A program made the translations under genes and the position numbers. A DNA stretch of 64,000 bases from Bradyrhizobium ontarionense (GTDB lineage: Bacteria; Pseudomonadota; Alphaproteobacteria; Rhizobiales; Xanthobacteraceae): the NCBI RefSeq assembly GCF_021088345.1, contig NZ_CP088156.1, forward strand, positions 5,890,001 through 5,954,000, given 5' to 3'. Shown piece by piece: positions 1-64,000 of this stretch. Within the stretch, counting starts at the first letter, position 1, and every line of letters begins with the position of its first letter. The notes beneath the pieces were generated by a model. The model made no database searches and had not been told where the DNA came from. It saw only the letters and a list, made by a program, of their open reading frames with translations.

Positions 1-2
1 AG

Positions 3-566
3 ACGTTCGAGGGCGATCTGAGCGACAGGACGTATGAGTATTGTTCGCTCGGAATCTCGTTGCTTGGCTTCGCGTTGCGTCATGGCGAGGCCGATGACTA
101 CCTGAAGGTCCTGAGGCGGTATCTCCTTGATCCGCTCGGCATGACCAACACGGTGTCCAGGACACGAAGGACTCTGCCGGACGGGACGCAAGAGACAGGC
201 TTCCATTTCTACGAATGCAGTTCGGACATGGCTACCTCGATCGACGATCTGCACCGGATTCTCGCCGCCTTCCTGGCGCGCGAGTCGTCGCCGGCCAAAT
301 CCGCTCTGTCCCGCATGCTGACGGTGTCACGGCCAACGGGGATGCCTGAACTCGATATGACGATCGGGCTTCGGTCGAGAACCACCCATGGCGATCATCT
401 TCTCTATCATGGCGGCGGCGGCTCCGGTTTCCGCGCATTTTTCGGCCTCGCACCGAGACGTTCGAAGGGGATCGTGGTTCTCACGAACCGTGAGATTCAC
501 ATCGGCGATATCGGCCAGCACTGGCTCAGCCCGGCCTATCCGCTCATTGTCCCGCGCCGCCCATAG
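3..566 (+). CDS. Serine beta-lactamase-like hydrolase, C-terminal part (5' end outside window)
   Basis: Only the C-terminal 187 residues are in the window; the reading frame is open from base 3, so the gene starts upstream. The fragment has the fold signature of the class C beta-lactamase/DD-peptidase family: a Tyr-x-x-Leu-Gly-x-x-Leu-Leu-Gly segment near the left edge (YCSLGISLLG, where the usual Y-x-N motif reads Y-C-S), a PLGM turn, and a late HGGGGSGF segment matching the H/K-x-G motif. The stop is 103 bases before the NRPS start on the same strand, so the two could be co-transcribed. Family members hydrolyse or transfer acyl-amide and ester bonds; some stand-alone relatives release or cyclise nonribosomal peptides, but this NRPS has its own thioesterase, so a link is only a possibility. 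The catalytic SxxK lies outside the window, so activity cannot be judged. Confidence 0.75.
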   Translation, partial: TFEGDLSDRTYEYCSLGISLLGFALRHGEADDYLKVLRRYLLDPLGMTNTVSRTRRTLPDGTQETGFHFYECSSDMATSIDDLHRILAAFLARESSPAKSALSRMLTVSRPTGMPELDMTIGLRSRTTHGDHLLYHGGGGSGFRAFFGLAPRRSKGIVVLTNREIHIGDIGQHWLSPAYPLIVPRRP

Positions 567-669
567 CCGCGTGCGCTGGCGCAGGCTGCGGCGGTTGCCA
601 TCGCCTTAGCGACTACCGGAACCCGATACAGGCTCAATCTCTTGTTCTCCCAACTGACGGCGCTTCCCA

Positions 670-3600
670 ATGATGACAGGTCCTCTGGTTTCGCTCAGCG
701 CTGCGCAGTTGGAGATCTGGCTCGCGCAGGCGCTGCAGCCTGACAGTCCTTCCTACACCGTCGGCGAGGTGATCCATCTTCCCAGCACCCTCGATCTCGG
801 CTGTTTCGAGCGTGCGCTCCGGCAGACGGTCGATGAGACGGATGCGTTGCACGTCCGGTTCTCACGCTCGGATCGGGGGCCTGTCCAACGGCTCGGTGTC
901 CGACCGCGATGGCACCTCGTGCAGGATGAAACGCCGCTCCCGTCGAACGCCGATCTTACAGGCAGACTCGCGCACGAGCTCGCCGTCCCCATCGATATCG
1001 AAGGTGACTGTCTCGCACGCTTGCTGTTGCTGCGGGTCGAAGACGGTCATTTCGCCTGGTGCCAGCTCTACCACCACATCGCCATGGATGGCTTTGCACG
1101 TGCGCTCTTTGCCAAGCGCGTTGCCGACACATACAGTCGGCTCGTCTCGGGAAGGGAGACTTCCCCAAGGCCGTTCGGGGCCTTCGCGGAACTGCTGGCT
1201 GATGATCGCGACTATCGCGCGTCCGATGACGCTTTGCAGGACCGCGCCTACTGGCGAAACGAGCTCGATGGCTTCGTTCATGGTGCATCCGCGATAGGGC
1301 ATGATCCGGATTGGAATGGCTTTCGACGTCAGACGGAACATCTCTCCGCAGGGCTGACCACCGCTCTTCGGACGATGGCTGCGACGACCGGCCTGAGCAT
1401 CGCAACCCTCCTCTGTGCCGTTGCGGCGGTGATCTCTTCGTCGAGCCGTGGATCTGGCGATACCGTCATCGGTTTCGTGGTTTCGGCGCGGTCCGGCGCA
1501 GTGGCGCGGAACACGCCCGGCACTGTCTCGAATGTGGTCCCGCTTCGGTTGACCGTCGATCCCCGCGCCAGCTGGCGCGAGTTTCTGGCCGAGATCCGGT
1601 TGAAGATAAAGGCCGCGCTCCAGCATCAGCGCACACGCCTCGAGGATATCCGCCGCGACCTGTCCCTGACCGGGGCAGGGGATGAGCTCACCTCCGTCGT
1701 GGTCAACGTCATCCCGTTCTTCGACCTCCTGCAATTCGGGGACGAGACCGCGAAGCTCGAGAACCTCTCGAACGGTCCGGTCGACGACTACTCGGTCGTC
1801 GCCTATCCGAACGGTGACGAACCCGCATTGCGGATCGACTTCAACGCCAATGCCGGGCGGCGCAACGACGAGGACCTCACGCAGTTTCGTCGACGTTTCC
1901 TTCATCTTCTGTCGCGTTTGATGTCGGACGTCGATGGCCGTGTCGGCGCGGCGGACCTGCTGCTGGAGGAGGAACGCGATCTGGTACTCGGCAGCTGGAA
2001 CGCGACGGCCGCCCTGCTGCCCGAGATGCTGCCCGGGGCCTGGTTCGAGGCGCAGGTCCGCCGCTCGCGTGACGCACTGGCCGTCGTCTGCGGTGGCGCC
2101 GCGTGGACGTATGACGAACTGAATCGTCGCGCCAACCGGATCGCCCATACGCTGCTCGCCCAGGGCCTCGGTCCCGAGGACTGCGTCGCCATCGTGATGT
2201 CGCGCGCGACGCCTGATCTGATTGCGGCGCTGATGGGCGTGCTCAAGAGCGGGGCTGCCTACTTGCCGTTCGATGCGACCTATCCGCCGGCGCGCATCGC
2301 CGCCGTGATCCGCGACGCGCATGTTCGCTTCGCCTTGACCGATGACGCCAATTTCGAGCGCCTGCCTGCGGACCTGCCTTGCCTGCGTCTCGGCCAGGAT
2401 GCGCTCGCCGTTGAGGAAACCGATCCGCCTCCGCATCAGGGCCATCACCGCCTGGCGCCCGGCAACGCCGCCTATGTGATCTACACCTCTGGATCGACCG
2501 GCGTGCCCAAAGGCGTCGTCGTCGAGCAGCGGGGTGTCGCCGATCTCATCGCCTGGGCTCATGACATCTATACCAGCAGCCTCGACCGAGTCTTCGTCAC
2601 GACATCGCTCGCCTTCGACGTCTCCGTCTTCGAGATTCTGGCGCCGTTGTGCCGGGGAGGTCGCATCGACCTCCTGGAGAACCTGCTCGCGCTCGCCGAG
2701 CATGCCGGCGATGCGGGCCCCGCCGCGATGATTAGCGGTGTTCCGTCCGCGCTGGCGAGCCTCCTCGACCACGCCGCCCTGCCACCAAAACTGTCCGCCG
2801 TCGTGCTCGCAGGCGAGGCCTTGCCGGCCCGCCTCATCCGCCGGCTTCGGGCCGAGCGTCCCGGCTGCCGCATCTCCAACGTCTATGGCCCGACGGAGGC
2901 CACCGTCTACGCAACCGCGTGGCATGCGCCCGACAGCGGCGACGAGGTGCCGCCGATCGGGCAGCCGGTGCGCAACCGGCGCGTTTACGTGCTCGACAAA
3001 GCGTTGCGACCGCTGCCTCCCGGCGTCACCGGCGATCTGTACCTCGCCGGCGTCGGGTTGGCGCGGGGTTATCTCGACCGTCCTGGTCTCACCGCCGAAC
3101 GCTTTGTCGCCAATCCCTATGGCGCCCCCGGCGAGCGGATGTACCGCACCGGCGACATCGTCCGCTGGCGCGGCGACGGCAACCTCGATTATCTGGGCCG
3201 CTCTGACCACCAGGTGAAGGTCCGCGGCTACCGGATCGAGCTCGGCGAAGTGGAAGAGCAGCTGGTGCGTCATGCGGCCATCAAGGACGTCGTCGTCGTG
3301 CCGCGCGACCTCGGATCGGGCCTCGCCTCGCTGGTCGCCTATGTCGTGGCGCGCGATGCGCTGCCGCCGGCAGCGGAATTGCGCGCTCATCTGGCCGAGA
3401 CGCTGCCGGACTACATGGTGCCCGGCGCCTTTATCGGCATCGCCGCGCTGCCGCTCAACGCCAACGGCAAGCTCGATCGTGCCGCGCTGCCTGCGCCGCG
3501 GGCCGGGAGCTGGCACGAGACCGCCGTCCCGCTCTCGACGCCGACCGAGACGATCATCGCCGACATCTTCGCGGACCTGCTCGCCGCACCCGACATCCAT

Positions 3601-6600
3601 GCAAACTCGAACTTCTTCCATCTCGGCGGGGACTCGCTGCTGGCCGTTCGCCTGGTCGCTGCCCTGCGCAGACGAGTGGGGGGACGCTGGCCGCTCAGCA
3701 CGGTGTTCAGATCGCCGACCGTGGCCATGCTGGCGCAGCATGTCGAGAGGGAAGCTGCCGGCAGCGATCGGAGTGACGACCAGCCGCAATGGATCCGTCT
3801 TAGTCCACGGCCCGAACGGATCCCGCTCTCCAGAGCCCAACGCCGCCTCTGGCTGCTGGATCGCCTCGAAGGCTCATTGCCCGCCTATCACGTTCCCGTC
3901 GCGATCGAGCTTGCGGGTCCCCTCGACGAGGCTGCGCTGCGAAGCGCAATCAACGACATCGTTCGGCGCCACGAGCCGCTTCGGACCTGCTTCGGCGAGG
4001 AGGACGGCGAGCCGTTTCAGATCGTCGTTGCCGAAACGAGCATCAATCTCGAACTGAAGACCGTGCAGGTCGAAGCGGCGGAAGTCGACGCGTCGATCCT
4101 GGCCGAAGGACGAAGCCCCTTCGATCTCAAGGCCGACATTCCCTGTCGCGCGGTGTTGTTCCGGATTGCTCCGGAGCTGCATGTTCTCCTTCTGACCGTG
4201 CATCACATCGCGATCGATGGCGCGTCGCTGACGCCATTGTTGCGGGATCTCATCCATAGCTATGCGGATCGGCGTGCCGGTCGCCCCGCGACGCTGGCGC
4301 CGTTGCCTCTCCAATATGCCGATGTCGCACTCTCCGAGCGGGGCGGAGATGGCGATGGCTCGCCGGGATCGAGCCTGCCGGATGACGAAGCCTTCTGGAA
4401 GAGGACCCTCCACGGCTTGCCGCAGGAAGCGACGCCTCGAACTGATTACGTCCGTCCGGCGGTTCTCGACGACCGCGGTGACGAGCACCATTTCGTCATT
4501 CCTGTCGAACTGCATCGCCGCATCCTCGACCTTGCGGCCGAAGCCGATGCCACGCTCTTCATGTTCATCCATGCGGCGCTGGCGGTGCTGTTGTCCCGGC
4601 TCGGCGCCGGAACGGATGTGCCGATCGGCACGCCGATCGATGGACGCCATGATCCGGTGCTCCGCGATCTGGTCGGATGCTTCGCCAACACGCTGGTGCT
4701 GCGAACCGGCCTCGCAGACGACCCGTCGTTCAGAACTCTGCTGGCCCGGGTTCGGGAGGCAGATCTCGCCGCCTACGACCATCAGGCTCTGCCGTTCGAG
4801 CGCCTGATCGAGCTCCTCGACCCACCGCGCTCGCTCTCTCTCCATCCGCTGTTTCAGGTGATGCTGGCCTTTGGCAACGCCGATCCGTTGCCTCAGGCGC
4901 CCGGATTGTCGGTCCGACGCCGCGCGGTGTCGACCAAGACCTCGAAATTCGACCTGTCGTTCACCTTTCGCGATCACCGTGATCCGGATCTCCGTCCGCT
5001 CGGCATGAGCGGCGTCATCGAATACAGCACGTCACTCTATGCCCCGAGGACGATCGAACTGTTCGAGAAGCGCTTCCTGCATCTCCTCTCGTGTTTGACG
5101 TTTGACATGGATGGCCGTGTCGGTGCGGTCGATCTGCTGCTGGAGGAGGAGCGCGATCTGGTGCTCGGTCGCTGGAACGCGACGGCGGCCCCGCTGCCCG
5201 AGAGGCTGCCCGCGGCGTGGTTTGAGGCGCAGGTTCAGCGTGCGCGCGATGCGACGGCGGTGGTCTGCGGTGCTGCCGCCTGGACGTATGACGAGCTGAA
5301 TCGTCGTGCCAACCGGATCGCCCATACGCTGCTCGCTCACGGCATCGGGCCCGAGGACCGCGTCGCCATCGTGATGTCGCGCGCGACGCCGGATCTGATT
5401 GCGGCGCTGATGGGCGTGCTCAAGAGCGGGGCTGCCTACCTGCCGCTCGATGCCACCTATCCGCCGGCGCGCATCGCGGCTGTGATCCGCGACGCGCATG
5501 TCCGCTTCGCCCTGACCGATGACGCCAATGTGGAGCGCTTGCCGGCGGACCTGCCTTGCCTGCGTCTGGGCCACGATGCGCTCGCCGCTGAGGAGACCGA
5601 TCCGTCTCCGCATCAGGGCCATCACCACCTGGCTCCCGGCAACGCCGCCTATGTGATCTACACCTCCGGATCGACCGGCTTGCCCAAGGGCGTCGTCATC
5701 GAGCAGCGCGGCGTCGCCGATCTCATCGCCTGGGCCCACGACACCTACGGCCGCAGCCTCGACCGCGTCTTCGTCACGACATCGCTCGCCTTCGACGTCT
5801 CCGTCTTCGAGATCCTGTCGCCGCTGTGCCGGGGAGGGCGCATCGATCTCCTGGAGAACCTGCTCGCGCTCGCCGAGCATGCCGGCGATGCGGGCCCGGC
5901 CGCGATGATCAGCGGCGTTCCGTCTGCGCTGGCGAGCCTGCTCGATCACGCCGCCCTGCCGCCGAACCTGTCCGCCGTCGTGCTGGCCGGCGAGGCCTTG
6001 CCGGCCCGCCTCATCCGCCGGCTTCGGGCCGAGCGTCCCGGCTGCCGCATCTCCAACGTCTATGGCCCGACGGAGGCCACCGTCTACGCGACCGCGTGGC
6101 ATGCGCCTGACAGCGGCGACGAGGTGCCGCCGATCGGGCAGCCGGTGCGCAACCGGCGCGTCTATGTGCTCGACAAGGCTCTGAAACCTTTGCCTCCCGG
6201 CGTCACCGGCGATCTGTATCTCGCTGGTGTCGGGTTGGCGCGCGGCTATCTCGACCGTCCCGGTCTCACCGCCGAACGCTTTGTCGCCAATCCCTACGGC
6301 GCTCCCGGCGAGCGGATGTACCGCACCGGCGACATCGTCCGGTGGCGTAGCGACGGCAACCTCGACTATCTCGGCCGCTCCGACCACCAGGTGAAGGTCC
6401 GCGGCTACCGGATCGAGCTCGGCGAAGTGGAAGAGCGGCTGGTGCGTCATGCGGCCATCAAGGATGCCGTCGTCGTGCCGCGCGACCTCGGATCAGGCCT
6501 CGCCTCGCTGGTCGCCTATGTCGTGGCGCGCGATGCGCTGCCGCCGGCTGCGGAGCTGCGCGCTCATCTGGCCGAGACGCTGCCGGACTACATGGTGCCG

Positions 6601-9600
6601 TCAGCCTTCATCGGCATTGCCGCGCTGCCGCTCAACGCCAACGGCAAGCTCGATCGTGCCGCGCTGCCTGCGCCGCGGGCCGGGAGCTGGGGCGAGACCG
6701 CCGTCCCGCTTTCGACGCCGACCGAGACGATCATCGCCGACATCTTCGCGGACCTGCTCGCCACACCCGACATCCATGCAAACTCAAACTTCTTCCATCT
6801 CGGCGGGGACAGCATCACATCGCTGCGGCTGGTGGCGCGAGCCCGCGCGCGCGGCCTGTCCATCAGTCCGCGTCAGGTTTTCCGTCATCCCAACGTCGCC
6901 GGACTTGCGCTCGTGGCCAGCCCGGCTGCCGATAGTCCTTCGTCCGATCCGATCCCGGGGACATCGCTGCCGGCAACGCCGATCATGCTCTGGCTGCGGG
7001 ATCGCGGGCAGAGCGCCCATTTCAGCCAATCCATTCTGCTCGATGTCCCCGCCGACCTGACCGAAACTGCGGTGGCCTTGCTGCTCGATCGGCTTGCCGC
7101 CCGCCACGATGCGCTGCGGCTTCGTCTCAACGTCGACTGGACCCTCGAGGTGCGTCCGGCCGAAGCCGGCTTCCATGCCGGCGCGGTTGCCACATTGCTG
7201 GCTGGGGCCGACGTGGTTCTGGCGGAGCAGGAGGCAGCGATGCAGCTTCAGCCCTTCGAAGGCCGGCTGCTGCAGGCGCGACTCGCTCCCGAGTCCGGAG
7301 ATCGCGGACGCCGCCTGCTCCTCGTGATCCATCACCTTGCCATCGACGGCGTGTCCTGGCGCATCGTGATGAACGAACTTGCGGCGTTGTGGCAGGAGTT
7401 CACGCACGGGACCGCGCTGCCGCCGCCACCGCCGTCGACCTTTCGCGCCTGGGCTCTTGGACTGAGCGGCGCGGCGCGAAGCTCTGCGGTCGTCGGCGAG
7501 AGTCCCTACTGGCGCGGTGTTCTGGATGCACCCACGATCAGGTTCGCATCGGGCCCGCTGACCGCGGCCCGCGATCGTGTCGCGGTGGTCAACCGCATGA
7601 CCAGATCTCTGACGCCGGCGGAGACGAGATCGCTCCTCGCCGCTCCCGGCCGGCTAAACCTGAAGATCCACGAGCTTCTGCTGACGGCGCTTCTCATGGC
7701 TGCGCGCCGGACCGCGCAGTCGGACGATGGTGCGCTGAGGATCGACGTCGAGGGGCACGGACGCGAAGACGTCGTCGCGGGGATCGACGCCGGCCAGACG
7801 GTGGGCTGGTTCACGAGCCTCTTTCCCGCAGTGTTGGGCGGTCCTGCCGGAAACGGAGCAGGCGACCTTCCGGCGCTCCTGCGCAGCGTCAAGCAGGCCA
7901 TGCGCACGATCCCCGCCAATGGCGTGGGGTTCGGGCTGCTGCGCTACTTGAACGAGTCCGAAGGCCAGCCGTTTCGGGACGCTGCGACGCCTGAGATCTG
8001 CTTCAACTATCTCGGCCGCTTCAGCGACGGAGCGGGATCATGGCTGCCGGCGCCCGAGCATCCGGCGCTGGGCGTCGTCCGCGATCCCGATATGGCTGTC
8101 GCGCATGCCATCGAGGTCCTTGCGCACATCAGGGATGACAAATCCGGTCCTGTCTTTTCGATCGAATGGGCATGGGCACCCGATCTCGTCGCGGGCTCGA
8201 CCGTCGAAGCACTGGCTCGGTCGTGGGACGACGCCCTCCGGTCCGTCCTCGATTTCGCGGGCAGGGACGACGTCCGTTCGATCCTGACGCCGGCCGATCT
8301 GCCGCTGGTCAAGCTGTCACAGGCCGAGATCGACGGGCTCGCTGCGCGGCGGGCGCAGCTCGAGGATGTTCTTCCGCTCACGCCGCTTCAGGAAGGACTG
8401 CTGTTCCACACGCTTTATGACGACGAGGGCGATGACACCTATCTCGTCCAGCTGGTCTTGAGGTTGGGAGGGCAGGTGGATCCGGGCCGCCTGCGCGCGT
8501 CATGTGCTGGCCTCGTCGCGCGACACGCCATCCTGCGCTCATGCTTCGAGCACCAGGGCCATGATCGTCCGATCCAGATCGTCTCATCAGCGGTCGAGCT
8601 GTGCTGGGAAGAGGTACGCATCGCCGATGCGCATGACGAGCAGGCCTGGCTCGCCTCCAACCAGGCCAGGCGCTTCGACCCCGCCCGGCCTCCTTTGGTC
8701 GCCTTCACGCTGCTTCGACGAGACGACGGGACCTCGCTGCTGGTCCTCAGTCTGCATCACCTTCTTCTCGATGGCTGGTCGATTCCGGTCGTGATCCGCG
8801 ATCTCGCCGCGCTGTATGACGGCGTCGGTCTCCCGGCGGCCGTTCCCCATCGTCGCTTTCTGCAATGGCTGGCCGCTCAAGATCAGGCCGAGGCTCTCAA
8901 GTCCTGGACCGAAGCCCTTGCCGGTGCCCCGCCTCTCACGCCATTGGTGGAGAAGAAGGATGCAAGCCGGTCGATGCTCCACGCCGTTGCGCGCGAGTGC
9001 TTGAGCGCTGTGGAAACCTCTGCGATCGCAGCCTGTGCCGCAGCCTTGTCCACCACGCCGAGCGTGCTGGTACAGACCGCGTGGGCGGTCCTGTTGTCGC
9101 GTCTGACGCGCCAGGATGAGGTTTCGTTTGGGATCACCGTTTCGGGCCGGCCCCCGGAACTCCCAGGCGCGGACCAGATCGTCGGTCTTTTGATCAATAC
9201 GCTCCCGCTGTGGGTCTCCGTCCGGCAGGACATGACGTTGCGGCAGCTCTGCCAATCCGTTCAGGACAGGGTCGCCTTCCTGCTCGCACATCCCGACGTG
9301 CCGTTGGCCGATCTCCAGCGCATCGCGGACGGCAAACTGTTCGATACGCTGGTGGTGTATGAAAGCTATCCTGACCGCGAAGCCGGCCTCGGCGCGGGCG
9401 GCTTGCGGATCGACGCTGTCGAGGGGCGTGAAACATCGCACTACACGCTTTCGTTTCTGGCGCTTCCAGGCAGGCAGCTCGCCTTCCGGCTCAACTATCG
9501 CGCTGATCTGTTCGAGCCGGGCGTGGGTGAAGAACTGCTTGCCCGCTTTCGGCGTCTTCTGCTCGGACTCTGCGCCGACCCGGATCAGGCCGTCGGTGCG

Positions 9601-12600
9601 CTGAGTGCCAGCTCTGCTGAGGATTCGCAGCCCGGGCTGATCAGCGGTCCCGACCCGGTCACGCAGCCCCGAGACGTGATCACGCTGTTCAACGCGCAGG
9701 TCGCACGTCGGCCGACGTCGATCGCCGTCGAGAGCGGGCCGGACCAGTTGACGTTCCAAGATCTCGACGTCTGGGCGGATGCGATTGCCGCGCGCCTGAC
9801 GAAAAGGGGCGTGGGGCCGGAAGATCGGGTCGCTCTGATTTTCGACCGCGGAGCCGCATTGGTGGCAGCGCTCCTCGCCGTCCTGAAGACCGGCGCCGCG
9901 TTCGTGCCGCTCGACCCGAAATATCCCGACGCGCGGATCGAGGCCCTCATCGCAGAAGCCGACGTCCGCATGACGCTCGGTGACGCCGCCGCAAGGCAAC
10001 GCCTGCGGTCCGAGATCAGTCTGGTCGATGCCCCTGAGATCGGCGAGCATTTTCCGGCGACCGTTCCGTCTGCGGACAGTCCGGCCTATCTCATTTTCAC
10101 GTCCGGCACGACCGGACGGCCGAAGGGAGTCGTCGTCACCCATGGCGGGCTTGCGAACTACGCCGGCTGGGCGATCGACGCCTATCGCCTCGGCGAGGGC
10201 GGTGGTGCAGCGGTCACGACCTCGGTCGCGTTCGATGCAACCATCACGAGCCTGCTGTTGCCGCTCCTGGCCGGCGAACGCGTCACGCTGTTCGATGAGG
10301 CGCGTCAGTTCGATCTCCTCGCCCATCCGCGTGAGCGGCTTTCCCTGCTCAAGCTGACTCCGACCCAGGTCGGATTGCTGGCGCAGATGTCGACCGCGGA
10401 ACGTCTCGCCGGACTGGCGCAGCGGCTCGTCATCGGCGGCGAGGCGCTGGCAGCGGAAACGCTGCAGCCCTGGCGGAGAGGGGCGCCGGACACGCGTCTC
10501 ATCAACGAGTACGGTCCGACCGAAACGGTCGTCGGCTGCGTCGCCTATGAAGTGCGGCCGGACGATCCGGAAGCGGGCGCCGTCGCGATCGGCGCACCGA
10601 TTGCCGGCACACGGCTCCTGATCCTCGATGAGGCGCTGCAACCCGTTCCTCACGGACTGCCCGGCGAATTGTACATTGCGGGCGCCGGGCTCGCGCGCGG
10701 CTATTTCCGGCGCCCCGATCTCACCGCCGAGCGCTTCGTCGCAGCTCCCTGGTGCGGTCGCGGCGCGCGGATGTACCGGACTGGCGACCTCGTGCAGCGC
10801 CGGGGCGATGGCGCGCTCGTCTTCCTCGGCCGCACGGATCATCAGATCAAGGTGCGGGGTCACCGGATCGAGCCCGCCGAGATCGAGATGGCGCTTCTCG
10901 AACTGCCGGGCATCGATCAGGCATTGGTGCTGGCGAGGTCCGACGAGGCGAGGCGGCAGAGGCTGGTGGCCTATGCCATCGCCCGCGCCGCGCCTCCGCA
11001 CTGGCGCGAGTTGCTGGCGGGCCGGCTGCCGGACTTCATGGTGCCGGACGATCTGGTGACACTCGACCAGTTCCCGCTGACGGCCAACGGGAAGATCGAT
11101 CGGGCCGGGCTGCTGACCCCGACGCGCAAGGCCGAGGGTTTCGTCGAGCCGGCGACGGAGGCTGAGCGCGCACTCGCGCAGATCGCCGCAGGCCTTCTCA
11201 AGGTCGATCGCGTGAGTGCCGATGCGGGCTTTTTCGCGCTCGGCGGCGATTCCATCCTGTCGATCCAACTGGTCAGCCGCGCCCGTCGCGCGGGCTATGT
11301 GCTGAAGCCGCAACAGGTGTTCGAGCTGCAGACGGTGCGCGCCCTTGCGGCCGCAGCCCGGCCCGTGAAGGCGGACGCCGCCGCGCGGCCTGCCGCGGCG
11401 ACGTCGTTCGAGCCGACACCGATCATGCAATGGTTGTCGCGCCGCGGCGGTCCCATCGGGCGCTACGCCCAGTCGGTCGTCATCGACCTGGGGGCGGACA
11501 CCACCGCCGCTGCGGTGATCGAAGCCGTCGGCACGCTTTGGCGTCGTCACGAGATGCTCCGCGCCAAGCAGCTTGCCGACGCCATCACGATCCTGCCGGT
11601 TGAAGCTGCCACACCACCAGACGTGTCACAGAAGGCCGCGGCTACGACGGAGTGGAGAGCGCAGCTTGCGGAGGAGCGCGAGAGGCTGGCGTCGGCTCTC
11701 TCGCCCGAACGCGGCATCATGCTGCAGGCAACGATCTTTGCAGGTGAGGATCGGCTCTGGCTGCTGCTCTGCCTGCATCATCTCGTCTGCGATGGTGTGT
11801 CCTGGCGGATCCTGATTGAAGATCTCGACAACCTTCTTCGCGGACGCGCACTCGATCAGCCCTCGACGCCGTTTGCCACCTACGCGCGCGAACTGGCCGG
11901 CGATGCCTCGTCGCGCCGGCATGAGCTCCCGTTCTGGCACGGGCAGCTCGATTCGACGGGCCAGCTGCTGCCGAACGTCTCCCTCGACCGGGCACGCGAT
12001 ACGTTCGGCACCCGACAGGTGCTCCGCACGACCTTGCCGCATGAGGTGACCCTGGCGCTGCTTGGGCCGATCCCGCAAGCCTTCGCCGCGAGCATTGACG
12101 ACATCCTGCTGACGGCGCTCGTGATCGCCGTTCGACGCTGGCGTCAAGGTCAAGGGGATGCACGGCCGACCCTGCTCCTGGCCGTCGAAGGCCACGGACG
12201 CAGCCACGGGTCTCTCGATGTCTCGCGGTCGGTGGGCTGGTTCACCGTGATGTATCCGCTCCTCCTGTCGCTCGATGATCTCGCGTCGTCGAGCGCGATC
12301 GATGACGCGGTGCTGACGATCAAGGAGCAGCGGCGACGTACACCGGGAGATGGCAGTGGCTACGGCATCCTCCGCGCGTTGGCCGAGAAGGGCGACGTGG
12401 ACGCCCGGAGTCTGACCGCGAACGGGATTGAGCCGCAGATCCTCTTCAACTATCTGGGACGCTCGGCAGGTGCGCTCGACGAATTCGCGGCGAGCGCCGA
12501 CGACGACTTGCCGCTCGCACATATCCTGACCGTCAATGCCATCGCCCGCGAGGAACAAGACGGCAGGGCGGCATTCGATCTCGACTGGTCTTTCGCTCCC

Positions 12601-15600
12601 CGTCTGATCGGCGCGTCGGATGTCGCGGCGATCGCTGATCATTGGCACGCTGCGATTGCCGACATCGCGAGCTCGGTGGCGCGGGGCGGGGGCGGGCGGT
12701 CGCCGTCAGATTTCCCGCTCGTCGCGCTGTCGCAGGAGCAGGTCAACGGCCTCCTCAGGGCCGTCCCCGACGCCGTCGATATTCTGCCCCTCGCGCCGCT
12801 CCAGGAAGGCCTCCTGTTCCACGCCCGCTACGAGCGAGAGGCGAGCGCGCTCTATGTGTCTCAAGTCGTTCTCGACCTCGAAGGTCCGCTGGATGAGGAG
12901 CGGCTGCGCGCGGCAGCTGCTCGTCTAATCGACCGGCATGACAGCCTGCGGGCGACCTTCCTCGACACCAGCGATGCGCGGCCGGTGCAAGCGATCCGCC
13001 GCACGGTGCCGCTCGACTGGCGCGTCATCAGCCTGCCGGAGCAAAGCGACCTCGCCCCCGATCAGGCCGTTCGCGACATCATGGACGCGGATCGCTGCGC
13101 GGGTTTCCGCTTGGATCGTTCCGATCCGCTGGTCCGCTTCCGCCTCATCCGCCGTGACGCGCAGCATTACAGCCTGCTCTGCACCTTCCATCATATCGTC
13201 ATCGACGGGTGGTCGATCCCGAACCTCATTCGCGAATTAATGACGTTGAACGCCGATCCCTCGGCGGAATTGGCTGCTCCGGGTCGGCGCAAGGACTACC
13301 TCGCCTGGCTCGCCGCGCAGGATCGTGAAGCCGCGATCGGCGCGTGGCTCAACGCCTTGAATGGACTCAACCAGCCGGTCCGGCTGGCCGGCGCCGCCGC
13401 TCCGGGCGACGGCCCGCACCTGCAGATCAGGCGCGGCCTCGCCCCCGATACGGAGGCTGGCCTCCTTGCCCTCGCGCGCGCCAACAATCTGACCGTCAAC
13501 ACCGTGATGCAGGTTGCCTGGGCCATCCTGCTCGGACGGCTCACGCGACGCAACGATGTCGTCTTCGGCATCACGATCGGTGGCCGGCCGGCGGAATTGC
13601 CAGGCGTCGAGTCGAGCGTGGGCCTGTTCATCAATACGCTTCCGCTGCGGGTTGTGCTGCGTCCGGACGAAAGCGCGCATGCGCTTCTACAACGGGTTCA
13701 AGCCTCTCAAGCCGCGCTGCTGTCGCATCAGCATGTGAGCCTCACGGCCATCCAGCGGGCCATCGGATTGGGCGATCTGTTCGACACGCTGCTGGCTTAC
13801 GAGAACTACCCGCTCGACCGGGCCGCGCTTGCGCGGCCGGTGGGAGACCTCGCGGTCGCCCGCGTCTGGAGCGTCGATTTCGCGCATTATCCGCTCTCGA
13901 TCGTCATCGTACCGAGCGGCTCGCTCGAAATCAGGTTCAACGCCCGCGCGGACATCATTCCGGAAACGACGCTGCAGGGAATTGCCGCGCAATTCGTTGC
14001 GCTTCTTGACGATCTGTCGCGGCAGACCGATCGGCCCGTGGGGGCTCTTGGAACGAGAAGGTCGTCCGTCGCACCGGCGCTGCGTGGCGCCGTGGCCGAG
14101 CAGCCCGAACCTTCGATCTGCGATGTCTTCGCGCGCCAGGCCGAACAGCGGCCCGGCGCGACGGCCATCGTCGATGGAGCGCGAAAGATCACCTATGCCG
14201 AGCTGGATGCATCGTCCAACCGGCTCGCCCGGCATCTCGTCACGTTGGGCCTGCGCAGCGGTCAATCCGTGGCCATGGTTCTGCCGAGAGGTGCGGAGCA
14301 GGTCACCACGATGCTGGCGATCCTGAAGGCCGGGGGCTGCTACATCCCGCTCGACGAAGCGCTTTCGGCCGCCCGCGTGGCTGACATCCTGACGGAATCC
14401 GGTGCGGCCTTCGTGGTGGCCGTGAAAGCGATAGACCTGTCGTTGCGCGACGGCATCACGGCGATCGTCCTCGATGATCCCAGGACCGCATCTTGCATCG
14501 CCTCGTCACCGTCAACGCCGCTCGCCATCACGGTGCATCCGCTGGCAGCCGCCTATGTGATCTACACATCCGGTTCCACGGGGCGCCCCAAGGGCGTGGT
14601 GGTGAGCCACGCGAATGTCTTGCGGCTCTTCACGGCCACGCAGCAATTCGCCTTCAATGAACAGGATTGCTGGACGCTCTTCCACTCGGTGGCGTTCGAC
14701 TTCTCGGTCTGGGAGATCTGGGGCGCGCTCCTGCATGGCGGTCGCCTCGTGATCGTTCCCTGGGAGACGTCGCGCGACCCCGGCGCCTTCCTGGCCCTGG
14801 TCGAGGCGCAAGGTGTCACGATCCTGAACCAGACCCCGTCGGCGTTCTACCAGCTCCTGGACGCGATCGAACTGCAGCCCGAGCTCGCTGCGAGTTTAGC
14901 GCTTCGCTGGATCATCTTCGGCGGCGAGGCGCTCGACGTCGCGAGGCTGCGGCCTTGGTTCGACCGGTTCGGAACCGAACGGCCGCAACTCGTCAACATG
15001 TACGGAATCACCGAGACGACGGTCCATGTCACGCATCTGCTCCTGCCGGTCTCGCCGGACGCAGGCGGTAGCCCGATCGGCAGCCCGATCGATGATCTCG
15101 AAATTCACCTCCTAGATACGTCCTTGCGCGAAGTGCCAATCGGAATCATCGGCGAGGTCTTCGTCGGCGGAGGCGGCGTGTCTCGGGGCTATCTCGGGCG
15201 CCCAGATCTGACCGCCGAACGTTTCGTCGCCGATCCGGCGGACAACGGCAGACGACTCTACAGGACCGGCGATCTTGCCTTGCGGCGCGAGGATGGAAGC
15301 CTGGCGTATGTCGGCCGCTCCGATCTTCAGGTGAAGATGCGCGGCTTCCGCATCGAGCTCGGCGAAATCGAAAGCCGGCTCTCGCTGCTCGATGGCGTCA
15401 GGCAGGCGGCCGTGATCCTGCGCGAGGACGAGCCGGGGCATCGGCGGCTCGTGGGCTATGTCGTGCTGGGCGAGGATGCCGTGCATGCTGAGGCGAGCCT
15501 GCGGGCGTCGCTGGCGGCCTACCTGCCGGGCTACATGGTGCCGTCGCACATCATGATGCTGGACCGCATGCCGCTGACCCGCAACGGCAAGCTCGACCGC

Positions 15601-16665
15601 GACAGGCTGCCCGCGCCGGAACGCGCCGTGTCCTCGGGCAGGCGCGCCCCGCGTGACAGGCGCGAGGAAGAGATGGGCAGACTGTTCGCCGAGGTTCTCG
15701 GCCTGCCCGAGGTCGGTGTCGACGAGGAATTTTTTGCGCTGGGTGGCGACTCGCTGCGCGCGATGCGGCTGATCGGGCTGGTCAGAGCCCGCTTCCAGGT
15801 CAACTGCTCGATCCGCACGCTGTTCGACAATCCGACGGTCGAAGCCCTGGCGAACAGCATCGATCACGTCGCCCCCGAGGGGAATCCCTTGGAGGGGCTC
15901 ATCGCGATCAGAGCTGCCGGCACGAGACCGCCACTCTTCTGCATCCATCCAGGTGGTGGCCTGAGCTGGGTCTATGCGCGATTGATGCGATATCTCCCGG
16001 CCGATCAGCCGATATATGCGCTGCAAGCCCGTGGCTTCAAGGACGGCGACTCGCTTGCTTCGAGCATCGAGTCGATGGCGGACGACTATCTGGCGGCCAT
16101 GCGCAAGGTCCGCCCGGAAGGTCCCTACCATCTTCTCGGTTGGTCGTTCGGTGGTTTGACCGCCTATGCCATTGCATGCCGTCTGCAAGGGCAGGGCGCG
16201 GCTCCTGGGATCGTCGCGCTGCTCGATGCCTATCCGGTCCGCGCTGCGGATCAGGCCATGCCGCTCCATGACGATGAATTGCTCGCCGATCAGGTCGCGA
16301 TGTTGGGGGCGGTTCCTCGGCGGAAGGGCGCGGGGTCCCTGCGCGAGGCGCTGCTAGCCGACCGCGGTGTGCTCTCCACGCTCAGTGCAGGGGATATCGA
16401 CGCCCTCGTCGAGATCACGCGCAACAATGTGCGAATGGCCACGGGCTGGGAGCCGCCCCGTCTGGAAGGTGACGCGCATCTCTTCATCGCGGATGCCGGC
16501 TCCTTGCCGCCATTCGATTGGACGGACCGAGTTGGCGGGACGCTCCATCGCCACCTCATTCCCTGTCGCCATGGCGACATGCTGCAACCCGGCCCGCTCG
16601 CTCGCATCTGTCACATCCTCAACGACCTACTGACGCAAGCCAACCAGCAGGAGATCCTCTCATGA
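670..16665 (+). CDS. Four-module nonribosomal peptide synthetase (C-A-T-C-A-T-E-C-A-T-E-C-A-T-TE)
   Basis: 5,331 residues. Domains by motif: EntF-like starter condensation domain with HHIAMDG at residues 135-141; A1 (YTSGSTG at 605) and T1 (carrier Ser 989); C2 with HHIAIDG at 1178; A2 (1664), T2 (Ser 2048), epimerase E2 (HHLAIDG at 2221); C3 of the DCL type (HHLLLDG at 2696); A3 (3143), T3 (Ser 3528), E3 (HHLVCDG at 3703); DCL C4 (HHIVIDG at 4174); A4 (4632), T4 (Ser 5028); type I thioesterase with GWSFGG (Ser 5159). Specificity residues read by eye: A1 and A2 both DVFSVAVVYK (no match known to me), A3 DATKVGEVGK (Asn-like), A4 DFWNIGMVHK (Thr). Inferred product: an N-capped X - D-X - D-Asn - Thr chain released by the thioesterase. 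DCL C domains follow each E domain, so the assembly is coherent. The stop overlaps the MbtH start (ATGA). A siderophore role is inferred from neighbouring TonB-system genes. Confidence 0.96.
1900..3633 (+). repeat. Internal duplication in the NRPS, copy 1 (A1 through the GGD of T1)
   Basis: This stretch is nearly identical, codon by codon and without indels in the parts compared, to bases 5077-6810 (constant offset 3,177 bases). It runs from the end of the preceding condensation domain through the whole adenylation domain to the Gly-Gly-Asp of the carrier motif; similarity collapses immediately after the aspartate codon. Confidence 0.9.
5077..6810 (+). repeat. Internal duplication in the NRPS, copy 2 (A2 through the GGD of T2)
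   Basis: Partner of the copy at 1900-3633. After the shared Gly-Gly-Asp the sequence becomes Ser-Ile-Thr-Ser-Leu, a carrier type that precedes an epimerase, while copy 1 becomes Ser-Leu-Leu-Ala-Val. The adenylation pocket residues are the same in both copies. Confidence 0.9.
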
Positions 16666-16880
16666 CCAATCCGTTCGAAGATCCCGAGGCCCGATACCTC
16701 GTTCTCATCAATGACGAGGGGCAATATTCGCTCTGGCCCGCCTTCGCAGACGTTCCTCCCGGTTGGGAGGTCCGGCTGCGGGACGCTGCGCGCGCCGAGG
16801 CGCTTGCTTTCGTGAACGAGAATTGGACCGACATGCGTCCGCGCAGCCTGATCAAAGCCATGGAGGGCGGCACGCCATGA
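16662..16880 (+). CDS. MbtH-like NRPS accessory protein
   Basis: 72 residues, normal length for the family. It begins MTNPFEDP and carries the diagnostic [10 protein letters not shown], the PPGW turn and the WTDMRPRSL tail. MbtH-like proteins bind adenylation domains and make them soluble and active. The start is chosen at the ATG that overlaps the NRPS stop (ATGA), with AGCAGGAG about nine bases upstream; a longer reading in the same frame runs antisense to nothing useful and lacks similarity. The stop overlaps the next gene by ATGA. It almost certainly serves the adjacent synthetase; which of the four A domains needs it cannot be told from sequence. Confidence 0.97.
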
Positions 16881-17842
16881 CCGAGATCGTCGAAAGAACG
16901 GCAGAGACGCTTCGATCAAATTGGCCTGAGGCGTTTGCCCGCGACGGATACATCGTGATTCACGACGTCCTGTCAGCCGCTGAGATTGACGCATGCGCGG
17001 CGTCTCTCGCAACGCTGCGCGAACTGCGTCCGGACCTCATTGTTCCGTCGACCGCACCCGCCCGCGACCGGATCGAATCCATGGTGAGGGTGGCGCAGGC
17101 AGGAAACGAGATCGATGCGGTGGAGCAGATTGCCCTCCATCCAACGATTCGTGACGCGCTTCACCAGGTGTTCGGTCAGGCGCCGGTGGCGCGGTACACG
17201 CGGCTTCTGGCTCAATCCCCAGGCGCCTTGCCGGTCAACGCGGCGCGACGCGGCACGCCCCATCTCCACAATTTCGGGATGGCGACGCGCCCGCCGGGCG
17301 GCCGGGCGATCGCCTGGACCCCTGTCGACGACGTTCATCCCGACGCGGGCCCGATGTGGGTGCTGCCGCGGTCGCACGTCGAATTCGCCTCATTTCCGGA
17401 TCGACTGCTCGATGCCATTCCGAACAGCCGCGACCGCCTGCACCAGCTCTGGCAGCACGGTGGCAGCGCGGAAGATTGGCTAAGCTGGCACGGCGAGGTC
17501 GGCGATCACTCGATGGCGATCCTCGCCGACTGGATCGAGGAGACCGGTGCTCAGCCTGTCCCGGTGATGCTTCGTAGAGGTGACGTTCTGATCTTCTCCA
17601 ACGACCTACTGCATGGCTCGCTCATTGCGCGCAATCCCGACATCCCGCGCCGGATCATGTTCACCCACTATCATGCCGACGGGCGAGAGCTCTGGGAGCT
17701 CGGTGACGCCGTGGGATCTGATGAGAACCCTCACGGACCTCGGTACTTCGAGAAGCGGGACTGGGTCCGGCGCACGCGCGGACTGACAGATCCCGACAGC
17801 CTGTACCGGTTCTACGCATCCATGAAGGGATTTTTTAACTAA
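16877..17842 (+). CDS. PhyH-family Fe(II)/2-oxoglutarate oxygenase-like protein of the NRPS operon
   Basis: 321 residues with the phytanoyl-CoA dioxygenase layout: N-terminal FARDGYIVI, central PHLHNFGM, the AWTPVDDVHPDAGPMWVLPRSH segment (shown here in pieces: AWTPVDD, GPMWVLPRSH), and the distal LLHGS with an Arg pair at 258-259 for 2-oxoglutarate. Family enzymes hydroxylate, or in SyrB2-type cases halogenate, amino acids free or carrier-bound. Odd point: the first iron-binding motif, normally His-x-Asp, reads His129-Leu-His131-Asn132 here, so the usual carboxylate is missing or displaced. The distal His is 246. ATGA overlap with mbtH and the same operon as the synthetase suggest it tailors the peptide or a precursor. 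Chemistry is unproven; it may also be an inactive or metal-variant member. Confidence 0.85.
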   Translation: MTEIVERTAETLRSNWPEAFARDGYIVIHDVLSAAEIDACAASLATLRELRPDLIVPSTAPARDRIESMVRVAQAGNEIDAVEQIALHPTIRDALHQVFGQAPVARYTRLLAQSPGALPVNAARRGTPHLHNFGMATRPPGGRAIAWTPVDDVHPDAGPMWVLPRSHVEFASFPDRLLDAIPNSRDRLHQLWQHGGSAEDWLSWHGEVGDHSMAILADWIEETGAQPVPVMLRRGDVLIFSNDLLHGSLIARNPDIPRRIMFTHYHADGRELWELGDAVGSDENPHGPRYFEKRDWVRRTRGLTDPDSLYRFYASMKGFFN

Positions 17843-18046
17843 CACATCGGGTGAATCTACCCGCACTATCCGGGATCGGATGAAAACAGATGTCGCGAGA
17901 CTTTCGCGATACCGCCCCAAAACGTACCGCTTGATCGTGCACACGCGTCAACTGAACTAATCGGCGACGATGAGGGCGGATCCTCGTCTCGGTTAGTCAA
18001 CTTCACAGGAAGTGCTCACAGTAACGCGTCCATGGAGACATCACCC

Positions 18047-19260
18047 ATGATCAAGTCGCGACTTGCCTTATCAGCACTGATCAGCGCCTGCGCGCTGTTC
18101 GTGCCGTTTGCCGCGCAATCCCAGACGCTGACGACGCTCCACGCCTTCACGGGATCGGGCGACGGCCTGAAGCCAGGGCCGCTGTTGAACGCGGACGGGA
18201 AGCTGTTCGGGACGACGTCGGCTGGCGGCACCTCGAGCAAGGGGACGGTCTTCGAGATCACGGCGGCAGGTACGGAAAAGATCCTTCATTCCTTCGGAGG
18301 ACCCGACGGCGCCGTTCCCTATGCCGGCGTGATGAAGTTTGGTCCTTATCTGATCGGCACGACGGTCCTCGGCGGGCCAATCCCTGCAGCGGCAGCGGTT
18401 GCGGGACCATTTTCACGATCTCGCCCCAGGCCGGCGAAACGGTCAGCTACTCGTTCCAGGGCAATAGCGACGGCAAGCTGCCGGAGTCGGGTCTGCTGGA
18501 GGTCGGCAGCGTGCTCTATGGGATCACCGCGCTCGGTGGCGGGGCCGGATGTGGTGGTGGCGGCTGCGGGACAGTCTTCAAGTTCGCCCCTGGGAGCAAC
18601 CGTGCCATCGTCGTCTATTCCTTCGCCGGGCAAAGCGACGGACAGCCTCCCGTGGCCGGGCTGGTCCGGGTTGGAGACAACCTCTTTGGAACGACGGCTG
18701 GCGGCGGGGCCTCGGGGCGGGGCACGGTGTTCGCCATCAATCTGGCCACGGGCGCGGAAAGGGTCCTGCACGCATTCGCGGGGAGCGATGGTGCTCAGCC
18801 TCTGAGTGCGCTCACGTATGTCCGCGGCAGACTCTACGGAACGACCTTCGCAGGCGGCGCGTCGGACAATGGCACGGTCTTCTCGATCGATCCCGCTTCG
18901 GGAGCCCTGTCGGTTCTCCACTTCTTTGGCGGCGACGATGGAGCGAACCCGGCCGCGGCCCTGGTCGAAGTGAAGGGCCAACTTTATGGAAGCACCAGAG
19001 GGGGAGGAGCCGGGGATTTCGGCACCCTGTTCCGCATCAATCCCAGCACCGGCAATTTCCAGATGGTCTATCAATTCAGCGGCGGCCTGGACGGCGCCAA
19101 TCCGGCCGCCGCTCTGGTCAATTGCGACGGCATTCTCTTCGGGACGACGGCGCATGGCGGGTCGAGCGTGGACGGAGGCACGGTGTTCAGGTTTCAGCCG
19201 CCCAAGCCTGTTTTGTCGCGAAGGCACGGTCCGGCCGCGGAGCGGCAACGAGCCGGCTGA
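18047..19260 (+). pseudogene. GloVer-repeat secreted protein, interrupted by a frameshift near 18376
   Basis: The reading begins at ATG 18047, preceded by GGAGA, with a clear signal peptide (MIKSRLALSALISACALF, cleavage near AQS). It then shows tandem repeats of the type LYGTT-x-GGA-x-GxGTVF-x-I, the GloVer repeat (TIGR03803) often predicted to form a beta-propeller. After LGGP at about 18376 the frame loses repeat character, while the frame one step back continues perfectly (NPCSGSGCGTIFTI and onward) to a stop at 19260. One base lost in a G run, GGCGGG before CCAATCCC, explains it. Joined, the product would be about 404 residues and extracellular or surface-exposed. It may be a true pseudogene or a base-call error. 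Function unknown. No operon partner is obvious. Confidence 0.8.
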
Positions 19261-19858
19261 ACGGCGGCTTTTGCTCCGGTGCTTCTGACCGTTGCCTCGT
19301 CAGAACCAAGGCATGCGCGGCTCTACGAGACCAAGCGCGGCGAGGAGAAATCGGCGCGCGCAGGCTCCTTCGAGCCAGTGGTCCGATCCCTCTTTCCGTA
19401 CTTGGAGATCCGAAGCTCGGGATCACCCCGAGCTTCAGTCTCGTGTCAGTCACCGTTGATTCTGCATGTCTGATCCAAAGATTCGCAAGTTCAACCATGG
19501 CGCGGATCACGCACGCGTTGTGACGCGAGCCGTCCGGCGATACTGACGGATGCATTCTGATAAGCGGCAATCACCGATCGATATTGGCAACTAACACGCA
19601 AGCCTTGCAGGAGAGTATTTTCCAGGCGTGGCAAGGACACATCAATTGCGTGATCCATTGGTCTGGATTGAAGCCTGCCGGGAGCATGAAGCTTCGTCCA
19701 AGGGAATTTCCGTAATCGGATTTCGGGAAAAATTGGAAGTTGGTTGCCTGCTTTGTCTCAACCTTGCGTTTGGCAAATTTGCGCTGTGTTGCTGCCTGAA
19801 TCGGTTCCTAGCTATCAAGCAGAGCTAATAGAAAATCACTGAGGGGATCTGGGGTGAC
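19261..19858. other. Intergenic stretch before the TonB receptor
   Basis: No convincing coding sequence. Towards its right end it becomes less GC-rich, as expected for a promoter region, and contains the perfect palindrome GCAAATTTGC (19773-19782). I saw no clear Irr, RirA or Fur consensus. Confidence 0.5.
19773..19782. promoter_or_regulatory. Perfect 10-bp palindrome upstream of the TonB receptor, possible operator
   Basis: GCAAATTTGC lies 76 bases before the receptor start. It resembles one half of metalloregulator palindromes of the Fur/Mur type in alphaproteobacteria, but the match is short and may be chance. Confidence 0.2.
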
Positions 19859-22066
19859 ATGGTGAGACGCAGTCTGCTTACAATGCTGTTGACGACGGTG
19901 GCGCACAACGCCTTCGCTCAATCTGCCGGAGGGACGGCTCCAATCGCTGTCCCGGAAGTCGTCGTCTCCGCACCGACGCAATACGATCCTTACAGCGGAA
20001 AATACAACGGGGCCGTCGCCGAGACATCCGATGTGACCGGCGTCAACAAGCCGATCCTCGACACGCCACGCTCGGTCTACGTCGTCACCCCGCAGACGCT
20101 TCAGCAGCAGATGCCGCAAAGCCTCGTCGAAGCGGTCCGTAGCATTCCGGGCGTCTATGCCGGAAACGGTACCGGCGGCAACACGGACTACCTCACCCTG
20201 AAGGGATTCGAGGTCAATACGACGGACGCGATCCTGGTCGGCAGTGGCAACGGGCTGCTGGTCGACGGTGTTCGAGCGCCGATGAATCGTGCGCTGAACG
20301 CGAACTCGAACAGCGTCGAACTTCTCAGCGGGCCCGCCTCCTACCTCTATGGCTATTCGTCTGAGGGCGGCGTTTTGAACGTCAACCGGAAGCTGCCGCT
20401 CCCGGAAGCCCATTACACGGCGGAATTCCTTGGCGGCCTGCCCAGCGGCGATTTCAAGAACTTCGCAGGTTCGATCGATGCGACCGGGCCGCTGGCCAAG
20501 ACGGCCGATGGCGTGTTTGCCTACCGATTCGTCGCCAGTGCGTCGAAGAGCGACCCCTGGCGCACGGGCAACCCGGTCAGCCGCGATGAGCTCATTGCGC
20601 CGACGTTGGCGTATTACAGCGATATGGTCAATTCGGTGCTCGCCTACGAGCATGGGCAGAACAGGCAACCCTATGACCGGGGTGTCACCAGCTTCAACAA
20701 CGCGCCGCTGAATATCCCGCGGACGGTGTCATACTCAGAGCCATTCTCGAACTATAGCGAGAAATACGACTGGGTTCATGGCCATACCGACTTCAATCTC
20801 GACAAAAACACCGATTTTCATCTCAAATACTCCTATGCCTCCACGCAGATGAACCAGTCGGTGATCCGGTCCGACAACCAGAGCGACTTCAATGCCGCGA
20901 CTGGCGACCTCAAGCGCTACTTCTCCACGAACGGGCCCGATGGCCGCGTCACTGACCAAGGTCTCATCGGCTTCAGCGGCGCCCACCGCTTCGACACGGG
21001 AATTCTGCGTCATGAGGTCCAGGCCGGCGCCGACTATTACGACGCGACGCTGACCGAAAACAACGTGTGGAACAGCAAGAGTTTCGGCGGATTCAATCTC
21101 TACAATCCGGTCTATGGTCAGGCCAATTTTGGGACGTTGACCGCCACGAGCCATCCGGCTGGCGAGCCGCTTTCACTGCAGAAGATCCGCGAGCTCGGCG
21201 TATTCGCGCAGGATGCCGTCACACTCGGCAGGCTGACGCTCACCGGCGGTGGCCGCTACGCACAGATCTATGAATATCAGCGCTATGCGGGTTCGACCCA
21301 AACCGACTATACGTCTTACGCTTTCCTGCCGTCGACCTCGGCTCTGTTGAAGATCAACGACAGCGCCTCGCTGTTCGCCGATTATTCGAAATCCTATCGA
21401 CCCAACATCTTCGCCACGGGCCTTGGCGTGAACCTCAAATTCGTCGGACCGATCCTGCCTCAGCAGGGCACCGGCTACGAAGGCGGCATCAAGGCCAAGT
21501 TCCTGGACGGCAAACTGCTGGCGCAAGCGTCCGTGTTCCGGATCGACAAGACCAACGTCCAGACACTGATCGGCAGCGCCCTGACGTTTCAGCAGGCCCA
21601 GCGCTCGGAAGGCGTTGCGCTCTCGCTGCTCGGCAAGATCACGCCGAACGTGGACGTCAATGTCGCCTACAGCCATCAGCGCGTCTACGTGACCGACGAC
21701 ATCGCGGCGAACAACACGATCGGCAAGCAGGTGGTCAACGCGCCCAGCGACATTTTTGCGCTGTTCGGTGCCTATCATTTCATGGACGGAGCGCTCGACG
21801 GCCTCACGGTGTCCGCGGGGCTGAGCGGTGCCACCAGGAACGCCGTCGATTCGAAGAACACGTTCTTTCTGCCAAGTTATGTGATCGCCAACGCCGGCGT
21901 GTCCTACAGCTTCAAGCCGCAGCCTGGAGGACCGCTGACGACACTGTCCTTCAAGGTCAACAACCTGTTCGACACGACCTATTATCCGTCGTCGGGAAGC
22001 AAGACGAACTGGATCACGGTCGGTGACCCGCGCACCTTCCTCTTCAGCATGAAAGTGAGCCTCTAA
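19859..22066 (+). CDS. TonB-dependent ferric-siderophore receptor
   Basis: 735 residues. Signal peptide to about residue 20 (AFAQ), a TonB-box-like PEVVVSAPT at 32-40, a plug domain with DTPRSVYVVT, IPGVYAG and LLSGPASYLYG, then a 22-strand-type beta-barrel rich in alternating aromatic residues, ending VGDPRTFLFSMKVSL. This is the layout of the FhuA/FpvA siderophore receptor group. It would import a ferric chelate into the periplasm using energy from ExbB-ExbD-TonB, encoded convergently just downstream. Location 2 kb after an NRPS operon makes it a good candidate receptor for that peptide, though receptor specificity cannot be read from sequence. The start ATG follows a GAGGGGATCTGGGG tract. 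The terminal residue is Leu rather than the commoner aromatic. Confidence 0.95.
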   Translation: MVRRSLLTMLLTTVAHNAFAQSAGGTAPIAVPEVVVSAPTQYDPYSGKYNGAVAETSDVTGVNKPILDTPRSVYVVTPQTLQQQMPQSLVEAVRSIPGVYAGNGTGGNTDYLTLKGFEVNTTDAILVGSGNGLLVDGVRAPMNRALNANSNSVELLSGPASYLYGYSSEGGVLNVNRKLPLPEAHYTAEFLGGLPSGDFKNFAGSIDATGPLAKTADGVFAYRFVASASKSDPWRTGNPVSRDELIAPTLAYYSDMVNSVLAYEHGQNRQPYDRGVTSFNNAPLNIPRTVSYSEPFSNYSEKYDWVHGHTDFNLDKNTDFHLKYSYASTQMNQSVIRSDNQSDFNAATGDLKRYFSTNGPDGRVTDQGLIGFSGAHRFDTGILRHEVQAGADYYDATLTENNVWNSKSFGGFNLYNPVYGQANFGTLTATSHPAGEPLSLQKIRELGVFAQDAVTLGRLTLTGGGRYAQIYEYQRYAGSTQTDYTSYAFLPSTSALLKINDSASLFADYSKSYRPNIFATGLGVNLKFVGPILPQQGTGYEGGIKAKFLDGKLLAQASVFRIDKTNVQTLIGSALTFQQAQRSEGVALSLLGKITPNVDVNVAYSHQRVYVTDDIAANNTIGKQVVNAPSDIFALFGAYHFMDGALDGLTVSAGLSGATRNAVDSKNTFFLPSYVIANAGVSYSFKPQPGGPLTTLSFKVNNLFDTTYYPSSGSKTNWITVGDPRTFLFSMKVSL

Positions 22067-22526
22067 AGCCGAGCAACGAGGTGACATGATCGTCGCCACG
22101 GGTGCAACGAAGCCGCGACGGACTGAGGAATGTCGCGGCTTCGGCGACGTGAGGGAGCTGCGCCAGCACCGCTCTCGCTCGTGTTCTCGAGTGCTGCAAG
22201 GCTATGGCCGTTGCGACGTGCGCAATGCTCACCAGGCTGCGCGGGTCCCCGAACGATCCTCGCGGCGCAAGCCGAAGATCGGCTGCTCAATAGGCGCCAA
22301 AGCCATCCGTCACGATCTCATCGGACTCGTTCCCATACCTCTCAATAGCTGTGGTGCGTCGGCCAGTGCCGATCAGCGGCCCAGCATATTTGGCCAACGG
22401 AAACCAGGCGCTGGCGTACGCAACCATGTGCGCCTTCCAAAGCTAACCGGCTGCGATGACGCGATTAACGTTCTTGGTGACAGGACGGAGCCGATCTCCG
22501 GGCCTCCTGGCGAGCGTCCGGCTTTC
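22067..22526. other. Intergenic stretch between convergent TonB receptor and tonB
   Basis: No supported gene; the short readings here have poor composition and no recognisable similarity. The only structure seen is the inverted repeat at 22111-22140. Confidence 0.5.
22111..22140. terminator. Hairpin after the TonB receptor, possible terminator
   Basis: AGCCGCGAC and GTCGCGGCT form a perfect 9-bp stem with a 12-base loop, 45 bases after the receptor stop, between converging genes. No T-run follows, so it would be an atypical terminator or an mRNA 3' stabiliser. Confidence 0.3.
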
Positions 22527-23414
22527 TCAATGAGTAAACGTGATCGGAATGGTCAGGACGGTCTGGGCCTGGGGCATACTCGGCGGAAAAGGCGGGAGCG
22601 GTTGGGCGCGTTCGATCATGGCTAACGCTTCCTGATCGTATGCGGGCGAACCGGAGCTGCGTGTGATGTGGCGCGACAGAACGCGGCCGTTCCGGGTCAC
22701 GGTGAAGTTGAGCTGGACGGTGACATTCTGACGCTCGACAGCCGCCGGATAGCGTTTTTCGCGCAGCACCCGGGCCCTCAGCTCGCCGAGCCACGCCGAG
22801 CGTCCGTCATCGGCGCCGACACTCGCATCGGCCTGGTGTCGAGGCGGTGCAATGAGTTTGGGGGCCTGTGCGGGGGCGGTTTCAGCCGACTTGGCAGCAG
22901 GCTTCTTGCGATCCGCGTGCTCGACCTTGGGCCGCCGGGCCGGGGGCGGGCCGATCTTCGTCTCGGACTTCGGCTGTTCGACCACCTTTTCGACGGGCGC
23001 CTGAGCCTCGACCAGCGGCTCCGCGGTCTCGGATGGCGCCGTTGGCTGCGGCGTCTGCTCTGCCGGTGCCGAAGACGGTGGAGGCTCGGCAGCCGCCGAT
23101 TGTTGTTCTGGTTCTGGCGGACGGTCCTCAGGAGAGGGCGCTGGCGGCGGTGCAAGTTCTTCCGCCGGCTGCGGCACGGGCGCGTTCTGCGTCGGCGCCT
23201 GGCCTACGGTCTGAGATGGCGGTTCGGTCGGAGGCGGCAGGAGCTCGACGGTGACGACGGGCGCTGCGGCCAGATCGGCCGTGGGGCGGTAAAACGCCAG
23301 ATAGCCGACGAAAGCCAGGATGTGCGCGGTCGATACGATCGTCGCCGCCAAGCCCAATCCGGTCCAGGGTGATTGGTCTTCTTCGTCGTGCCAAGCGGCT
23401 GGTCGGCTGCTCAT
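22527..23414 (-). CDS. tonB: TonB energy-transducing protein
   Basis: 295 residues: a short cytoplasmic N-terminus, one membrane segment at about 20-42, a long Pro/Glu/Lys-rich periplasmic spacer (about 55-190), and a C-terminal TonB domain with LRARVLREKRYPAAVERQ and a tail ITFTH. TonB spans the periplasm and transmits proton-motive energy from ExbB-ExbD to outer-membrane receptors by binding their TonB boxes. The start overlaps the exbD stop by ATGA, so exbB-exbD-tonB is one operon read right to left. Three TonB-dependent receptors lie in the window and could all be clients. Confidence 0.95.
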   Translation of the reverse strand: MSSRPAAWHDEEDQSPWTGLGLAATIVSTAHILAFVGYLAFYRPTADLAAAPVVTVELLPPPTEPPSQTVGQAPTQNAPVPQPAEELAPPPAPSPEDRPPEPEQQSAAAEPPPSSAPAEQTPQPTAPSETAEPLVEAQAPVEKVVEQPKSETKIGPPPARRPKVEHADRKKPAAKSAETAPAQAPKLIAPPRHQADASVGADDGRSAWLGELRARVLREKRYPAAVERQNVTVQLNFTVTRNGRVLSRHITRSSGSPAYDQEALAMIERAQPLPPFPPSMPQAQTVLTIPITFTH

Positions 23415-23833
23415 GTCCCCTGCCTGACATCCAGCGCGACCAGGGCGACCTTGGTGTAGCCGGTCGCGCGCAGGAGATTCATGACCTCCATCACCTCGCC
23501 ATAGCTCACCGCGCTGTCGGCGCGGAAGAACAGCCGTTTGTCGCGATCGCCGCCGCTCGCCGCTTCGAGCGCTCCTCCGAGCGCCTCGCGCGCCACAGGC
23601 GTGTCGCTGATCGCGAGCGAGCGATCGGCCTTGAGCGTGACGAAGATCGGCTGGTCCGGCCGCGGCTGTGGCGCAGCCGTTGATTTCGGCAGGTCGACCG
23701 GTACGTCCACGGTCGCGAGCGGTGCCGCGACCATGAAGACGATCAGGAGCACCAGGATCACGTCGATGAACGGCGTGACGTTGATCTCGTGGTTGATCGT
23801 GAGATCGTCGCCACTTTCGGCTCGAAAGGCCAT
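23411..23833 (-). CDS. exbD: Biopolymer transport protein ExbD
   Basis: 140 residues with one membrane segment near 22-42 (PFIDVILVLLIVFMV) carrying the conserved Asp24, followed by a periplasmic domain. ExbD forms the proton channel with ExbB and drives TonB. The open frame extends far upstream, but that part is antisense to exbB; the start at 23833 is chosen because the family begins here (MAFRAESGDD) and it lies eight bases after the exbB stop. It overlaps tonB by ATGA. Confidence 0.95.
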   Translation of the reverse strand: MAFRAESGDDLTINHEINVTPFIDVILVLLIVFMVAAPLATVDVPVDLPKSTAAPQPRPDQPIFVTLKADRSLAISDTPVAREALGGALEAASGGDRDKRLFFRADSAVSYGEVMEVMNLLRATGYTKVALVALDVRQGT

Positions 23834-23841
23834 TGCAGCGC

Positions 23842-24945
23842 CTACTCTGCGGCTTCGGTGATGGGCTGGGTCGGCGCTTCCGCCGCGATCCATGTTGGCG
23901 GCGAGTGGACCGGAATGCGGTCCGTCAGACAGAGTACGGCGACCGACGCATCCCGCAATGTCGCGCGGTAACTGCCGATCGCGCGCGTGAATGCATTGTA
24001 GATCACGACCGCCGGAATCGCGGCGACGAGGCCGGCCGCGGTCGAGAGCAGCGCCTCGGCGATACCGGGAGCCACCACGGCAAGGTTGGTGGTGTGCAGG
24101 CGCGAGATGCCAATGAAACTGTTCATGATGCCCCAGACGGTGCCGAAAAGGCCAACGAAGGGGGCGACAGCGCCGATCGTGGCAAGCAATCCCATGCCGG
24201 ACGCGATGCGCCGGCTCGCAGCGGCCTCGACACGCTCGAGCTGCCAGGAAAGCCTGTCTCTCACGCCATGCTCGGAAACACCGGCTGAGAGTTCGGCTTC
24301 CCTCTGCGCAGCTGCGACGAACTTGGCAGCGATGTTGCGATGAAGCCCCAACTCCGATGCCGCGGCCGCAAGTGTCGGTGCGCTGGTCAGGACACGCAGC
24401 CCCGCCCGGACGTTCCGTTTTGCGAGATGCAGCTCGACAATCTTGTATAGCCACACTGTCCACGTCAGGACGGAGGCGAGGACCAGGCCGATCATCACGC
24501 TTTTCACGACGATATCGGCACCGAGAAACATGCCCAAGGGGGAAAGTTCGGCAGGCGTAGCTTCGCTGCCATGGGCGGGCTGCTGTGGAGGAAGAGGGGA
24601 TGCGCTGGGCGCGCGTGTCGCGTCTTGCGCGAGCTCACCGGTCACCGGCGTTTGCGGCTGCGCCGTGACTGCAGCCCCACTCGCGCCGGGTGTATTTGAT
24701 GGTCCATCGGGTGCCGGAGTGCGTGCCGTCGGTGACGATGAGCCCGCGTCCGATGGCACTGTGGCAAAAGACGTCAAGCCACCTGCCTCGACCAGCGTTC
24801 TTCCGGCGGGCGATGAGGGACCTTGCGCCAAGGCCCCTCGATCGAACCAATACAATCCGGAAACGACAATGATGGCAGCGATCAAAATCCGGCATGCAAG
24901 AGTGCCGGATCGCTGCGATGGCCGAGATGACGTTGGGGGGCTCAT
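23842..24945 (-). CDS. exbB: Biopolymer transport protein ExbB, with long N-terminal extension
   Basis: 367 residues from the chosen start. An N-terminal signal-like segment (LIAAIIVVSGLYWF, then ALAQ) and a Pro/Ala/Ser-rich linker of about 100 residues precede the standard ExbB core with three membrane segments and the motif GLLATIGAVAPFVGLFGTVWG. ExbB scaffolds ExbD and powers TonB. Rhizobial ExbB proteins often carry such an extension. A start 26 codons further upstream is open, but ATG 24945 has AGGAA at a good distance and begins MSPPTSS just before the signal segment. First gene of exbB-exbD-tonB. Confidence 0.92.
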   Translation of the reverse strand: MSPPTSSRPSQRSGTLACRILIAAIIVVSGLYWFDRGALAQGPSSPAGRTLVEAGGLTSFATVPSDAGSSSPTARTPAPDGPSNTPGASGAAVTAQPQTPVTGELAQDATRAPSASPLPPQQPAHGSEATPAELSPLGMFLGADIVVKSVMIGLVLASVLTWTVWLYKIVELHLAKRNVRAGLRVLTSAPTLAAAASELGLHRNIAAKFVAAAQREAELSAGVSEHGVRDRLSWQLERVEAAASRRIASGMGLLATIGAVAPFVGLFGTVWGIMNSFIGISRLHTTNLAVVAPGIAEALLSTAAGLVAAIPAVVIYNAFTRAIGSYRATLRDASVAVLCLTDRIPVHSPPTWIAAEAPTQPITEAAE

Positions 24946-25616
24946 TCTGATTCCTGACCTGGCGTTGCCGCGAGACATGCCGCGGACCAGCTCGACGACG
25001 ACCGATGTGCCGCGAGGCGACATCCATGCGAGTTCGTGTCCGGATCAAACTCTGATGTCGTCGCTCAAAACTCACCGTCGTGCCGGATCGGGGCGAAAGT
25101 ACGAAAGGGATTCTGAGTTCGATGCACAACGCGCAGATGATTCCGCAGATGAGCGCAAATGGGTCCTGGAGACATGTAGGTTCACCAGAATGTCCCGCAC
25201 TTATCGGGAAAAAATTCCCGCGCGGACCAAGCCCGATTGCTTGGTCTCGGGGCGAGCGCGATCTGGCGTCCGATTTCATCCGGTGCCGGGCGCTCTGGAG
25301 ACAGTACAAAAGGTGCGATATCAGCGGTTGGCGTGGCGCAGCCCAGGCAGCGGATGTTGGCATGCTAAATCATGGGCGTTCGACGACGCTTATTGAACGA
25401 AACGAGCGTGCACAATTGCAACCATTGGTTGATGTGGCGCTTGGGTTGAACAAGCCTCCACCATCGCCCGGATCACTTTTCAGTCTAGTAGGTCTTGCTC
25501 CTGCTACAATCGGAGACAGTTATTCCTCTTGGAATTGAGGTCGGCAATCGCTGCGGCGCTTGCTGTCGGCAGGACGAATAGTTACATCGTTCCTTGAAAT
25601 GTCGCCGGGCAGATGT
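24946..25616. other. Divergent intergenic region, exbB operon / response regulator
   Basis: Must hold the promoters of both flanking genes. An open reading on the plus strand (25080-25538) and one on the minus strand (24635-25363) have no recognisable features and are not called. No clear operator was found. Confidence 0.4.
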
Positions 25617-26237
25617 ATGCGCATTCTCGTTGTCGATGATCACCCTTTGATCGTCTCGGGTTGCAAAGCTTTGATCGAGAACAATCCCGAGATCGAGCTG
25701 GTCGACGCTGCGGATGGCAAGGCCGGCTATTCCAAGTATTTTTCGACAAGTCCGGACGTCGCAGCGATCGACATCAACCTCCCGGGCATCTCTGGATTCG
25801 AATTGTGCCGACGGATTTTGCTGCGCGATCCGAAAGCTCGGATCGTGATTCTCAGCATGCACAGTGATCCCGTATTCGCCGCCCGCGCGATCGACGTCGG
25901 TGCGAAGGGATACATATCCAAGAACGACGACCCGGCGAGGTTCGTGGACGCGATGTACCAGGTTGGGCGAGGTGCCGTTTATCTTTCGGAGGAGATTGCC
26001 TGCAAGCTTGCCTTCCTCAAGGCGTCGGGAGGATCAAGTCCTCTTCGCGATCTGAACTCAAGGGAGCTCGAGATTCTTCGGCTCTTGGGCGCGGGCCGGA
26101 CCCCTGCGGAGGTCGCCGACACCTTGGATGTCTCATACAAGACCATCGCCAACAATTGCACCGTCCTGAAGAAAAACCTCGGCGCCCGAAGCTTGATGGA
26201 TCTTGCGCGAATCGCGCTCGAACACGGGTTGGCGTGA
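25617..26237 (+). CDS. NarL/FixJ-family response regulator (orphan)
   Basis: 206 residues. Receiver domain with the acidic pair D7-D8, phospho-acceptor D52 (AAIDINLPG), Ser80 and Lys102, then a LuxR-type helix-turn-helix with LNSRELEILRLLGAGRTP and VSYKTIANNCTVLKKNL. It should bind DNA after phosphorylation by a sensor kinase, but no kinase gene is nearby, so its signal is unknown. ATG 25617 (MRILVVDDHP) is preferred because it starts right at the receiver; an in-frame ATG at 25599 would add six residues. Divergent from exbB, so regulation of the exb operon is possible but unsupported. Confidence 0.9.
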   Translation: MRILVVDDHPLIVSGCKALIENNPEIELVDAADGKAGYSKYFSTSPDVAAIDINLPGISGFELCRRILLRDPKARIVILSMHSDPVFAARAIDVGAKGYISKNDDPARFVDAMYQVGRGAVYLSEEIACKLAFLKASGGSSPLRDLNSRELEILRLLGAGRTPAEVADTLDVSYKTIANNCTVLKKNLGARSLMDLARIALEHGLA

Positions 26238-26348
26238 CAATGGCTTTGGGCTCGACATGGGCGTCAATCCCGCCGTCGTCCAACTGGCCATCTGCCGAGG
26301 ATCAATCCGCGCATCCCCTTCTGCGCCAGCTGTCCGTTACCTGCGCCG

Positions 26349-26927
26349 CTATCGCGAGCGGACGGTTTGCTGAGCTAGAAGCGAGAGATCGCGTCCGCTC
26401 CGGATGCTTCGGACGAGCGCTCGACCGGCAAGCTGCAAGGGCCTCGTCCGGCTCAGACGGGTGCCCGTGCGTCGCGTGGTGAGCATGCGCGGGACGAACC
26501 AGCTTGCGGCATGCTCGGGCGTTTCGCCCAGAAGCCTCATCGTGAGTTCGAGGCGGCGTTGGTCGCGTGGGTCGGACTTTGGCTTCACCAGGTTGGTTGG
26601 CATAAGGGTCGGACAGAGGAAGCCGACTTTCACTCCGGTCCCACGACATTCGCGCGCCAGCACGGTGAAGGCTTTGGTCGCCCCCGCCTTGCTGGCGGCA
26701 TAGGGGCCGCTGCCCGGCAGGACCGGGCCCGTGCTGCCGAGCCCTTCCGTCGGCCAGATCCAGCCGCGCCCGGCCTCCCGCATGCCGCGCGCGGCGACAT
26801 GAGCGCTCGTGAGCGCGCCGATCAGATTGATCTCGATGCACGTGGCCATGTCGGCGGGCGCGAGTTCGGCGATGAAGCCGCGGCTCATGCCGACGCCCTG
26901 AGCGAGTGATGCTCTAGCTAGGCGCAT
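26349..26927 (-). pseudogene. Truncated short-chain dehydrogenase/reductase remnant
   Basis: The conserved middle of an SDR is readable: GVGMSRGFI, MATCIEINLIGAL, and the active-site YAASKAG with a downstream substrate-loop region (LCPTLMPTN). The N-terminal Rossmann part with the nucleotide-binding TGxxxGxG and the usual NNAG is missing: similarity starts at about residue 10 and no upstream frame supplies it. The C-terminal quarter is also atypical and Arg-rich. A cofactor-less fragment cannot be an active reductase, so I read it as decayed. Confidence 0.7.
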
Positions 26928-27051
26928 CGTGCCCTGGCGTACATCGCCAGAGGGAGCTGGCTTTGTGAAGCCGTAGTGGCAGTTGCGCGAGGCACATGCT
27001 GCGGGTGGAGGCAGCCTCGCATCTTGGGAAGGCCTGTGTGACTGATCGCGG

Positions 27052-28047
27052 TCAGGTCAACGCAAGGCGCGACATGGTTACGGCCCAAAGCGATAGACCG
27101 CCGAAAGCCAGAAGCCCGAGCATGGTGACCAGACTGAGCCTACGCAGCAACTGCGGCATGGGGCCGGCGAGGCTGGCCCGTTCGGGAAGGGCCGCCATCA
27201 GTCCGGCGGACATGCCGGTCCCCGTTGCGGCAAAGAGCGGGATGTAGAGCATGAAGCCGAAATATCCGTACTCGCGCTTCAGCAGACAGAACGGGCAATG
27301 ATGGTGCGGTTGCTCGTAGACATGCACCGAAATGACCGAGATCACGGCAGCGATTGCGATGATGAAAGCTGCCGGACTGGCGAGCCCGAGGAGGCGCGCG
27401 GCCAGACGCGACTTGGGTGCAAAAACGGCGAGTGCAATTGTGATGGACAGTCCGACGACGAGTAATCCGAGGGCGAGCTTTGGATTCATGCCCGCGATGT
27501 CGGCGCCAGCTTCGCGGCCAGAGTCTCCGAACAGCTTGCCGCAGCACGAGGTGATCGTCGCGGTCTTGAGGTCGACGAAATACGCCAGTTGCAGGCCGGA
27601 CTCGAGGATGATCAGGGGGCCGAGCAGCAGGATTCCGAAGTACTTCTGCCGGATGAACGGATAGTCGCGCCCGCAGGCGTCGGTCCTGTCCAGGATCAGC
27701 CAGACGAAGGTAACGAAGAATACGGCGATCTTGGCGAACAAAGTCGGGAAGCCGTATACGCTGGCATTCAGGGTACCAACTGCGCACATTGCGCCGACGA
27801 ACAGCGCCGACATGCGGTCCGCGTTGAAGGCGAAGGCCGCGAGCGACACCAGTTCCACGGCAGCGACGAAGGCGACCTGGGTCGAGACCAGATAGGTCAT
27901 CTTCTCCAACCTGATCTGCCTCTCGCTGCCGGAAGCGGGATCCCATTGCAGGAGAAGTTGCAGCGCGAACACGCAGGCGGGCAACATCACCAGTGCGGAC
28001 AAGCAGGAAGCCGCAAGAAGCGCAAGAACCGCCGGTTGCAGAATCAT
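27052..28047 (-). CDS. Polytopic membrane protein with HHHCPFC motif, NosL/ABC operon
   Basis: 331 residues with about eight predicted membrane segments. Notable are Cys168-Cys169 in an extramembrane loop and, just after the seventh segment, three histidines 248-250 followed by Cys251-Pro-Phe-Cys254, a plausible thiol or metal-binding site. I do not recognise a named family. It is the last gene of a six-gene operon with two NosL-like proteins and an ABC transporter; its start overlaps the ATPase stop (ATGA) and has GGAGGTG at good spacing. Context suggests a part in metal (copper) or thiol delivery across the inner membrane; the reaction is unknown. Confidence 0.85.
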   Translation of the reverse strand: MILQPAVLALLAASCLSALVMLPACVFALQLLLQWDPASGSERQIRLEKMTYLVSTQVAFVAAVELVSLAAFAFNADRMSALFVGAMCAVGTLNASVYGFPTLFAKIAVFFVTFVWLILDRTDACGRDYPFIRQKYFGILLLGPLIILESGLQLAYFVDLKTATITSCCGKLFGDSGREAGADIAGMNPKLALGLLVVGLSITIALAVFAPKSRLAARLLGLASPAAFIIAIAAVISVISVHVYEQPHHHCPFCLLKREYGYFGFMLYIPLFAATGTGMSAGLMAALPERASLAGPMPQLLRRLSLVTMLGLLAFGGLSLWAVTMSRLALT

Positions 28048-28724
28048 GGTGACACCTCCGCAACCCGTCCGTCGGCGAGGGAAACGACGCCGTCGACGAT
28101 GGGGGCGCCCGTGATCCGCGGGTCGTGGCTGGTTACGATCAGTGTCTTGCCGCGCGCTTTCAGATCGGCGGCGATGGCAAGGAACTGAGCGACACGTTCT
28201 CTATCGAGGCTGGCGGTCGGCTCGTCAGCGATGATGATGTCGGGATCGTTGACGAGCGCGCGCGCGATCGCGACACGCTGCACTTCACCACCGGAGAGGG
28301 TCTCGACCCGGTGGTCGACACGATGCTCCAGTCCGAAGTCTGCCAATAGTTCGACGGCGCGGGTCCTCAACCTTGCGTGCGACAGGCCCTCGGGATAGCC
28401 CGGCAACATGACGTTCTCGACTGCAGTAATGCCGCGAACGAGGTTGAAGCGCTGAAACACGAATCCGAAAGTGCGTCGGCGCAAATTGGTCAAAAAACGC
28501 TGCGGTAGCGCCGAGACGGTTTCTCCGTTCAGACGCACGCGGCCCGAGGTTGGCCGGGTAAGGCATCCCATGATCGAGACGAGCGTGGACTTGCCGGACC
28601 CGCTCGGTCCGGCGAGCACCGTCATCGCTCGTCCTGCGATGCTGAGACTGACGGAGCACAGCGAGTGAACCTCGTTGGGGCATCCTGCATTGTATGTCTT
28701 ACTGATGTCGTCGAGCTCGATCAT
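28044..28724 (-). CDS. ABC transporter ATPase, MacB/LolD type
   Basis: 226 residues with Walker A GPSGSGKST near 39-47, Q-loop, signature LSGGEVQR, Walker B IIIADEPTASLD and the H-loop TSHD. The domain type is that paired with FtsX-like permeases, and such a permease is encoded immediately upstream with an ATGA overlap. These transporters usually work on substrates at the periplasmic face of the inner membrane rather than moving ions through it. The partnership with NosL-like proteins recalls the NosDFY system, but this ATPase is closer to LolD/MacB than to NosF. Confidence 0.92.
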   Translation of the reverse strand: MIELDDISKTYNAGCPNEVHSLCSVSLSIAGRAMTVLAGPSGSGKSTLVSIMGCLTRPTSGRVRLNGETVSALPQRFLTNLRRRTFGFVFQRFNLVRGITAVENVMLPGYPEGLSHARLRTRAVELLADFGLEHRVDHRVETLSGGEVQRVAIARALVNDPDIIIADEPTASLDRERVAQFLAIAADLKARGKTLIVTSHDPRITGAPIVDGVVSLADGRVAEVSP

Positions 28725-29845
28725 CGCATCACCTCGCCCGGATCTGCCGATGCACTCCGCCAGACCGGCACGAGTATCGCCGCGAAATAGGGGAGAACAG
28801 TGAGAAGGGCCAGAGTAGCGACCTGAAGCCCGTCAATGTCGGGACTGAGTCTAAAATGCGGATACAGCGACGACCAACCAATCAGAACGGGTTCGAACAG
28901 GCCGGCCCTGAACAGAAACACGTGGGCATAGGCTGCCGTGAAGCCGAGCAGGAAGGCCGTTCCCGATACAATTGCGCCCTCCATGAGCTTGAGGGCGATC
29001 ACGTCGGATGTATCCCAGCCAATGGCCTTGAGAATGCCGATCTCGCGGCGCTCTTCCGCAGAAAGGCCCGACGCCTTGTCGAACGCGAAGATAGCAAACG
29101 CAATGATTGCGCATGCCATGACCATCAGAACCACCCCCTCGCGCCAGTTGAACAGTGCCTCGTAAGAGCGGGCAAGATCCGCGCGCGTAACGAAGCGGTG
29201 ACCCGGCAGGCGGCTGGCGCCTTTCTCGGCGATCTTCGCTACCTCCTGAGGATTGGCCACGAACAGCGCAAGGTCGGTATAGACTCCGGGGGGAACGGAG
29301 AAGAAGGCCCGCAGGTCGGCTTCGTTCATCAGCACCAGATCGGACGATACCAGGGCCGACTCGGACGCAATCACCGATGCGACCTTGAGTCTGACGAGCT
29401 TGCCTGCAGGTGACACCATGAATAACGGTTTGCCGGCGTCAAGCTTGCGCAGGCGCGCTACGCCCTCGCCGATTGCCGCTTCGCCGGCAGAAAGCTCCGG
29501 ATCGGCCATCAGCGTGTAGTTGGCCGCCGTCGAGTTGTCGTAGAGATAGCCCCAAAGCCTCGCCTCCGCCCGTCTGACGCCGCGCAGTGACCTGAGCATG
29601 TCGAGATCAGTCGCCGTGACGAAGTCGTGCCGCCCCATCACCATCGCCTGCACGACGATGTCCGGACCGACAGCAAGCTGCGCGGATGCCTGTCCGCGCA
29701 GTGCGGCCCCGAATAGAAGGACCGAGCCCAGCAGCGCGACGATGGTCGCGTAGACAAGGGTGATCAGGATCGTTCGCCCGCGCTGCCGCAGCAGCGAGGA
29801 GACTGCGAAATCGAGCAGATGGCGGTTTCGCGCAAAGGCCGTCAA
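28721..29845 (-). CDS. FtsX-like ABC transporter permease
   Basis: 374 residues: one N-terminal membrane segment (about 25-48), a periplasmic domain of some 200 residues, then three C-terminal membrane segments with the FtsX-type EERREIGILKAIGWDTSDV coupling region. A mechanotransmission-type ABC permease that pairs with the ATPase next door. The first codon is TTG and overlaps the preceding stop (TTGA), in line with the chain of overlaps in this operon; no upstream ATG fits. The substrate is unknown, copper or an apoprotein partner being suggested by the NosL neighbours. Confidence 0.9.
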   Translation of the reverse strand: MTAFARNRHLLDFAVSSLLRQRGRTILITLVYATIVALLGSVLLFGAALRGQASAQLAVGPDIVVQAMVMGRHDFVTATDLDMLRSLRGVRRAEARLWGYLYDNSTAANYTLMADPELSAGEAAIGEGVARLRKLDAGKPLFMVSPAGKLVRLKVASVIASESALVSSDLVLMNEADLRAFFSVPPGVYTDLALFVANPQEVAKIAEKGASRLPGHRFVTRADLARSYEALFNWREGVVLMVMACAIIAFAIFAFDKASGLSAEERREIGILKAIGWDTSDVIALKLMEGAIVSGTAFLLGFTAAYAHVFLFRAGLFEPVLIGWSSLYPHFRLSPDIDGLQVATLALLTVLPYFAAILVPVWRSASADPGEVMR

Positions 29846-30150
29846 GGCTCGGTCGTCTCCACTCTGCCGCCGAGGCCCCGCGTCGTAGGCACCGTCAGCG
29901 CACCGGTCGGGAAGTGCTCGAGGCTTCCGGGGCCGTCCTGAAATGCGGAATGCAGATCTGCCAGGGCCGGGTTTCGGACGTATCGAGCCTCATTCAGCAA
30001 AGCGACATCGGTCAGCCCAAGGCGAGCAACGAGGTTGGAGACAACGCCGGTTCCTGCTCGACCCTGCATGCTGACGGCGATGCACCCGGCGAGAGCCGCA
30101 GCCAGCCCAGCCCAGAGACCGACGACCAGGGACGACCCCCGCCGGTTCAC
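29842..30150 (-). CDS. Small membrane-anchored protein of the NosL/ABC operon
   Basis: 102 residues, GTG start overlapping the nosL stop (GTGA). An N-terminal hydrophobic segment (about 8-28) contains LAGC, which resembles a lipobox, so it may be a periplasmic lipoprotein or a single-pass anchored protein. The rest is a short soluble domain with no recognised motif. Its place between nosL and the permease, with overlaps on both sides, suggests it works with the transporter. Confidence 0.7.
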   Translation of the reverse strand: MNRRGSSLVVGLWAGLAAALAGCIAVSMQGRAGTGVVSNLVARLGLTDVALLNEARYVRNPALADLHSAFQDGPGSLEHFPTGALTVPTTRGLGGRVETTEP

Positions 30151-30653
30151 TCGAATCGCCCGTCGTCAAGGGCTGCGAGCAGGGCCGGTGTGATGTCGGA
30201 CGACCGAACGATCCGCTTACCCTTGTGATCGCGCCTGAATTCTTCGGCGTCGTCCTGGCTTTCGTGAGGAACGAGCTCATGACCCATGGGTCCCAACACG
30301 TCGGATCCCATGACATAGATGGCGTCCTTGGCATCGATCAGACGCGTATCGTAGTAGGAGGTGACGCCGATGCCCGCAATGTCCGTGATTTTCCTTCCGC
30401 CGGCCCAGCGCGGCATGTCCGTGAGGTATTTGAACAAGTCCTTGGCGCCGTCGAAATGCGCGGCCTCTCCATCGGCGTAGGCGATGGTGGCAACCCAGAA
30501 GCGGTACGGCGCGACGAACATTCCGCACACGGGGCAGGTATCGCGCGGTCCGGGCGGCGGCAAATGCACCGGTGTCGCCTTGACCTCCGAGCAGAAGAGA
30601 GCCGCAAGGCCGCCGATCACCACGCGGCGGCTCGGATGGCTGGTCAGTGTCAT
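30147..30653 (-). CDS. NosL-family copper-binding accessory protein
   Basis: 168 residues with a signal-like N-terminus and the NosL hallmark C40-P-V-C43-G-M45, plus FDGAKDLFKYL and YVMGSDVLGPMG found across the family. Characterised NosL is a periplasmic Cu(I)-binding chaperone for nitrous-oxide reductase. Here it is usually expected to be a lipoprotein, but the Cys at 21 is not in a textbook lipobox. No nosZ is present in the window, so the client is unknown. Second gene of the operon, 77 bases after the first NosL-like gene. Confidence 0.9.
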   Translation of the reverse strand: MTLTSHPSRRVVIGGLAALFCSEVKATPVHLPPPGPRDTCPVCGMFVAPYRFWVATIAYADGEAAHFDGAKDLFKYLTDMPRWAGGRKITDIAGIGVTSYYDTRLIDAKDAIYVMGSDVLGPMGHELVPHESQDDAEEFRRDHKGKRIVRSSDITPALLAALDDGRFE

Positions 30654-30730
30654 GCTGAAGCATTCCTGGAATTGTCAGCCCCTCCCGTCACCGTCGGCGC
30701 CGACGTGGCGTGGAGGGGCCCCTGTTCGCG

Positions 30731-31342
30731 CTACATTTTCGACCGCGTTTCGCGGCGTTTCTGGCGAAGCATAATCGTGTCGTCCGCCATCACCACATAG
30801 GCCTTGCGTAAGGCCGCGTTGAAGTCGACGACCTCCGCTCCCGCACTCGCCTTCGCTGCTGCCTCGGCCTTCGCCTTGTCGGCAAAGGCCAGCACAGACA
30901 CCTTGGTCATCGTGCCGGGCTTCGATGGATCGACGACATAGGACGCGCTGTCGACAAGCACAAGCGGCTTCGATGCCGCGTCGGCGCCAGCATCGCCTGC
31001 GTAGATCGACTTCGGCCCGCGGTCCATGTTGAGTGAAAGGCCGATCGCTGCACAATGCAGGGAGCAGGTCGCATCGACCGCATCGTCCTCATAGACGATG
31101 AGGTGGCGCGAATGGCTGAATTTGGCTCGTTCCATGCCGCAGTAGCGACATCGCGGATACTTTTTCAACTCGTCGGTCAGAGGCTCCTTGTCCTTGGGGA
31201 GATCCTTGATGAGGCCGTATTTGTCCGTCCATTGAGTCGGCGACAGTGTCATGTCCTCGCTACGAGCCGATGATGTGGCGAGCACGGCGACGGAGGTGAT
31301 GCCTGAGGCGATCAAGGAGCGGCGCGTGATGCGATGGTTCAT
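30731..31342 (-). CDS. NosL-like protein with extra CxxxC pair, first gene of operon
   Basis: 203 residues. An N-terminal twin-arginine-like signal (TRRSLIASG) is followed by a NosL-type C65-R-Y-C68-G-M70 motif and a second pair C93-x-x-x-C97 (ATCSLHC) not present in the neighbouring NosL. The middle (HLIVYEDDAVDATCS) and end (ALRKAYVVMADD) match NosL-like proteins. Probably an exported copper-binding protein. It leads an operon of two NosL-like proteins, a small anchored protein, an ABC transporter and a polytopic protein. No FNR-type box was found upstream. Confidence 0.88.
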   Translation of the reverse strand: MNHRITRRSLIASGITSVAVLATSSARSEDMTLSPTQWTDKYGLIKDLPKDKEPLTDELKKYPRCRYCGMERAKFSHSRHLIVYEDDAVDATCSLHCAAIGLSLNMDRGPKSIYAGDAGADAASKPLVLVDSASYVVDPSKPGTMTKVSVLAFADKAKAEAAAKASAGAEVVDFNAALRKAYVVMADDTIMLRQKRRETRSKM

Positions 31343-32310
31343 GGGATCAAACTCCGTCTTCAGGTTGGTATTCGAATTGACAAAGAACTCCGTCGCAACG
31401 ACGAACCAGCCCGTGGGCGGCCAGGCACGCGGCAGGCCGATCGAGGCCGGTCGTCCGTGCGCTCTGAATCACGTCAGAGGGCGAGGCCCAACCGTTGTCG
31501 AGGCCGAAGCTCCGAACCGGCCGCCGGTATAATCGGCGCCCGCTGCAGCAAAGCTCTGCCGGGACAGGATCGTGACGCAGGTACATGGTTCAACGTCGTT
31601 CCTGGAATGTCGCGAAAGCGAGGATAAGCGGAGCACCTCGCGCACCGGATCGCTCTGACTTATGTCAAACGGTTGCAATCTTCTGGTCTTGAGATTCCGC
31701 TTTCGGCTTCGCATTTCGAGTAGTCGGGGGAAATTTTAGCAGCGAACAAGGGACGGGATGTGTGTCGTCGCCGCGGCGAACATCGGCTTTCCGATGGTGG
31801 CTTATGGCTGGCCCGTCCTCGCAGTGCCAATGCTCGGCACCAGAAGTGGGAAGCTCGCGCGCCGGTCGGCGCGGCAAGGTTGTGGTGCCCGTGACAGGGA
31901 GATCCAAGCGTTGGATCTGAGCCTCCAAACACTATGCGCTTAGGTTTTGATGAGGGTGATCATGGTGTGGCCAGGGCGATACCATCATCTGGTACGATCG
32001 CGTGATTTCACGGTTCGGTCGTGTCAATTGGTCATCTTGTCCACGTGAGCCGGCTTGCTCGCCGCGGCCGCGCGGGAACGTCTAATGCGTTGGATCGATT
32101 GGGAATTTATCGGCGTTGGCCCGACGGTCGCACCGATCGTCCCGCAGCGAGCCAGGGAAGATGCAAAACGGCATGTTCAATCCATTGACAAATGGCGCCG
32201 CGCGGTAAAGTGATGGACGACAGCCGTCAGGTGGGACTTTGGTAGTCTGAAGATGACGGATCAATCCTGGACCGCCTTTGTTGGTCACGGTCCAGGCTGG
32301 AGCGGGTGAG
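31343..32310. other. Non-coding stretch, divergent promoters
   Basis: Nearly 1 kb between the divergent NosL operon and the DUF2946-like gene. Only short, compositionally poor readings occur. Near 31670-31740 the sequence is locally AT-richer, fitting a promoter for one side. No repeat or RNA gene was recognised. Confidence 0.4.
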
Positions 32311-32760
32311 TTGAGCGGCCAATACGATACGTCGATCAATGAATCGCGGGGCGAGCGTCGGCGAACGCTCGCGGCGCTGTTCTGCATGGTCGCGGTCGCG
32401 CTCAATCTCGTCGGCGCGCTGACCCTTCCGTTCAGGTCGGCTCCGTTGGAGCTCACGGCTGCGGTCCTGGATCACGGCTGGACGATCATCTGTTCGGCCG
32501 GCGGGATGACCGTCCTCGATGCTGACGGTCACCGCGTCCCTGATGATCAGACGGGCCAGGCGGGGCCTGCGTCCGAGCATTGCGTTTTCTGCCTGCCTTT
32601 GATGCACGGAAATGTCGCGCTGGCGCCGGCGATTGAAATTCCGGTGCCCGCTCAATTTGTGCTGGCCGATCCTGCCTCTCGACCGGCCTCGATGCCCGTC
32701 GTGCGGCTGTCGGCGTTCGGCGCCTGGCCGCGGGCTCCCCCGGTGCTCCAGATCGGTTAG
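32311..32760 (+). CDS. DUF2946-like exported protein, copy 1
   Basis: 149 residues. A hydrophobic N-terminal segment (about 20-40) is followed by ICSAGG (Cys61), DADGHRVPD, the HCVFCLPL pair (Cys91, Cys94) and a tail WPRAPPVLQIG. The closest relative in the window is the protein at 45308, which has the same length and the same three cysteine positions. The start is taken as TTG 32311 because GGAG sits eight bases upstream and the paralogue also begins with TTG in the same context and aligns from this point. Function unknown; the cysteine pair and the setting (FixK-like regulator 87 bases downstream, cbb3 cluster nearby) suggest metal, perhaps copper, binding outside the cytoplasm. Confidence 0.82.
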   Translation: MSGQYDTSINESRGERRRTLAALFCMVAVALNLVGALTLPFRSAPLELTAAVLDHGWTIICSAGGMTVLDADGHRVPDDQTGQAGPASEHCVFCLPLMHGNVALAPAIEIPVPAQFVLADPASRPASMPVVRLSAFGAWPRAPPVLQIG

Positions 32761-32847
32761 TTCGAGCCAAATCGCGCCGCCGCTCGCTTCGTGCGCGCGC
32801 GTGCGCAATTGCCGCAGGTCGCGGCTATCCGATTGATTGATCGAGCC

Positions 32848-33606
32848 ATGAACAGCCTTCTTGATGGTGCGCTGACGCGTGCCGGCGCGCCTGCGTCTTC
32901 GCACGACGGAATTGAACTCGAACAATTGGGGTATGAGCGAGCCTCCGCACCGCGCTCCCTGGTGCTGTCCAGTGCGAATGAAATTCGAAGCTTCGCGGCT
33001 GGCCATACCGTCCACCGCGCAGGATCTCGTGCCGGCGCGGTTTTTCAGATCGTAACCGGGCACGTGAAGCTGTTGGCGCCAGCACGCAACGGCGGGCAAC
33101 AGATCGTGGCCCTGCTCGGAGCGGGCGATTGTTTCGGGCTGTCAGATGATGGCCGAAATCTCTGCAGCGCCGAAACCCTGACGCCGGTCCAGGTCAGGGT
33201 CCTCGCGCGCGGAAAAGTTGACAGCAACAGCATTCATGCGATCAACAGGCAGCTCCAGGCGCAGATGAGCGCGAGCTTCAGCCACTGCGTGGCAATCACG
33301 CAGCTTTCGGCCCGTGAGCGGCTCGCGGACTTCCTGACGAGATGGGCGAAGCGCGAAACGCCTCAGCTTCTGAACGGCGGAGCCGCAGATGCCGAGCCGA
33401 TCGAGCTGCGCATTCCACTGCTTCGCTATGAAATCGCAAACTACCTGTCCGTGACCACCGAAACCTTGTCTCGATGCTTTGCCGAGTTTCGCCGACGCGG
33501 TTTCATCAGCACGCCTACGCCAAAGGCGCGGGAGATCCTCCGCATTGATGACTTCCAAGGTCTCCTGGCGGTGTGCTCGGAGGCTCGGCCGGAGCAGCGA
33601 TCATGA
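32848..33606 (+). CDS. Crp/Fnr-family transcription regulator, FixK-like
   Basis: 252 residues: cyclic-nucleotide-binding-type fold (about 45-130), dimerisation helix, and a C-terminal winged helix with E205-T-L-S208-R209, the Fnr-type recognition residues for TTGAT-N4-ATCAA. It has no N-terminal cysteine cluster for a 4Fe-4S centre, so it resembles FixK rather than Fnr. Start uncertain: ATG 32848 is preferred, an in-frame GTG at 32791 is possible. A perfect site of the expected type lies at 45237-45250 ahead of the cyd genes, and cbb3 genes are adjacent, so control of low-oxygen respiration is a reasonable inference. Confidence 0.9.
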   Translation: MNSLLDGALTRAGAPASSHDGIELEQLGYERASAPRSLVLSSANEIRSFAAGHTVHRAGSRAGAVFQIVTGHVKLLAPARNGGQQIVALLGAGDCFGLSDDGRNLCSAETLTPVQVRVLARGKVDSNSIHAINRQLQAQMSASFSHCVAITQLSARERLADFLTRWAKRETPQLLNGGAADAEPIELRIPLLRYEIANYLSVTTETLSRCFAEFRRRGFISTPTPKAREILRIDDFQGLLAVCSEARPEQRS

Positions 33607-33721
33607 GAGATCGAGCGGAATTGCAGATGCGGTTCTCTCGCCGGCGACGCGCCGTTGGTTGTGTCCCTGTTCGTGGCGAGTTGGGTTTTGCAGCTCGTCC
33701 TTCTTCGCTGGAGCGTCTCGA

Positions 33722-34075
33722 ATGCCCCGTCTGATTCGCTTGCTTGCAAGGAATGCGCTGATCGGATTTGCGATCGCCGCCCTCGCTGTTGCCAGTCTCG
33801 TGGTCTTCGACGTCGCGCGTATCGGCTCACTGATCGCGCATGCCGAGCGGGGCTGGCTTGTCATCGGGCTTCTGACGTTCATGCTCGGTCTGACATTTGC
33901 CAGCGCGCAAATGGGCTTTGCAATCATGTTGTTGCCCTACGACCAGGAGGAGCCTCCTTCTGGCGCGCGGCAAATGGACTGCCGAGGGTGGAACCTGCGG
34001 CGACGACGAGCGGCAGTGAGACTCGTTGTCCGGCAACCGCGCCTGGACCGCGTTCAGCACAAACGCCATTTCTAG
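33722..34075 (+). CDS. Small inner-membrane protein
   Basis: 117 residues with two membrane segments (about 12-32 and 45-72) and a basic, low-complexity tail. GGAG lies eight bases before the ATG. I recognise it only as a type of small membrane protein common in rhizobia; no function can be assigned. It is on the same strand as the regulator and 20 bases before a DUF2946-like gene, probably in the same operon. Confidence 0.65.
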   Translation: MPRLIRLLARNALIGFAIAALAVASLVVFDVARIGSLIAHAERGWLVIGLLTFMLGLTFASAQMGFAIMLLPYDQEEPPSGARQMDCRGWNLRRRRAAVRLVVRQPRLDRVQHKRHF

Positions 34076-34095
34076 AAACCAGGGTGAGAGGAGCG

Positions 34096-34491
34096 ATGTT
34101 GACGAGGTTGCGATCGGCGACGATCAGAATCCTGGCGGCAGGTCTTTATCTGTTCGCCGGGCTGTCCGTTGGCGCCGGTCATCGTCCCCTTGCCATCCCC
34201 TCCGATCCCCTTGCTGCGTATGTTTTGCCGGACGGTTCACGTCCGGTTCTCTGCCTGACCGAGAAGCGCTCGCCGCCCGGCGAGACTGACGGTTCGATCC
34301 AGGTCGAACATTGCGATGCTTGCCGCCTCGCCAGCGCCCCCGGCCTTCCGCCCATCGACGCGTCTCACGTGCGGATTGAGCGCGACAGGCTGTCTTTGGA
34401 ATTTGCCGTCCCGAGCGATGCGCCGATCCCGTTCCTGCAAACGCGCAGGCACTGTATCCGAGGACCGCCTTCTCCAGATGTCGTCGTCTGA
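34096..34491 (+). CDS. DUF2946-like exported protein, copy 2
   Basis: 131 residues: signal-like segment (about 10-27), single Cys53 in VLCL, then the H-C73-x-x-C76 pair and the tail RGPPSPDVVV. This is the same plan as copy 1 but more diverged. A good AGAGGAG ribosome site precedes ATG 34096; the much longer open frame upstream overlaps other genes and is discarded. Probably expressed with the small membrane protein in front of it. Function unknown. Confidence 0.75.
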   Translation: MLTRLRSATIRILAAGLYLFAGLSVGAGHRPLAIPSDPLAAYVLPDGSRPVLCLTEKRSPPGETDGSIQVEHCDACRLASAPGLPPIDASHVRIERDRLSLEFAVPSDAPIPFLQTRRHCIRGPPSPDVVV

Positions 34492-34627
34492 CTCCTGAGC
34501 CGTCCGTTCGGAATTCCGACGACGGGACCAGACTTGCGCGATCCTGGAACCAAACATGCGATTTGCTTATCCCGCCTCGCTCTCGCGGGCGACCGCCGCC
34601 GTTGCCAAATCCCCGGCGCTGCTCCAG

Positions 34628-34957
34628 CTATCTAATCGTTTCCGCGGCATTTGCCCGGATGCGGCGCCACGCATCCACGCGGCGGATGATCTCGGCCGCG
34701 CTCATGGCCGTGCCGAAAAATGCGAACATCAGCGCGAAGAGTCGAAAATTGGCATCCTCGGTGACCGCAGCAATTCCAACCGCCGCGATGGCGGCAAAAC
34801 CGAGCAGCAGGCCGATCCACCAACTGGTCTGGTCCGACATCAGCTCGGTCGCGGCACGGTCGTTGGTCCGCCGGTCCGTAGCCAGATGCGGAGCGACCGT
34901 CCTGTAGACCCCCACCAGGGCTGCCGCGAGCAGTGCGAGGAAAATGGTATCAGACAT
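34628..34957 (-). CDS. Small membrane protein beside the cbb3 cluster
   Basis: 109 residues with two or three hydrophobic segments (about 4-20, 47-65 and 72-88) and a basic C-terminus. It starts nine bases after the DUF2189 gene, so the two form an operon divergent from ccoN. No family recognised; related short membrane proteins are common in Bradyrhizobium-like genomes. Confidence 0.65.
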   Translation of the reverse strand: MSDTIFLALLAAALVGVYRTVAPHLATDRRTNDRAATELMSDQTSWWIGLLLGFAAIAAVGIAAVTEDANFRLFALMFAFFGTAMSAAEIIRRVDAWRRIRANAAETIR

Positions 34958-34966
34958 GGCCGGACC

Positions 34967-35833
34967 TCATGGGGCGTCGTTGATCTCCGGATGGATAACC
35001 ACGCGGCGGTAGAGATGCCAAGTGGCATGGCCGACGACAGGAAGCGTGACGAAGAAGCCGATGAACCCGGTCATGACCGAAATGAAGGCAAGGAAGCTGA
35101 TCGTCGCAGACCAGATCAGCATGGTGACGGGATTGTGGATGACGGCCCTGAGACTGGTCGTCAGCGCCGTCATGAAATCCGTATCCTTGTCGAGCAGGTA
35201 GGGCACTGCGACGACGCTGATCGCGAAAACGAGCGTCGCAAGGATCGCTCCGACCGCATTGCCTGCCAGAAGAAATGCCATGACGCGCGGCGAGTTCAGG
35301 GCCCGCGTCAGCAGCTCGCTGATCGGCATCGGAGAAAGGCCGAATGCGATGGCGTAGATCACGCCAGCCGCCTTCAACCATACCACCATCGCGAATACGA
35401 GAACGCAGCCGAACAGCAGCAGCTGTGTGCCGCCATGCCGCATGAACGAGAGCAGGATCGGCCGGAGCAGCAGCGGTTCGCCGGCTTCCAGGCGCCGGCT
35501 GATGTCGTAGAGGCCGACCGCGGTGATCGGACCGATCAGCAGGAATCCGGCGACCACCGGGAAAATGAGGTATTCCTGTCGGTCGATCAGAAGGGCCGCA
35601 ACGAGCCCAAGTCCGCCGAAGACGTAGACGCTGCTGAAGAGCAGTCCATAGCTGGTGGCGCGTCGGAAATCGCTGATGCCCTGCCGCAGGCACGCGAACA
35701 CGTCGGTGACCGGAATATCGCGGATGGCGGGCGGCGCGATATAGCCGGCGGGGATGAATCCAACGTCTTCGTCGTCGGAGTCGTCCATGGGGGCATCGAT
35801 CAGTTTGCGCCCGGCCGACGTCATTTCGATCAT
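34967..35833 (-). CDS. DUF2189 family membrane protein
   Basis: 288 residues with about six membrane segments. The soluble N-terminus ([16 protein letters not shown]) and [15 protein letters not shown] are typical of DUF2189, a family often found near cytochrome oxidase genes. The start at 35833 is decided by GGGAGGT seven bases upstream; the frame is open for 33 more codons but those are Arg/Gln-rich. Divergent from ccoN across about 180 bases. Function unknown, perhaps in oxidase membrane biogenesis. Confidence 0.85.
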
Positions 35834-36012
35834 GCAACGACCTCCCGGCGAAGCTCGCCTTTGCTGCTGCTGCGGTCCGCGTTTCCCGGACGCCGCGGGC
35901 GGTCTTTGCCGCCTCGCGCCGTCGAAGCGCAAAGCCTAGCCCTTTGCTGCGAAAGAGCAAGCTCGGCACGCGTACCCCGTTCCCAGACCTCCTGCTCCTT
36001 GCAAGGCTAGCC

Positions 36013-37467
36013 ATGTCCGAATCCGTCCGTCCGCCCCTCCGTTATGACGATGATGTCGTCCGGCTGTTCACCGTCGCCACAGTGATCTGGGCGCTGGTCG
36101 GCTTCTCGGCGGGGGTGTTCATTGCAGGCGAGTTGGCCTTTCCTGCCTTGAACTTCGCCGAATGGGTCAATTTCGGCAGATTCCGTCCCGTTCACACCAG
36201 TGCCGTCATTCTGGGCTTCGGCGGAAACGCCCTGATGGGTACGTCACTCTATGTTGTGCAGCGCACCTGCCAGACCCGCCTGTTCGGCGGCCGCGGTCTG
36301 TCGGAGTTTCTGTTCTGGGGCTACCAGTTGACGCTGATCCTGGCCGCCACCGGCTATGTGCTCGGAGTGACCAAGAGCCAGGAATATGCCGAACCCGAAT
36401 GGTTCGCGATCCTGTGGCTGGTGATCGTCTGGATCGTCTATTTCGTGATCTTCACCGGGACGGTGGCTCGCCGGAAGGAGCCGCATATCTACGTCGCGAA
36501 CTGGTTCTATTGGGCCTTTATCCTGACCGTCGGCGTCCTGGTCGTCGTCAACAATCTCTCGGTTCCGATCTCGTTCACGTCCACGAAGAGCTATTCGCTC
36601 TGGAGCGGTGTCCAGAGCGCGATGATCCAGTGGTGGTACGGCCACAACATGGTCGGCTTCTTCCTGACCGCGGGCTTCATCGGCATCATGTACTACTTCG
36701 TGCCCAAGCAGGCGGGACGCCCGGTCTACAGCTATCGGCTGTCGATCGTTCATTTCTGGGCGCTGATCTTTCTGTACATCTGGGCGGGACCGCATCACCT
36801 GCACTTCACCGCGTTGCCGGACTGGACGCAGACGCTCGGCATGGTCTTCTCGGTGATGCTCTGGATGCCGTCCTGGGGTGGCATGATCAACGGCATCATG
36901 ACGCTGTCCGGCGCATGGGGAAAGCTTCGAACCGATCCGATTCTTCGCTTCCTCGTGGTCGCCGTCGCATTCTACGGCATGGCAACGTTCGAAGGACCGC
37001 TGATGGCCATCAAGCAGGTCAACGCGCTTTCGCACTTCACCGACTGGACCATCGGGCATGTCCATTCCGGGGCGCTGGGCTGGGTGGCCTACATCGCCTT
37101 CGGCGCCACATACTACATGGTACCGCGGTTATGGCGCCGGCCGCTCTATTCCACCGGGCTGATCGAAGCCCACTTCTGGCTCGCCAGCATCGGGATCATT
37201 CTCTACATCAGCGCAATGTGGGTGTCGGGCATCACCCAGGGTCTGATGTGGCGGGCCTATGACGAGCAGGGATTCCTGCAATATTCGTTCAGCGACACCG
37301 TGGCGATGCTGCATCCCTATTACGTGACGCGATTTGTCGGGGGCCTGTTCTACCTGAGCGGCGGCATCGTGATGGCCTACAATCTGTTCCGAACGATATC
37401 CCAGCCGCTCGCAAACGTCGTGCCTGATCGGATTCGCGGCGCCGCAGCTCCGCTTCCGGCGCAATGA
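36013..37467 (+). CDS. ccoN: Cytochrome cbb3 oxidase catalytic subunit CcoN/FixN
   Basis: 484 residues with about twelve membrane segments. Histidine motifs of the haem-copper family are visible: RPVHTSAV (His61), [18 protein letters not shown] and [10 protein letters not shown]. CcoN holds haem b, the haem b3-CuB centre, and reduces oxygen to water with high affinity. ATG 36013 (MSESVRPPL) is the family start; the longer frame is rejected. It leads a compact ccoNOQP-GHIS run. No TTGAT-N4-ATCAA box was found in the 180 bases upstream. Confidence 0.97.
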
Positions 37468-37477
37468 AGGAATCGAG

Positions 37478-38209
37478 ATGATCAATCACGCAGTCGTCGA
37501 GAAGAGCGCGCCTCTCTTCGTTCTCTTGACATTCATCACGATCGCGATCGGCGGTCTGATTCAGATCGTCCCCTTGTTCAAGATCGAAAGCACGATCGAG
37601 CCCGTCAAGGGCGTACGACCCTACACGCCGCTCGAGCAGATCGGCCGCAACATCTACATGCGCGAGGGCTGCTACAATTGCCACAGCCAGATGGTGCGCC
37701 CGTTGCGTGATGAGGTGGATCGCTACGGGCACTACAGCCTTGCCGCTGAGAGCGTGTACGATCATCCGTTCCTGTGGGGATCGAAGCGGACGGGGCCGGA
37801 TCTTGCCCGCGTCGGCGGCAAGTACTCGAACCAGTGGCATACAGCCCACCTGATCAATCCGCGCGACGTGCTGCCGTCATCGATCATGCCGCCTTATGAG
37901 TTTCTGCGCCGTCGCCCGATCCAGACGCGTGACATCAAGATGCATCTTCTCACGTTGAGCCAACTCGGGGTTCCCTACACCGCGGCGATGGTCGCCGCGG
38001 CCGAAGCGGACATCAGGGCCCAGGCCAATCCCGATGACGGCGACGTCGAGGCCCTGAAGCGGCGCTATCCGAAGGTCGCCGTCGGCCCCTTCACCGCACA
38101 AACTGAACGTATCACGGAGATGGATGCGCTGATCGCCTATCTCCAGGTCCTCGGGACGATGGTCGACTTTGCGCCCTATGACAGCGGGACGACGGAGCGG
38201 GCACGATGA
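37478..38209 (+). CDS. ccoO: Cytochrome cbb3 oxidase monohaem subunit CcoO/FixO
   Basis: 243 residues: one N-terminal membrane helix (about 12-32) and a periplasmic domain with a single haem c site C65-YNC-H69, followed by QMVRPLRDEVDRYG. It carries electrons from CcoP to CcoN. Starts ten bases after ccoN with AAGGAA; the stop overlaps ccoQ by ATGA. Confidence 0.97.
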   Translation: MINHAVVEKSAPLFVLLTFITIAIGGLIQIVPLFKIESTIEPVKGVRPYTPLEQIGRNIYMREGCYNCHSQMVRPLRDEVDRYGHYSLAAESVYDHPFLWGSKRTGPDLARVGGKYSNQWHTAHLINPRDVLPSSIMPPYEFLRRRPIQTRDIKMHLLTLSQLGVPYTAAMVAAAEADIRAQANPDDGDVEALKRRYPKVAVGPFTAQTERITEMDALIAYLQVLGTMVDFAPYDSGTTERAR

Positions 38210-38370
38210 ATGAAGTTCTCCTCGGCTACGCAGAAGGAGGCTTCCTCCTGCTCGCAATCGTCGTGATCTGCTGGATCGCACTCCGCGTGTTCGATCCGCG
38301 CGAGCGCAAGGCCATGGAGGCGCATGCTCGCATTCCATTCAGCCAGGAGGATGACAATGGCCGCGCCTGA
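38206..38370 (+). CDS. ccoQ: Cytochrome cbb3 oxidase small subunit CcoQ/FixQ
   Basis: 54 residues with one membrane helix (GGFLLLAIVVICWIALRV) and the FDPRERK segment after it, usual for CcoQ, which stabilises the complex. ATGA overlap with ccoO; its last five codons overlap the ccoP start. Confidence 0.9.
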   Translation: MNEVLLGYAEGGFLLLAIVVICWIALRVFDPRERKAMEAHARIPFSQEDDNGRA

Positions 38371-39244
38371 ACGGGATCCGCTGACCGGACAATATACGAC
38401 CGGGCATGTCTGGAATGGCATCAAGGAGCTGAGAACACCGGTGCCGGCGTGGTGGCTGATGGCGTGGTTCGTCTGCATCGCCTTTGCGCTGGGTTATATC
38501 GTGTTCTACCCGTCGTTTCCATCGCTGAGTGGCTTTGCACCCGGAAGTCTGCGCTGGTCCGCTCGCAGCGATCTGGCGGAGGACATCGCGACCGCCAAGC
38601 AGAAACAGGCGAGCTATCTCTCCCGCATTTCGAGTCTGCCCGTCGAGGCGATCCTCAAAGATCCGGATCTGTCGCGCTTTGCGTTCAACGGAGGTCATGC
38701 CGCCTTCGTCGTCAATTGCATCGCCTGCCATGGCGCGAGCGCAGGCGGCCAGATCGGACAGTTTCCGTCCCTCATCGACGACGACTGGATCTGGGGCGGG
38801 TCGATCGAGGAAATCTACCGCACCATCCGCTATGGCATTCGTAACGCCTCGGACGAAGCCAGATCGAGCATGATGCCCACATTCGGAGGCATGCTGTCGC
38901 CCCAGCAGATCGAGCAGGTCGCCGAATACGTCCAAGTGCTCAACCCGAATGCGAAGGGCCATGACGGCAGGGGATCCCTGCCGGGGGCCGCGATCTTCGA
39001 GCAGAATTGCGTCGGATGCCATGGGGCACAGGGGCAGGGCGGACGCGAAATGGGAGCGCCTCGGCTCAATGACGCGATCTGGCTCTACGGCGGGGCCAAA
39101 TCCCAGATCATGGCACAAGTGACGCATCCGCGGCACGGCGTCATGCCCGCGTTCGGTCTGCGCCTCTCGGACGAGACGGTGAAGATGCTTGCTGTCTACG
39201 TCCATTCTCTCGGCGGCGGCGAGCGTTCCGGAGCGGCGCAATGA
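38357..39244 (+). CDS. ccoP: Cytochrome cbb3 oxidase dihaem subunit CcoP/FixP
   Basis: 295 residues: cytoplasmic N-terminus (DPLTGQYTTGHVWNGIKEL-type start), one membrane helix (about 35-55), and two haem c sites, C121-IAC-H and C218-VGC-H. Receives electrons from cytochrome c. ATG 38357 is chosen over 38351 because AGGAGG abuts the earlier ATG and is properly spaced for the later one. The stop overlaps ccoG by ATGA. Confidence 0.97.
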   Translation: MAAPERDPLTGQYTTGHVWNGIKELRTPVPAWWLMAWFVCIAFALGYIVFYPSFPSLSGFAPGSLRWSARSDLAEDIATAKQKQASYLSRISSLPVEAILKDPDLSRFAFNGGHAAFVVNCIACHGASAGGQIGQFPSLIDDDWIWGGSIEEIYRTIRYGIRNASDEARSSMMPTFGGMLSPQQIEQVAEYVQVLNPNAKGHDGRGSLPGAAIFEQNCVGCHGAQGQGGREMGAPRLNDAIWLYGGAKSQIMAQVTHPRHGVMPAFGLRLSDETVKMLAVYVHSLGGGERSGAAQ

Positions 39245-40713
39245 CCGCGACGACCGCCGCCTCAGGTCGAGCGTCTCGCATCCCGCGCAAGCTCGCGCGC
39301 GGAATCCGTCCGAGGCGGGTCAAAGGGCGCTGGCGTACGGTCAAGACCGTCGTTCTCTCTGCTGTCGCCGGGACACTCTATCTGCTGCCGTGGCTGCGAT
39401 GGTCACGCGAGGCCGGGCGGCCGCAACAGGCCGTTCTCTTCGACTTTGCGTCGGCCCATGCCTATGTGTTCGGCTTTGAATTCGGCCCTCAGGATCTGTT
39501 CCTGCTATTGGCGCTGCTCATCGCCGCGGCGTTCGCACTGTTCCTGACCAATACCCTGGTTGGTCGCGTCTGGTGCGGATTTTCCTGCCCGCAGACGCTC
39601 TGGACCGATCTGTTCGTGATGATCGAGCGATGGCTGGAGGGCGACCGCCAGGACCGCATCCGACGCCACGCCAATCCCCAGAATGGCCGCGACTGGCTTC
39701 GAACGCCGGCAAAGCACGGGCTCTGGCTCGCGATCTCCGCCGCGACGGGGTTGACCGTCGTTTCCTATTTCGTCGATGCAAGGGTGCTCTGGCCGGAGTT
39801 CCTGACAGGCTCGGCTTCCGCTGCTGCGGCGACGTTCGTCCTGGTCTTCACCGCCGCGACCTACCTCCTTGCGGGCTTCGCGCGCGAGGTGGTGTGCACG
39901 CACATGTGTCCATGGCCTCGATTCCAGGCCGCCATGCTCGATCGCGACACGCTCATCGTCAGCTATCTGTCGGAACGGGGCGAGCCTCGCGGGCCGCTCA
40001 AGCGCGCAAGGCCGCGGTCGGACGGTCAGGGCGGCGATTGCGTCGATTGCGGTCTGTGCGTCGCGGTGTGTCCGACGGGCATCGATATCCGTGACGGCAT
40101 GCAGTTGGCCTGCATCGGTTGCGGCCTCTGTGCCGACGCGTGCAATGGGGTGATGAAGAAGCTGGACCGTCCGCTCGGCCTCATTTCTTTTGTCAGTGAA
40201 CGCGAGATGGCATCCCCGGATGCCGGATCGACGGCCGGTATTCGCCGCTTTCGAATCAGGCCGGTTGCCTTCGCGGCTCTTCTCACCATCACCTCGGGCC
40301 TGATCGTGTGGTCGCTGCTCGAGCGAACGACGATCGACGTCGCGATCACTCACGACCGCGCGCCACCCTTTGTCACTTTGTCCGACGGCTCGATCCGCAA
40401 CATCTTCACACTTCGTGTCGCCGATCGCCGGGCGGAGCGGTCCCGGCTCCGCGTTACCGTCGATGATCTGGCCGGAGCGGTCGTCCAGGTCAGCCGAAGC
40501 GCCGAGCAAGGCGCGCACGCGGACGAGCTTGGATTTGCGGGAACGCCGTCTGGCGAAGCCACATTCCGTTTGGTGGTCTCCGTCCCCTCGATCGCGGCGC
40601 CCGCCGGCCGCCGCGATCTGACTTTCCATGTCGTGGACACCGGCAGCGGTGCGGTGGTTGCGACCGTGGTGAGCTACTTCTGGGGTCCCGAGGGCGGGAC
40701 GCGCGCACCATGA
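39241..40713 (+). CDS. ccoG: Cytochrome oxidase maturation iron-sulfur protein CcoG/FixG
   Basis: 490 residues: several membrane segments, C-GFSC-PQT and C-THMC-PWPR cysteine motifs, then two 4Fe-4S clusters of the ferredoxin type (CVDCGLCVAVCP and CIGCGLCADAC) and a C-terminal immunoglobulin-like periplasmic domain. CcoG is a cupric reductase that supplies Cu(I) for CuB assembly. ATGA overlaps on both sides. Confidence 0.96.
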   Translation: MTATTAASGRASRIPRKLARGIRPRRVKGRWRTVKTVVLSAVAGTLYLLPWLRWSREAGRPQQAVLFDFASAHAYVFGFEFGPQDLFLLLALLIAAAFALFLTNTLVGRVWCGFSCPQTLWTDLFVMIERWLEGDRQDRIRRHANPQNGRDWLRTPAKHGLWLAISAATGLTVVSYFVDARVLWPEFLTGSASAAAATFVLVFTAATYLLAGFAREVVCTHMCPWPRFQAAMLDRDTLIVSYLSERGEPRGPLKRARPRSDGQGGDCVDCGLCVAVCPTGIDIRDGMQLACIGCGLCADACNGVMKKLDRPLGLISFVSEREMASPDAGSTAGIRRFRIRPVAFAALLTITSGLIVWSLLERTTIDVAITHDRAPPFVTLSDGSIRNIFTLRVADRRAERSRLRVTVDDLAGAVVQVSRSAEQGAHADELGFAGTPSGEATFRLVVSVPSIAAPAGRRDLTFHVVDTGSGAVVATVVSYFWGPEGGTRAP

Positions 40714-41219
40714 ACCGCATCGTCCGCAATCTGATCGCGAATGACCGGTGGATTCCGGCCCTGATCGTCGTCGTTTTTCTTGGACTGGCGGGACTCGAAG
40801 CGCGTTTCATCTTCCTGGCCGTCTCCACCTTTCCGGGAGTCGTCACCGAACAGCCCTATGAGCACGGCCTGCACTACAATGACGTTCTCGTGGCGGAAGC
40901 AGCTCAGAAGGCGCGCGGCTGGACCGTCCGCACCTCCTACGCAGGATCGGCAGGCGCCGAGAACATCCTGCTCGTCTCGGTTCGCGACAAGGCGGGCGCG
41001 CCCGTCACGGCAGCTCTCGTTCAGGTCGTCGCCACGCAGGTGACGCGGCACACCCAGGCGATCGTGACGGACCTCAAGGAGACGTCGCCGGGGAACTACG
41101 ATGCGCAGCTCCGGCTCCCGCTCGGCGGTCGCTGGATGCTTCGGGTCGTCGTACGCAAAGGAGATGCCATCGACCGTCACGTCCAGGATATCATGATTGG
41201 CGGGCGTACTCAGTCATGA
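40710..41219 (+). CDS. ccoH: cbb3 oxidase assembly protein CcoH/FixH
   Basis: 169 residues: membrane anchor at about 15-38 then a periplasmic FixH domain with EQPYEHGLHYNDVLV and GGRWMLRVVV. Needed for stable assembly of the cbb3 complex. ATGA overlaps with ccoG and ccoI. Confidence 0.94.
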   Translation: MNRIVRNLIANDRWIPALIVVVFLGLAGLEARFIFLAVSTFPGVVTEQPYEHGLHYNDVLVAEAAQKARGWTVRTSYAGSAGAENILLVSVRDKAGAPVTAALVQVVATQVTRHTQAIVTDLKETSPGNYDAQLRLPLGGRWMLRVVVRKGDAIDRHVQDIMIGGRTQS

Positions 41220-43441
41220 CCACTGTTTCGCTGCTCGACGTTGGACAGCAGGGCCGCGCGGCGGCGATGCCTGGACCGGGAACGAAGGCAGGCTATGTCG
41301 CATGTCGCGGCAACGGCGGCTGCGGCCTCAGTCTGCTGGTCGCGGAGGTTCACTGCGGCGCCTGCATTCGACGGATCGAAAGCCGTCTGTCCCGAGAGCC
41401 GGCGGTCGAGCTGGTGCGCCTCAACCTATCGACGCGACGTCTGGATGTCAGGTGGCACGGCACGGCGGATTTCGCCGACGAGATCATCGCGATGCTCGCC
41501 GGCCTTGGCTACGAGGCGTCTCCGTATGTGGCTGAAGCGCTCGTCGAGCGCGATCGGGCGACCGAGTCGACGCTGCTCAAGGCGCTGGCGGTCGCCTTCT
41601 TCGCCGCCTCGAACGTCATGATGCTGTCGTGGGCCGTCTGGGTGGGGCATGACGGGGGCATGGGACAAGGGACGCGGGCCTTCTTCCACTGGATGTCCGC
41701 GCTCATTGCTGTTCCTTCGATCGTTTATGCAGGGACGCCCTTCTTTGCATCGGCATGGTCTGCCGTCCGGCGCGCCCGGACCAACATGGATGTTCCGATA
41801 TCGCTCGGCGTGATCCTGACCGCAGCCATGAGCCTGGCCGAGACCGTCCGCGGCGGCCCGCATGTCTATTTCGATGGCGCGTTGTCGCTGCTGTTCGTTC
41901 TGCTGCTCGGGCGCTATCTGGACCAGCAGGTGCGCGCCAAGGCGCGGTCGGCGGTTCAGAATCTGGCAATCCTCGCCGCACGGCCCGTGAGCGTCATCGG
42001 TGACGATGGTCGTTCGCGCGCCACGCCGGCGGACCTGGTCAAATCCGGCGAGCTGGTGTTGGCGGCAGCCGGCGAAAGAATCGGCGTCGATGGTGTGGTC
42101 ATCGCTGGACACTCCTCGGTCGATACATCCCTGATCAACGGCGAGTCGGCACCGAAGCCGGTCACGAAGGGTGATCAGGTCTTTGCAGGTACGTTGAATC
42201 TTCTTTCGCCGCTGAGCATCTTGGCCCAGGCGGCCGGGGCGTCGACCGTCCTGTCGGACATCATCCGCCTCGTGGAAGCCGCCGAACAGAAGAGAGGCCG
42301 CTTCGTTGCGCTCGCCGATCGCACCGTGCGCTGGTATACGCCTGTCGTGCACGTGCTGGCCGCCTCCACGTTCGTGGGCTGGCTGCTGCTCATGGAAGCC
42401 GGCTGGCAGGTTGCGCTCGTCAATGCTGTCAGTGTGCTCATCATCGCGTGCCCCTGCGCCCTTGGACTGGCCGTTCCGGTGACCCAGGTCGTCGCGGCGA
42501 GCCGGCTGATGCGAGCCGGACTGCTATTGAAATCCGAAACGGCGCTGGAGCGGCTGGCCAGCATCGATACCATCCTGTTCGACAAGACGGGTACGCTGAC
42601 ACTCGCGCAGCCGGTGCTGAGCGAGCATCCCGACGACGCCGAGATCTTGCGCCTGGCGTCGGGGCTTGCAGCCGCCAGCCGCCATCCGCTTGCCGTGGCG
42701 ATCCGCAACGCCATTCCGGACGCGCCCATGCTGGATTACGTCCAGGAGGTGCCAGGCTTCGGACTGAGCTGGAACGGGCCGCACGGCGAGGTTCGCCTCG
42801 GATCGGCAGCCTGGTGCCAGATCGAACCGTCTCTCGATTCCCACGCAGAGGCCTGGCTGGTGAGCCCCGGCAGCCCGCCCAGGCGATTTTCGTTCGCAAC
42901 CGAGCTGCGGCCCGGTGCGGTCGAGACGGTCGCTGCGCTTCGCCGGAGCGGCTACAGGCTCGCGATCATCTCCGGAGATAGATCCGAAACCGTCGGAGAC
43001 ATTGCTGCTGCGGTCGGTATTGCCGACTGGCACGCAGGAGTGTCTCCGCGCGAGAAGATCGCGCGGGTGGAGCGTCTGTTGCAGGCAGGTCGCCGTGTCC
43101 TGATGGTCGGGGATGGCATCAACGACGCGCCGGCCCTTGCTGCCGCAACCGCATCGCTGGCGCCCGCGGAAGCGGCCGACGTCGCAGGCCGCGCCGCGGA
43201 TTGCGTGTGGTTGGGCCGGAGCCTCGCTTCGGTGCCGATGTTGCTGCGGACCGCGCGGCAGGCGCGTGCCATCGTGATCCAGAATATCGGCTTCTCGTTC
43301 GTCTACAATGCGGCATGGATCCCGGTCGCGATGGCTGGAATCGTCACGCCCTGGATCGCCGCGCTCGCGATGTCAGCGAGCTCGCTGGCGGTGACCTTCA
43401 ATGCTCTGCGTCTCAACCTCTCCATGCGGGGAGAGGCCTGA
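41216..43441 (+). CDS. ccoI: Copper-transporting P1B-type ATPase CcoI/FixI
   Basis: 741 residues: N-terminal heavy-metal-associated domain with C47-GA-C50, eight membrane segments, the transport motif C412-P-C414, phosphorylated Asp456 in DKTGTLT and the hinge GDGINDAPAL. CcoI exports Cu(I) to the periplasm for insertion into CuB of the oxidase. An extra cysteine pair region near residues 30-36 precedes the HMA domain. The stop shares one base with the ccoS start (TGATG). Confidence 0.96.
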   Translation: MTTVSLLDVGQQGRAAAMPGPGTKAGYVACRGNGGCGLSLLVAEVHCGACIRRIESRLSREPAVELVRLNLSTRRLDVRWHGTADFADEIIAMLAGLGYEASPYVAEALVERDRATESTLLKALAVAFFAASNVMMLSWAVWVGHDGGMGQGTRAFFHWMSALIAVPSIVYAGTPFFASAWSAVRRARTNMDVPISLGVILTAAMSLAETVRGGPHVYFDGALSLLFVLLLGRYLDQQVRAKARSAVQNLAILAARPVSVIGDDGRSRATPADLVKSGELVLAAAGERIGVDGVVIAGHSSVDTSLINGESAPKPVTKGDQVFAGTLNLLSPLSILAQAAGASTVLSDIIRLVEAAEQKRGRFVALADRTVRWYTPVVHVLAASTFVGWLLLMEAGWQVALVNAVSVLIIACPCALGLAVPVTQVVAASRLMRAGLLLKSETALERLASIDTILFDKTGTLTLAQPVLSEHPDDAEILRLASGLAAASRHPLAVAIRNAIPDAPMLDYVQEVPGFGLSWNGPHGEVRLGSAAWCQIEPSLDSHAEAWLVSPGSPPRRFSFATELRPGAVETVAALRRSGYRLAIISGDRSETVGDIAAAVGIADWHAGVSPREKIARVERLLQAGRRVLMVGDGINDAPALAAATASLAPAEAADVAGRAADCVWLGRSLASVPMLLRTARQARAIVIQNIGFSFVYNAAWIPVAMAGIVTPWIAALAMSASSLAVTFNALRLNLSMRGEA

Positions 43442-43602
43442 TGGATGTTCTGCTGGTGCTCGTCCCGATCGCACTTGCGTTGGGGACTTTGGGCCTGTTC
43501 GCCTTCTTCTGGGCGATCAAGGGGGGCCAGTACGAGGATCTTCAGGGCGCAGCCGAACGCATCCTCTACGACGAGGACCCACCGAACCAGAAGGAGATCT
43601 GA
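43441..43602 (+). CDS. ccoS: cbb3 oxidase maturation protein CcoS/FixS
   Basis: 53 residues with one membrane helix at the start and the conserved FFWAIKGGQYEDLQGAAERI-type core followed by an acidic ILYDEDP. Required for cofactor insertion into cbb3 oxidase. Follows ccoI with a one-base overlap. Confidence 0.95.
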   Translation: MDVLLVLVPIALALGTLGLFAFFWAIKGGQYEDLQGAAERILYDEDPPNQKEI

Positions 43603-43603
43603 A

Positions 43604-44278
43604 ATGAATACCCGACAACAGACCCGGTCACGAGATTCAGAAAACTCCGTCCTGATCCTGCTCAACGGACTCGGTGCCGGCATTCTCGGCTACGCCGTGT
43701 GGGGCGTGACAGGCGGTGTCCTTGGAGCGCTCGCGTGCATGGTGGTCGCCGCGTCCATGCCGACGGCGGCCCGGTTGAGGTCGCTGGTCATGCCGAAGCG
43801 CCGTCAAATGGTGCAAGCCGCGGTCGCAACAGAAGCGGGCAGGGCGATTGCGAGCGTGCTTGCCTTCCCATTCGTCATGCTGGCAGCGATCGTTGTCATG
43901 GCATTCACGATGTTGGCCGCGGTCCTGCTGATGGGCGTCAAGCAGGTGAAACAGGCCGTAGGACCCCTGCTGCCGAGCAGGAGTGCCTCGCCCAGCTCCG
44001 GCGGTCAGGCGTCATCGACCTTCTTCAGTTCGCTCGGCGCGCCGGAAAGCCTGACGATGCTGATCGCAAATCTGCTTCTGCTTCTGATCATTGGCTGTGC
44101 GCTGTTCGGGATGGATGTCGCATTCTACGCGGCACTGGTGGCCACCCCGGTCTGGCTGCTCGGGTTGATGCTGATCGCGATCAACGGATCGAAGCCCGAT
44201 GATGCCGCTTCTCCGATTGGCGGAGCCTCTCAGCCGTCGGACGCTGCCCCTCTGCACCAGCACGCAAAGCTGCAATGA
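43604..44278 (+). CDS. Membrane protein downstream of ccoS, unknown
   Basis: 224 residues with hydrophobic segments at about 16-50, 82-112 and 162-198 and a polar Ser/Pro-rich loop between the second and third. No family recognised. It begins one base after the ccoS stop and overlaps the next gene by ATGA, so it is part of the cco operon by position and may assist oxidase biogenesis. Confidence 0.75.
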   Translation: MNTRQQTRSRDSENSVLILLNGLGAGILGYAVWGVTGGVLGALACMVVAASMPTAARLRSLVMPKRRQMVQAAVATEAGRAIASVLAFPFVMLAAIVVMAFTMLAAVLLMGVKQVKQAVGPLLPSRSASPSSGGQASSTFFSSLGAPESLTMLIANLLLLLIIGCALFGMDVAFYAALVATPVWLLGLMLIAINGSKPDDAASPIGGASQPSDAAPLHQHAKLQ

Positions 44279-44973
44279 TCTCGGAATTCTCATTTCTCGG
44301 CGGCATTCTTCTGGGTCTTGCGTCGAGCCTGCATTGCATGGGCATGTGCGGACCGATCGCCACGTCGCTGCTGTTCGTTCAGGCGCCAAACGGCTCGGTG
44401 CGCCGGCGCGCCGGGATCCTGCTCATCGCGCAGTCGGGTCGCATCTTCGGCTATTGTGCCGCTGGTTTCGTTCTGGGGGCGTTCGGGTCCGAATTTTATG
44501 GATTGTTCGACCGCGAAGCGGGGTATCGCATCCTGCAATGGAGCGCTGCAGCCAGTCTTGGCTGGATCGGTCTATCGGTTGCCGGCCTGCTGCCGCCTCT
44601 GTCGGTGTTCGATCGTCTGCTGAGGCCCGTCTCCCGCGCGATGCTTGCACTGGAGGTGTCGCCGTCTGCGTCGACCACAGGCACCGCCCTGTTCTCCGGC
44701 CTCATCTGGGGTTTTCTCCCGTGCGGCATGGTCTATGCGTCGTTGCTGACTGCCATGCTGACGGGATCTGGCGCAGGCGGAGCCTTGCTGATGGCGGGTT
44801 TTGGACTGGGGACGCTTCCCTCGGTCACGGCCACGGCGCTCGGCTTGAGCGCGATGCCCAGCCTGCTTCCTGCCCGCAGCGCCCGCGTTCTGATCGGACT
44901 TGGCATCGCCTCCACGGGAACGCTCGGCCTGCTGCTCTCCGCACCGGGCGGTCCCCTATGCGTGACACGGTAG
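44275..44973 (+). CDS. TauE/SafE-like membrane protein of the cco cluster, copy 1
   Basis: 232 residues with about six membrane segments. In the first, SSLH20-C21-MGM-C25-GP, and in the fourth, GFLPCGMVYA, give the cysteine-pair pattern of the TauE/SafE-DsbD-like proteins often linked to cbb3 oxidase and copper handling. A second, similar protein is at 57932-58642. Likely role: copper or thiol transfer for oxidase assembly, by context; the annotated name sulfite exporter should not be taken literally. Confidence 0.88.
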   Translation: MISEFSFLGGILLGLASSLHCMGMCGPIATSLLFVQAPNGSVRRRAGILLIAQSGRIFGYCAAGFVLGAFGSEFYGLFDREAGYRILQWSAAASLGWIGLSVAGLLPPLSVFDRLLRPVSRAMLALEVSPSASTTGTALFSGLIWGFLPCGMVYASLLTAMLTGSGAGGALLMAGFGLGTLPSVTATALGLSAMPSLLPARSARVLIGLGIASTGTLGLLLSAPGGPLCVTR

Positions 44974-45307
44974 ACCCGCGAGGCCAAACGTTGTCGCGGG
45001 ATCGACGTCGATCTCGATCGCGGAGGTTCGGACTTGCCACACCGAGTCCGCACAGCACGAGGAGCGAGTACGATGCCGAGATCCGCCATCATGGCTTGGA
45101 AGGCGGCGCCTCACTTGTGCGGAGTCTCAAGGCGTCTGTGTCGGCGAGCCCGTGGAGTACTGGATGAGCGTTCGATCTCCTGATTGAGCTTCTCAGGAGT
45201 TGTCGCTCTCGTAGTCGATGCCCCGTGTCGCTTGGCTTGATCTCGATCAATCGATGCTGCCGATCGTGTCGGTATCGTAGCTGCCTGAAACTCCCGGAGC
45301 GCGCGGA
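44974..45307. other. Regulatory region before the cyd operon
   Basis: No gene. Contains a 7-bp hairpin, CTCCTGA/TCAGGAG at 45177-45199, and the Fnr/FixK site at 45237-45250. Confidence 0.6.
45237..45250. promoter_or_regulatory. FNR/FixK binding site (anaerobox)
   Basis: TTGATCTCGATCAA is a perfect match to TTGAT-N4-ATCAA. Its centre is about 64 bases before the TTG start of the DUF2946-like gene at 45308; an activating site 41.5 bases before a transcript start would place that start near 45285. The Crp/Fnr regulator at 32848 has the residues needed to read it. Confidence 0.8.
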
Positions 45308-45757
45308 TTGAAGCGCCCATACGATACGTTCATCGATCGGACGCGTGACGCCGGACGCCGGCAGCTCGTTGCCGTCGTCTGCTTGACGGCGGTCGCGTTC
45401 AATATCCTGTTCGGCATCGCGCTCTCGTTCCAGCCCTCTCGCACCGATCTTGCCGCGCGGGCTCTGCTGAACGGCTGGAACGTCATCTGCTCCGCCGGCG
45501 GCTTGATCATCACCGATGCCGACGGCCATCGTGTTCCGGACGAGCAGACGGGTGATTCGGGGCACGACGGACCGCTCTGTCTGTTCTGTCTTCCGCTCAG
45601 CAATGGACATGCCGGACTTTCGTCCGAAACCGCAATCCCTGCACCGATAGGCCACACCAGGCTGGTGTGCGGCCCCTATGCCGCTGTCCTGGTGGTTGTG
45701 ACGACGACAGGCTCCGCGGCGTGGCCTCGCGCCCCACCCGCTGCTCGGATCGCATAG
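45308..45757 (+). CDS. DUF2946-like exported protein, copy 3, ahead of cyd genes
   Basis: 149 residues with TTG start and GGAG about nine bases before. Hydrophobic segment at about 20-40, ICSAGG (Cys61), DADGHRVPDEQTG, the C91-LF-C94 pair and the tail WPRAPPAARIA. Same length and same cysteine positions as copy 1. It lies directly after an FNR/FixK site and before cydP-cydAB, so low-oxygen induction is likely. Function unknown; metal binding in the periplasm is a guess from the cysteines. Confidence 0.82.
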   Translation: MKRPYDTFIDRTRDAGRRQLVAVVCLTAVAFNILFGIALSFQPSRTDLAARALLNGWNVICSAGGLIITDADGHRVPDEQTGDSGHDGPLCLFCLPLSNGHAGLSSETAIPAPIGHTRLVCGPYAAVLVVVTTTGSAAWPRAPPAARIA

Positions 45758-45848
45758 GCTCGTCAGGGCAGTAGGCGCTCCCGGGACAACCAATCGTTCC
45801 GTCACGCTCTGTCCATCCAGTCTTCCAGCGCATCAGCAAAGAACAAGT

Positions 45849-46154
45849 ATGTCATTGCTCCGCCGTCCGGCTTCAGCCGACGAGCGGCCGCCCAAGGTCG
45901 CGGATCCGCGGCGACAGGCACCGTTGTGTCCGTCGGCGGTCGATACCCGATCGTGGCCGCTGCTCGTCTCCTTACGTGCATTCGTCGACGCTGGCCTGCG
46001 TCCCAAAACGCCGCTGCAACGAACGATCGCTGCCGCGCTCTGCATCAAGCTGCTCGTCGTGCTCTCGATGCGCATGTTCGTCGCCTTGGACGACTCGCGC
46101 GTCGTGGCTTCCGATCACGCCGTCGCCCGCGTGATCGGCGTCGAGCAACGTTAG
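45849..46154 (+). CDS. CydP-like small membrane protein
   Basis: 101 residues; a basic, Pro-rich N-terminus of about 55 residues, then one membrane helix (TIAAALCIKLLVVLSMRMFV) followed by a charged tail. The pattern of short basic segment, helix and alanine-rich tail just before cydA matches the putative small bd-oxidase subunit CydP. The true start may be further in, since no ribosome site is clear at ATG 45849. Likely co-transcribed with cydAB 22 bases downstream. Confidence 0.6.
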   Translation: MSLLRRPASADERPPKVADPRRQAPLCPSAVDTRSWPLLVSLRAFVDAGLRPKTPLQRTIAAALCIKLLVVLSMRMFVALDDSRVVASDHAVARVIGVEQR

Positions 46155-46176
46155 CCCTCATTCTCAGCAGGATCAC

Positions 46177-47760
46177 ATGTTTGACCTCGACCCAACTGGC
46201 CTCGCCCGACTGCAGTTCGGGCTCACGGCTCTCTACCACTTCCTCTTTGTTCCCCTCACGCTCGGACTATCCTTCATCCTCGTCATCATGGAGACGAGCT
46301 ATGTCATGACAGGCCGGGAGATCTGGCGCGACATGACGAAGTTCTGGGGCAAGCTCTTCGGCATCAATTTCGCGATGGGCGTTGCGACCGGAATCACGAT
46401 GGAGTTCCAGTTCGGGACGAACTGGGCCTACTACTCCCACTACGTCGGCGACATCTTCGGCGCGCCGCTGGCGATCGAAGGGCTGATGGCCTTCTTCCTC
46501 GAATCGACATTCGTCGGCCTGTTCTTCTTTGGCTGGGATCGGCTCTCCAAGCTTGGTCATCTCGTCGTGACCTGGCTCGTCGCGATCGGATCGAACCTGT
46601 CCGCCTTGTGGATCCTCATCGCCAACGGGTGGATGCAGAATCCGGTGGGAGCAGTCTTCAATCCAGATACGATGCGGATGGAGCTGACGTCGTTCTATGA
46701 ACTGATGTTCAACCCGGTGGCCCAGTCTAAATTCGTCCACACCGTCAGCGCCGGCTACGTCTGCGGCTCGATCTTCGTGCTGGCGATCTCGTCCTGGTAT
46801 CTGCTGCGCGGGCGGCATCTCGCCTTCGCGCGGCGCTCCTTCGTGGTGGCGTCATCGTTCGGGCTCGCATCGGCACTTTCGGTGGTCGTGCTCGGTGACG
46901 AGAGCGGTTACACGGTGAGCGAGAACCAGCGCATGAAGCTCGCCGCGTTGGAGGCCATGTGGCATACCGAGCCGGCCCCCGCCGGATTCACGGCATTCGC
47001 GATCCCGGACCAGGACAGGCACGAGAACCGCTACGAAGTCCGTGTTCCGTGGGCGCTCGGCCTGATCGCGACCCGCTCGCTCGATCAGAAGCTGCTCGGC
47101 ATCAGCGACCTCGTGCGTGAGAACGAGGCGAGGATTCGCAACGGTCTGGTGGCCTATGGGGCTCTCGATACTCTGCGGGCCAACCGCACCGACCAGGCCG
47201 CGCGCAAGGCGCTCGACGACCATGCCAAGGATCTCGGCTATGCGCTCCTCCTCAAGCGCTATGTGAGCGATCCGCGCACGGCCGACGACGCTACGATCGC
47301 AAAGGCTGCGTGGAGCACCGTGCCGCGGGTCACGCCGCTGTTCTGGTCGTTCCGCGCGATGGTTGCGCTGGGATTCTACTTCATCGCGCTGCTCGGGGTT
47401 GCGTTCTGGTCGGCCAGCCGGCGCGTCTTCGACCGGCGCTGGCTGTTGCGGGCGGCCGTGTGGTCATGGCCACTGCCGTGGATCGCAGCGGAGCTCGGCT
47501 GGATCGTCGCGGAATATGGCCGGCAGCCTTGGGCAATCGACGGTGTTCTACCGACGGCGCTGGCTTCATCGACCCTGTCGGTCCCTCAGGTTCTCTTCAC
47601 CTTGACCGGCTTCGTCCTGTTCTACTCCACGCTGCTCGTGATCGATGTCGCCTTGATGCTGAAATACATCGGCATGGGACCGGTCAAGGCGCTCGCGCCT
47701 CACGCGGTCACTCCCAGCTCCGGCCATCGCGCCGCAGCCATTGCCGCCCCCGCCGAATGA
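46177..47760 (+). CDS. cydA: Cytochrome bd ubiquinol oxidase subunit I
   Basis: 527 residues, usual length, about nine membrane segments. The family opening ARLQFGLTALYHFLFVPLTL (haem b595 ligand His21), GTNWAYYSHYVGD, FMETS-like VIMETSYV and SENQRMKLAALEAM before the quinol-binding Q-loop are present. With CydB it oxidises quinol and reduces oxygen at very low tension without copper. Preceded by an FNR/FixK site two genes upstream; cydDC assembly genes are not in the window. Confidence 0.97.
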   Translation: MFDLDPTGLARLQFGLTALYHFLFVPLTLGLSFILVIMETSYVMTGREIWRDMTKFWGKLFGINFAMGVATGITMEFQFGTNWAYYSHYVGDIFGAPLAIEGLMAFFLESTFVGLFFFGWDRLSKLGHLVVTWLVAIGSNLSALWILIANGWMQNPVGAVFNPDTMRMELTSFYELMFNPVAQSKFVHTVSAGYVCGSIFVLAISSWYLLRGRHLAFARRSFVVASSFGLASALSVVVLGDESGYTVSENQRMKLAALEAMWHTEPAPAGFTAFAIPDQDRHENRYEVRVPWALGLIATRSLDQKLLGISDLVRENEARIRNGLVAYGALDTLRANRTDQAARKALDDHAKDLGYALLLKRYVSDPRTADDATIAKAAWSTVPRVTPLFWSFRAMVALGFYFIALLGVAFWSASRRVFDRRWLLRAAVWSWPLPWIAAELGWIVAEYGRQPWAIDGVLPTALASSTLSVPQVLFTLTGFVLFYSTLLVIDVALMLKYIGMGPVKALAPHAVTPSSGHRAAAIAAPAE

Positions 47761-47769
47761 GGTCCCACA

Positions 47770-48921
47770 ATGCAAATTCTCCTCGACTATGAAATTCTTC
47801 GTCTGATCTGGTGGGTCCTGCTCGGCGTGTTGCTGATCGGCTTTGCCGTCATGGACGGCTTCGATCTCGGTACCGCGTCGGTGCTGCCCTTCGTGGCACG
47901 AACCGATACCGAACGTCGCGTTGCGATCAACGCGATCGGGCCGGTCTGGGATGGCAACCAGGTCTGGCTGATCCTCGGCGGCGGCGCGATCTTCGCGGCG
48001 TGGCCGATGGTCTATGCCGCGGCGTTCTCCGGCTTCTACATCGCCATGTTCCTCGTGCTCGCGACCTTGATCTTGCGGCCGGTCGGATTCGAGTTCCGCA
48101 ACAAGATGCCAGGATCGCGCTGGCGCTCGGCGTGGGATTACGCGTTGTTTGCCGGCGGCGTCGTTCCAAGCCTCGTCTTTGGCGTTGCTATCGGAAACCT
48201 GCTCCAAGGCGTTCCATTCCGGATCGACCAGGACCTGCGGATCTTTTACGACGGCTCCGGACTGTTCGAGTTGCTCAATCCGTTCGGCCTGCTCTGCGGA
48301 TTGGTGTCGCTGAGCATGCTGGCCTCGCATGGCGCTGCGTATCTGGCGTTGAAGACCACCGGGAACGTTGCCGATCGATGCAGGACAGTTGCGTCCATGC
48401 TTCCATTCGTGACGATCGTGTTGTTCGCGCTGGCCGGTGTCTGGATTGCGCTTGGGATTTCCGGCTACAGTCTCGCCGGAGACGTCGATGTGGCTGGTCC
48501 GTCGAATCCACTCCTCAAGACCGTCCTGCGTCAGCCCGGGCAATGGCTCGCCAACTATGCAAGTCATCCCTGGTTGATGGCCGCGCCCGCGCTCGGGTTT
48601 CTCGGTGCGCTGGGATTGATCGCGGCGAGCCGCGTCGCGCGTCCGCTTGCCGCTTTCCTGGCAAGCGCTGTTTCCATCTTCGGAATCATCGCGACCGCCG
48701 GGGTCAGCATGTTTCCATTCCTGATGCCGTCCTCGCTCGATCCGAAAGCGAGCCTCACCGTCTGGGATGCCTCGTCGAGCCGGCTCACGCTCTTCGTAAT
48801 GCTGATCGCGACGCTCATATTCCTGCCGGTCGTGCTCACTTACACTGCACTCGTCTACCGCGTGCTGCGGGGCTACGTGACCACTGCGCAAGTCGAGGCC
48901 GACGGCCACAAGCTGTATTGA
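47770..48921 (+). CDS. cydB: Cytochrome bd ubiquinol oxidase subunit II
   Basis: 383 residues with about eight membrane segments. Family features: DGFDLGTASVLPFVA near the N-terminus, GPVWDGNQVWLI, and FRNKMPGSRWRSAWD. Structural partner of CydA. Starts nine bases after cydA with a GAGG site. Confidence 0.97.
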   Translation: MQILLDYEILRLIWWVLLGVLLIGFAVMDGFDLGTASVLPFVARTDTERRVAINAIGPVWDGNQVWLILGGGAIFAAWPMVYAAAFSGFYIAMFLVLATLILRPVGFEFRNKMPGSRWRSAWDYALFAGGVVPSLVFGVAIGNLLQGVPFRIDQDLRIFYDGSGLFELLNPFGLLCGLVSLSMLASHGAAYLALKTTGNVADRCRTVASMLPFVTIVLFALAGVWIALGISGYSLAGDVDVAGPSNPLLKTVLRQPGQWLANYASHPWLMAAPALGFLGALGLIAASRVARPLAAFLASAVSIFGIIATAGVSMFPFLMPSSLDPKASLTVWDASSSRLTLFVMLIATLIFLPVVLTYTALVYRVLRGYVTTAQVEADGHKLY

Positions 48922-48944
48922 AAGCAAATGAAAGGAGACTCACG

Positions 48945-49052
48945 ATGTGGTACTTCACGTGGATTCTCGGCGTCGGTCTCGCCGTCGGCTTCGGCGTCTT
49001 GAACGCGATCTGGCACGAGATGCACCTGCCGGACGAGGCGTTGTCGGATTGA
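48945..49052 (+). CDS. cydX: Cytochrome bd oxidase small subunit CydX
   Basis: 35 residues, one membrane helix. MWYFTWILGVGLAVGFGVLN followed by AIWHE is the CydX/YbgT signature; the protein stabilises the haem centres of the bd oxidase. AAAGGAG lies ahead of the ATG, 23 bases after cydB. Confidence 0.95.
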   Translation: MWYFTWILGVGLAVGFGVLNAIWHEMHLPDEALSD

Positions 49053-49170
49053 CCAAGACCTGCCTCGAGCCATTTCGGCTCGGGGCAGGAGACTTTCGGC
49101 TTTGGTCTGGTGACCTGCGCGCCGGCCGCGACAGCAGCCGCCGGCCAGCGCGATAGGGGCCTATGGAGCG

Positions 49171-49704
49171 TCAGGCCGGTAGATGTGGCATGGCGCCGAC
49201 GGGCGAAGGCCGTTCTGCGACGCCGTCGTCGGCCACGAGGTCCGCTGGACAATGTGTCGGATCGTCGTGAGGCTGTGTGGGATCGAAGCCATGCATCCAG
49301 AGCGCCCATTGCAGCGCAATGATCGCGCCTTTCGTGGGCTGCAGCAGGACCGCGGTCAGCAGGCAGGTCACGATGATCGCCGCTGTCATCGTCGCCCAGA
49401 GCGGTGGTGCCAGCTCTTGCTCCATGGCCAGCGCGAGGAACACAGCGATGTGGCCGACGATCAGTATCACGAAATAGGCTGGGGCATCGTCCGGGCGTGC
49501 ATGATGCAGGTCCTCGCCACAAGAGGCGCAGGATGGCGCTATCGCGAGAAAGCCGTTGAACAGCCGTCCGCATCCGCAGCACGGACAGCGGCAGCACAGC
49601 CCGTGGAGCAATGCCGAGAGCACCGGTCGTGGCGGATTGAAGGAATTGCCGGGATAGAGAGGTCGCTGTCGTTCCGGCAGATGCGCATGCTTCACCGGCG
49701 TCAT
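49171..49704 (-). CDS. DUF983 family membrane protein
   Basis: 177 residues. A zinc-ribbon-like cysteine set (CRCPCCGCGRLFNGFL, then CASCGEDL) precedes two membrane segments (about 80-100 and 105-128), typical of DUF983, usually encoded next to haem-copper oxidase genes. ATG 49704 overlaps the DUF2244 stop (ATGA); the longer frame upstream is antisense-like. Convergent with cydX. Confidence 0.88.
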   Translation of the reverse strand: MTPVKHAHLPERQRPLYPGNSFNPPRPVLSALLHGLCCRCPCCGCGRLFNGFLAIAPSCASCGEDLHHARPDDAPAYFVILIVGHIAVFLALAMEQELAPPLWATMTAAIIVTCLLTAVLLQPTKGAIIALQWALWMHGFDPTQPHDDPTHCPADLVADDGVAERPSPVGAMPHLPA

Positions 49705-50345
49705 GTCCGACGCTCCGACATGCCGATCGCCGGCAGCCGGCGTGTGGTCACTGGAATGAAGTATCCCGCTTGCTGCATGGCGCCGAGGAAGGCAGCCTGC
49801 AGTGTCGGTCGCTCGGCCGGAGACAGGTCGCGCGCGATCTCGAAGCGCCTGCCGCGGTGGTGGAGGGCAATACCGAGCTGACCGAAATCGGGATCGATGG
49901 TTGCTTCCAACTTCAGACCGAGCGCGGGGATCTCGGTGCGCCTGGACCTGCCGGTGTGAGCCGTCCGTTCGATCACCAGCGCGCCACCGTGCAGATAGAT
50001 CTGCTCGTAACGGCGCAGCGACGAGCGGTGATACGTCATCGCTATGACGAGCGCCGTCATGGCTGCGCCGGTGCACAGGCTGATCGGCCACAAGCCGATC
50101 ACGGCGGCCCCGATCGACAGCATTGCCAGTGGGGTGCTGAAGGCGAGGCCCATGAACAGGGCGGCCTGACCGCCGATCGCCACATGCGGCGAGATCACGA
50201 AGTTGAACGGGCTGGACTTGCTATCGGGGCCTGCAGCGGTCGCTGCGGCTTCGGTCTCTGCGGCGATGGACCTGAGACCGGAGAGATTTGGCGCGTCCGT
50301 GGTGTTGGAAAGCGGGATCGAAAAGGAAGTCTGGATGTCTGACAT
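49701..50345 (-). CDS. DUF2244 family membrane protein
   Basis: 214 residues. A polar N-terminus of about 60 residues, two close membrane segments (about 65-85 and 88-108) and a C-terminal domain with YHRSSLRRYEQI and ALGLKLEATIDPDFGQLG-type sequence. DUF2244 proteins are often found with DUF983 in cytochrome oxidase loci of alphaproteobacteria; the job is unknown. ATG 50345 (MSDIQTSF) is preferred over the open frame upstream. Confidence 0.85.
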   Translation of the reverse strand: MSDIQTSFSIPLSNTTDAPNLSGLRSIAAETEAAATAAGPDSKSSPFNFVISPHVAIGGQAALFMGLAFSTPLAMLSIGAAVIGLWPISLCTGAAMTALVIAMTYHRSSLRRYEQIYLHGGALVIERTAHTGRSRRTEIPALGLKLEATIDPDFGQLGIALHHRGRRFEIARDLSPAERPTLQAAFLGAMQQAGYFIPVTTRRLPAIGMSERRT

Positions 50346-50527
50346 GGTGGCTCTCGCGGCGCCACGGCGAATGCGCACGTGGTCTGCCGATGATCGGAAC
50401 ATGGGAGGTCGCGAACCGGCCGCTGTGGCACGGCGGAGTTGCACGGCCATCGATGCATGGCGCCCGACATCGATCGTCGGCGTTCACGCAGGCCGGCAGG
50501 CTCGGACTTCGAGATGGCTAGCGCTGG

Positions 50528-50938
50528 TCAGGTGGGATGAGGCGGAGCGCGCGGCTGGCCGGGATGAACGATCGCTGCGAGCTCCGTTACGGGGGAGCCG
50601 CCATCCGGTCTCAACTGGATGCCGATGCGAACTGGAAGGAACGCCGTGCTGCAGACGCCGCCGGCTGCGAGCGATGGGCTCAAGCAGAGAATGCAACAGG
50701 CTGCACCATGATCTGCGCCCGGCTTGGCCGGCTGGCCATGGGGTTCAGCGCCATTGCCATCGGCGGTCGATGAGCAGATCGCGCCCGCCATCCACGTCTG
50801 CTCCGGCTCGAGGCCGGCCACGGCGCCAAGGCTGGCTGCCAGCGCCTGCCAGAGCAGGGCATAGGCGACGAGCCAGGCGAGGATCGTCGTGCCGCGCCGA
50901 CACACAGGCGGACACCGGCCCTTGGCGCGACCGCTCAT
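50528..50938 (-). CDS. DUF2946-like exported protein, copy 4
   Basis: 136 residues from ATG 50938, which overlaps a preceding stop (ATGA); an in-frame ATG at 50968 is also possible. Hydrophobic segment at about 18-42, AICS (Cys55), a His/Pro/Asp stretch, the C81-C82-IL-C85 cluster and the tail PRAPPHPT. Same plan as the other five members here. On the same strand as DUF2244-DUF983, 182 bases before them. Function unknown. Confidence 0.75.
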   Translation of the reverse strand: MSGRAKGRCPPVCRRGTTILAWLVAYALLWQALAASLGAVAGLEPEQTWMAGAICSSTADGNGAEPHGQPAKPGADHGAACCILCLSPSLAAGGVCSTAFLPVRIGIQLRPDGGSPVTELAAIVHPGQPRAPPHPT

Positions 50939-51378
50939 GCCTCGCGTCGAAAACCGCCGCTCAGACATCGCGAGACGTCCGCTGCGCCGCGTTGCTGCAG
51001 GTCGTCGAGGGTGATTGGAGCATCGGCTGCAAGTTGCTGGCGTAGATTGGTCGGCACGGGCGTCGCACGCTGGTGGATGCCAGCGCACGCCGAGAGTGCC
51101 CTCGGCCCGCAATTGTCGAATTGATCTTGCTCAAACGACAGCTCCTGACGGCTCTTCTCGACAACATCGGTCGCGCGTGCGCGACACTCGGCTCGTGTCG
51201 CAGGTGCAAAGATCCGGCTGGATTGAATTTGAAAGCTGTTTTTCAGTATGAGGATTGTCAGGCATTGTCTTACTAGCGGATCGCGCGTAAACTTTGCCCT
51301 CATTGAAGTTTGTGCGTTCGATGTCCCGGGACGTTTTCGAGCCTCGTCCGGAAACGCATCGCGTAAGCGATGGCTCAT
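50935..51378 (-). CDS. Uncertain small protein ahead of DUF2946-like copy 4
   Basis: An open frame of up to 147 residues, perhaps starting later at 51303. No family recognised. The C-terminal half (TNLRQQLAADAPITLDDLQQ) has ordinary protein composition and its stop overlaps the next start by ATGA, which is the only reason to list it. It could equally be a chance frame. Bases 51379-51556 hold nothing recognisable. Confidence 0.3.
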   Translation of the reverse strand: MSHRLRDAFPDEARKRPGTSNAQTSMRAKFTRDPLVRQCLTILILKNSFQIQSSRIFAPATRAECRARATDVVEKSRQELSFEQDQFDNCGPRALSACAGIHQRATPVPTNLRQQLAADAPITLDDLQQRGAADVSRCLSGGFRREA

Positions 51379-51556
51379 CGTGAGTGCAGTCGCCCCTGTA
51401 TCTCACGCCAGAGCACGCAAGCTGATCGTTCAGTGCGCCGTACGTACACTATGGCGCTGCGCCGTTTCCGGAGGTGGCTCGACGGATCGAGAGGATCGTC
51501 GTCGGAGCGCCGTTGGTGAGCCTCGAAGGGCAGGGTTGCCAAGCTTGACCGTGCGC

Positions 51557-53032
51557 CTACACGATTGGATGGCGCGCCGCCCTCGCGACCGCGAGTGAGC
51601 CGATGCAGATCACGAGCAGGAAGATCAAGGCCGTGCGGGACCAGATCCGCCAACGTGTCTCTTCTGCCGTCAATTCCGCCCAGCGCCATTTCGGCAGGAG
51701 GTCCAAGTCATCCGTCGTTGTCGCACGGTCTTCGAGAATCTTTTGCGAAAAGAACGCGCGCCAAACGTTGTGAAATGCTTCGGTCTGCGCCTTGAAGGCG
51801 ACGAAGCGGCGCGAATCGTTCCCGGCCACCGAATTCAGGGCCTCGTTCACGATGATCGCCGGCGATAAGAAGCCGACGATGTCGACGAGGCGCTGCTGCT
51901 CCAGAAGCTGGTGATCGAAGCGTTTGAGCAGCGGTTCGATCTGCTCGTCGACGCGCTGTTTGGCGAGGAAGAAGGCCCGCATGCGCGAGGGCACCTCGAT
52001 ACGACCGTCCTTGACGGCAAGGGCTTCCGGATCGGATGCGTAGCGATAGTCCGCGCTGTAGAGATTCTCGTACTCGCGGAGTGCGTCGGCGGTGACGACT
52101 CGCGTCCGGCTGGCCAGCTCTGTCCGGGATGGCGCGGGGCTGACGGCGTTGACGGCGAGGTTCATCGCGACCGGCAGGATGAGGACGAGCACGGTCCAGA
52201 GCGCGACCATGATCAAGGCGTTCTGTGACGAGGGGCGTCCGAGTACGTTGACCAATGCGGAGACTGCGAACCAGAATAGAGTGTAGCCGGCAACCAGCAC
52301 CGCCCAGGACAGCATCAGCAGGATCGGACCGAGCGCGCGGGTTTCCGGACGGCTCGCGAGCAGGATGATCAAGGGCAGGGGAATGACGACGCTCAGCACC
52401 GCGATCAGACGCACCGTGACCTTCGCGGTCAGCAAGGTCGCCAGGGACAGCGGTTGCGAGCACAGCATTCTCAGGGTGCCCTGCTCGCGCTCTGCGGACA
52501 GCAGATTGTAGGCCAGGCCGATGACCAGGAGAGGCAGCACGAACACGATGACGAAGGCGGAATCGAAATGTCCGCTGAGGAGATTCCAGGGGTTCTCGAT
52601 CTCGGAATCGTACATGAACTGCACTTTGCTCAGATACGATATGCGGTAGTAGTTCGGCATCATGTCGGACTGGCCGACGGCCAGCGCCGCGAGCGCGCCA
52701 TTGGGCAGCACCGTATGCCTTCCGGCCAGCGTGCCGGCGAGAGCGGCGGGATTGGCCGGATTCGAGAAGGGCACCAGGGTCTCCCTGCCGGTCAGCACGG
52801 CCCTGAGGGTGTCCTGGTTCTTCTGCTGGGCCTCGCGTTCGTGCTCCGTCACCTCGGCGATCATCCGTTCGCGGAGCGAGGCCTGCGCCATGCCCACCAA
52901 GAGGCCACAACCGACCATCAGTGCCAACACGGCGCATACGAGAGGCAATGTCCGGTCGCGAAGCAGAACGCGCGTCTCGTGCCGGACGATGAGCCAGAAG
53001 TTCGCAGACCAGCGAGCGTGTCGGGAGTGCAT
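51557..53032 (-). CDS. ABC-2 transporter permease with DUF3526-type domain (second permease)
   Basis: 491 residues. First membrane segment at about 30-48, a long periplasmic loop, then a block of five segments (LSAEREQGTLRMLCSQPLSL is the ABC-2 coupling region) and a further C-terminal soluble stretch before the last segment. Two such permeases, this and the next gene, lie with one ATPase, so a heterodimeric channel is likely. Start 53032 is chosen (MHSRHARW), 14 bases after the upstream gene. Divergent from a TonB-dependent receptor. Confidence 0.88.
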   Translation of the reverse strand: MHSRHARWSANFWLIVRHETRVLLRDRTLPLVCAVLALMVGCGLLVGMAQASLRERMIAEVTEHEREAQQKNQDTLRAVLTGRETLVPFSNPANPAALAGTLAGRHTVLPNGALAALAVGQSDMMPNYYRISYLSKVQFMYDSEIENPWNLLSGHFDSAFVIVFVLPLLVIGLAYNLLSAEREQGTLRMLCSQPLSLATLLTAKVTVRLIAVLSVVIPLPLIILLASRPETRALGPILLMLSWAVLVAGYTLFWFAVSALVNVLGRPSSQNALIMVALWTVLVLILPVAMNLAVNAVSPAPSRTELASRTRVVTADALREYENLYSADYRYASDPEALAVKDGRIEVPSRMRAFFLAKQRVDEQIEPLLKRFDHQLLEQQRLVDIVGFLSPAIIVNEALNSVAGNDSRRFVAFKAQTEAFHNVWRAFFSQKILEDRATTTDDLDLLPKWRWAELTAEETRWRIWSRTALIFLLVICIGSLAVARAARHPIV

Positions 53033-53046
53033 TGCCGATGTCCAAT

Positions 53047-54444
53047 CTAGCGCATCAAGGGCCGCGACACGGCTCGGTAGGCGAGCCCGGTTGCCAGACC
53101 GAAAAGAACCGCCAGCAGTAACAGGCTTTGCCAATGATGCGTCAGCGCGAACGACACCGGCGGAAGCGCATAGTGAAACTGCGGCACGCTGGCCCACAGC
53201 TCCGGGCCGGCCTTATAGGTGAAATGGGCATTGCCCAGGGGGTCGGCGTGCTTGATCAGGTCGTCGCTGACGATGTCCTGGATCGTGCGGCGCTGAGCTT
53301 CGGCAGCCGAGGAAAAGTCGCGATGCTGAGCGAAATCGGTCCCGGCGAGCCCCATCGAGAAGCTGCGCAGCGCTGTGATGGGAGCCACGAACCCGGCCCA
53401 GCGCTGCAACCGCTCCTGGCGCTCGAACGTGTCCCACAATCTGCCGAATGTCTGATCGAGAACGCCATAGCCGGCATGGTCGTCGACCTTCAGCGCGGCC
53501 CCCCATTTGCTCAATGGAAGCGCGGCGTCCCATTGGGTGCGGACGCCGAAATTCGCGGCCCAGGCTTGATCGGCCGCCTCTCCGATGTCGTGCGAGAGGT
53601 GCTGGTCGAAGTCGAGGCGCGATGGAGTCGGATAGATCAGGCTCGCTGCCTCGGAGGCCGCCCGCGGTGCGATCAATGCCGTCGCGACCCAGAACGAGAG
53701 CAAAATGACGAGCGCAGCGCGTGACGACCGCACGAAGGCAGAAACGGCAAGCGTCAGGAAGACATAAAACCCAAGATACAGACCATAACCCAGGACGAGA
53801 AAGCCGATCCGGCTGAGCACGTCGAGGCGCGCTGCGGCTTCGACGCGCACGAGCAGAATGGCGGAGAAGATCAATCCAACCGGGACGATGAGAAGGGCGG
53901 TACAGCCGCCGAGGGCCGCAGCCTTGCCGAGCAGGAGACTTCGGGGAGAGACGCCAATGCTCAGCAATTGCCGCAGTGTTCCGCGTTCATATTCGCCGCT
54001 GATGGCGTTGAACCCGATCGCGATGATCAGCAGCGGCATCAGGACCTGAAGCACCCAGGCCGGCGACAATTCGCCGAACCGCTGCAGTCCGGTGGCATCC
54101 TGCGCCGGCCGAAATTTCAGCTCGCTCTGCCGGTGCGCCTGCAGCCACACGGTGGACCCGACATACGGCTCGATGCCGGGATCCAGGATCGACAGGGGCG
54201 GCTCCGGCTTGAAGACGTGCATGCCCTGCTCGGCCGCATCGTGCGGATGGCGTTTGCCCTGCTGCAGCCAGGCCTCATAGTCCAGCGCCTGGCCTGCGCT
54301 TCGCTCGCTGTTGACCTGGGCATGGCGTTGCCAGCCGGCCGCGAGCGCGACTGCGAGGAGCAGGCAGATGAGACCGCCCGCCCACAGCAGTCTGCCGTCG
54401 CGGATGATTTCGCGCGTGTCCTTGGCGGCAATGAACGCAAACAC
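53047..54444 (-). CDS. ABC-2 transporter permease with DUF3526-type domain (first permease)
   Basis: 465 residues with the same plan as its neighbour: membrane segment at about 22-38, periplasmic loop, ABC-2 core with ISGEYERGTLRQLLSIGVSP, several segments, and a last one near 440. The pair shares recognisable similarity in the core, so they probably arose by duplication. Starts one base after the ATPase stop. Substrate unknown. Confidence 0.88.
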   Translation of the reverse strand: MFAFIAAKDTREIIRDGRLLWAGGLICLLLAVALAAGWQRHAQVNSERSAGQALDYEAWLQQGKRHPHDAAEQGMHVFKPEPPLSILDPGIEPYVGSTVWLQAHRQSELKFRPAQDATGLQRFGELSPAWVLQVLMPLLIIAIGFNAISGEYERGTLRQLLSIGVSPRSLLLGKAAALGGCTALLIVPVGLIFSAILLVRVEAAARLDVLSRIGFLVLGYGLYLGFYVFLTLAVSAFVRSSRAALVILLSFWVATALIAPRAASEAASLIYPTPSRLDFDQHLSHDIGEAADQAWAANFGVRTQWDAALPLSKWGAALKVDDHAGYGVLDQTFGRLWDTFERQERLQRWAGFVAPITALRSFSMGLAGTDFAQHRDFSSAAEAQRRTIQDIVSDDLIKHADPLGNAHFTYKAGPELWASVPQFHYALPPVSFALTHHWQSLLLLAVLFGLATGLAYRAVSRPLMR

Positions 54445-54445
54445 G

Positions 54446-55150
54446 TCAGTTCTTCATGTGCTTGAGATAGAGCGCTTCGAGATCGGCATGGCTGACATCC
54501 TCGCTCTTGAGCTCCTCCACGAGGCGCCCGCGCCTCATGATGCCGATCCGTGTCCCCGTCTGCTTGGCATGGAAGAGGTCGTGAGTCGTGGTCAGCACTG
54601 CGACGCCCGACCTGCTGGCGTTGATCAGCAGCTCGGAGAATTCGTTGGCCGCCGAGGGATCAAGACCGGATGTCGGCTCATCGAGCAGCAGCGCCCTGGC
54701 CTGCTTGGCAAGGGCGATCGCGATGCCGACCTTCTGGCGCATGCCTTTCGAATAGGTCGAGACGCGGTCATCGGCAGCCTGGACAGGCAGGCCGGCCGCT
54801 TGCAGCAAGTCGAGCAGCCGCTGGCGTGGCAGGCGTTCGCCCGTTGCCAGCGACGAGAAGAAGGAGAGGTTCTCGACGCCGGTCAGCGTCGCATAGAGCG
54901 TCACCTGCTCCGGAATGTAGGCGAGAAGACGCTTGGATTCGAGCGGTGATTGCGTCACGTCAAGGTCGCTGATCTTCAGTTGTCCCGACGTCGGCTGCAT
55001 GAAATTCAGGAAGAGATTGATCAGCGTCGTCTTGCCGGCACCGTTCGCCCCGAGCAGACAATAGATGTCGCCCGGCGAAACGCTGAGCGAAACCTCATCC
55101 AAGGCAGTCTTGTCGCCAAACTGCTTGGTCACGGCGATTGCGTCGAGCAT
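54446..55150 (-). CDS. ABC transporter ATPase of the DUF3526 permease pair
   Basis: 234 residues with Walker A GANGAGKTT, Q-loop, signature STYSKGMRQK, Walker B LLLDEPTSGLDP and H-loop TTHD. Type used with ABC-2 permeases (CcmA/NosF-like). First gene of a three-gene operon that runs leftward and diverges from the TonB-dependent receptor at 55350; the shared 200-base promoter region suggests joint control and a joint substrate or its removal. Confidence 0.93.
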   Translation of the reverse strand: MLDAIAVTKQFGDKTALDEVSLSVSPGDIYCLLGANGAGKTTLINLFLNFMQPTSGQLKISDLDVTQSPLESKRLLAYIPEQVTLYATLTGVENLSFFSSLATGERLPRQRLLDLLQAAGLPVQAADDRVSTYSKGMRQKVGIAIALAKQARALLLDEPTSGLDPSAANEFSELLINASRSGVAVLTTTHDLFHAKQTGTRIGIMRRGRLVEELKSEDVSHADLEALYLKHMKN

Positions 55151-55246
55151 CGGTGCTCTTTCATTGAAACGTCACGATCAGCTGCGTGGCTTCCGATCGT
55201 GCCGAATGAGTTACATTCGGCACACGAGATGGTGGGCCCAAGTAAC

Positions 55247-55276
55247 AGTATGATCTTTCGTTCTTGACATCATACT
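55247..55276. promoter_or_regulatory. Inverted repeat between divergent ABC and TonB-receptor genes, possible operator
   Basis: AGTATGAT (55247-55254) and ATCATACT (55269-55276) are perfect inverted arms with centres 22 bases apart, two helical turns. A short palindrome TGATTAATCA follows at 55286-55295. Placement between divergent start sites fits an operator for a dimeric regulator; which one is unknown. Confidence 0.4.
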
Positions 55277-55349
55277 CGACGAGACTGATTAATCAAGAAG
55301 CCGTGAGGGCTCGGGTGGACGACAGCAACGGGGCGGCCGTTCACCAGCA

Positions 55350-57749
55350 TTGCTGGGGGTGGTTGTGCGTTATTTTCTGTGCTCGGTTTCGGCGATCAGC
55401 GTGTCGATCGCAATCGGCTCATGCGTCGTCTCGGTCGATGCGGCCGCGCAGACGTCGACAGCGGCCAGAGAGCCGGCGCTGCTTCCGCAGGTCGATGTCT
55501 CCGCGCCAAAGCCGCGGCGAACGACGACGTCGCCGCGTCCGTCTGATACGCAGAGGCGTCAATCCGCAGTTCGGTCCAACATACAACGCGTGGCGCCTGT
55601 TGGTTCTGTTGCGGCTCGACAGGGCCAGGGTGACCAGCGCGGAAGCGCGACGCCGTTGAATACGAACGGTGTTGCTGCGAGCGCCAGCCGCCTCGGGCTG
55701 ACGCCGCGCGAGACGCCGGCGAGCGTCGAAGTCGTCGGTGCCGACACGATTCGAGAGCAGGGCTATCATACGACGGTCGACACGGTGAAGGGCGCGACCG
55801 GCGTGACAGCGGGCGATGCGCCGAATGACGTCGCCTATGCCATGCGCGGCTTCCAGGGCAATCAGATCAACGTCACCTACAACGGCATCAATATCGGCCC
55901 GACCGGCTTCACGGCGCTGACGATGGAGACGTTCAATCTCGACAGGGTCGAGTTCCTGAAGGGGCCGTCCTCCATCGTGTCCGGCCAGGGCGCCGTCGGC
56001 GGCGCGATCAACTTCGTGACCAAAGCGCCGCACACCGGCCCGATCACCCAGGAGGCTTTCGTCGGCTTCGACTCCCGCGGCAGCATCCGCACCGGCTACG
56101 GGGCGGGCGGCAGCACCAGGATCGAGGGGCTCGATTATCGCTTCGACATCAGCAAGTCGAAGGAGGTCGGCTTCATCGACGGCACCGACACCAAGAACCT
56201 CCACGTGTCCGGACAGTTGAACTATCGGCTGACGGATACGTTCAAGGTGTTCGCGGCTGCCGAATTCAAGGATTATCAGGCGAAACTCTACGAAGGCACG
56301 CCATTGGTGCCCTCGTCCTACAGTGGTGCTTTCGCAACCTCGGGGATCGTGTCCGGTAACAAGATATCGGACTATAACCTTACCCCGCTCAACAACGTGA
56401 CGATCGACAGTCGGACTCTGTCGACCAACTACAACGTGCTCGATGGTCACAAGACCATCAAGGAGTCGTGGGTGCGTGGCGGGTTTGAATGGGCCGCGAC
56501 CAACAACGTGACCGTCCGAAGCCAATTCTATAACTACAACGCCAGCCGCGACTGGTACAACAACGAGGTCATTGCGTTCAACTCGACCAGCAACTCGGTT
56601 GACCGCGAGCGTTTCTATGTCCACCACAACCAGAACATGGTCGGCAACAATACCGACGTGACCTGGAATTCGAACATTCTTGGCCTCGACAATCGGCTGG
56701 TAACGGGATTTGAGGTCTACCATCTCGATTTTGCCCGGCCCGGTGCAGCCATTTACCCGTACGACCAGGTCTCCCTGGTCGATCCAGTACGAGGTTACTA
56801 CGGAGAGCTGCAAACGCAGCGACAGACCGCCGCGATCGACAGTTTCGCGATCAATCTGGAAGACCGGCTGAAGATCACCAACAACTTCGCGCTGATCGGC
56901 GGCCTGCGCTACAATCCCTTTACGCTGGACAGAACTTCGGTGAACTCCGCGGGAGCCACAAAGGCGGGCTTTCCCTACTCGGCGAGCTGGGACCCCGTGA
57001 CCGGGCGGATCGGTTATACCTGGGAAGCCGTTCCGGGGCTGACCTTCTATAGCCAATACGCTACCGCCAGCGATCTCTCGGTCGGCAGCCTGTTCCTGCT
57101 CAGCCCGACGCAGAAGCTCACCTTGACGTCCGCCCGGAGTTACGAGACCGGTGTCAAGAACCTGCTGTGGGACGGTCGGGCCGAGTGGACGCTGTCGCTG
57201 TTCGACATCGAGCGGAGCAATGTCTACTCCGCGCAGGCCGGTCAGAGGCTCAATCTCGCAGGCAAGGTGAAATCGCAGGGCATCGAGTTGTCAGGAGCCG
57301 TGCGCCCGACGCGGGAGACCAAGGTCTGGGCCAATGTTGCCTATGTCAACGCGCGTTACGCTGATTATGATTTCACCGGCGGGACCTATTCGGGCAACAC
57401 GCCGCCGAACATTCCGTCGCTGGTCGTCAATGGCGGCGCATCCTATCGCTTTCTCAATCCGGGTTGGTTCCCGGTCGAGCTTGGCTTCTCCGTGCGGCAC
57501 GTCGGTGATCGCTTCACGACGGATGCCAACACAGTCACGATGCGGGCCTACACCACCGCGGATTTGTTCGCATTCGTCGACATTCCGAAGTCACCGGTGT
57601 TGCCCACCGTCGATAATACCCGCGTCACCTTCCGCGTTCGCAACGTGACCGACAAGAAGTATGCGGTCTGGAGCGATCCGAACTATCCCGATCAGATCTT
57701 CCTCGGAGCACCGCGGACCTACGAGATCGAGACGTCGTTCAAGTTCTAG
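55350..57749 (+). CDS. TonB-dependent siderophore-type receptor
   Basis: 799 residues. Signal peptide ending near VDAAAQ, TonB-box-like LPQVDVSAP, a Pro/Arg/Ser-rich linker, plug domain (TPASVEVV, RVEFLKGPSSIVSGQGAVGG) and a beta-barrel ending YEIETSFKF with the terminal aromatic residue usual for outer-membrane proteins. The start is uncertain: TTG 55350, or GTG 55365, which has a GGGGG tract just upstream. Imports an unknown chelate with TonB energy. Divergent from a three-gene ABC-2 exporter. Confidence 0.93.
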   Translation: MLGVVVRYFLCSVSAISVSIAIGSCVVSVDAAAQTSTAAREPALLPQVDVSAPKPRRTTTSPRPSDTQRRQSAVRSNIQRVAPVGSVAARQGQGDQRGSATPLNTNGVAASASRLGLTPRETPASVEVVGADTIREQGYHTTVDTVKGATGVTAGDAPNDVAYAMRGFQGNQINVTYNGINIGPTGFTALTMETFNLDRVEFLKGPSSIVSGQGAVGGAINFVTKAPHTGPITQEAFVGFDSRGSIRTGYGAGGSTRIEGLDYRFDISKSKEVGFIDGTDTKNLHVSGQLNYRLTDTFKVFAAAEFKDYQAKLYEGTPLVPSSYSGAFATSGIVSGNKISDYNLTPLNNVTIDSRTLSTNYNVLDGHKTIKESWVRGGFEWAATNNVTVRSQFYNYNASRDWYNNEVIAFNSTSNSVDRERFYVHHNQNMVGNNTDVTWNSNILGLDNRLVTGFEVYHLDFARPGAAIYPYDQVSLVDPVRGYYGELQTQRQTAAIDSFAINLEDRLKITNNFALIGGLRYNPFTLDRTSVNSAGATKAGFPYSASWDPVTGRIGYTWEAVPGLTFYSQYATASDLSVGSLFLLSPTQKLTLTSARSYETGVKNLLWDGRAEWTLSLFDIERSNVYSAQAGQRLNLAGKVKSQGIELSGAVRPTRETKVWANVAYVNARYADYDFTGGTYSGNTPPNIPSLVVNGGASYRFLNPGWFPVELGFSVRHVGDRFTTDANTVTMRAYTTADLFAFVDIPKSPVLPTVDNTRVTFRVRNVTDKKYAVWSDPNYPDQIFLGAPRTYEIETSFKF

Positions 57750-57931
57750 TGCTGCAGCTTCGAGTGAACGGTTTCCTTTGCCGACGACGGCCCGCGGTGG
57801 CATGCCCCTGGTTCGACGCGCATCACAACGCGGCTCCTCGACTTGCCAAGGTTCGATGGACCCTCGCGGGCGTTAGTCGGGTCGGATATCCGGACTCGAT
57901 CGAGCAGAGAGGATGCTGACAGGGACGCAGA

Positions 57932-58642
57932 TCAGGAGCGGCACCATGCGGCCAATGTCGATGGCGGGATGATGGCGCTGACGACCCCGACTGTGATGAT
58001 GGCCAAGCCAACCGCGTTGCGCAGCCATGTTGAAGTAGCTCTGCGGCGCAGGATCGGAAGGCCGAGGCCGGCCGCCAGCAGCGCGGGGAGGGTGCCGACG
58101 CCGAAGCCGCCCATGGCCAGCGCGCCACCGAGCCATGAGCCGGACAGCATGGCATAGAAGAGCGCTGCATAGACCATGGCGCATGGCAGAAAGCCCCAGG
58201 CCACGCCGCTCATCAGGAGCCCCATCTTGGGAGGAAGGCTCGCTGTGCGAGCGATGCGGGTCATCTTGGAGCTCACATAGGATGCCAGGCGATGGAGGCC
58301 CGTCGGCCACGGCACGAGATCGAGCATCGAAAGTCCGATCCAGGCGAGCGCCGCTGCCGCGGCCCAGCGCAGGATGAAATGCTCCAATGTGTGGTCGAAC
58401 GCGCCAATCACGCTCGACCCGGCTGCGCCGACGGTGGCGCCCGCCAGGACATAGGCCGCAATTCGACCCCCATTGATCAGAACCGCCGCGGACCAAGGAT
58501 CGTCTTGCGGCCAGGACCGACCCGACTGAGCTGCAAAATGCAAACTCGATGCGATCCCCGAGCACATGCCAAAGCAATGCAGGCTCGAGGAGAAGCCAAG
58601 CAGCAACCCGGCGATGAAGAGAGGCTGATCGAAGTCGAACAT
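57932..58642 (-). CDS. TauE/SafE-like membrane protein, copy 2
   Basis: 236 residues, about six membrane segments. SSLH22-C23-FGM-C27 in the first and GFLPCAMVYA in the fourth match the copy at 44275 and give the same cysteine layout. It is the last gene of the leftward run that begins with the DUF2946-like gene at 62559. The pairing of this family with a TonB receptor here, and with cbb3 genes in the other copy, supports a metal-related role for it. Confidence 0.87.
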   Translation of the reverse strand: MFDFDQPLFIAGLLLGFSSSLHCFGMCSGIASSLHFAAQSGRSWPQDDPWSAAVLINGGRIAAYVLAGATVGAAGSSVIGAFDHTLEHFILRWAAAAALAWIGLSMLDLVPWPTGLHRLASYVSSKMTRIARTASLPPKMGLLMSGVAWGFLPCAMVYAALFYAMLSGSWLGGALAMGGFGVGTLPALLAAGLGLPILRRRATSTWLRNAVGLAIITVGVVSAIIPPSTLAAWCRS

Positions 58643-58710
58643 TGTGGAGGCATTTGACGCGATGCTGCTTCGGAAGTCGTTGCGCTGCGTCAAAGCCGTC
58701 TTGTTGACCG

Positions 58711-58941
58711 CTAGTCTCCGATCAGAAACTCCTTCGTGCCGATCGCGAGCGAACCGAATGCGAACGCAATCGGGATGAGGCCGACATCGAAGAGACTTGC
58801 GCCGGCCCCGACGAGCAGCGAACGCAATCCGCCGACGTCGAGCAGATAGATCGCGGACATGAACAGCACGCCGAGGCTCGTGCCCATGACGAACGGGATG
58901 AGAACGTGCGTCGAAAACGATCTGAGTCCATCGCGGTTCAC
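58711..58941 (-). CDS. Small two-helix membrane protein
   Basis: 76 residues, GTG start with GGGGGT five to six bases before. Two membrane segments (LIPFVMGTSLGVLFMSAIYLL and a second at about 45-65). No family recognised. Same strand as, and between, the isonitrile-hydratase-like gene and the TauE/SafE-like gene, 75 and 68 bases from them, so likely in that operon. Confidence 0.65.
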   Translation of the reverse strand: MNRDGLRSFSTHVLIPFVMGTSLGVLFMSAIYLLDVGGLRSLLVGAGASLFDVGLIPIAFAFGSLAIGTKEFLIGD

Positions 58942-59016
58942 GCTGACCCCCAATCGGGTTCAATGGTTATCATATGGTTGTCGTGAGGCTCGCAGGCATG
59001 CCACGCCGGCCTTCCC

Positions 59017-59832
59017 CTACGTCTTGCGAGCGGTCTCGCAGGCGGCCTTGGCGTCTGCCAGGAAACCGGTGAACATATCGTCCATCAGCTTCCGTGTCGC
59101 CGCCGAGGCGAGAGCCGGCGTGCCGGACTGGAACGGCGGTTCCGGGGCGTATTCGGCCAGCAATTGCACGACCTCGGCATATTGACGGTCGCGCAAATCC
59201 CCGACCATCGACAGGCCGAAATCGAGCCCGGCGCTGACGCCGCCGGCGGTGATCCGGTTGCGATCACGTACGATGCGTCCCTCGGCCGGGATGGCGCCGA
59301 CCGCCGGCAGGATGGAGCGGGTGAGCCAATGCGAGGTGGCGCGATAGCCGTCCAGCAGCCCGGCCGCGCCGAGCAGCAGCGAGCCAGTGCAGACCGAGGT
59401 GACGAAGCGCGCCTTGCCGCCGCGATCGGCCAGGAAGCGCAATGTCGCGGGATCGCGGATCGCCGCCAGCGTCCCGGATGTCCCGCCCGGCACACAGATG
59501 ATGTCGAGCTGATCGGGACAATCGTCGAACGACTTGCTCGGCGTGAAGACGAGACCGGTGTCGCTGGTGACGGGCGCCATCGTCTTGGCGACGATGTGGG
59601 TGGTGGCGCCCATCAGGTTCGTGAACATGTAGTGCGGCCCGACCATGTCGAGCGCGGTGAAGGCCGGATAGATCAGGAAGGCGATCTGCTCCTTCCCGGT
59701 CCAATGTGCCGGCATCGCGGACATGTCGTGGGCGGGCGGCGGCAACGCGCTGTCGCTTTCCGCCGCAGTCGCTGCTGCGCCGGAGAAGGCCAGCGCAATG
59801 AGCGCGGCCAGGTCTCGTCGTGTCGTTTCCAT
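59017..59832 (-). CDS. Exported DJ-1/PfpI protein, isonitrile-hydratase-like
   Basis: 271 residues. A signal peptide with a twin-arginine-like start (TTRRDLAALIAL, cleavage near ATA-AES), then a DJ-1/PfpI domain with LIYPAFTALDMVGP, ICVPGGTSGT, the nucleophile elbow TSVCTGSLLLGAAGLLDGYR, SHWL and ITAGGVSAGLDFGL. This set matches the isonitrile hydratase branch, which converts isonitriles to N-formyl amines. The known enzyme is cytoplasmic, so a signal peptide is unusual. It sits nine bases after a TonB-receptor gene in the same operon, which suggests it acts on something imported to the periplasm. The substrate is not proven. Confidence 0.85.
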   Translation of the reverse strand: METTRRDLAALIALAFSGAAATAAESDSALPPPAHDMSAMPAHWTGKEQIAFLIYPAFTALDMVGPHYMFTNLMGATTHIVAKTMAPVTSDTGLVFTPSKSFDDCPDQLDIICVPGGTSGTLAAIRDPATLRFLADRGGKARFVTSVCTGSLLLGAAGLLDGYRATSHWLTRSILPAVGAIPAEGRIVRDRNRITAGGVSAGLDFGLSMVGDLRDRQYAEVVQLLAEYAPEPPFQSGTPALASAATRKLMDDMFTGFLADAKAACETARKT

Positions 59833-59841
59833 GATGCCTGC

Positions 59842-62127
59842 TCAGTTGAACTTGAGGGCCAGCTTGCCGTAGACGGTGCGCCCTTCTCCCGGTGCGACAC
59901 GTCCGTCGAAATAGGCGTAGGGTACGAAGTATTTCTCGTTGGTCAGGTTCTTGAAAGTCAACGAGACGTGATAGCGCGGGTCGTCATAGGCGATCTTCGA
60001 ATCGATCGTGAAGTAGCCGCTCGTCTTGTAGAGGTTGGCGGGATCGACATAGGCCCCCGATGCCGCATAGACGCCGGCGCCAAGGCTCCAGCCCTGCCAG
60101 CGGCCGTCAAGGCGATAGTTGACCCAGAGCCTGCCGGAATCGGCAGGCACCCAGTTTAGCTTGTTGCCGGCGCGCACCGTGGCCGCGACATCCTTGGTCA
60201 GCACCGCATCGACATGGGCGTAGCTGCCGAGCACGGACCATTGCGCCGTCGGCTGCCAGAGCACGTCGAGATCGAGCCCGCGGGACCGTTGCTCGCCGGC
60301 GGGAATGCTGACGAGGGGATTGTTCGGATCCGAAATAGGAACGCCGCTGCGATTGATCTCGAACACCGCCAGCGTGCCCGAGAGCCCGGCCCCAGAGTTG
60401 AACTTGATGCCCGCTTCCGTCTGCTTGGAGGTCTCCGGCTTCGGAGGTCCGGAGTAGAGCGCAAAGGGGTTGCCCTTCAGGCCTTCGCTGTAGTCGGCGA
60501 ATACCGAGAAGCCCTTGACCAGATCGACGACTGCGCCGACGCGGGGCAGGGCCTTGGTGACATCGGTGATATCCGTCGTCGCGAAGGCCGGCTGGACACT
60601 GTCGATGTGCAGGTTGGCGAGCCGGACGCCACCGAGCAGATGGACGCGATCCCAGAGCGATGATTGCCACTGCGTATAGAAGCCCTGCGTCCTGTAGACG
60701 TTGTCGCCGTCGACCACGACCGAGAACGGGCCGCGGACCGGCTCGACATAGGCCGGGTAAACCGGATTGCGCAGATCGACGGGGACGCCGCCTGCAAAGA
60801 ACTGGGCCGGGTCGACATACATCGCGCCGACATCAGTGACGCGGCTATAGTCGTAGCCGAACAGCAGCCTGTTCTCGCTGATGCCGAGACGGAACTTGGC
60901 GAGCGCATTGGCGACGACCGAAAGCTCCTTCTGCTCCTGGCCGAGGGCCAGGTTGGTCACGCCCCAGGTCGAGCCGAAGGCCGGCGCGTTGGAGAAGATG
61001 TCCTGGGCCAGCTCTTGGAAGCGGGTCTTGCCCGCCCGGACCTGCACGTTCGCCGACCAGACCTCGTTGAACTCGTGATCGAGCTTGGCGGTCACGCTCT
61101 GGGTCGTCGAGTACGACTTCGGAATGTTCGACGGACCGATGAAGAGATTGCGGTTGAGCCGGAAGTCGCCGGTGACGGTGCCGACCGCTGGGAGACCCTG
61201 ATACTCCTGCTGCCGCCAGTCGGAGAACCGCCCCTGGATCGTCAGCGTCGTATCCTCCTTGTTGGTGAACAGCAGCGTCGGGTTGATCGCATAGCGTTTG
61301 GTGTCGATCGTATCGATGAAGGAGCTTGAGGAGGTGTATTCACCCGTCAGGCGCGACAGCACCGTGCCGTCCTTCGACAGCGGCTGGTTGATGTCGAAAT
61401 AGGGCTGCACGAAGCCGTAGCTGCCGAAGGTCGAGCCGAACTCGCTGAACGCGCGGTTGGTCGGCAGCTTGGAGACGATGTTGATGACGCCGCCGAGGGG
61501 CGCGCCGGAGCCGCCGCCATACAGGATCGCGTTGGGGCCCTTCAGCACCTCGATGCGCTCCACGTTCACGAGCGAGTCGCGGTTGCCCGCATTGTAGTAG
61601 CTCGTGAGGCCGTCCAGCCATTGTTCGGCCGCGAAGCCGCGGATGCGGGCGCTTTCGTAGGCCGGCGTCTGCAGCGGGCTGGTGGCCTGAACGCCGCTGA
61701 CGTTGCGGGTGGCTTCAGCGACGGACAGGCTGTTCTGGTCGTCGATGACGGCGCGGGGCACGACGTTGATCGAGGCCGGAATGCGTTCCGTCGGCGTGTT
61801 GGTCCGGGTGCTGCCGGTCGCGGTCAGCGCCTGATAGCCCTGCACGGGACCCGCCGTCGTCTGGGTGACCGGCAGGGCCGGGTTGACGATCACGCCGCTG
61901 GGGAGCTGCGTCTGGGTCGGCGGCGGAGCCGTCCGCTGCTGCGGCCGCGCTGCCGGCGGCTGGCTGGAGCTGGCGCGGCGCACGGGTTTGGCCGGCTTCC
62001 TCTCGGTGGGCGCATCCACCGTAACGGAGGGGAGATTGCGATCTGATTGGGGTTGGGACTGTGCGGGTTCGATAAGAGCAGCAACAACAGCCGCCGCCGC
62101 ACCCAGGGTGGGCAGTCGATGTGACAC
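59842..62127 (-). CDS. TonB-dependent siderophore-type receptor
   Basis: 761 residues, GTG start. Signal peptide ending near AQSQ, TonB-box-like LPSVTVDAPT, a Pro-rich linker, plug domain (PASINVVPR, RIEVLKGPNAILYGGGSGAPLGG) and a barrel ending TVYGKLALKFN. It belongs to the FhuA/FpvA group by plug motifs. Starts 42 bases after the DUF2946-like gene at 62170-62559 and is followed by the exported DJ-1/PfpI protein, so the receptor, a small cysteine protein and a hydrolase are made together. Confidence 0.94.
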   Translation of the reverse strand: MSHRLPTLGAAAAVVAALIEPAQSQPQSDRNLPSVTVDAPTERKPAKPVRRASSSQPPAARPQQRTAPPPTQTQLPSGVIVNPALPVTQTTAGPVQGYQALTATGSTRTNTPTERIPASINVVPRAVIDDQNSLSVAEATRNVSGVQATSPLQTPAYESARIRGFAAEQWLDGLTSYYNAGNRDSLVNVERIEVLKGPNAILYGGGSGAPLGGVINIVSKLPTNRAFSEFGSTFGSYGFVQPYFDINQPLSKDGTVLSRLTGEYTSSSSFIDTIDTKRYAINPTLLFTNKEDTTLTIQGRFSDWRQQEYQGLPAVGTVTGDFRLNRNLFIGPSNIPKSYSTTQSVTAKLDHEFNEVWSANVQVRAGKTRFQELAQDIFSNAPAFGSTWGVTNLALGQEQKELSVVANALAKFRLGISENRLLFGYDYSRVTDVGAMYVDPAQFFAGGVPVDLRNPVYPAYVEPVRGPFSVVVDGDNVYRTQGFYTQWQSSLWDRVHLLGGVRLANLHIDSVQPAFATTDITDVTKALPRVGAVVDLVKGFSVFADYSEGLKGNPFALYSGPPKPETSKQTEAGIKFNSGAGLSGTLAVFEINRSGVPISDPNNPLVSIPAGEQRSRGLDLDVLWQPTAQWSVLGSYAHVDAVLTKDVAATVRAGNKLNWVPADSGRLWVNYRLDGRWQGWSLGAGVYAASGAYVDPANLYKTSGYFTIDSKIAYDDPRYHVSLTFKNLTNEKYFVPYAYFDGRVAPGEGRTVYGKLALKFN

Positions 62128-62169
62128 GGTAGGATGCTCCGATGGACGCTGAGGACGGTGAGGTCAATC

Positions 62170-62559
62170 TCAGGCCTCGCTCGGGGGACCTCTCGTCAGC
62201 CGTGGCTGGTGTCGTCGCGCAAGCGTGGCTGCGGCAGGTTTGGAATCTGCGACATCGCTTGCGGGGGCGATCTGATGGATGTGAATCGTGGCGGGTGCGG
62301 GGGCAAGCCCTGCGTGTGCTGCGAACACGCAGATGTCGCAGAGAGACTTGTGGAGAGGCGGATGGCTCTTGGGGTCGATCTCCGATGATGAATGATCATC
62401 GGAAGCGCAGATCGACAGCTCCAAAGCCGATCCGAACGCCAGAGCGCTGCCTTCCATGCGAGAGGCGAGCGAGCCGGCGAGGATCGTCTGGAAGACGAAC
62501 AGCAAAGCGACCGCAAGCATGGCGGTAGAGTGTCGCTCTGCTCGTCGTCCTCCCCGCAT
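62170..62559 (-). CDS. DUF2946-like exported protein, copy 5
   Basis: 129 residues: basic N-terminus, hydrophobic segment (about 12-33), SICAS (Cys51), a His/Asp-rich stretch, the C74-DI-C77 pair with nearby histidines, and the tail TRGPPSEA. First gene of the leftward TonB-receptor operon. Same plan as the other members of the set. Function unknown. Confidence 0.78.
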   Translation of the reverse strand: MRGGRRAERHSTAMLAVALLFVFQTILAGSLASRMEGSALAFGSALELSICASDDHSSSEIDPKSHPPLHKSLCDICVFAAHAGLAPAPATIHIHQIAPASDVADSKPAAATLARRHQPRLTRGPPSEA

Positions 62560-63331
62560 GACTTTGTCCCACCACCCCGGTCCCGCGAACGATAGTGTCG
62601 AGCTTGGGCGAGTCCATATGTCGCGAAGCCGCGGCGGATCGTCCGGTTACAAGTGTGACGAATATGTCGCATTGTTTCCGCACAATGGCGGTCGTGCTGG
62701 CACGGGACGGGTCACCTCCCGAAGTCAGGAAATGTCGGTGGGCGGCGCTGCCGTCGGCAAGGCCCTGCCTTCTCCGACGTCGTCGCCACTGCGTCCGCGA
62801 AAGGCGACGCCTGGTTAGCTTGCCGAGCGCACAGGTCCTGGGTGGGCGACCAGATCTGCGTCGAGCTGTCAAATCTTACCGCCTGGATGGACGACTCAGA
62901 GATCCCACGTGCCGGTCTCTATGAGCTACCCAGTTGCGCATCGCGCCAAACTGCACTCGACCCATCCGATCGAGAGGGACGGCGGCGAAATCGAGCGCCG
63001 TAACGAGACCGTCGGCATGTCTCCGGCGAGGAGGCCATCGTCGGTCTGTCGCAGGCTGATCAGTTTGGCGAGAGCCGCCAGTGCCCCACCGCGGCCGCGA
63101 CGCCACGGGACACGAAAATGGCCTGGCGACGATGCCCGTCGCAGCCACGATGGCGCGACAAAGCCGCAGAATTGCCGCTCGATGAGAGCTCAACGAAAAT
63201 GAAGCGCGCGCCGACGCGAGACCTCAGTTCGGCCACAGCTCAGGCTGATAGTTGCTGCATGACAGGCGCGGGTTTTCGTCCGGTGATCGGTCAATCAAGA
63301 AATCCCCTGCAGCAGGACAAGCAGTCGGACT
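62560..63331. other. Divergent intergenic region between DUF2946-like copies 5 and 6
   Basis: Over 750 bases with no supportable gene on either strand; must carry the promoters of both neighbours. No strong repeat or known operator was seen. Confidence 0.4.
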
Positions 63332-63727
63332 ATGTTCCGTTCATTCGGCAATAAGCGGCTACGAGCGCGTGCCTGTGTCGCGCTCGGCCTCGCTTATCTG
63401 CTCGCGTTCCAGGCTCTGATGTTCAGCCTTACGGCAGGGGCGATGGCTGGCTCCGCGGAGCCGGCGATTTCGGACATCTGCAGATCCGAGGGTAACACCA
63501 CCAGTCGCGATGGCTCTGGGCAGGAGCACCAGCAGTCGCACCTTCCCACCTGTTGCCTGACGGGCGGCGCCATGTTCGGCGCGAGCGGCGTGCCGCCGAC
63601 TGCCCCGTCATTGGCAGTGCCTCGGTTGTCTGAGCATAGCGCCTCCGTCCATTGCTCGGCAGACGGCCGTGTCGATATCGGACGCCGGCGAACGCTGTGT
63701 AGCCCCCGCGGTCCACCAATCGCCTGA
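63332..63727 (+). CDS. DUF2946-like exported protein, copy 6
   Basis: 131 residues: hydrophobic segment (about 15-38), DICRS (Cys50), a His/Gln stretch, a C74-C75 doublet in place of CxxC, and the tail PRGPPIA. A secreted or anchored protein of the same kind as the five others. The doublet means its metal-binding geometry, if any, differs. It precedes another exported protein on the same strand. Confidence 0.75.
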   Translation: MFRSFGNKRLRARACVALGLAYLLAFQALMFSLTAGAMAGSAEPAISDICRSEGNTTSRDGSGQEHQQSHLPTCCLTGGAMFGASGVPPTAPSLAVPRLSEHSASVHCSADGRVDIGRRRTLCSPRGPPIA

Positions 63728-63750
63728 CCCGCTTTACCCGGTTTTGATCG

Positions 63751-63797
63751 GGAGCGATGCCCGTTGGGGCATCTCCTGACCATCGATACCGATGGTC
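63751..63797 (+). other. Two adjacent hairpins in the leader of the last gene
   Basis: GATGCCC-GTTG-GGGCATC (63756-63773, with flanking GGA/TCC able to extend it) and GACCATCG-ATAC-CGATGGTC (63778-63797) stand four bases apart; a third, CAGCG-CAAG-CGCTG, is at 63890-63903. They could be a terminator pair after copy 6 or a structured leader. Confidence 0.4.
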
Positions 63798-63933
63798 ACG
63801 ACTGCGCCGCGACGGACGATGCCATTCGCCGGACGCGGCCCTGGTCCCGACCATCCCCTTGGGAGTTTCAGGCAAGCGTCGTGCGCACTCAGCGCAAGCG
63901 CTGTCGACCAATCACGACATTCAGGAGTATATC

Positions 63934-64000
63934 ATGTCTTTCAAGTTGCGTTGCCTCGCTGTCTCCATTGCTCTGCTTGTGACGCCGGCCATGGGCGCGG
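63934..64000 (+). CDS. Exported protein, N-terminal signal peptide only (3' end outside window)
   Basis: The first 22 codons encode a signal peptide (MSFKLRCLAVSIALLVTPAM). AGGAG lies seven bases before the ATG. The mature part is beyond the edge, so nothing can be said of function; it is likely co-expressed with DUF2946-like copy 6. Confidence 0.7.
   Translation, partial: MSFKLRCLAVSIALLVTPAMGA

What the first reader, a model, noticed from the sequence alone, without database searches (positions are those of the whole stretch)
32311..63727. Six DUF2946-like exported proteins share one cysteine plan and an R-[AG]-P-P tail within 32 kb
Proteins at 32311, 34096, 45308, 50528, 62170 and 63332 each have an N-terminal hydrophobic segment, one early Cys in an I/L-C context, a CxxC pair (CC in the last) and a tail ending R-A/G-P-P plus a few residues. 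Seen directly. Each lies beside a FixK-like regulator, oxidase genes or a TonB receptor. So many paralogues in one stretch suggests a family of periplasmic metal (copper?) handlers, each matched to a different client or receptor. DUF2946 has no known function; the role is inferred.
Basis: partly seen in the sequence, partly recalled or inferred. Interest (0 to 1): 0.72.

Follow-up and report, generated by a model that had tools for sequence, protein, structure and literature searches.

The report
Copper-sensing leader peptides guard respiration genes
The six small proteins are most likely copper sensors that act while still being made, pausing the ribosome to switch the next gene on or off; this bacterium carries an unusual number of them, including one ahead of a copper-free respiratory enzyme and one ahead of a regulator gene.

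Summary
In detail: six related small proteins with an early Cys, CxxC (CC in the sixth) and an R[AG]PP tail. Shuffles give 0.005 CxxC+tail motifs against 5 observed. Five of six join by profile; the 34096 copy is borderline.

The family is DUF2946/CruR, described as a copper-responsive upstream ORF (PMC9426467). The tail is a ribosome-arrest motif, shown for Bordetella CruR (PMC12992588); the CxxC is its copper switch. Here the Cys-to-tail gap is 44-47 residues in 12 of 13 genomic copies, 12 of 13 head a same-strand gene, and seven lie within 37.5 kb. They are best read as nascent-chain metal sensors, one per operon, not periplasmic handlers.

New here are clients: cydAB (copper-free bd oxidase), a FixK/FNR-type regulator, DUF2244-DUF983 and a di-haem cytochrome. 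The first three recur elsewhere: one CruR-cydAB, three CruR-cydDC-cydAB, one CruR-CRP/FNR, one CruR-DUF2244. Exact FNR/FixK boxes precede three of five cyd leaders and one of two DUF2244 leaders. I propose that low O2 and low Cu together switch on the bd oxidase. There are no expression data.

The parts
32311..32760 (+). c1: CruR/DUF2946-type leader ORF (149 aa, TTG start), CVFC and RAPP tail
   Evidence: Pfam DUF2946 37.7 bits; motif gap 46
32848..33606 (+). client of c1: CRP/FNR-family regulator, FixK-like; 87 nt after c1
   Evidence: Pfam HTH_Crp_2 and cNMP_binding; best NCBIfam match FixK 79 bits, below its cut-off of 300
33722..34075 (+). small ORF of 117 aa, hydrophobic by eye, no family
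   Evidence: sequence; no Pfam hit
34096..34491 (+). c2: CruR-like ORF with CDAC and RGPP tail, no close same-strand client
   Evidence: motif gap 45; weak profile support E 0.11
35944..44973 (+). cbb3 oxidase operon: ccoN, ccoO, ccoP, ccoG, ccoH, ccoI (Cu P-type ATPase), unknown 277 aa, DsbD_2
   Evidence: Pfam, NCBIfam for the ATPase
45237..45250 (.). FNR/FixK-type box TTGATCTCGATCAA, 71 nt before the c3 start
   Evidence: exact match
45308..45757 (+). c3: CruR-type leader ORF (149 aa, TTG start), CLFC and RAPP tail
   Evidence: Pfam DUF2946 30.8 bits; motif gap 46
45849..46154 (+). small conserved ORF just before cydA (101 aa)
   Evidence: 60% identical ORF at the same place in L058; no Pfam or NCBIfam hit
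46177..47760 (+). cydA, cytochrome bd oxidase subunit I, client of c3
   Evidence: Pfam PF01654 581.7 bits
47770..48921 (+). cydB, cytochrome bd oxidase subunit II
   Evidence: Pfam PF02322
49171..49701 (-). DUF983 protein, second gene after c4 (exact start not settled)
   Evidence: Pfam PF06170 104.9 bits
49701..50450 (-). DUF2244 membrane protein, client of c4, 77 nt downstream
   Evidence: Pfam PF10003
50528..50968 (-). c4: CruR-type leader ORF (146 aa from ATG 50968), CCILC and RAPP tail
   Evidence: Pfam DUF2946 35.2 bits (longer reading of the frame); motif gap 44
51121..51134 (.). FNR/FixK-type box, 166 nt before the c4 start
   Evidence: exact match
57932..58963 (-). DsbD_2 protein, end of the c5 operon
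   Evidence: Pfam
59017..59832 (-). DJ-1/PfpI protein in the c5 operon
   Evidence: Pfam
59842..62127 (-). TonB-dependent receptor, client of c5, 42 nt downstream; of the siderophore-receptor class
   Evidence: Pfam, NCBIfam TIGR01783 305.4 bits, above its cut-off
62170..62559 (-). c5: CruR-type leader ORF (129 aa), CDIC and RGPP tail
   Evidence: Pfam 23.5 bits, cut-off 23.7; leave-one-out E 6e-15
63332..63727 (+). c6: CruR-type leader ORF (131 aa), CC instead of CxxC, RGPP tail; its client is a di-haem cytochrome starting at window position 63934 and running past the window end
   Evidence: leave-one-out E 5e-9; client CCP_MauG in L009:3934-4698

Best explanation
The proteins are CruR-type upstream ORFs: short proteins with an export segment that sense copper while still being translated. 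Step 1 (published for Bordetella CruR): with little copper the ribosome arrests on the R[AG]PP tail. Step 2 (published model there): the arrested ribosome keeps the downstream operon on, by keeping Rho off the transcript. Step 3 (published model there): copper binding at CxxC releases the arrest and downstream expression stops. Step 4 (inferred here): this genome uses the same switch for many operons, each with its own leader: TonB receptors, PCuAC, YcnI, and in this island a FixK/FNR-type regulator, the copper-free bd oxidase, DUF2244-DUF983 and a di-haem cytochrome. Step 5 (inferred): the cyd and DUF2244 leaders of this island sit behind FNR/FixK boxes, so those operons need low oxygen for transcription and low copper for read-through. 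For c1 and c3 the arrested ribosome may also free the next start site, as in SecM/CutF-type control. The confidence below is for metal-sensing nascent-chain leaders; rival 2 is a variant inside that reading with the opposite sign.
For: 13 copies in the genome. Gap from the second Cys of the motif to Arg is 44-47 in 12 of 13, tail 2-6 residues from the stop in 13 of 13; [quoted passage not shown] 12 of 13 head a same-strand gene. Among relatives, 27 of the 29 best-scoring genus loci head a TonB receptor by tblastn. c12 heads TonB-PepSY_TM, the published Bordetella layout. Unusual clients recur: CruR before cydAB in L058 and before cydD-cydC-cydAB in L092, L104 and L121, that is 4 of 80 cydA loci kept; CruR before a CRP/FNR regulator in L217 and before DUF2244 in L198. 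Exact FNR/FixK boxes before the c3, c4, L058 and L104 leaders. Stall-dependent opening of the next start site for c1 and c3: 1 of 60 and 2 of 60 shuffled controls as large.
Against: No expression, translation or copper data for this organism. The direction of control is borrowed from CruR; CutF works the other way, copper prolonging the pause (PMC9973294). c2 has no client and weak profile support; c6 lacks CxxC. Receptors after c5 and c7 pass the siderophore-receptor model (TIGR01783), not the copper one, and the receptor after c10 is most like the zinc receptor ZnuD, though below its cut-off, so not every copy need read copper. The C-over-G signature of Rho sites is only weakly higher at the six leaders than at 31 other genes (one-sided p 0.033, uncorrected). 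Start-site opening is weak, absent or reversed in 8 of the 12 leaders tested; c2, c11 and c13 were not tested. No exact FNR/FixK box lies before the L092 and L121 cyd leaders or anywhere in the held stretches of L198 and L217. Six genus relatives with cydA at 65-77% identity have no such leader in about 1.5 kb upstream, so leader control of cyd is not general in the genus.
Confidence: 0.83

Rival explanations
1. Stable periplasmic copper handlers, each dedicated to one client protein.
For: Hydrophobic export-like segment, CxxC, and neighbours that use or move copper.
Against: The arrest tail near the stop and the fixed gap have no role in this reading. The published relatives CruR and CutF were not detected as cellular proteins and do not work in trans. 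The C-terminal half of c3 is predicted with low confidence, 52-61 pLDDT per block after residue 80. Clients include a regulator and a copper-free oxidase, neither of which needs copper delivered.
Confidence: 0.08
2. CutF-type leaders: copper binding prolongs the pause and opens a hairpin over the next start site, so copper switches the client on.
For: Intergenic gaps of 42-97 nt for c1, c3, c4, c5, c7 fall in the range under 100 nt in which most CutF-like genes lie; stall-dependent opening for c1, c3 and c7.
Against: TonB receptors and a copper-free oxidase would be made when copper is plentiful, which is physiologically backward. The motif is CxxC as in CruR in 11 of 13 copies, whereas CutF has CxxxC; c7 alone has CxxxC.
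Confidence: 0.15
3. Sensors of another metal or of thiol redox state rather than copper.
For: Some CutF-like proteins sit before nickel/cobalt genes. The island also has DsbD_2, DJ-1 and siderophore-class receptors. c10, elsewhere in this genome, heads a ZnuD-like receptor.
Against: Other genomic copies head PCuAC, YcnI, a CopCD-linked receptor, a PepSY_TM-linked receptor and a receptor whose best model is the copper receptor TIGR01778, below its cut-off. Bordetella CruR responded to copper, little to Fe or Zn.
Confidence: 0.08

Closest known systems
CruR of Bordetella pertussis (DUF2946, cruR-crtA-crpH operon; PMC9426467, parts 1-4 of 7 read)
   Same: DUF2946 protein with export segment, CxxC, RAPP, gap 45, first gene of operon; c12 here has the same TonB-PepSY_TM order
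   Different: Clients here include cydAB, a FixK/FNR-type regulator, DUF2244-DUF983 and a di-haem cytochrome; 13 copies, seven in one island; FNR/FixK boxes before two of them
CutF of Rhodobacter capsulatus (cutFOG; PMC9973294, passages and sections 11-12 read)
   Same: Cys-motif leader with C-terminal proline motif that acts only in cis
   Different: CutF has CxxxC and copper increases downstream expression; here CxxC and RAPP/RGPP in most copies
RAPP/RGPP arrest peptides ApdA and ApdP, and RAPG in ApcA (PMC12992588, passages and section 13 read; PMC10951233 seen only in a search listing)
   Same: Same or similar C-terminal arrest motif
   Different: Those watch protein export; here a Cys motif lies ahead of the arrest motif
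Bradyrhizobium japonicum copper-starvation operon for oxidase biogenesis headed by a cruR homologue (one sentence in PMC9426467)
   Same: c9-PCuAC-c8-TonB-CopCD elsewhere in this genome may be a similar layout
   Different: The original paper was not read here, so the match of layouts is untested

Membership tests
CruR/DUF2946 upstream ORFs | Profile match to DUF2946 or to the other copies | tested here: met
   12 of 13 copies recovered by leave-one-out profiles at E 0.0018 or better; c2 E 0.11
CruR/DUF2946 upstream ORFs | CxxC about 45 residues before RAPP, constant within one or two residues | tested here: met
   11 of 13 copies have CxxC with gap 44-47; c7 has CxxxC with gap 46; c6 has CC without CxxC
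CruR/DUF2946 upstream ORFs | First position before a same-strand, usually copper-linked operon | tested here: met
   12 of 13 head a same-strand gene; c2 does not
CruR/DUF2946 upstream ORFs | N-terminal export segment | tested here: inconclusive
   Hydrophobic segment visible in the translations; helix 11-40 predicted for c3; no signal-peptide predictor was available
CruR/DUF2946 upstream ORFs | Translation arrest at RAPP, relieved by copper at CxxC | not testable with these tools
   needs in-vitro translation
CruR/DUF2946 upstream ORFs | Rho-dependent termination before the second gene (C-over-G region) | tested here: inconclusive
   mean C-G 7.6% at six leaders against 2.6% at 31 genes, one-sided p 0.033
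CutF-type leaders | CxxxC motif | tested here: not met
   CxxxC only in c7; 11 others have CxxC and c6 has CC
CutF-type leaders | Hairpin over the next start site opened by the paused ribosome | tested here: inconclusive
   suggested for c1, c3 and c7; weak, absent or reversed in 8 of 12 tested

The most novel reading that the evidence does not exclude
A copper-and-oxygen gate for swapping terminal oxidases. Nascent-chain copper sensors sit both before a FixK/FNR-type regulator (c1) and before the copper-free bd oxidase (c3). The c3 leader lies behind a perfect FNR/FixK box which the c1-controlled regulator could itself read. Low copper stalls both leaders: more regulator is made, it transcribes the cyd operon, and the stalled c3 leader lets that transcript through. 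The cell then respires without copper. CruR-cydDC-cydAB in three Burkholderiales suggests that nascent-chain copper control of bd oxidase arose, or was kept, more than once.
Probability: 0.4. Interest if true: 0.76.

Novelty: new variant of a known kind. Interest (0 to 1): 0.57.

Why it matters
bd oxidase is needed for growth of Bordetella under copper limitation (PMC12914433, passages), but the passages read here do not say how cells sense copper to make that swap. A leader peptide that reads copper and sits directly before cydAB or cydDC would make that switch testable. A leader before an FNR/FixK-type regulator would extend nascent-chain metal sensing from single operons to a transcriptional network. 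One genome with 13 paralogous leaders is also a natural set for asking how arrest peptides are tuned to different clients.

Tried and rejected
Periplasmic metal handlers: rejected as the main reading, see rivals. Recent tandem duplication of the seven island copies: not supported, since c1/c3 are 42% identical and the other 20 pairs 24-36% over aligned columns. c2 as leader of the cbb3 operon: not supported, since two ORFs on the other strand (34628-34957 and DUF2189 34967-35932) lie between. ORF 34556-36010 + as a client of c2: rejected as antisense to DUF2189.

c3 on plasmids: no match. The L058 leader on plasmids: one partial Azospirillum match whose tail reads GGPP and which is followed by an opposite-strand gene, so it is not counted as support. 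Profile of the three betaproteobacterial cyd leaders in 398 phylum genomes: 10 genomes match, 12 loci, none cyd-linked by tblastn in the 1.5 kb flanks. Profile of the c1/c3 subfamily in 385 class genomes: 3 genomes; besides this genome's two, one copy heads a PCuAC-like gene, one has no clear client, one runs off its contig. A protein search with c3 alone found 2 relatives, with the five-sequence profile 140; their gene context is not held.

Rows set aside. One search printed 4 arginine-rich frames in L166 and L167, set aside. In some searches the start used for the gene after c7, and also that after the L058 leader, was one base off; the c7 gap is 97 nt from ATG 9368 (46 nt if ATG 9419 is used).

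Papers: searches. In main texts, cydA, cytochrome bd, FixK, FNR and quinol do not occur in PMC9426467; FNR and cyd do not occur in PMC9973294; oxidase, cytochrome, cbb3, Crp and FNR do not occur in PMC12992588. Figures and supplements, which list client families, were not held, so I cannot say these clients are unpublished.
Full report
Observation. The six ORFs are real and alike in plan. Each has a hydrophobic N-terminal segment (by eye), an early Cys, a CxxC (CC in the sixth) and an R[AG]PP tail 2-6 residues before the stop. The window gives 5 six-frame matches to C..C-(42-48)-R[AG]PP-(0-8)-stop; 200 dinucleotide shuffles gave a mean of 0.005 and a maximum of 1. Pfam puts three of six above the DUF2946 cut-off and two below it; the 34096 copy scores E 0.35. 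Leave-one-out profiles built from the other 12 genomic copies recover five of the six at E 0.0018 or better and c2 at 0.11; profiles built from the other five window copies recover five at E 0.0023 or better and c2 at 1.2. c2 is therefore a member by motif and spacing rather than by profile.

Extent. The window is C1:5890001-5954000 of an 8.44 Mb genome. A profile of ten copies finds 13 places; the three weakest also carry CxxC and an R[AG]PP tail. Seven of 13 lie in 37,545 bp; for 13 copies placed at random, a cluster that tight has a probability of about 1e-10 (simple scan approximation). With Pfam, the 59 other genomes sampled from the genus have 0-5 copies, against 6 here in that call and 8, which scored more candidates. 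With the ten-copy profile they have 0-5, against 11 here in that call and 13. In one search only 69 candidates per genome were scored at most, so its counts are lower bounds, and the profile was built from this genome's own copies.

What the family does elsewhere. DUF2946 was named CruR in 2022 (PMC9426467; parts 1-4 of 7 read). In Bordetella the first gene of a copper-repressed operon is an upstream ORF. [quoted passage not shown] Copper triggers Rho-dependent termination. Arrest at RAPP was then shown in vitro, with the third and fourth residues in the P and A sites (PMC12992588, passages and section 13). A relative, CutF, is reported to pause longer with copper and so to open a hairpin over the next gene (PMC9973294, passages and sections 11-12).

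Fit here. The gap is 44-47 in 12 of 13 copies and the tail is within 6 residues of the stop in 13 of 13. 12 of 13 copies head a same-strand gene. c1: a FixK-like CRP/FNR regulator. c3: a small ORF and cydAB. c4: DUF2244-DUF983. c5: a TonB receptor, DJ-1 and DsbD_2. c6: a di-haem cytochrome. c7: a TonB receptor of the siderophore class (TIGR01783, 293.9 bits against a cut-off of 223.5) and a DJ-1-like protein below its cut-offs, so the c5 and c7 operons look alike. c8: a TonB receptor and CopC-CopD; c9: PCuAC; c10: a TonB receptor. c11: YcnI; c12: a TonB receptor and PepSY_TM. c13: a TonB receptor, best model TIGR01778 copper receptor at 86.5 bits, below its cut-off (no Pfam hit). c2 has no close same-strand gene.

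Results against a purely copper reading. The receptors after c5 and c7 pass the siderophore model, and the receptor after c10 is most like the zinc receptor ZnuD (210.8 bits, cut-off 950). c10 also lacks the early Cys. Some leaders may read another metal.

Are the clients usual? Of the 29 best-scoring genus loci, 27 head a TonB receptor by tblastn and 2 were unassigned. Of 29 class loci, 16 head TonB, YcnI, PCuAC or CopCD, 11 were unassigned and 2 lacked the tail. A Pfam scan of ten downstream proteins from the class set gave one CRP/FNR regulator (L217), one DUF2244 (L198), one PCuAC, one YcnI, one TonB receptor, one periplasmic binding protein, one weak match and three without a family. So the c1 and c4 clients each recur once in genomes of other families of the class. 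Both of those leaders pass the DUF2946 cut-off. The L217 regulator and the c1 regulator both carry E-T-x-S-R in the presumed recognition helix; that this marks FNR/FixK-type DNA reading is recalled, not tested.

cyd linkage. 80 cydA loci were kept, the best of 583 matches. 4 of 80 have a CruR-type leader at the head of the cyd genes. In L058, a MAG contig labelled Stygiobacter (I suspect mis-binning), the leader is followed by a small ORF 60% like the window's and then cydAB, with 417 nt between leader stop and cydA against 419 in the window. In L092 (Paracidovorax cattleyae), L104 (Hydrogenophaga) and L121 (Comamonas) the leader precedes cydD-cydC-cydA-cydB. CydD passes the NCBIfam cut-off in 3 of 3; CydC passes in L121 and falls short in L104 (323.8) and L092 (306.3 against 329.05). 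All four leaders are DUF2946 above the cut-off. By contrast, six genus relatives with cydA at 65-77% identity show no such leader in about 1.5 kb upstream.

Oxygen input. TTGA-N6-TCAA occurs exactly three times in the window (0.5 expected; 2 of 100 shuffles reach 3): inside the giant ORF, 71 nt before c3, and 166 nt before c4. It also occurs 37 nt before the L058 leader and twice before the L104 leader. The other 11 own-genome leaders, L092 and L121 have no exact box within 400 nt, and none occurs in the held stretches of L198 and L217. So 3 of 5 cyd leaders and 1 of 2 DUF2244 leaders have an exact box, and none of the receptor-type leaders in this genome has one.

How the switch may work. In folding tests, blocking the transcript up to the edge of a ribosome stalled on the tail raises access to the next start site for c1 (0.18 to 0.37), c3 (0.42 to 0.50) and c7 (0.16 to 0.46); 1, 2 and 2 of 60 shuffled intergenic controls did as well. 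For c12, whose gap is only 2 nt, the effect is large but follows from the geometry and its control is empty. In the remaining 8 of 12 leaders tested (c4, c5, c6, c8, c9, c10, L217, L058) it was weak, absent or reversed; c5 was matched by 6 of 60 controls. The C-over-G signature of Rho sites is only slightly raised. I therefore hold the metal-sensing leader as likely, the direction (copper off) as probable by analogy, and the exact route (Rho or start-site opening) as open and perhaps different between copies.

Structure. AlphaFold2 on c3 with a 32-sequence alignment gives mean pLDDT 70; after residue 80 the ten-residue means are 52-61. This fits a protein that acts as a nascent chain, though low confidence is not proof of disorder.

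Novelty. The mechanism and family are known. I did not find the cyd, CRP/FNR and DUF2244 clients in the main-text passages and term searches made, but the figures and supplements of those papers were not available.

Noticed in passing
window 670-16665 +, 16763-17842 +: A 5331-aa non-ribosomal peptide synthetase (condensation, adenylation and carrier domains, terminal thioesterase) followed by a PhyH-type oxygenase, beside a TonB receptor (19859-22066) and TonB/ExbB-like genes (22527-25023). It may make a metallophore; beside a copper island it could be a copper chelator, which is untested.
   Followed up: partly
window 27052-31342 -: Two NosL-family genes followed by an FtsX-type permease, an ABC ATPase and an unknown 331-aa protein, next to the first leader: possibly a copper-delivery transporter.
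   Followed up: partly
window 51557-57749: Two ABC-2/DUF3526 membrane proteins and an ABC ATPase on the minus strand, divergent from a TonB receptor, with no leader of their own seen.
   Followed up: no
L010:9455-10979 (genome C1:1554455-1555979): Two different CruR-type leaders in one run: leader, PCuAC, leader, TonB receptor, CopC-CopD fusion.
   Followed up: partly
L011:9964-12852 (genome C1:3169964-3172852): Leader c10 has CxxC and RAPP but no early Cys, heads a receptor most like the zinc receptor ZnuD, and has a palindrome-like GATGTTACAATATAACATC just upstream that resembles Zur sites as I recall them. It could be a zinc version of the switch.
   Followed up: no
   Followed up: partly
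   Followed up: no
window 63332-63727 +: c6 has CC and lacks the second CxxC cysteine yet keeps the RGPP tail; it may sense differently or not at all.
   Followed up: no
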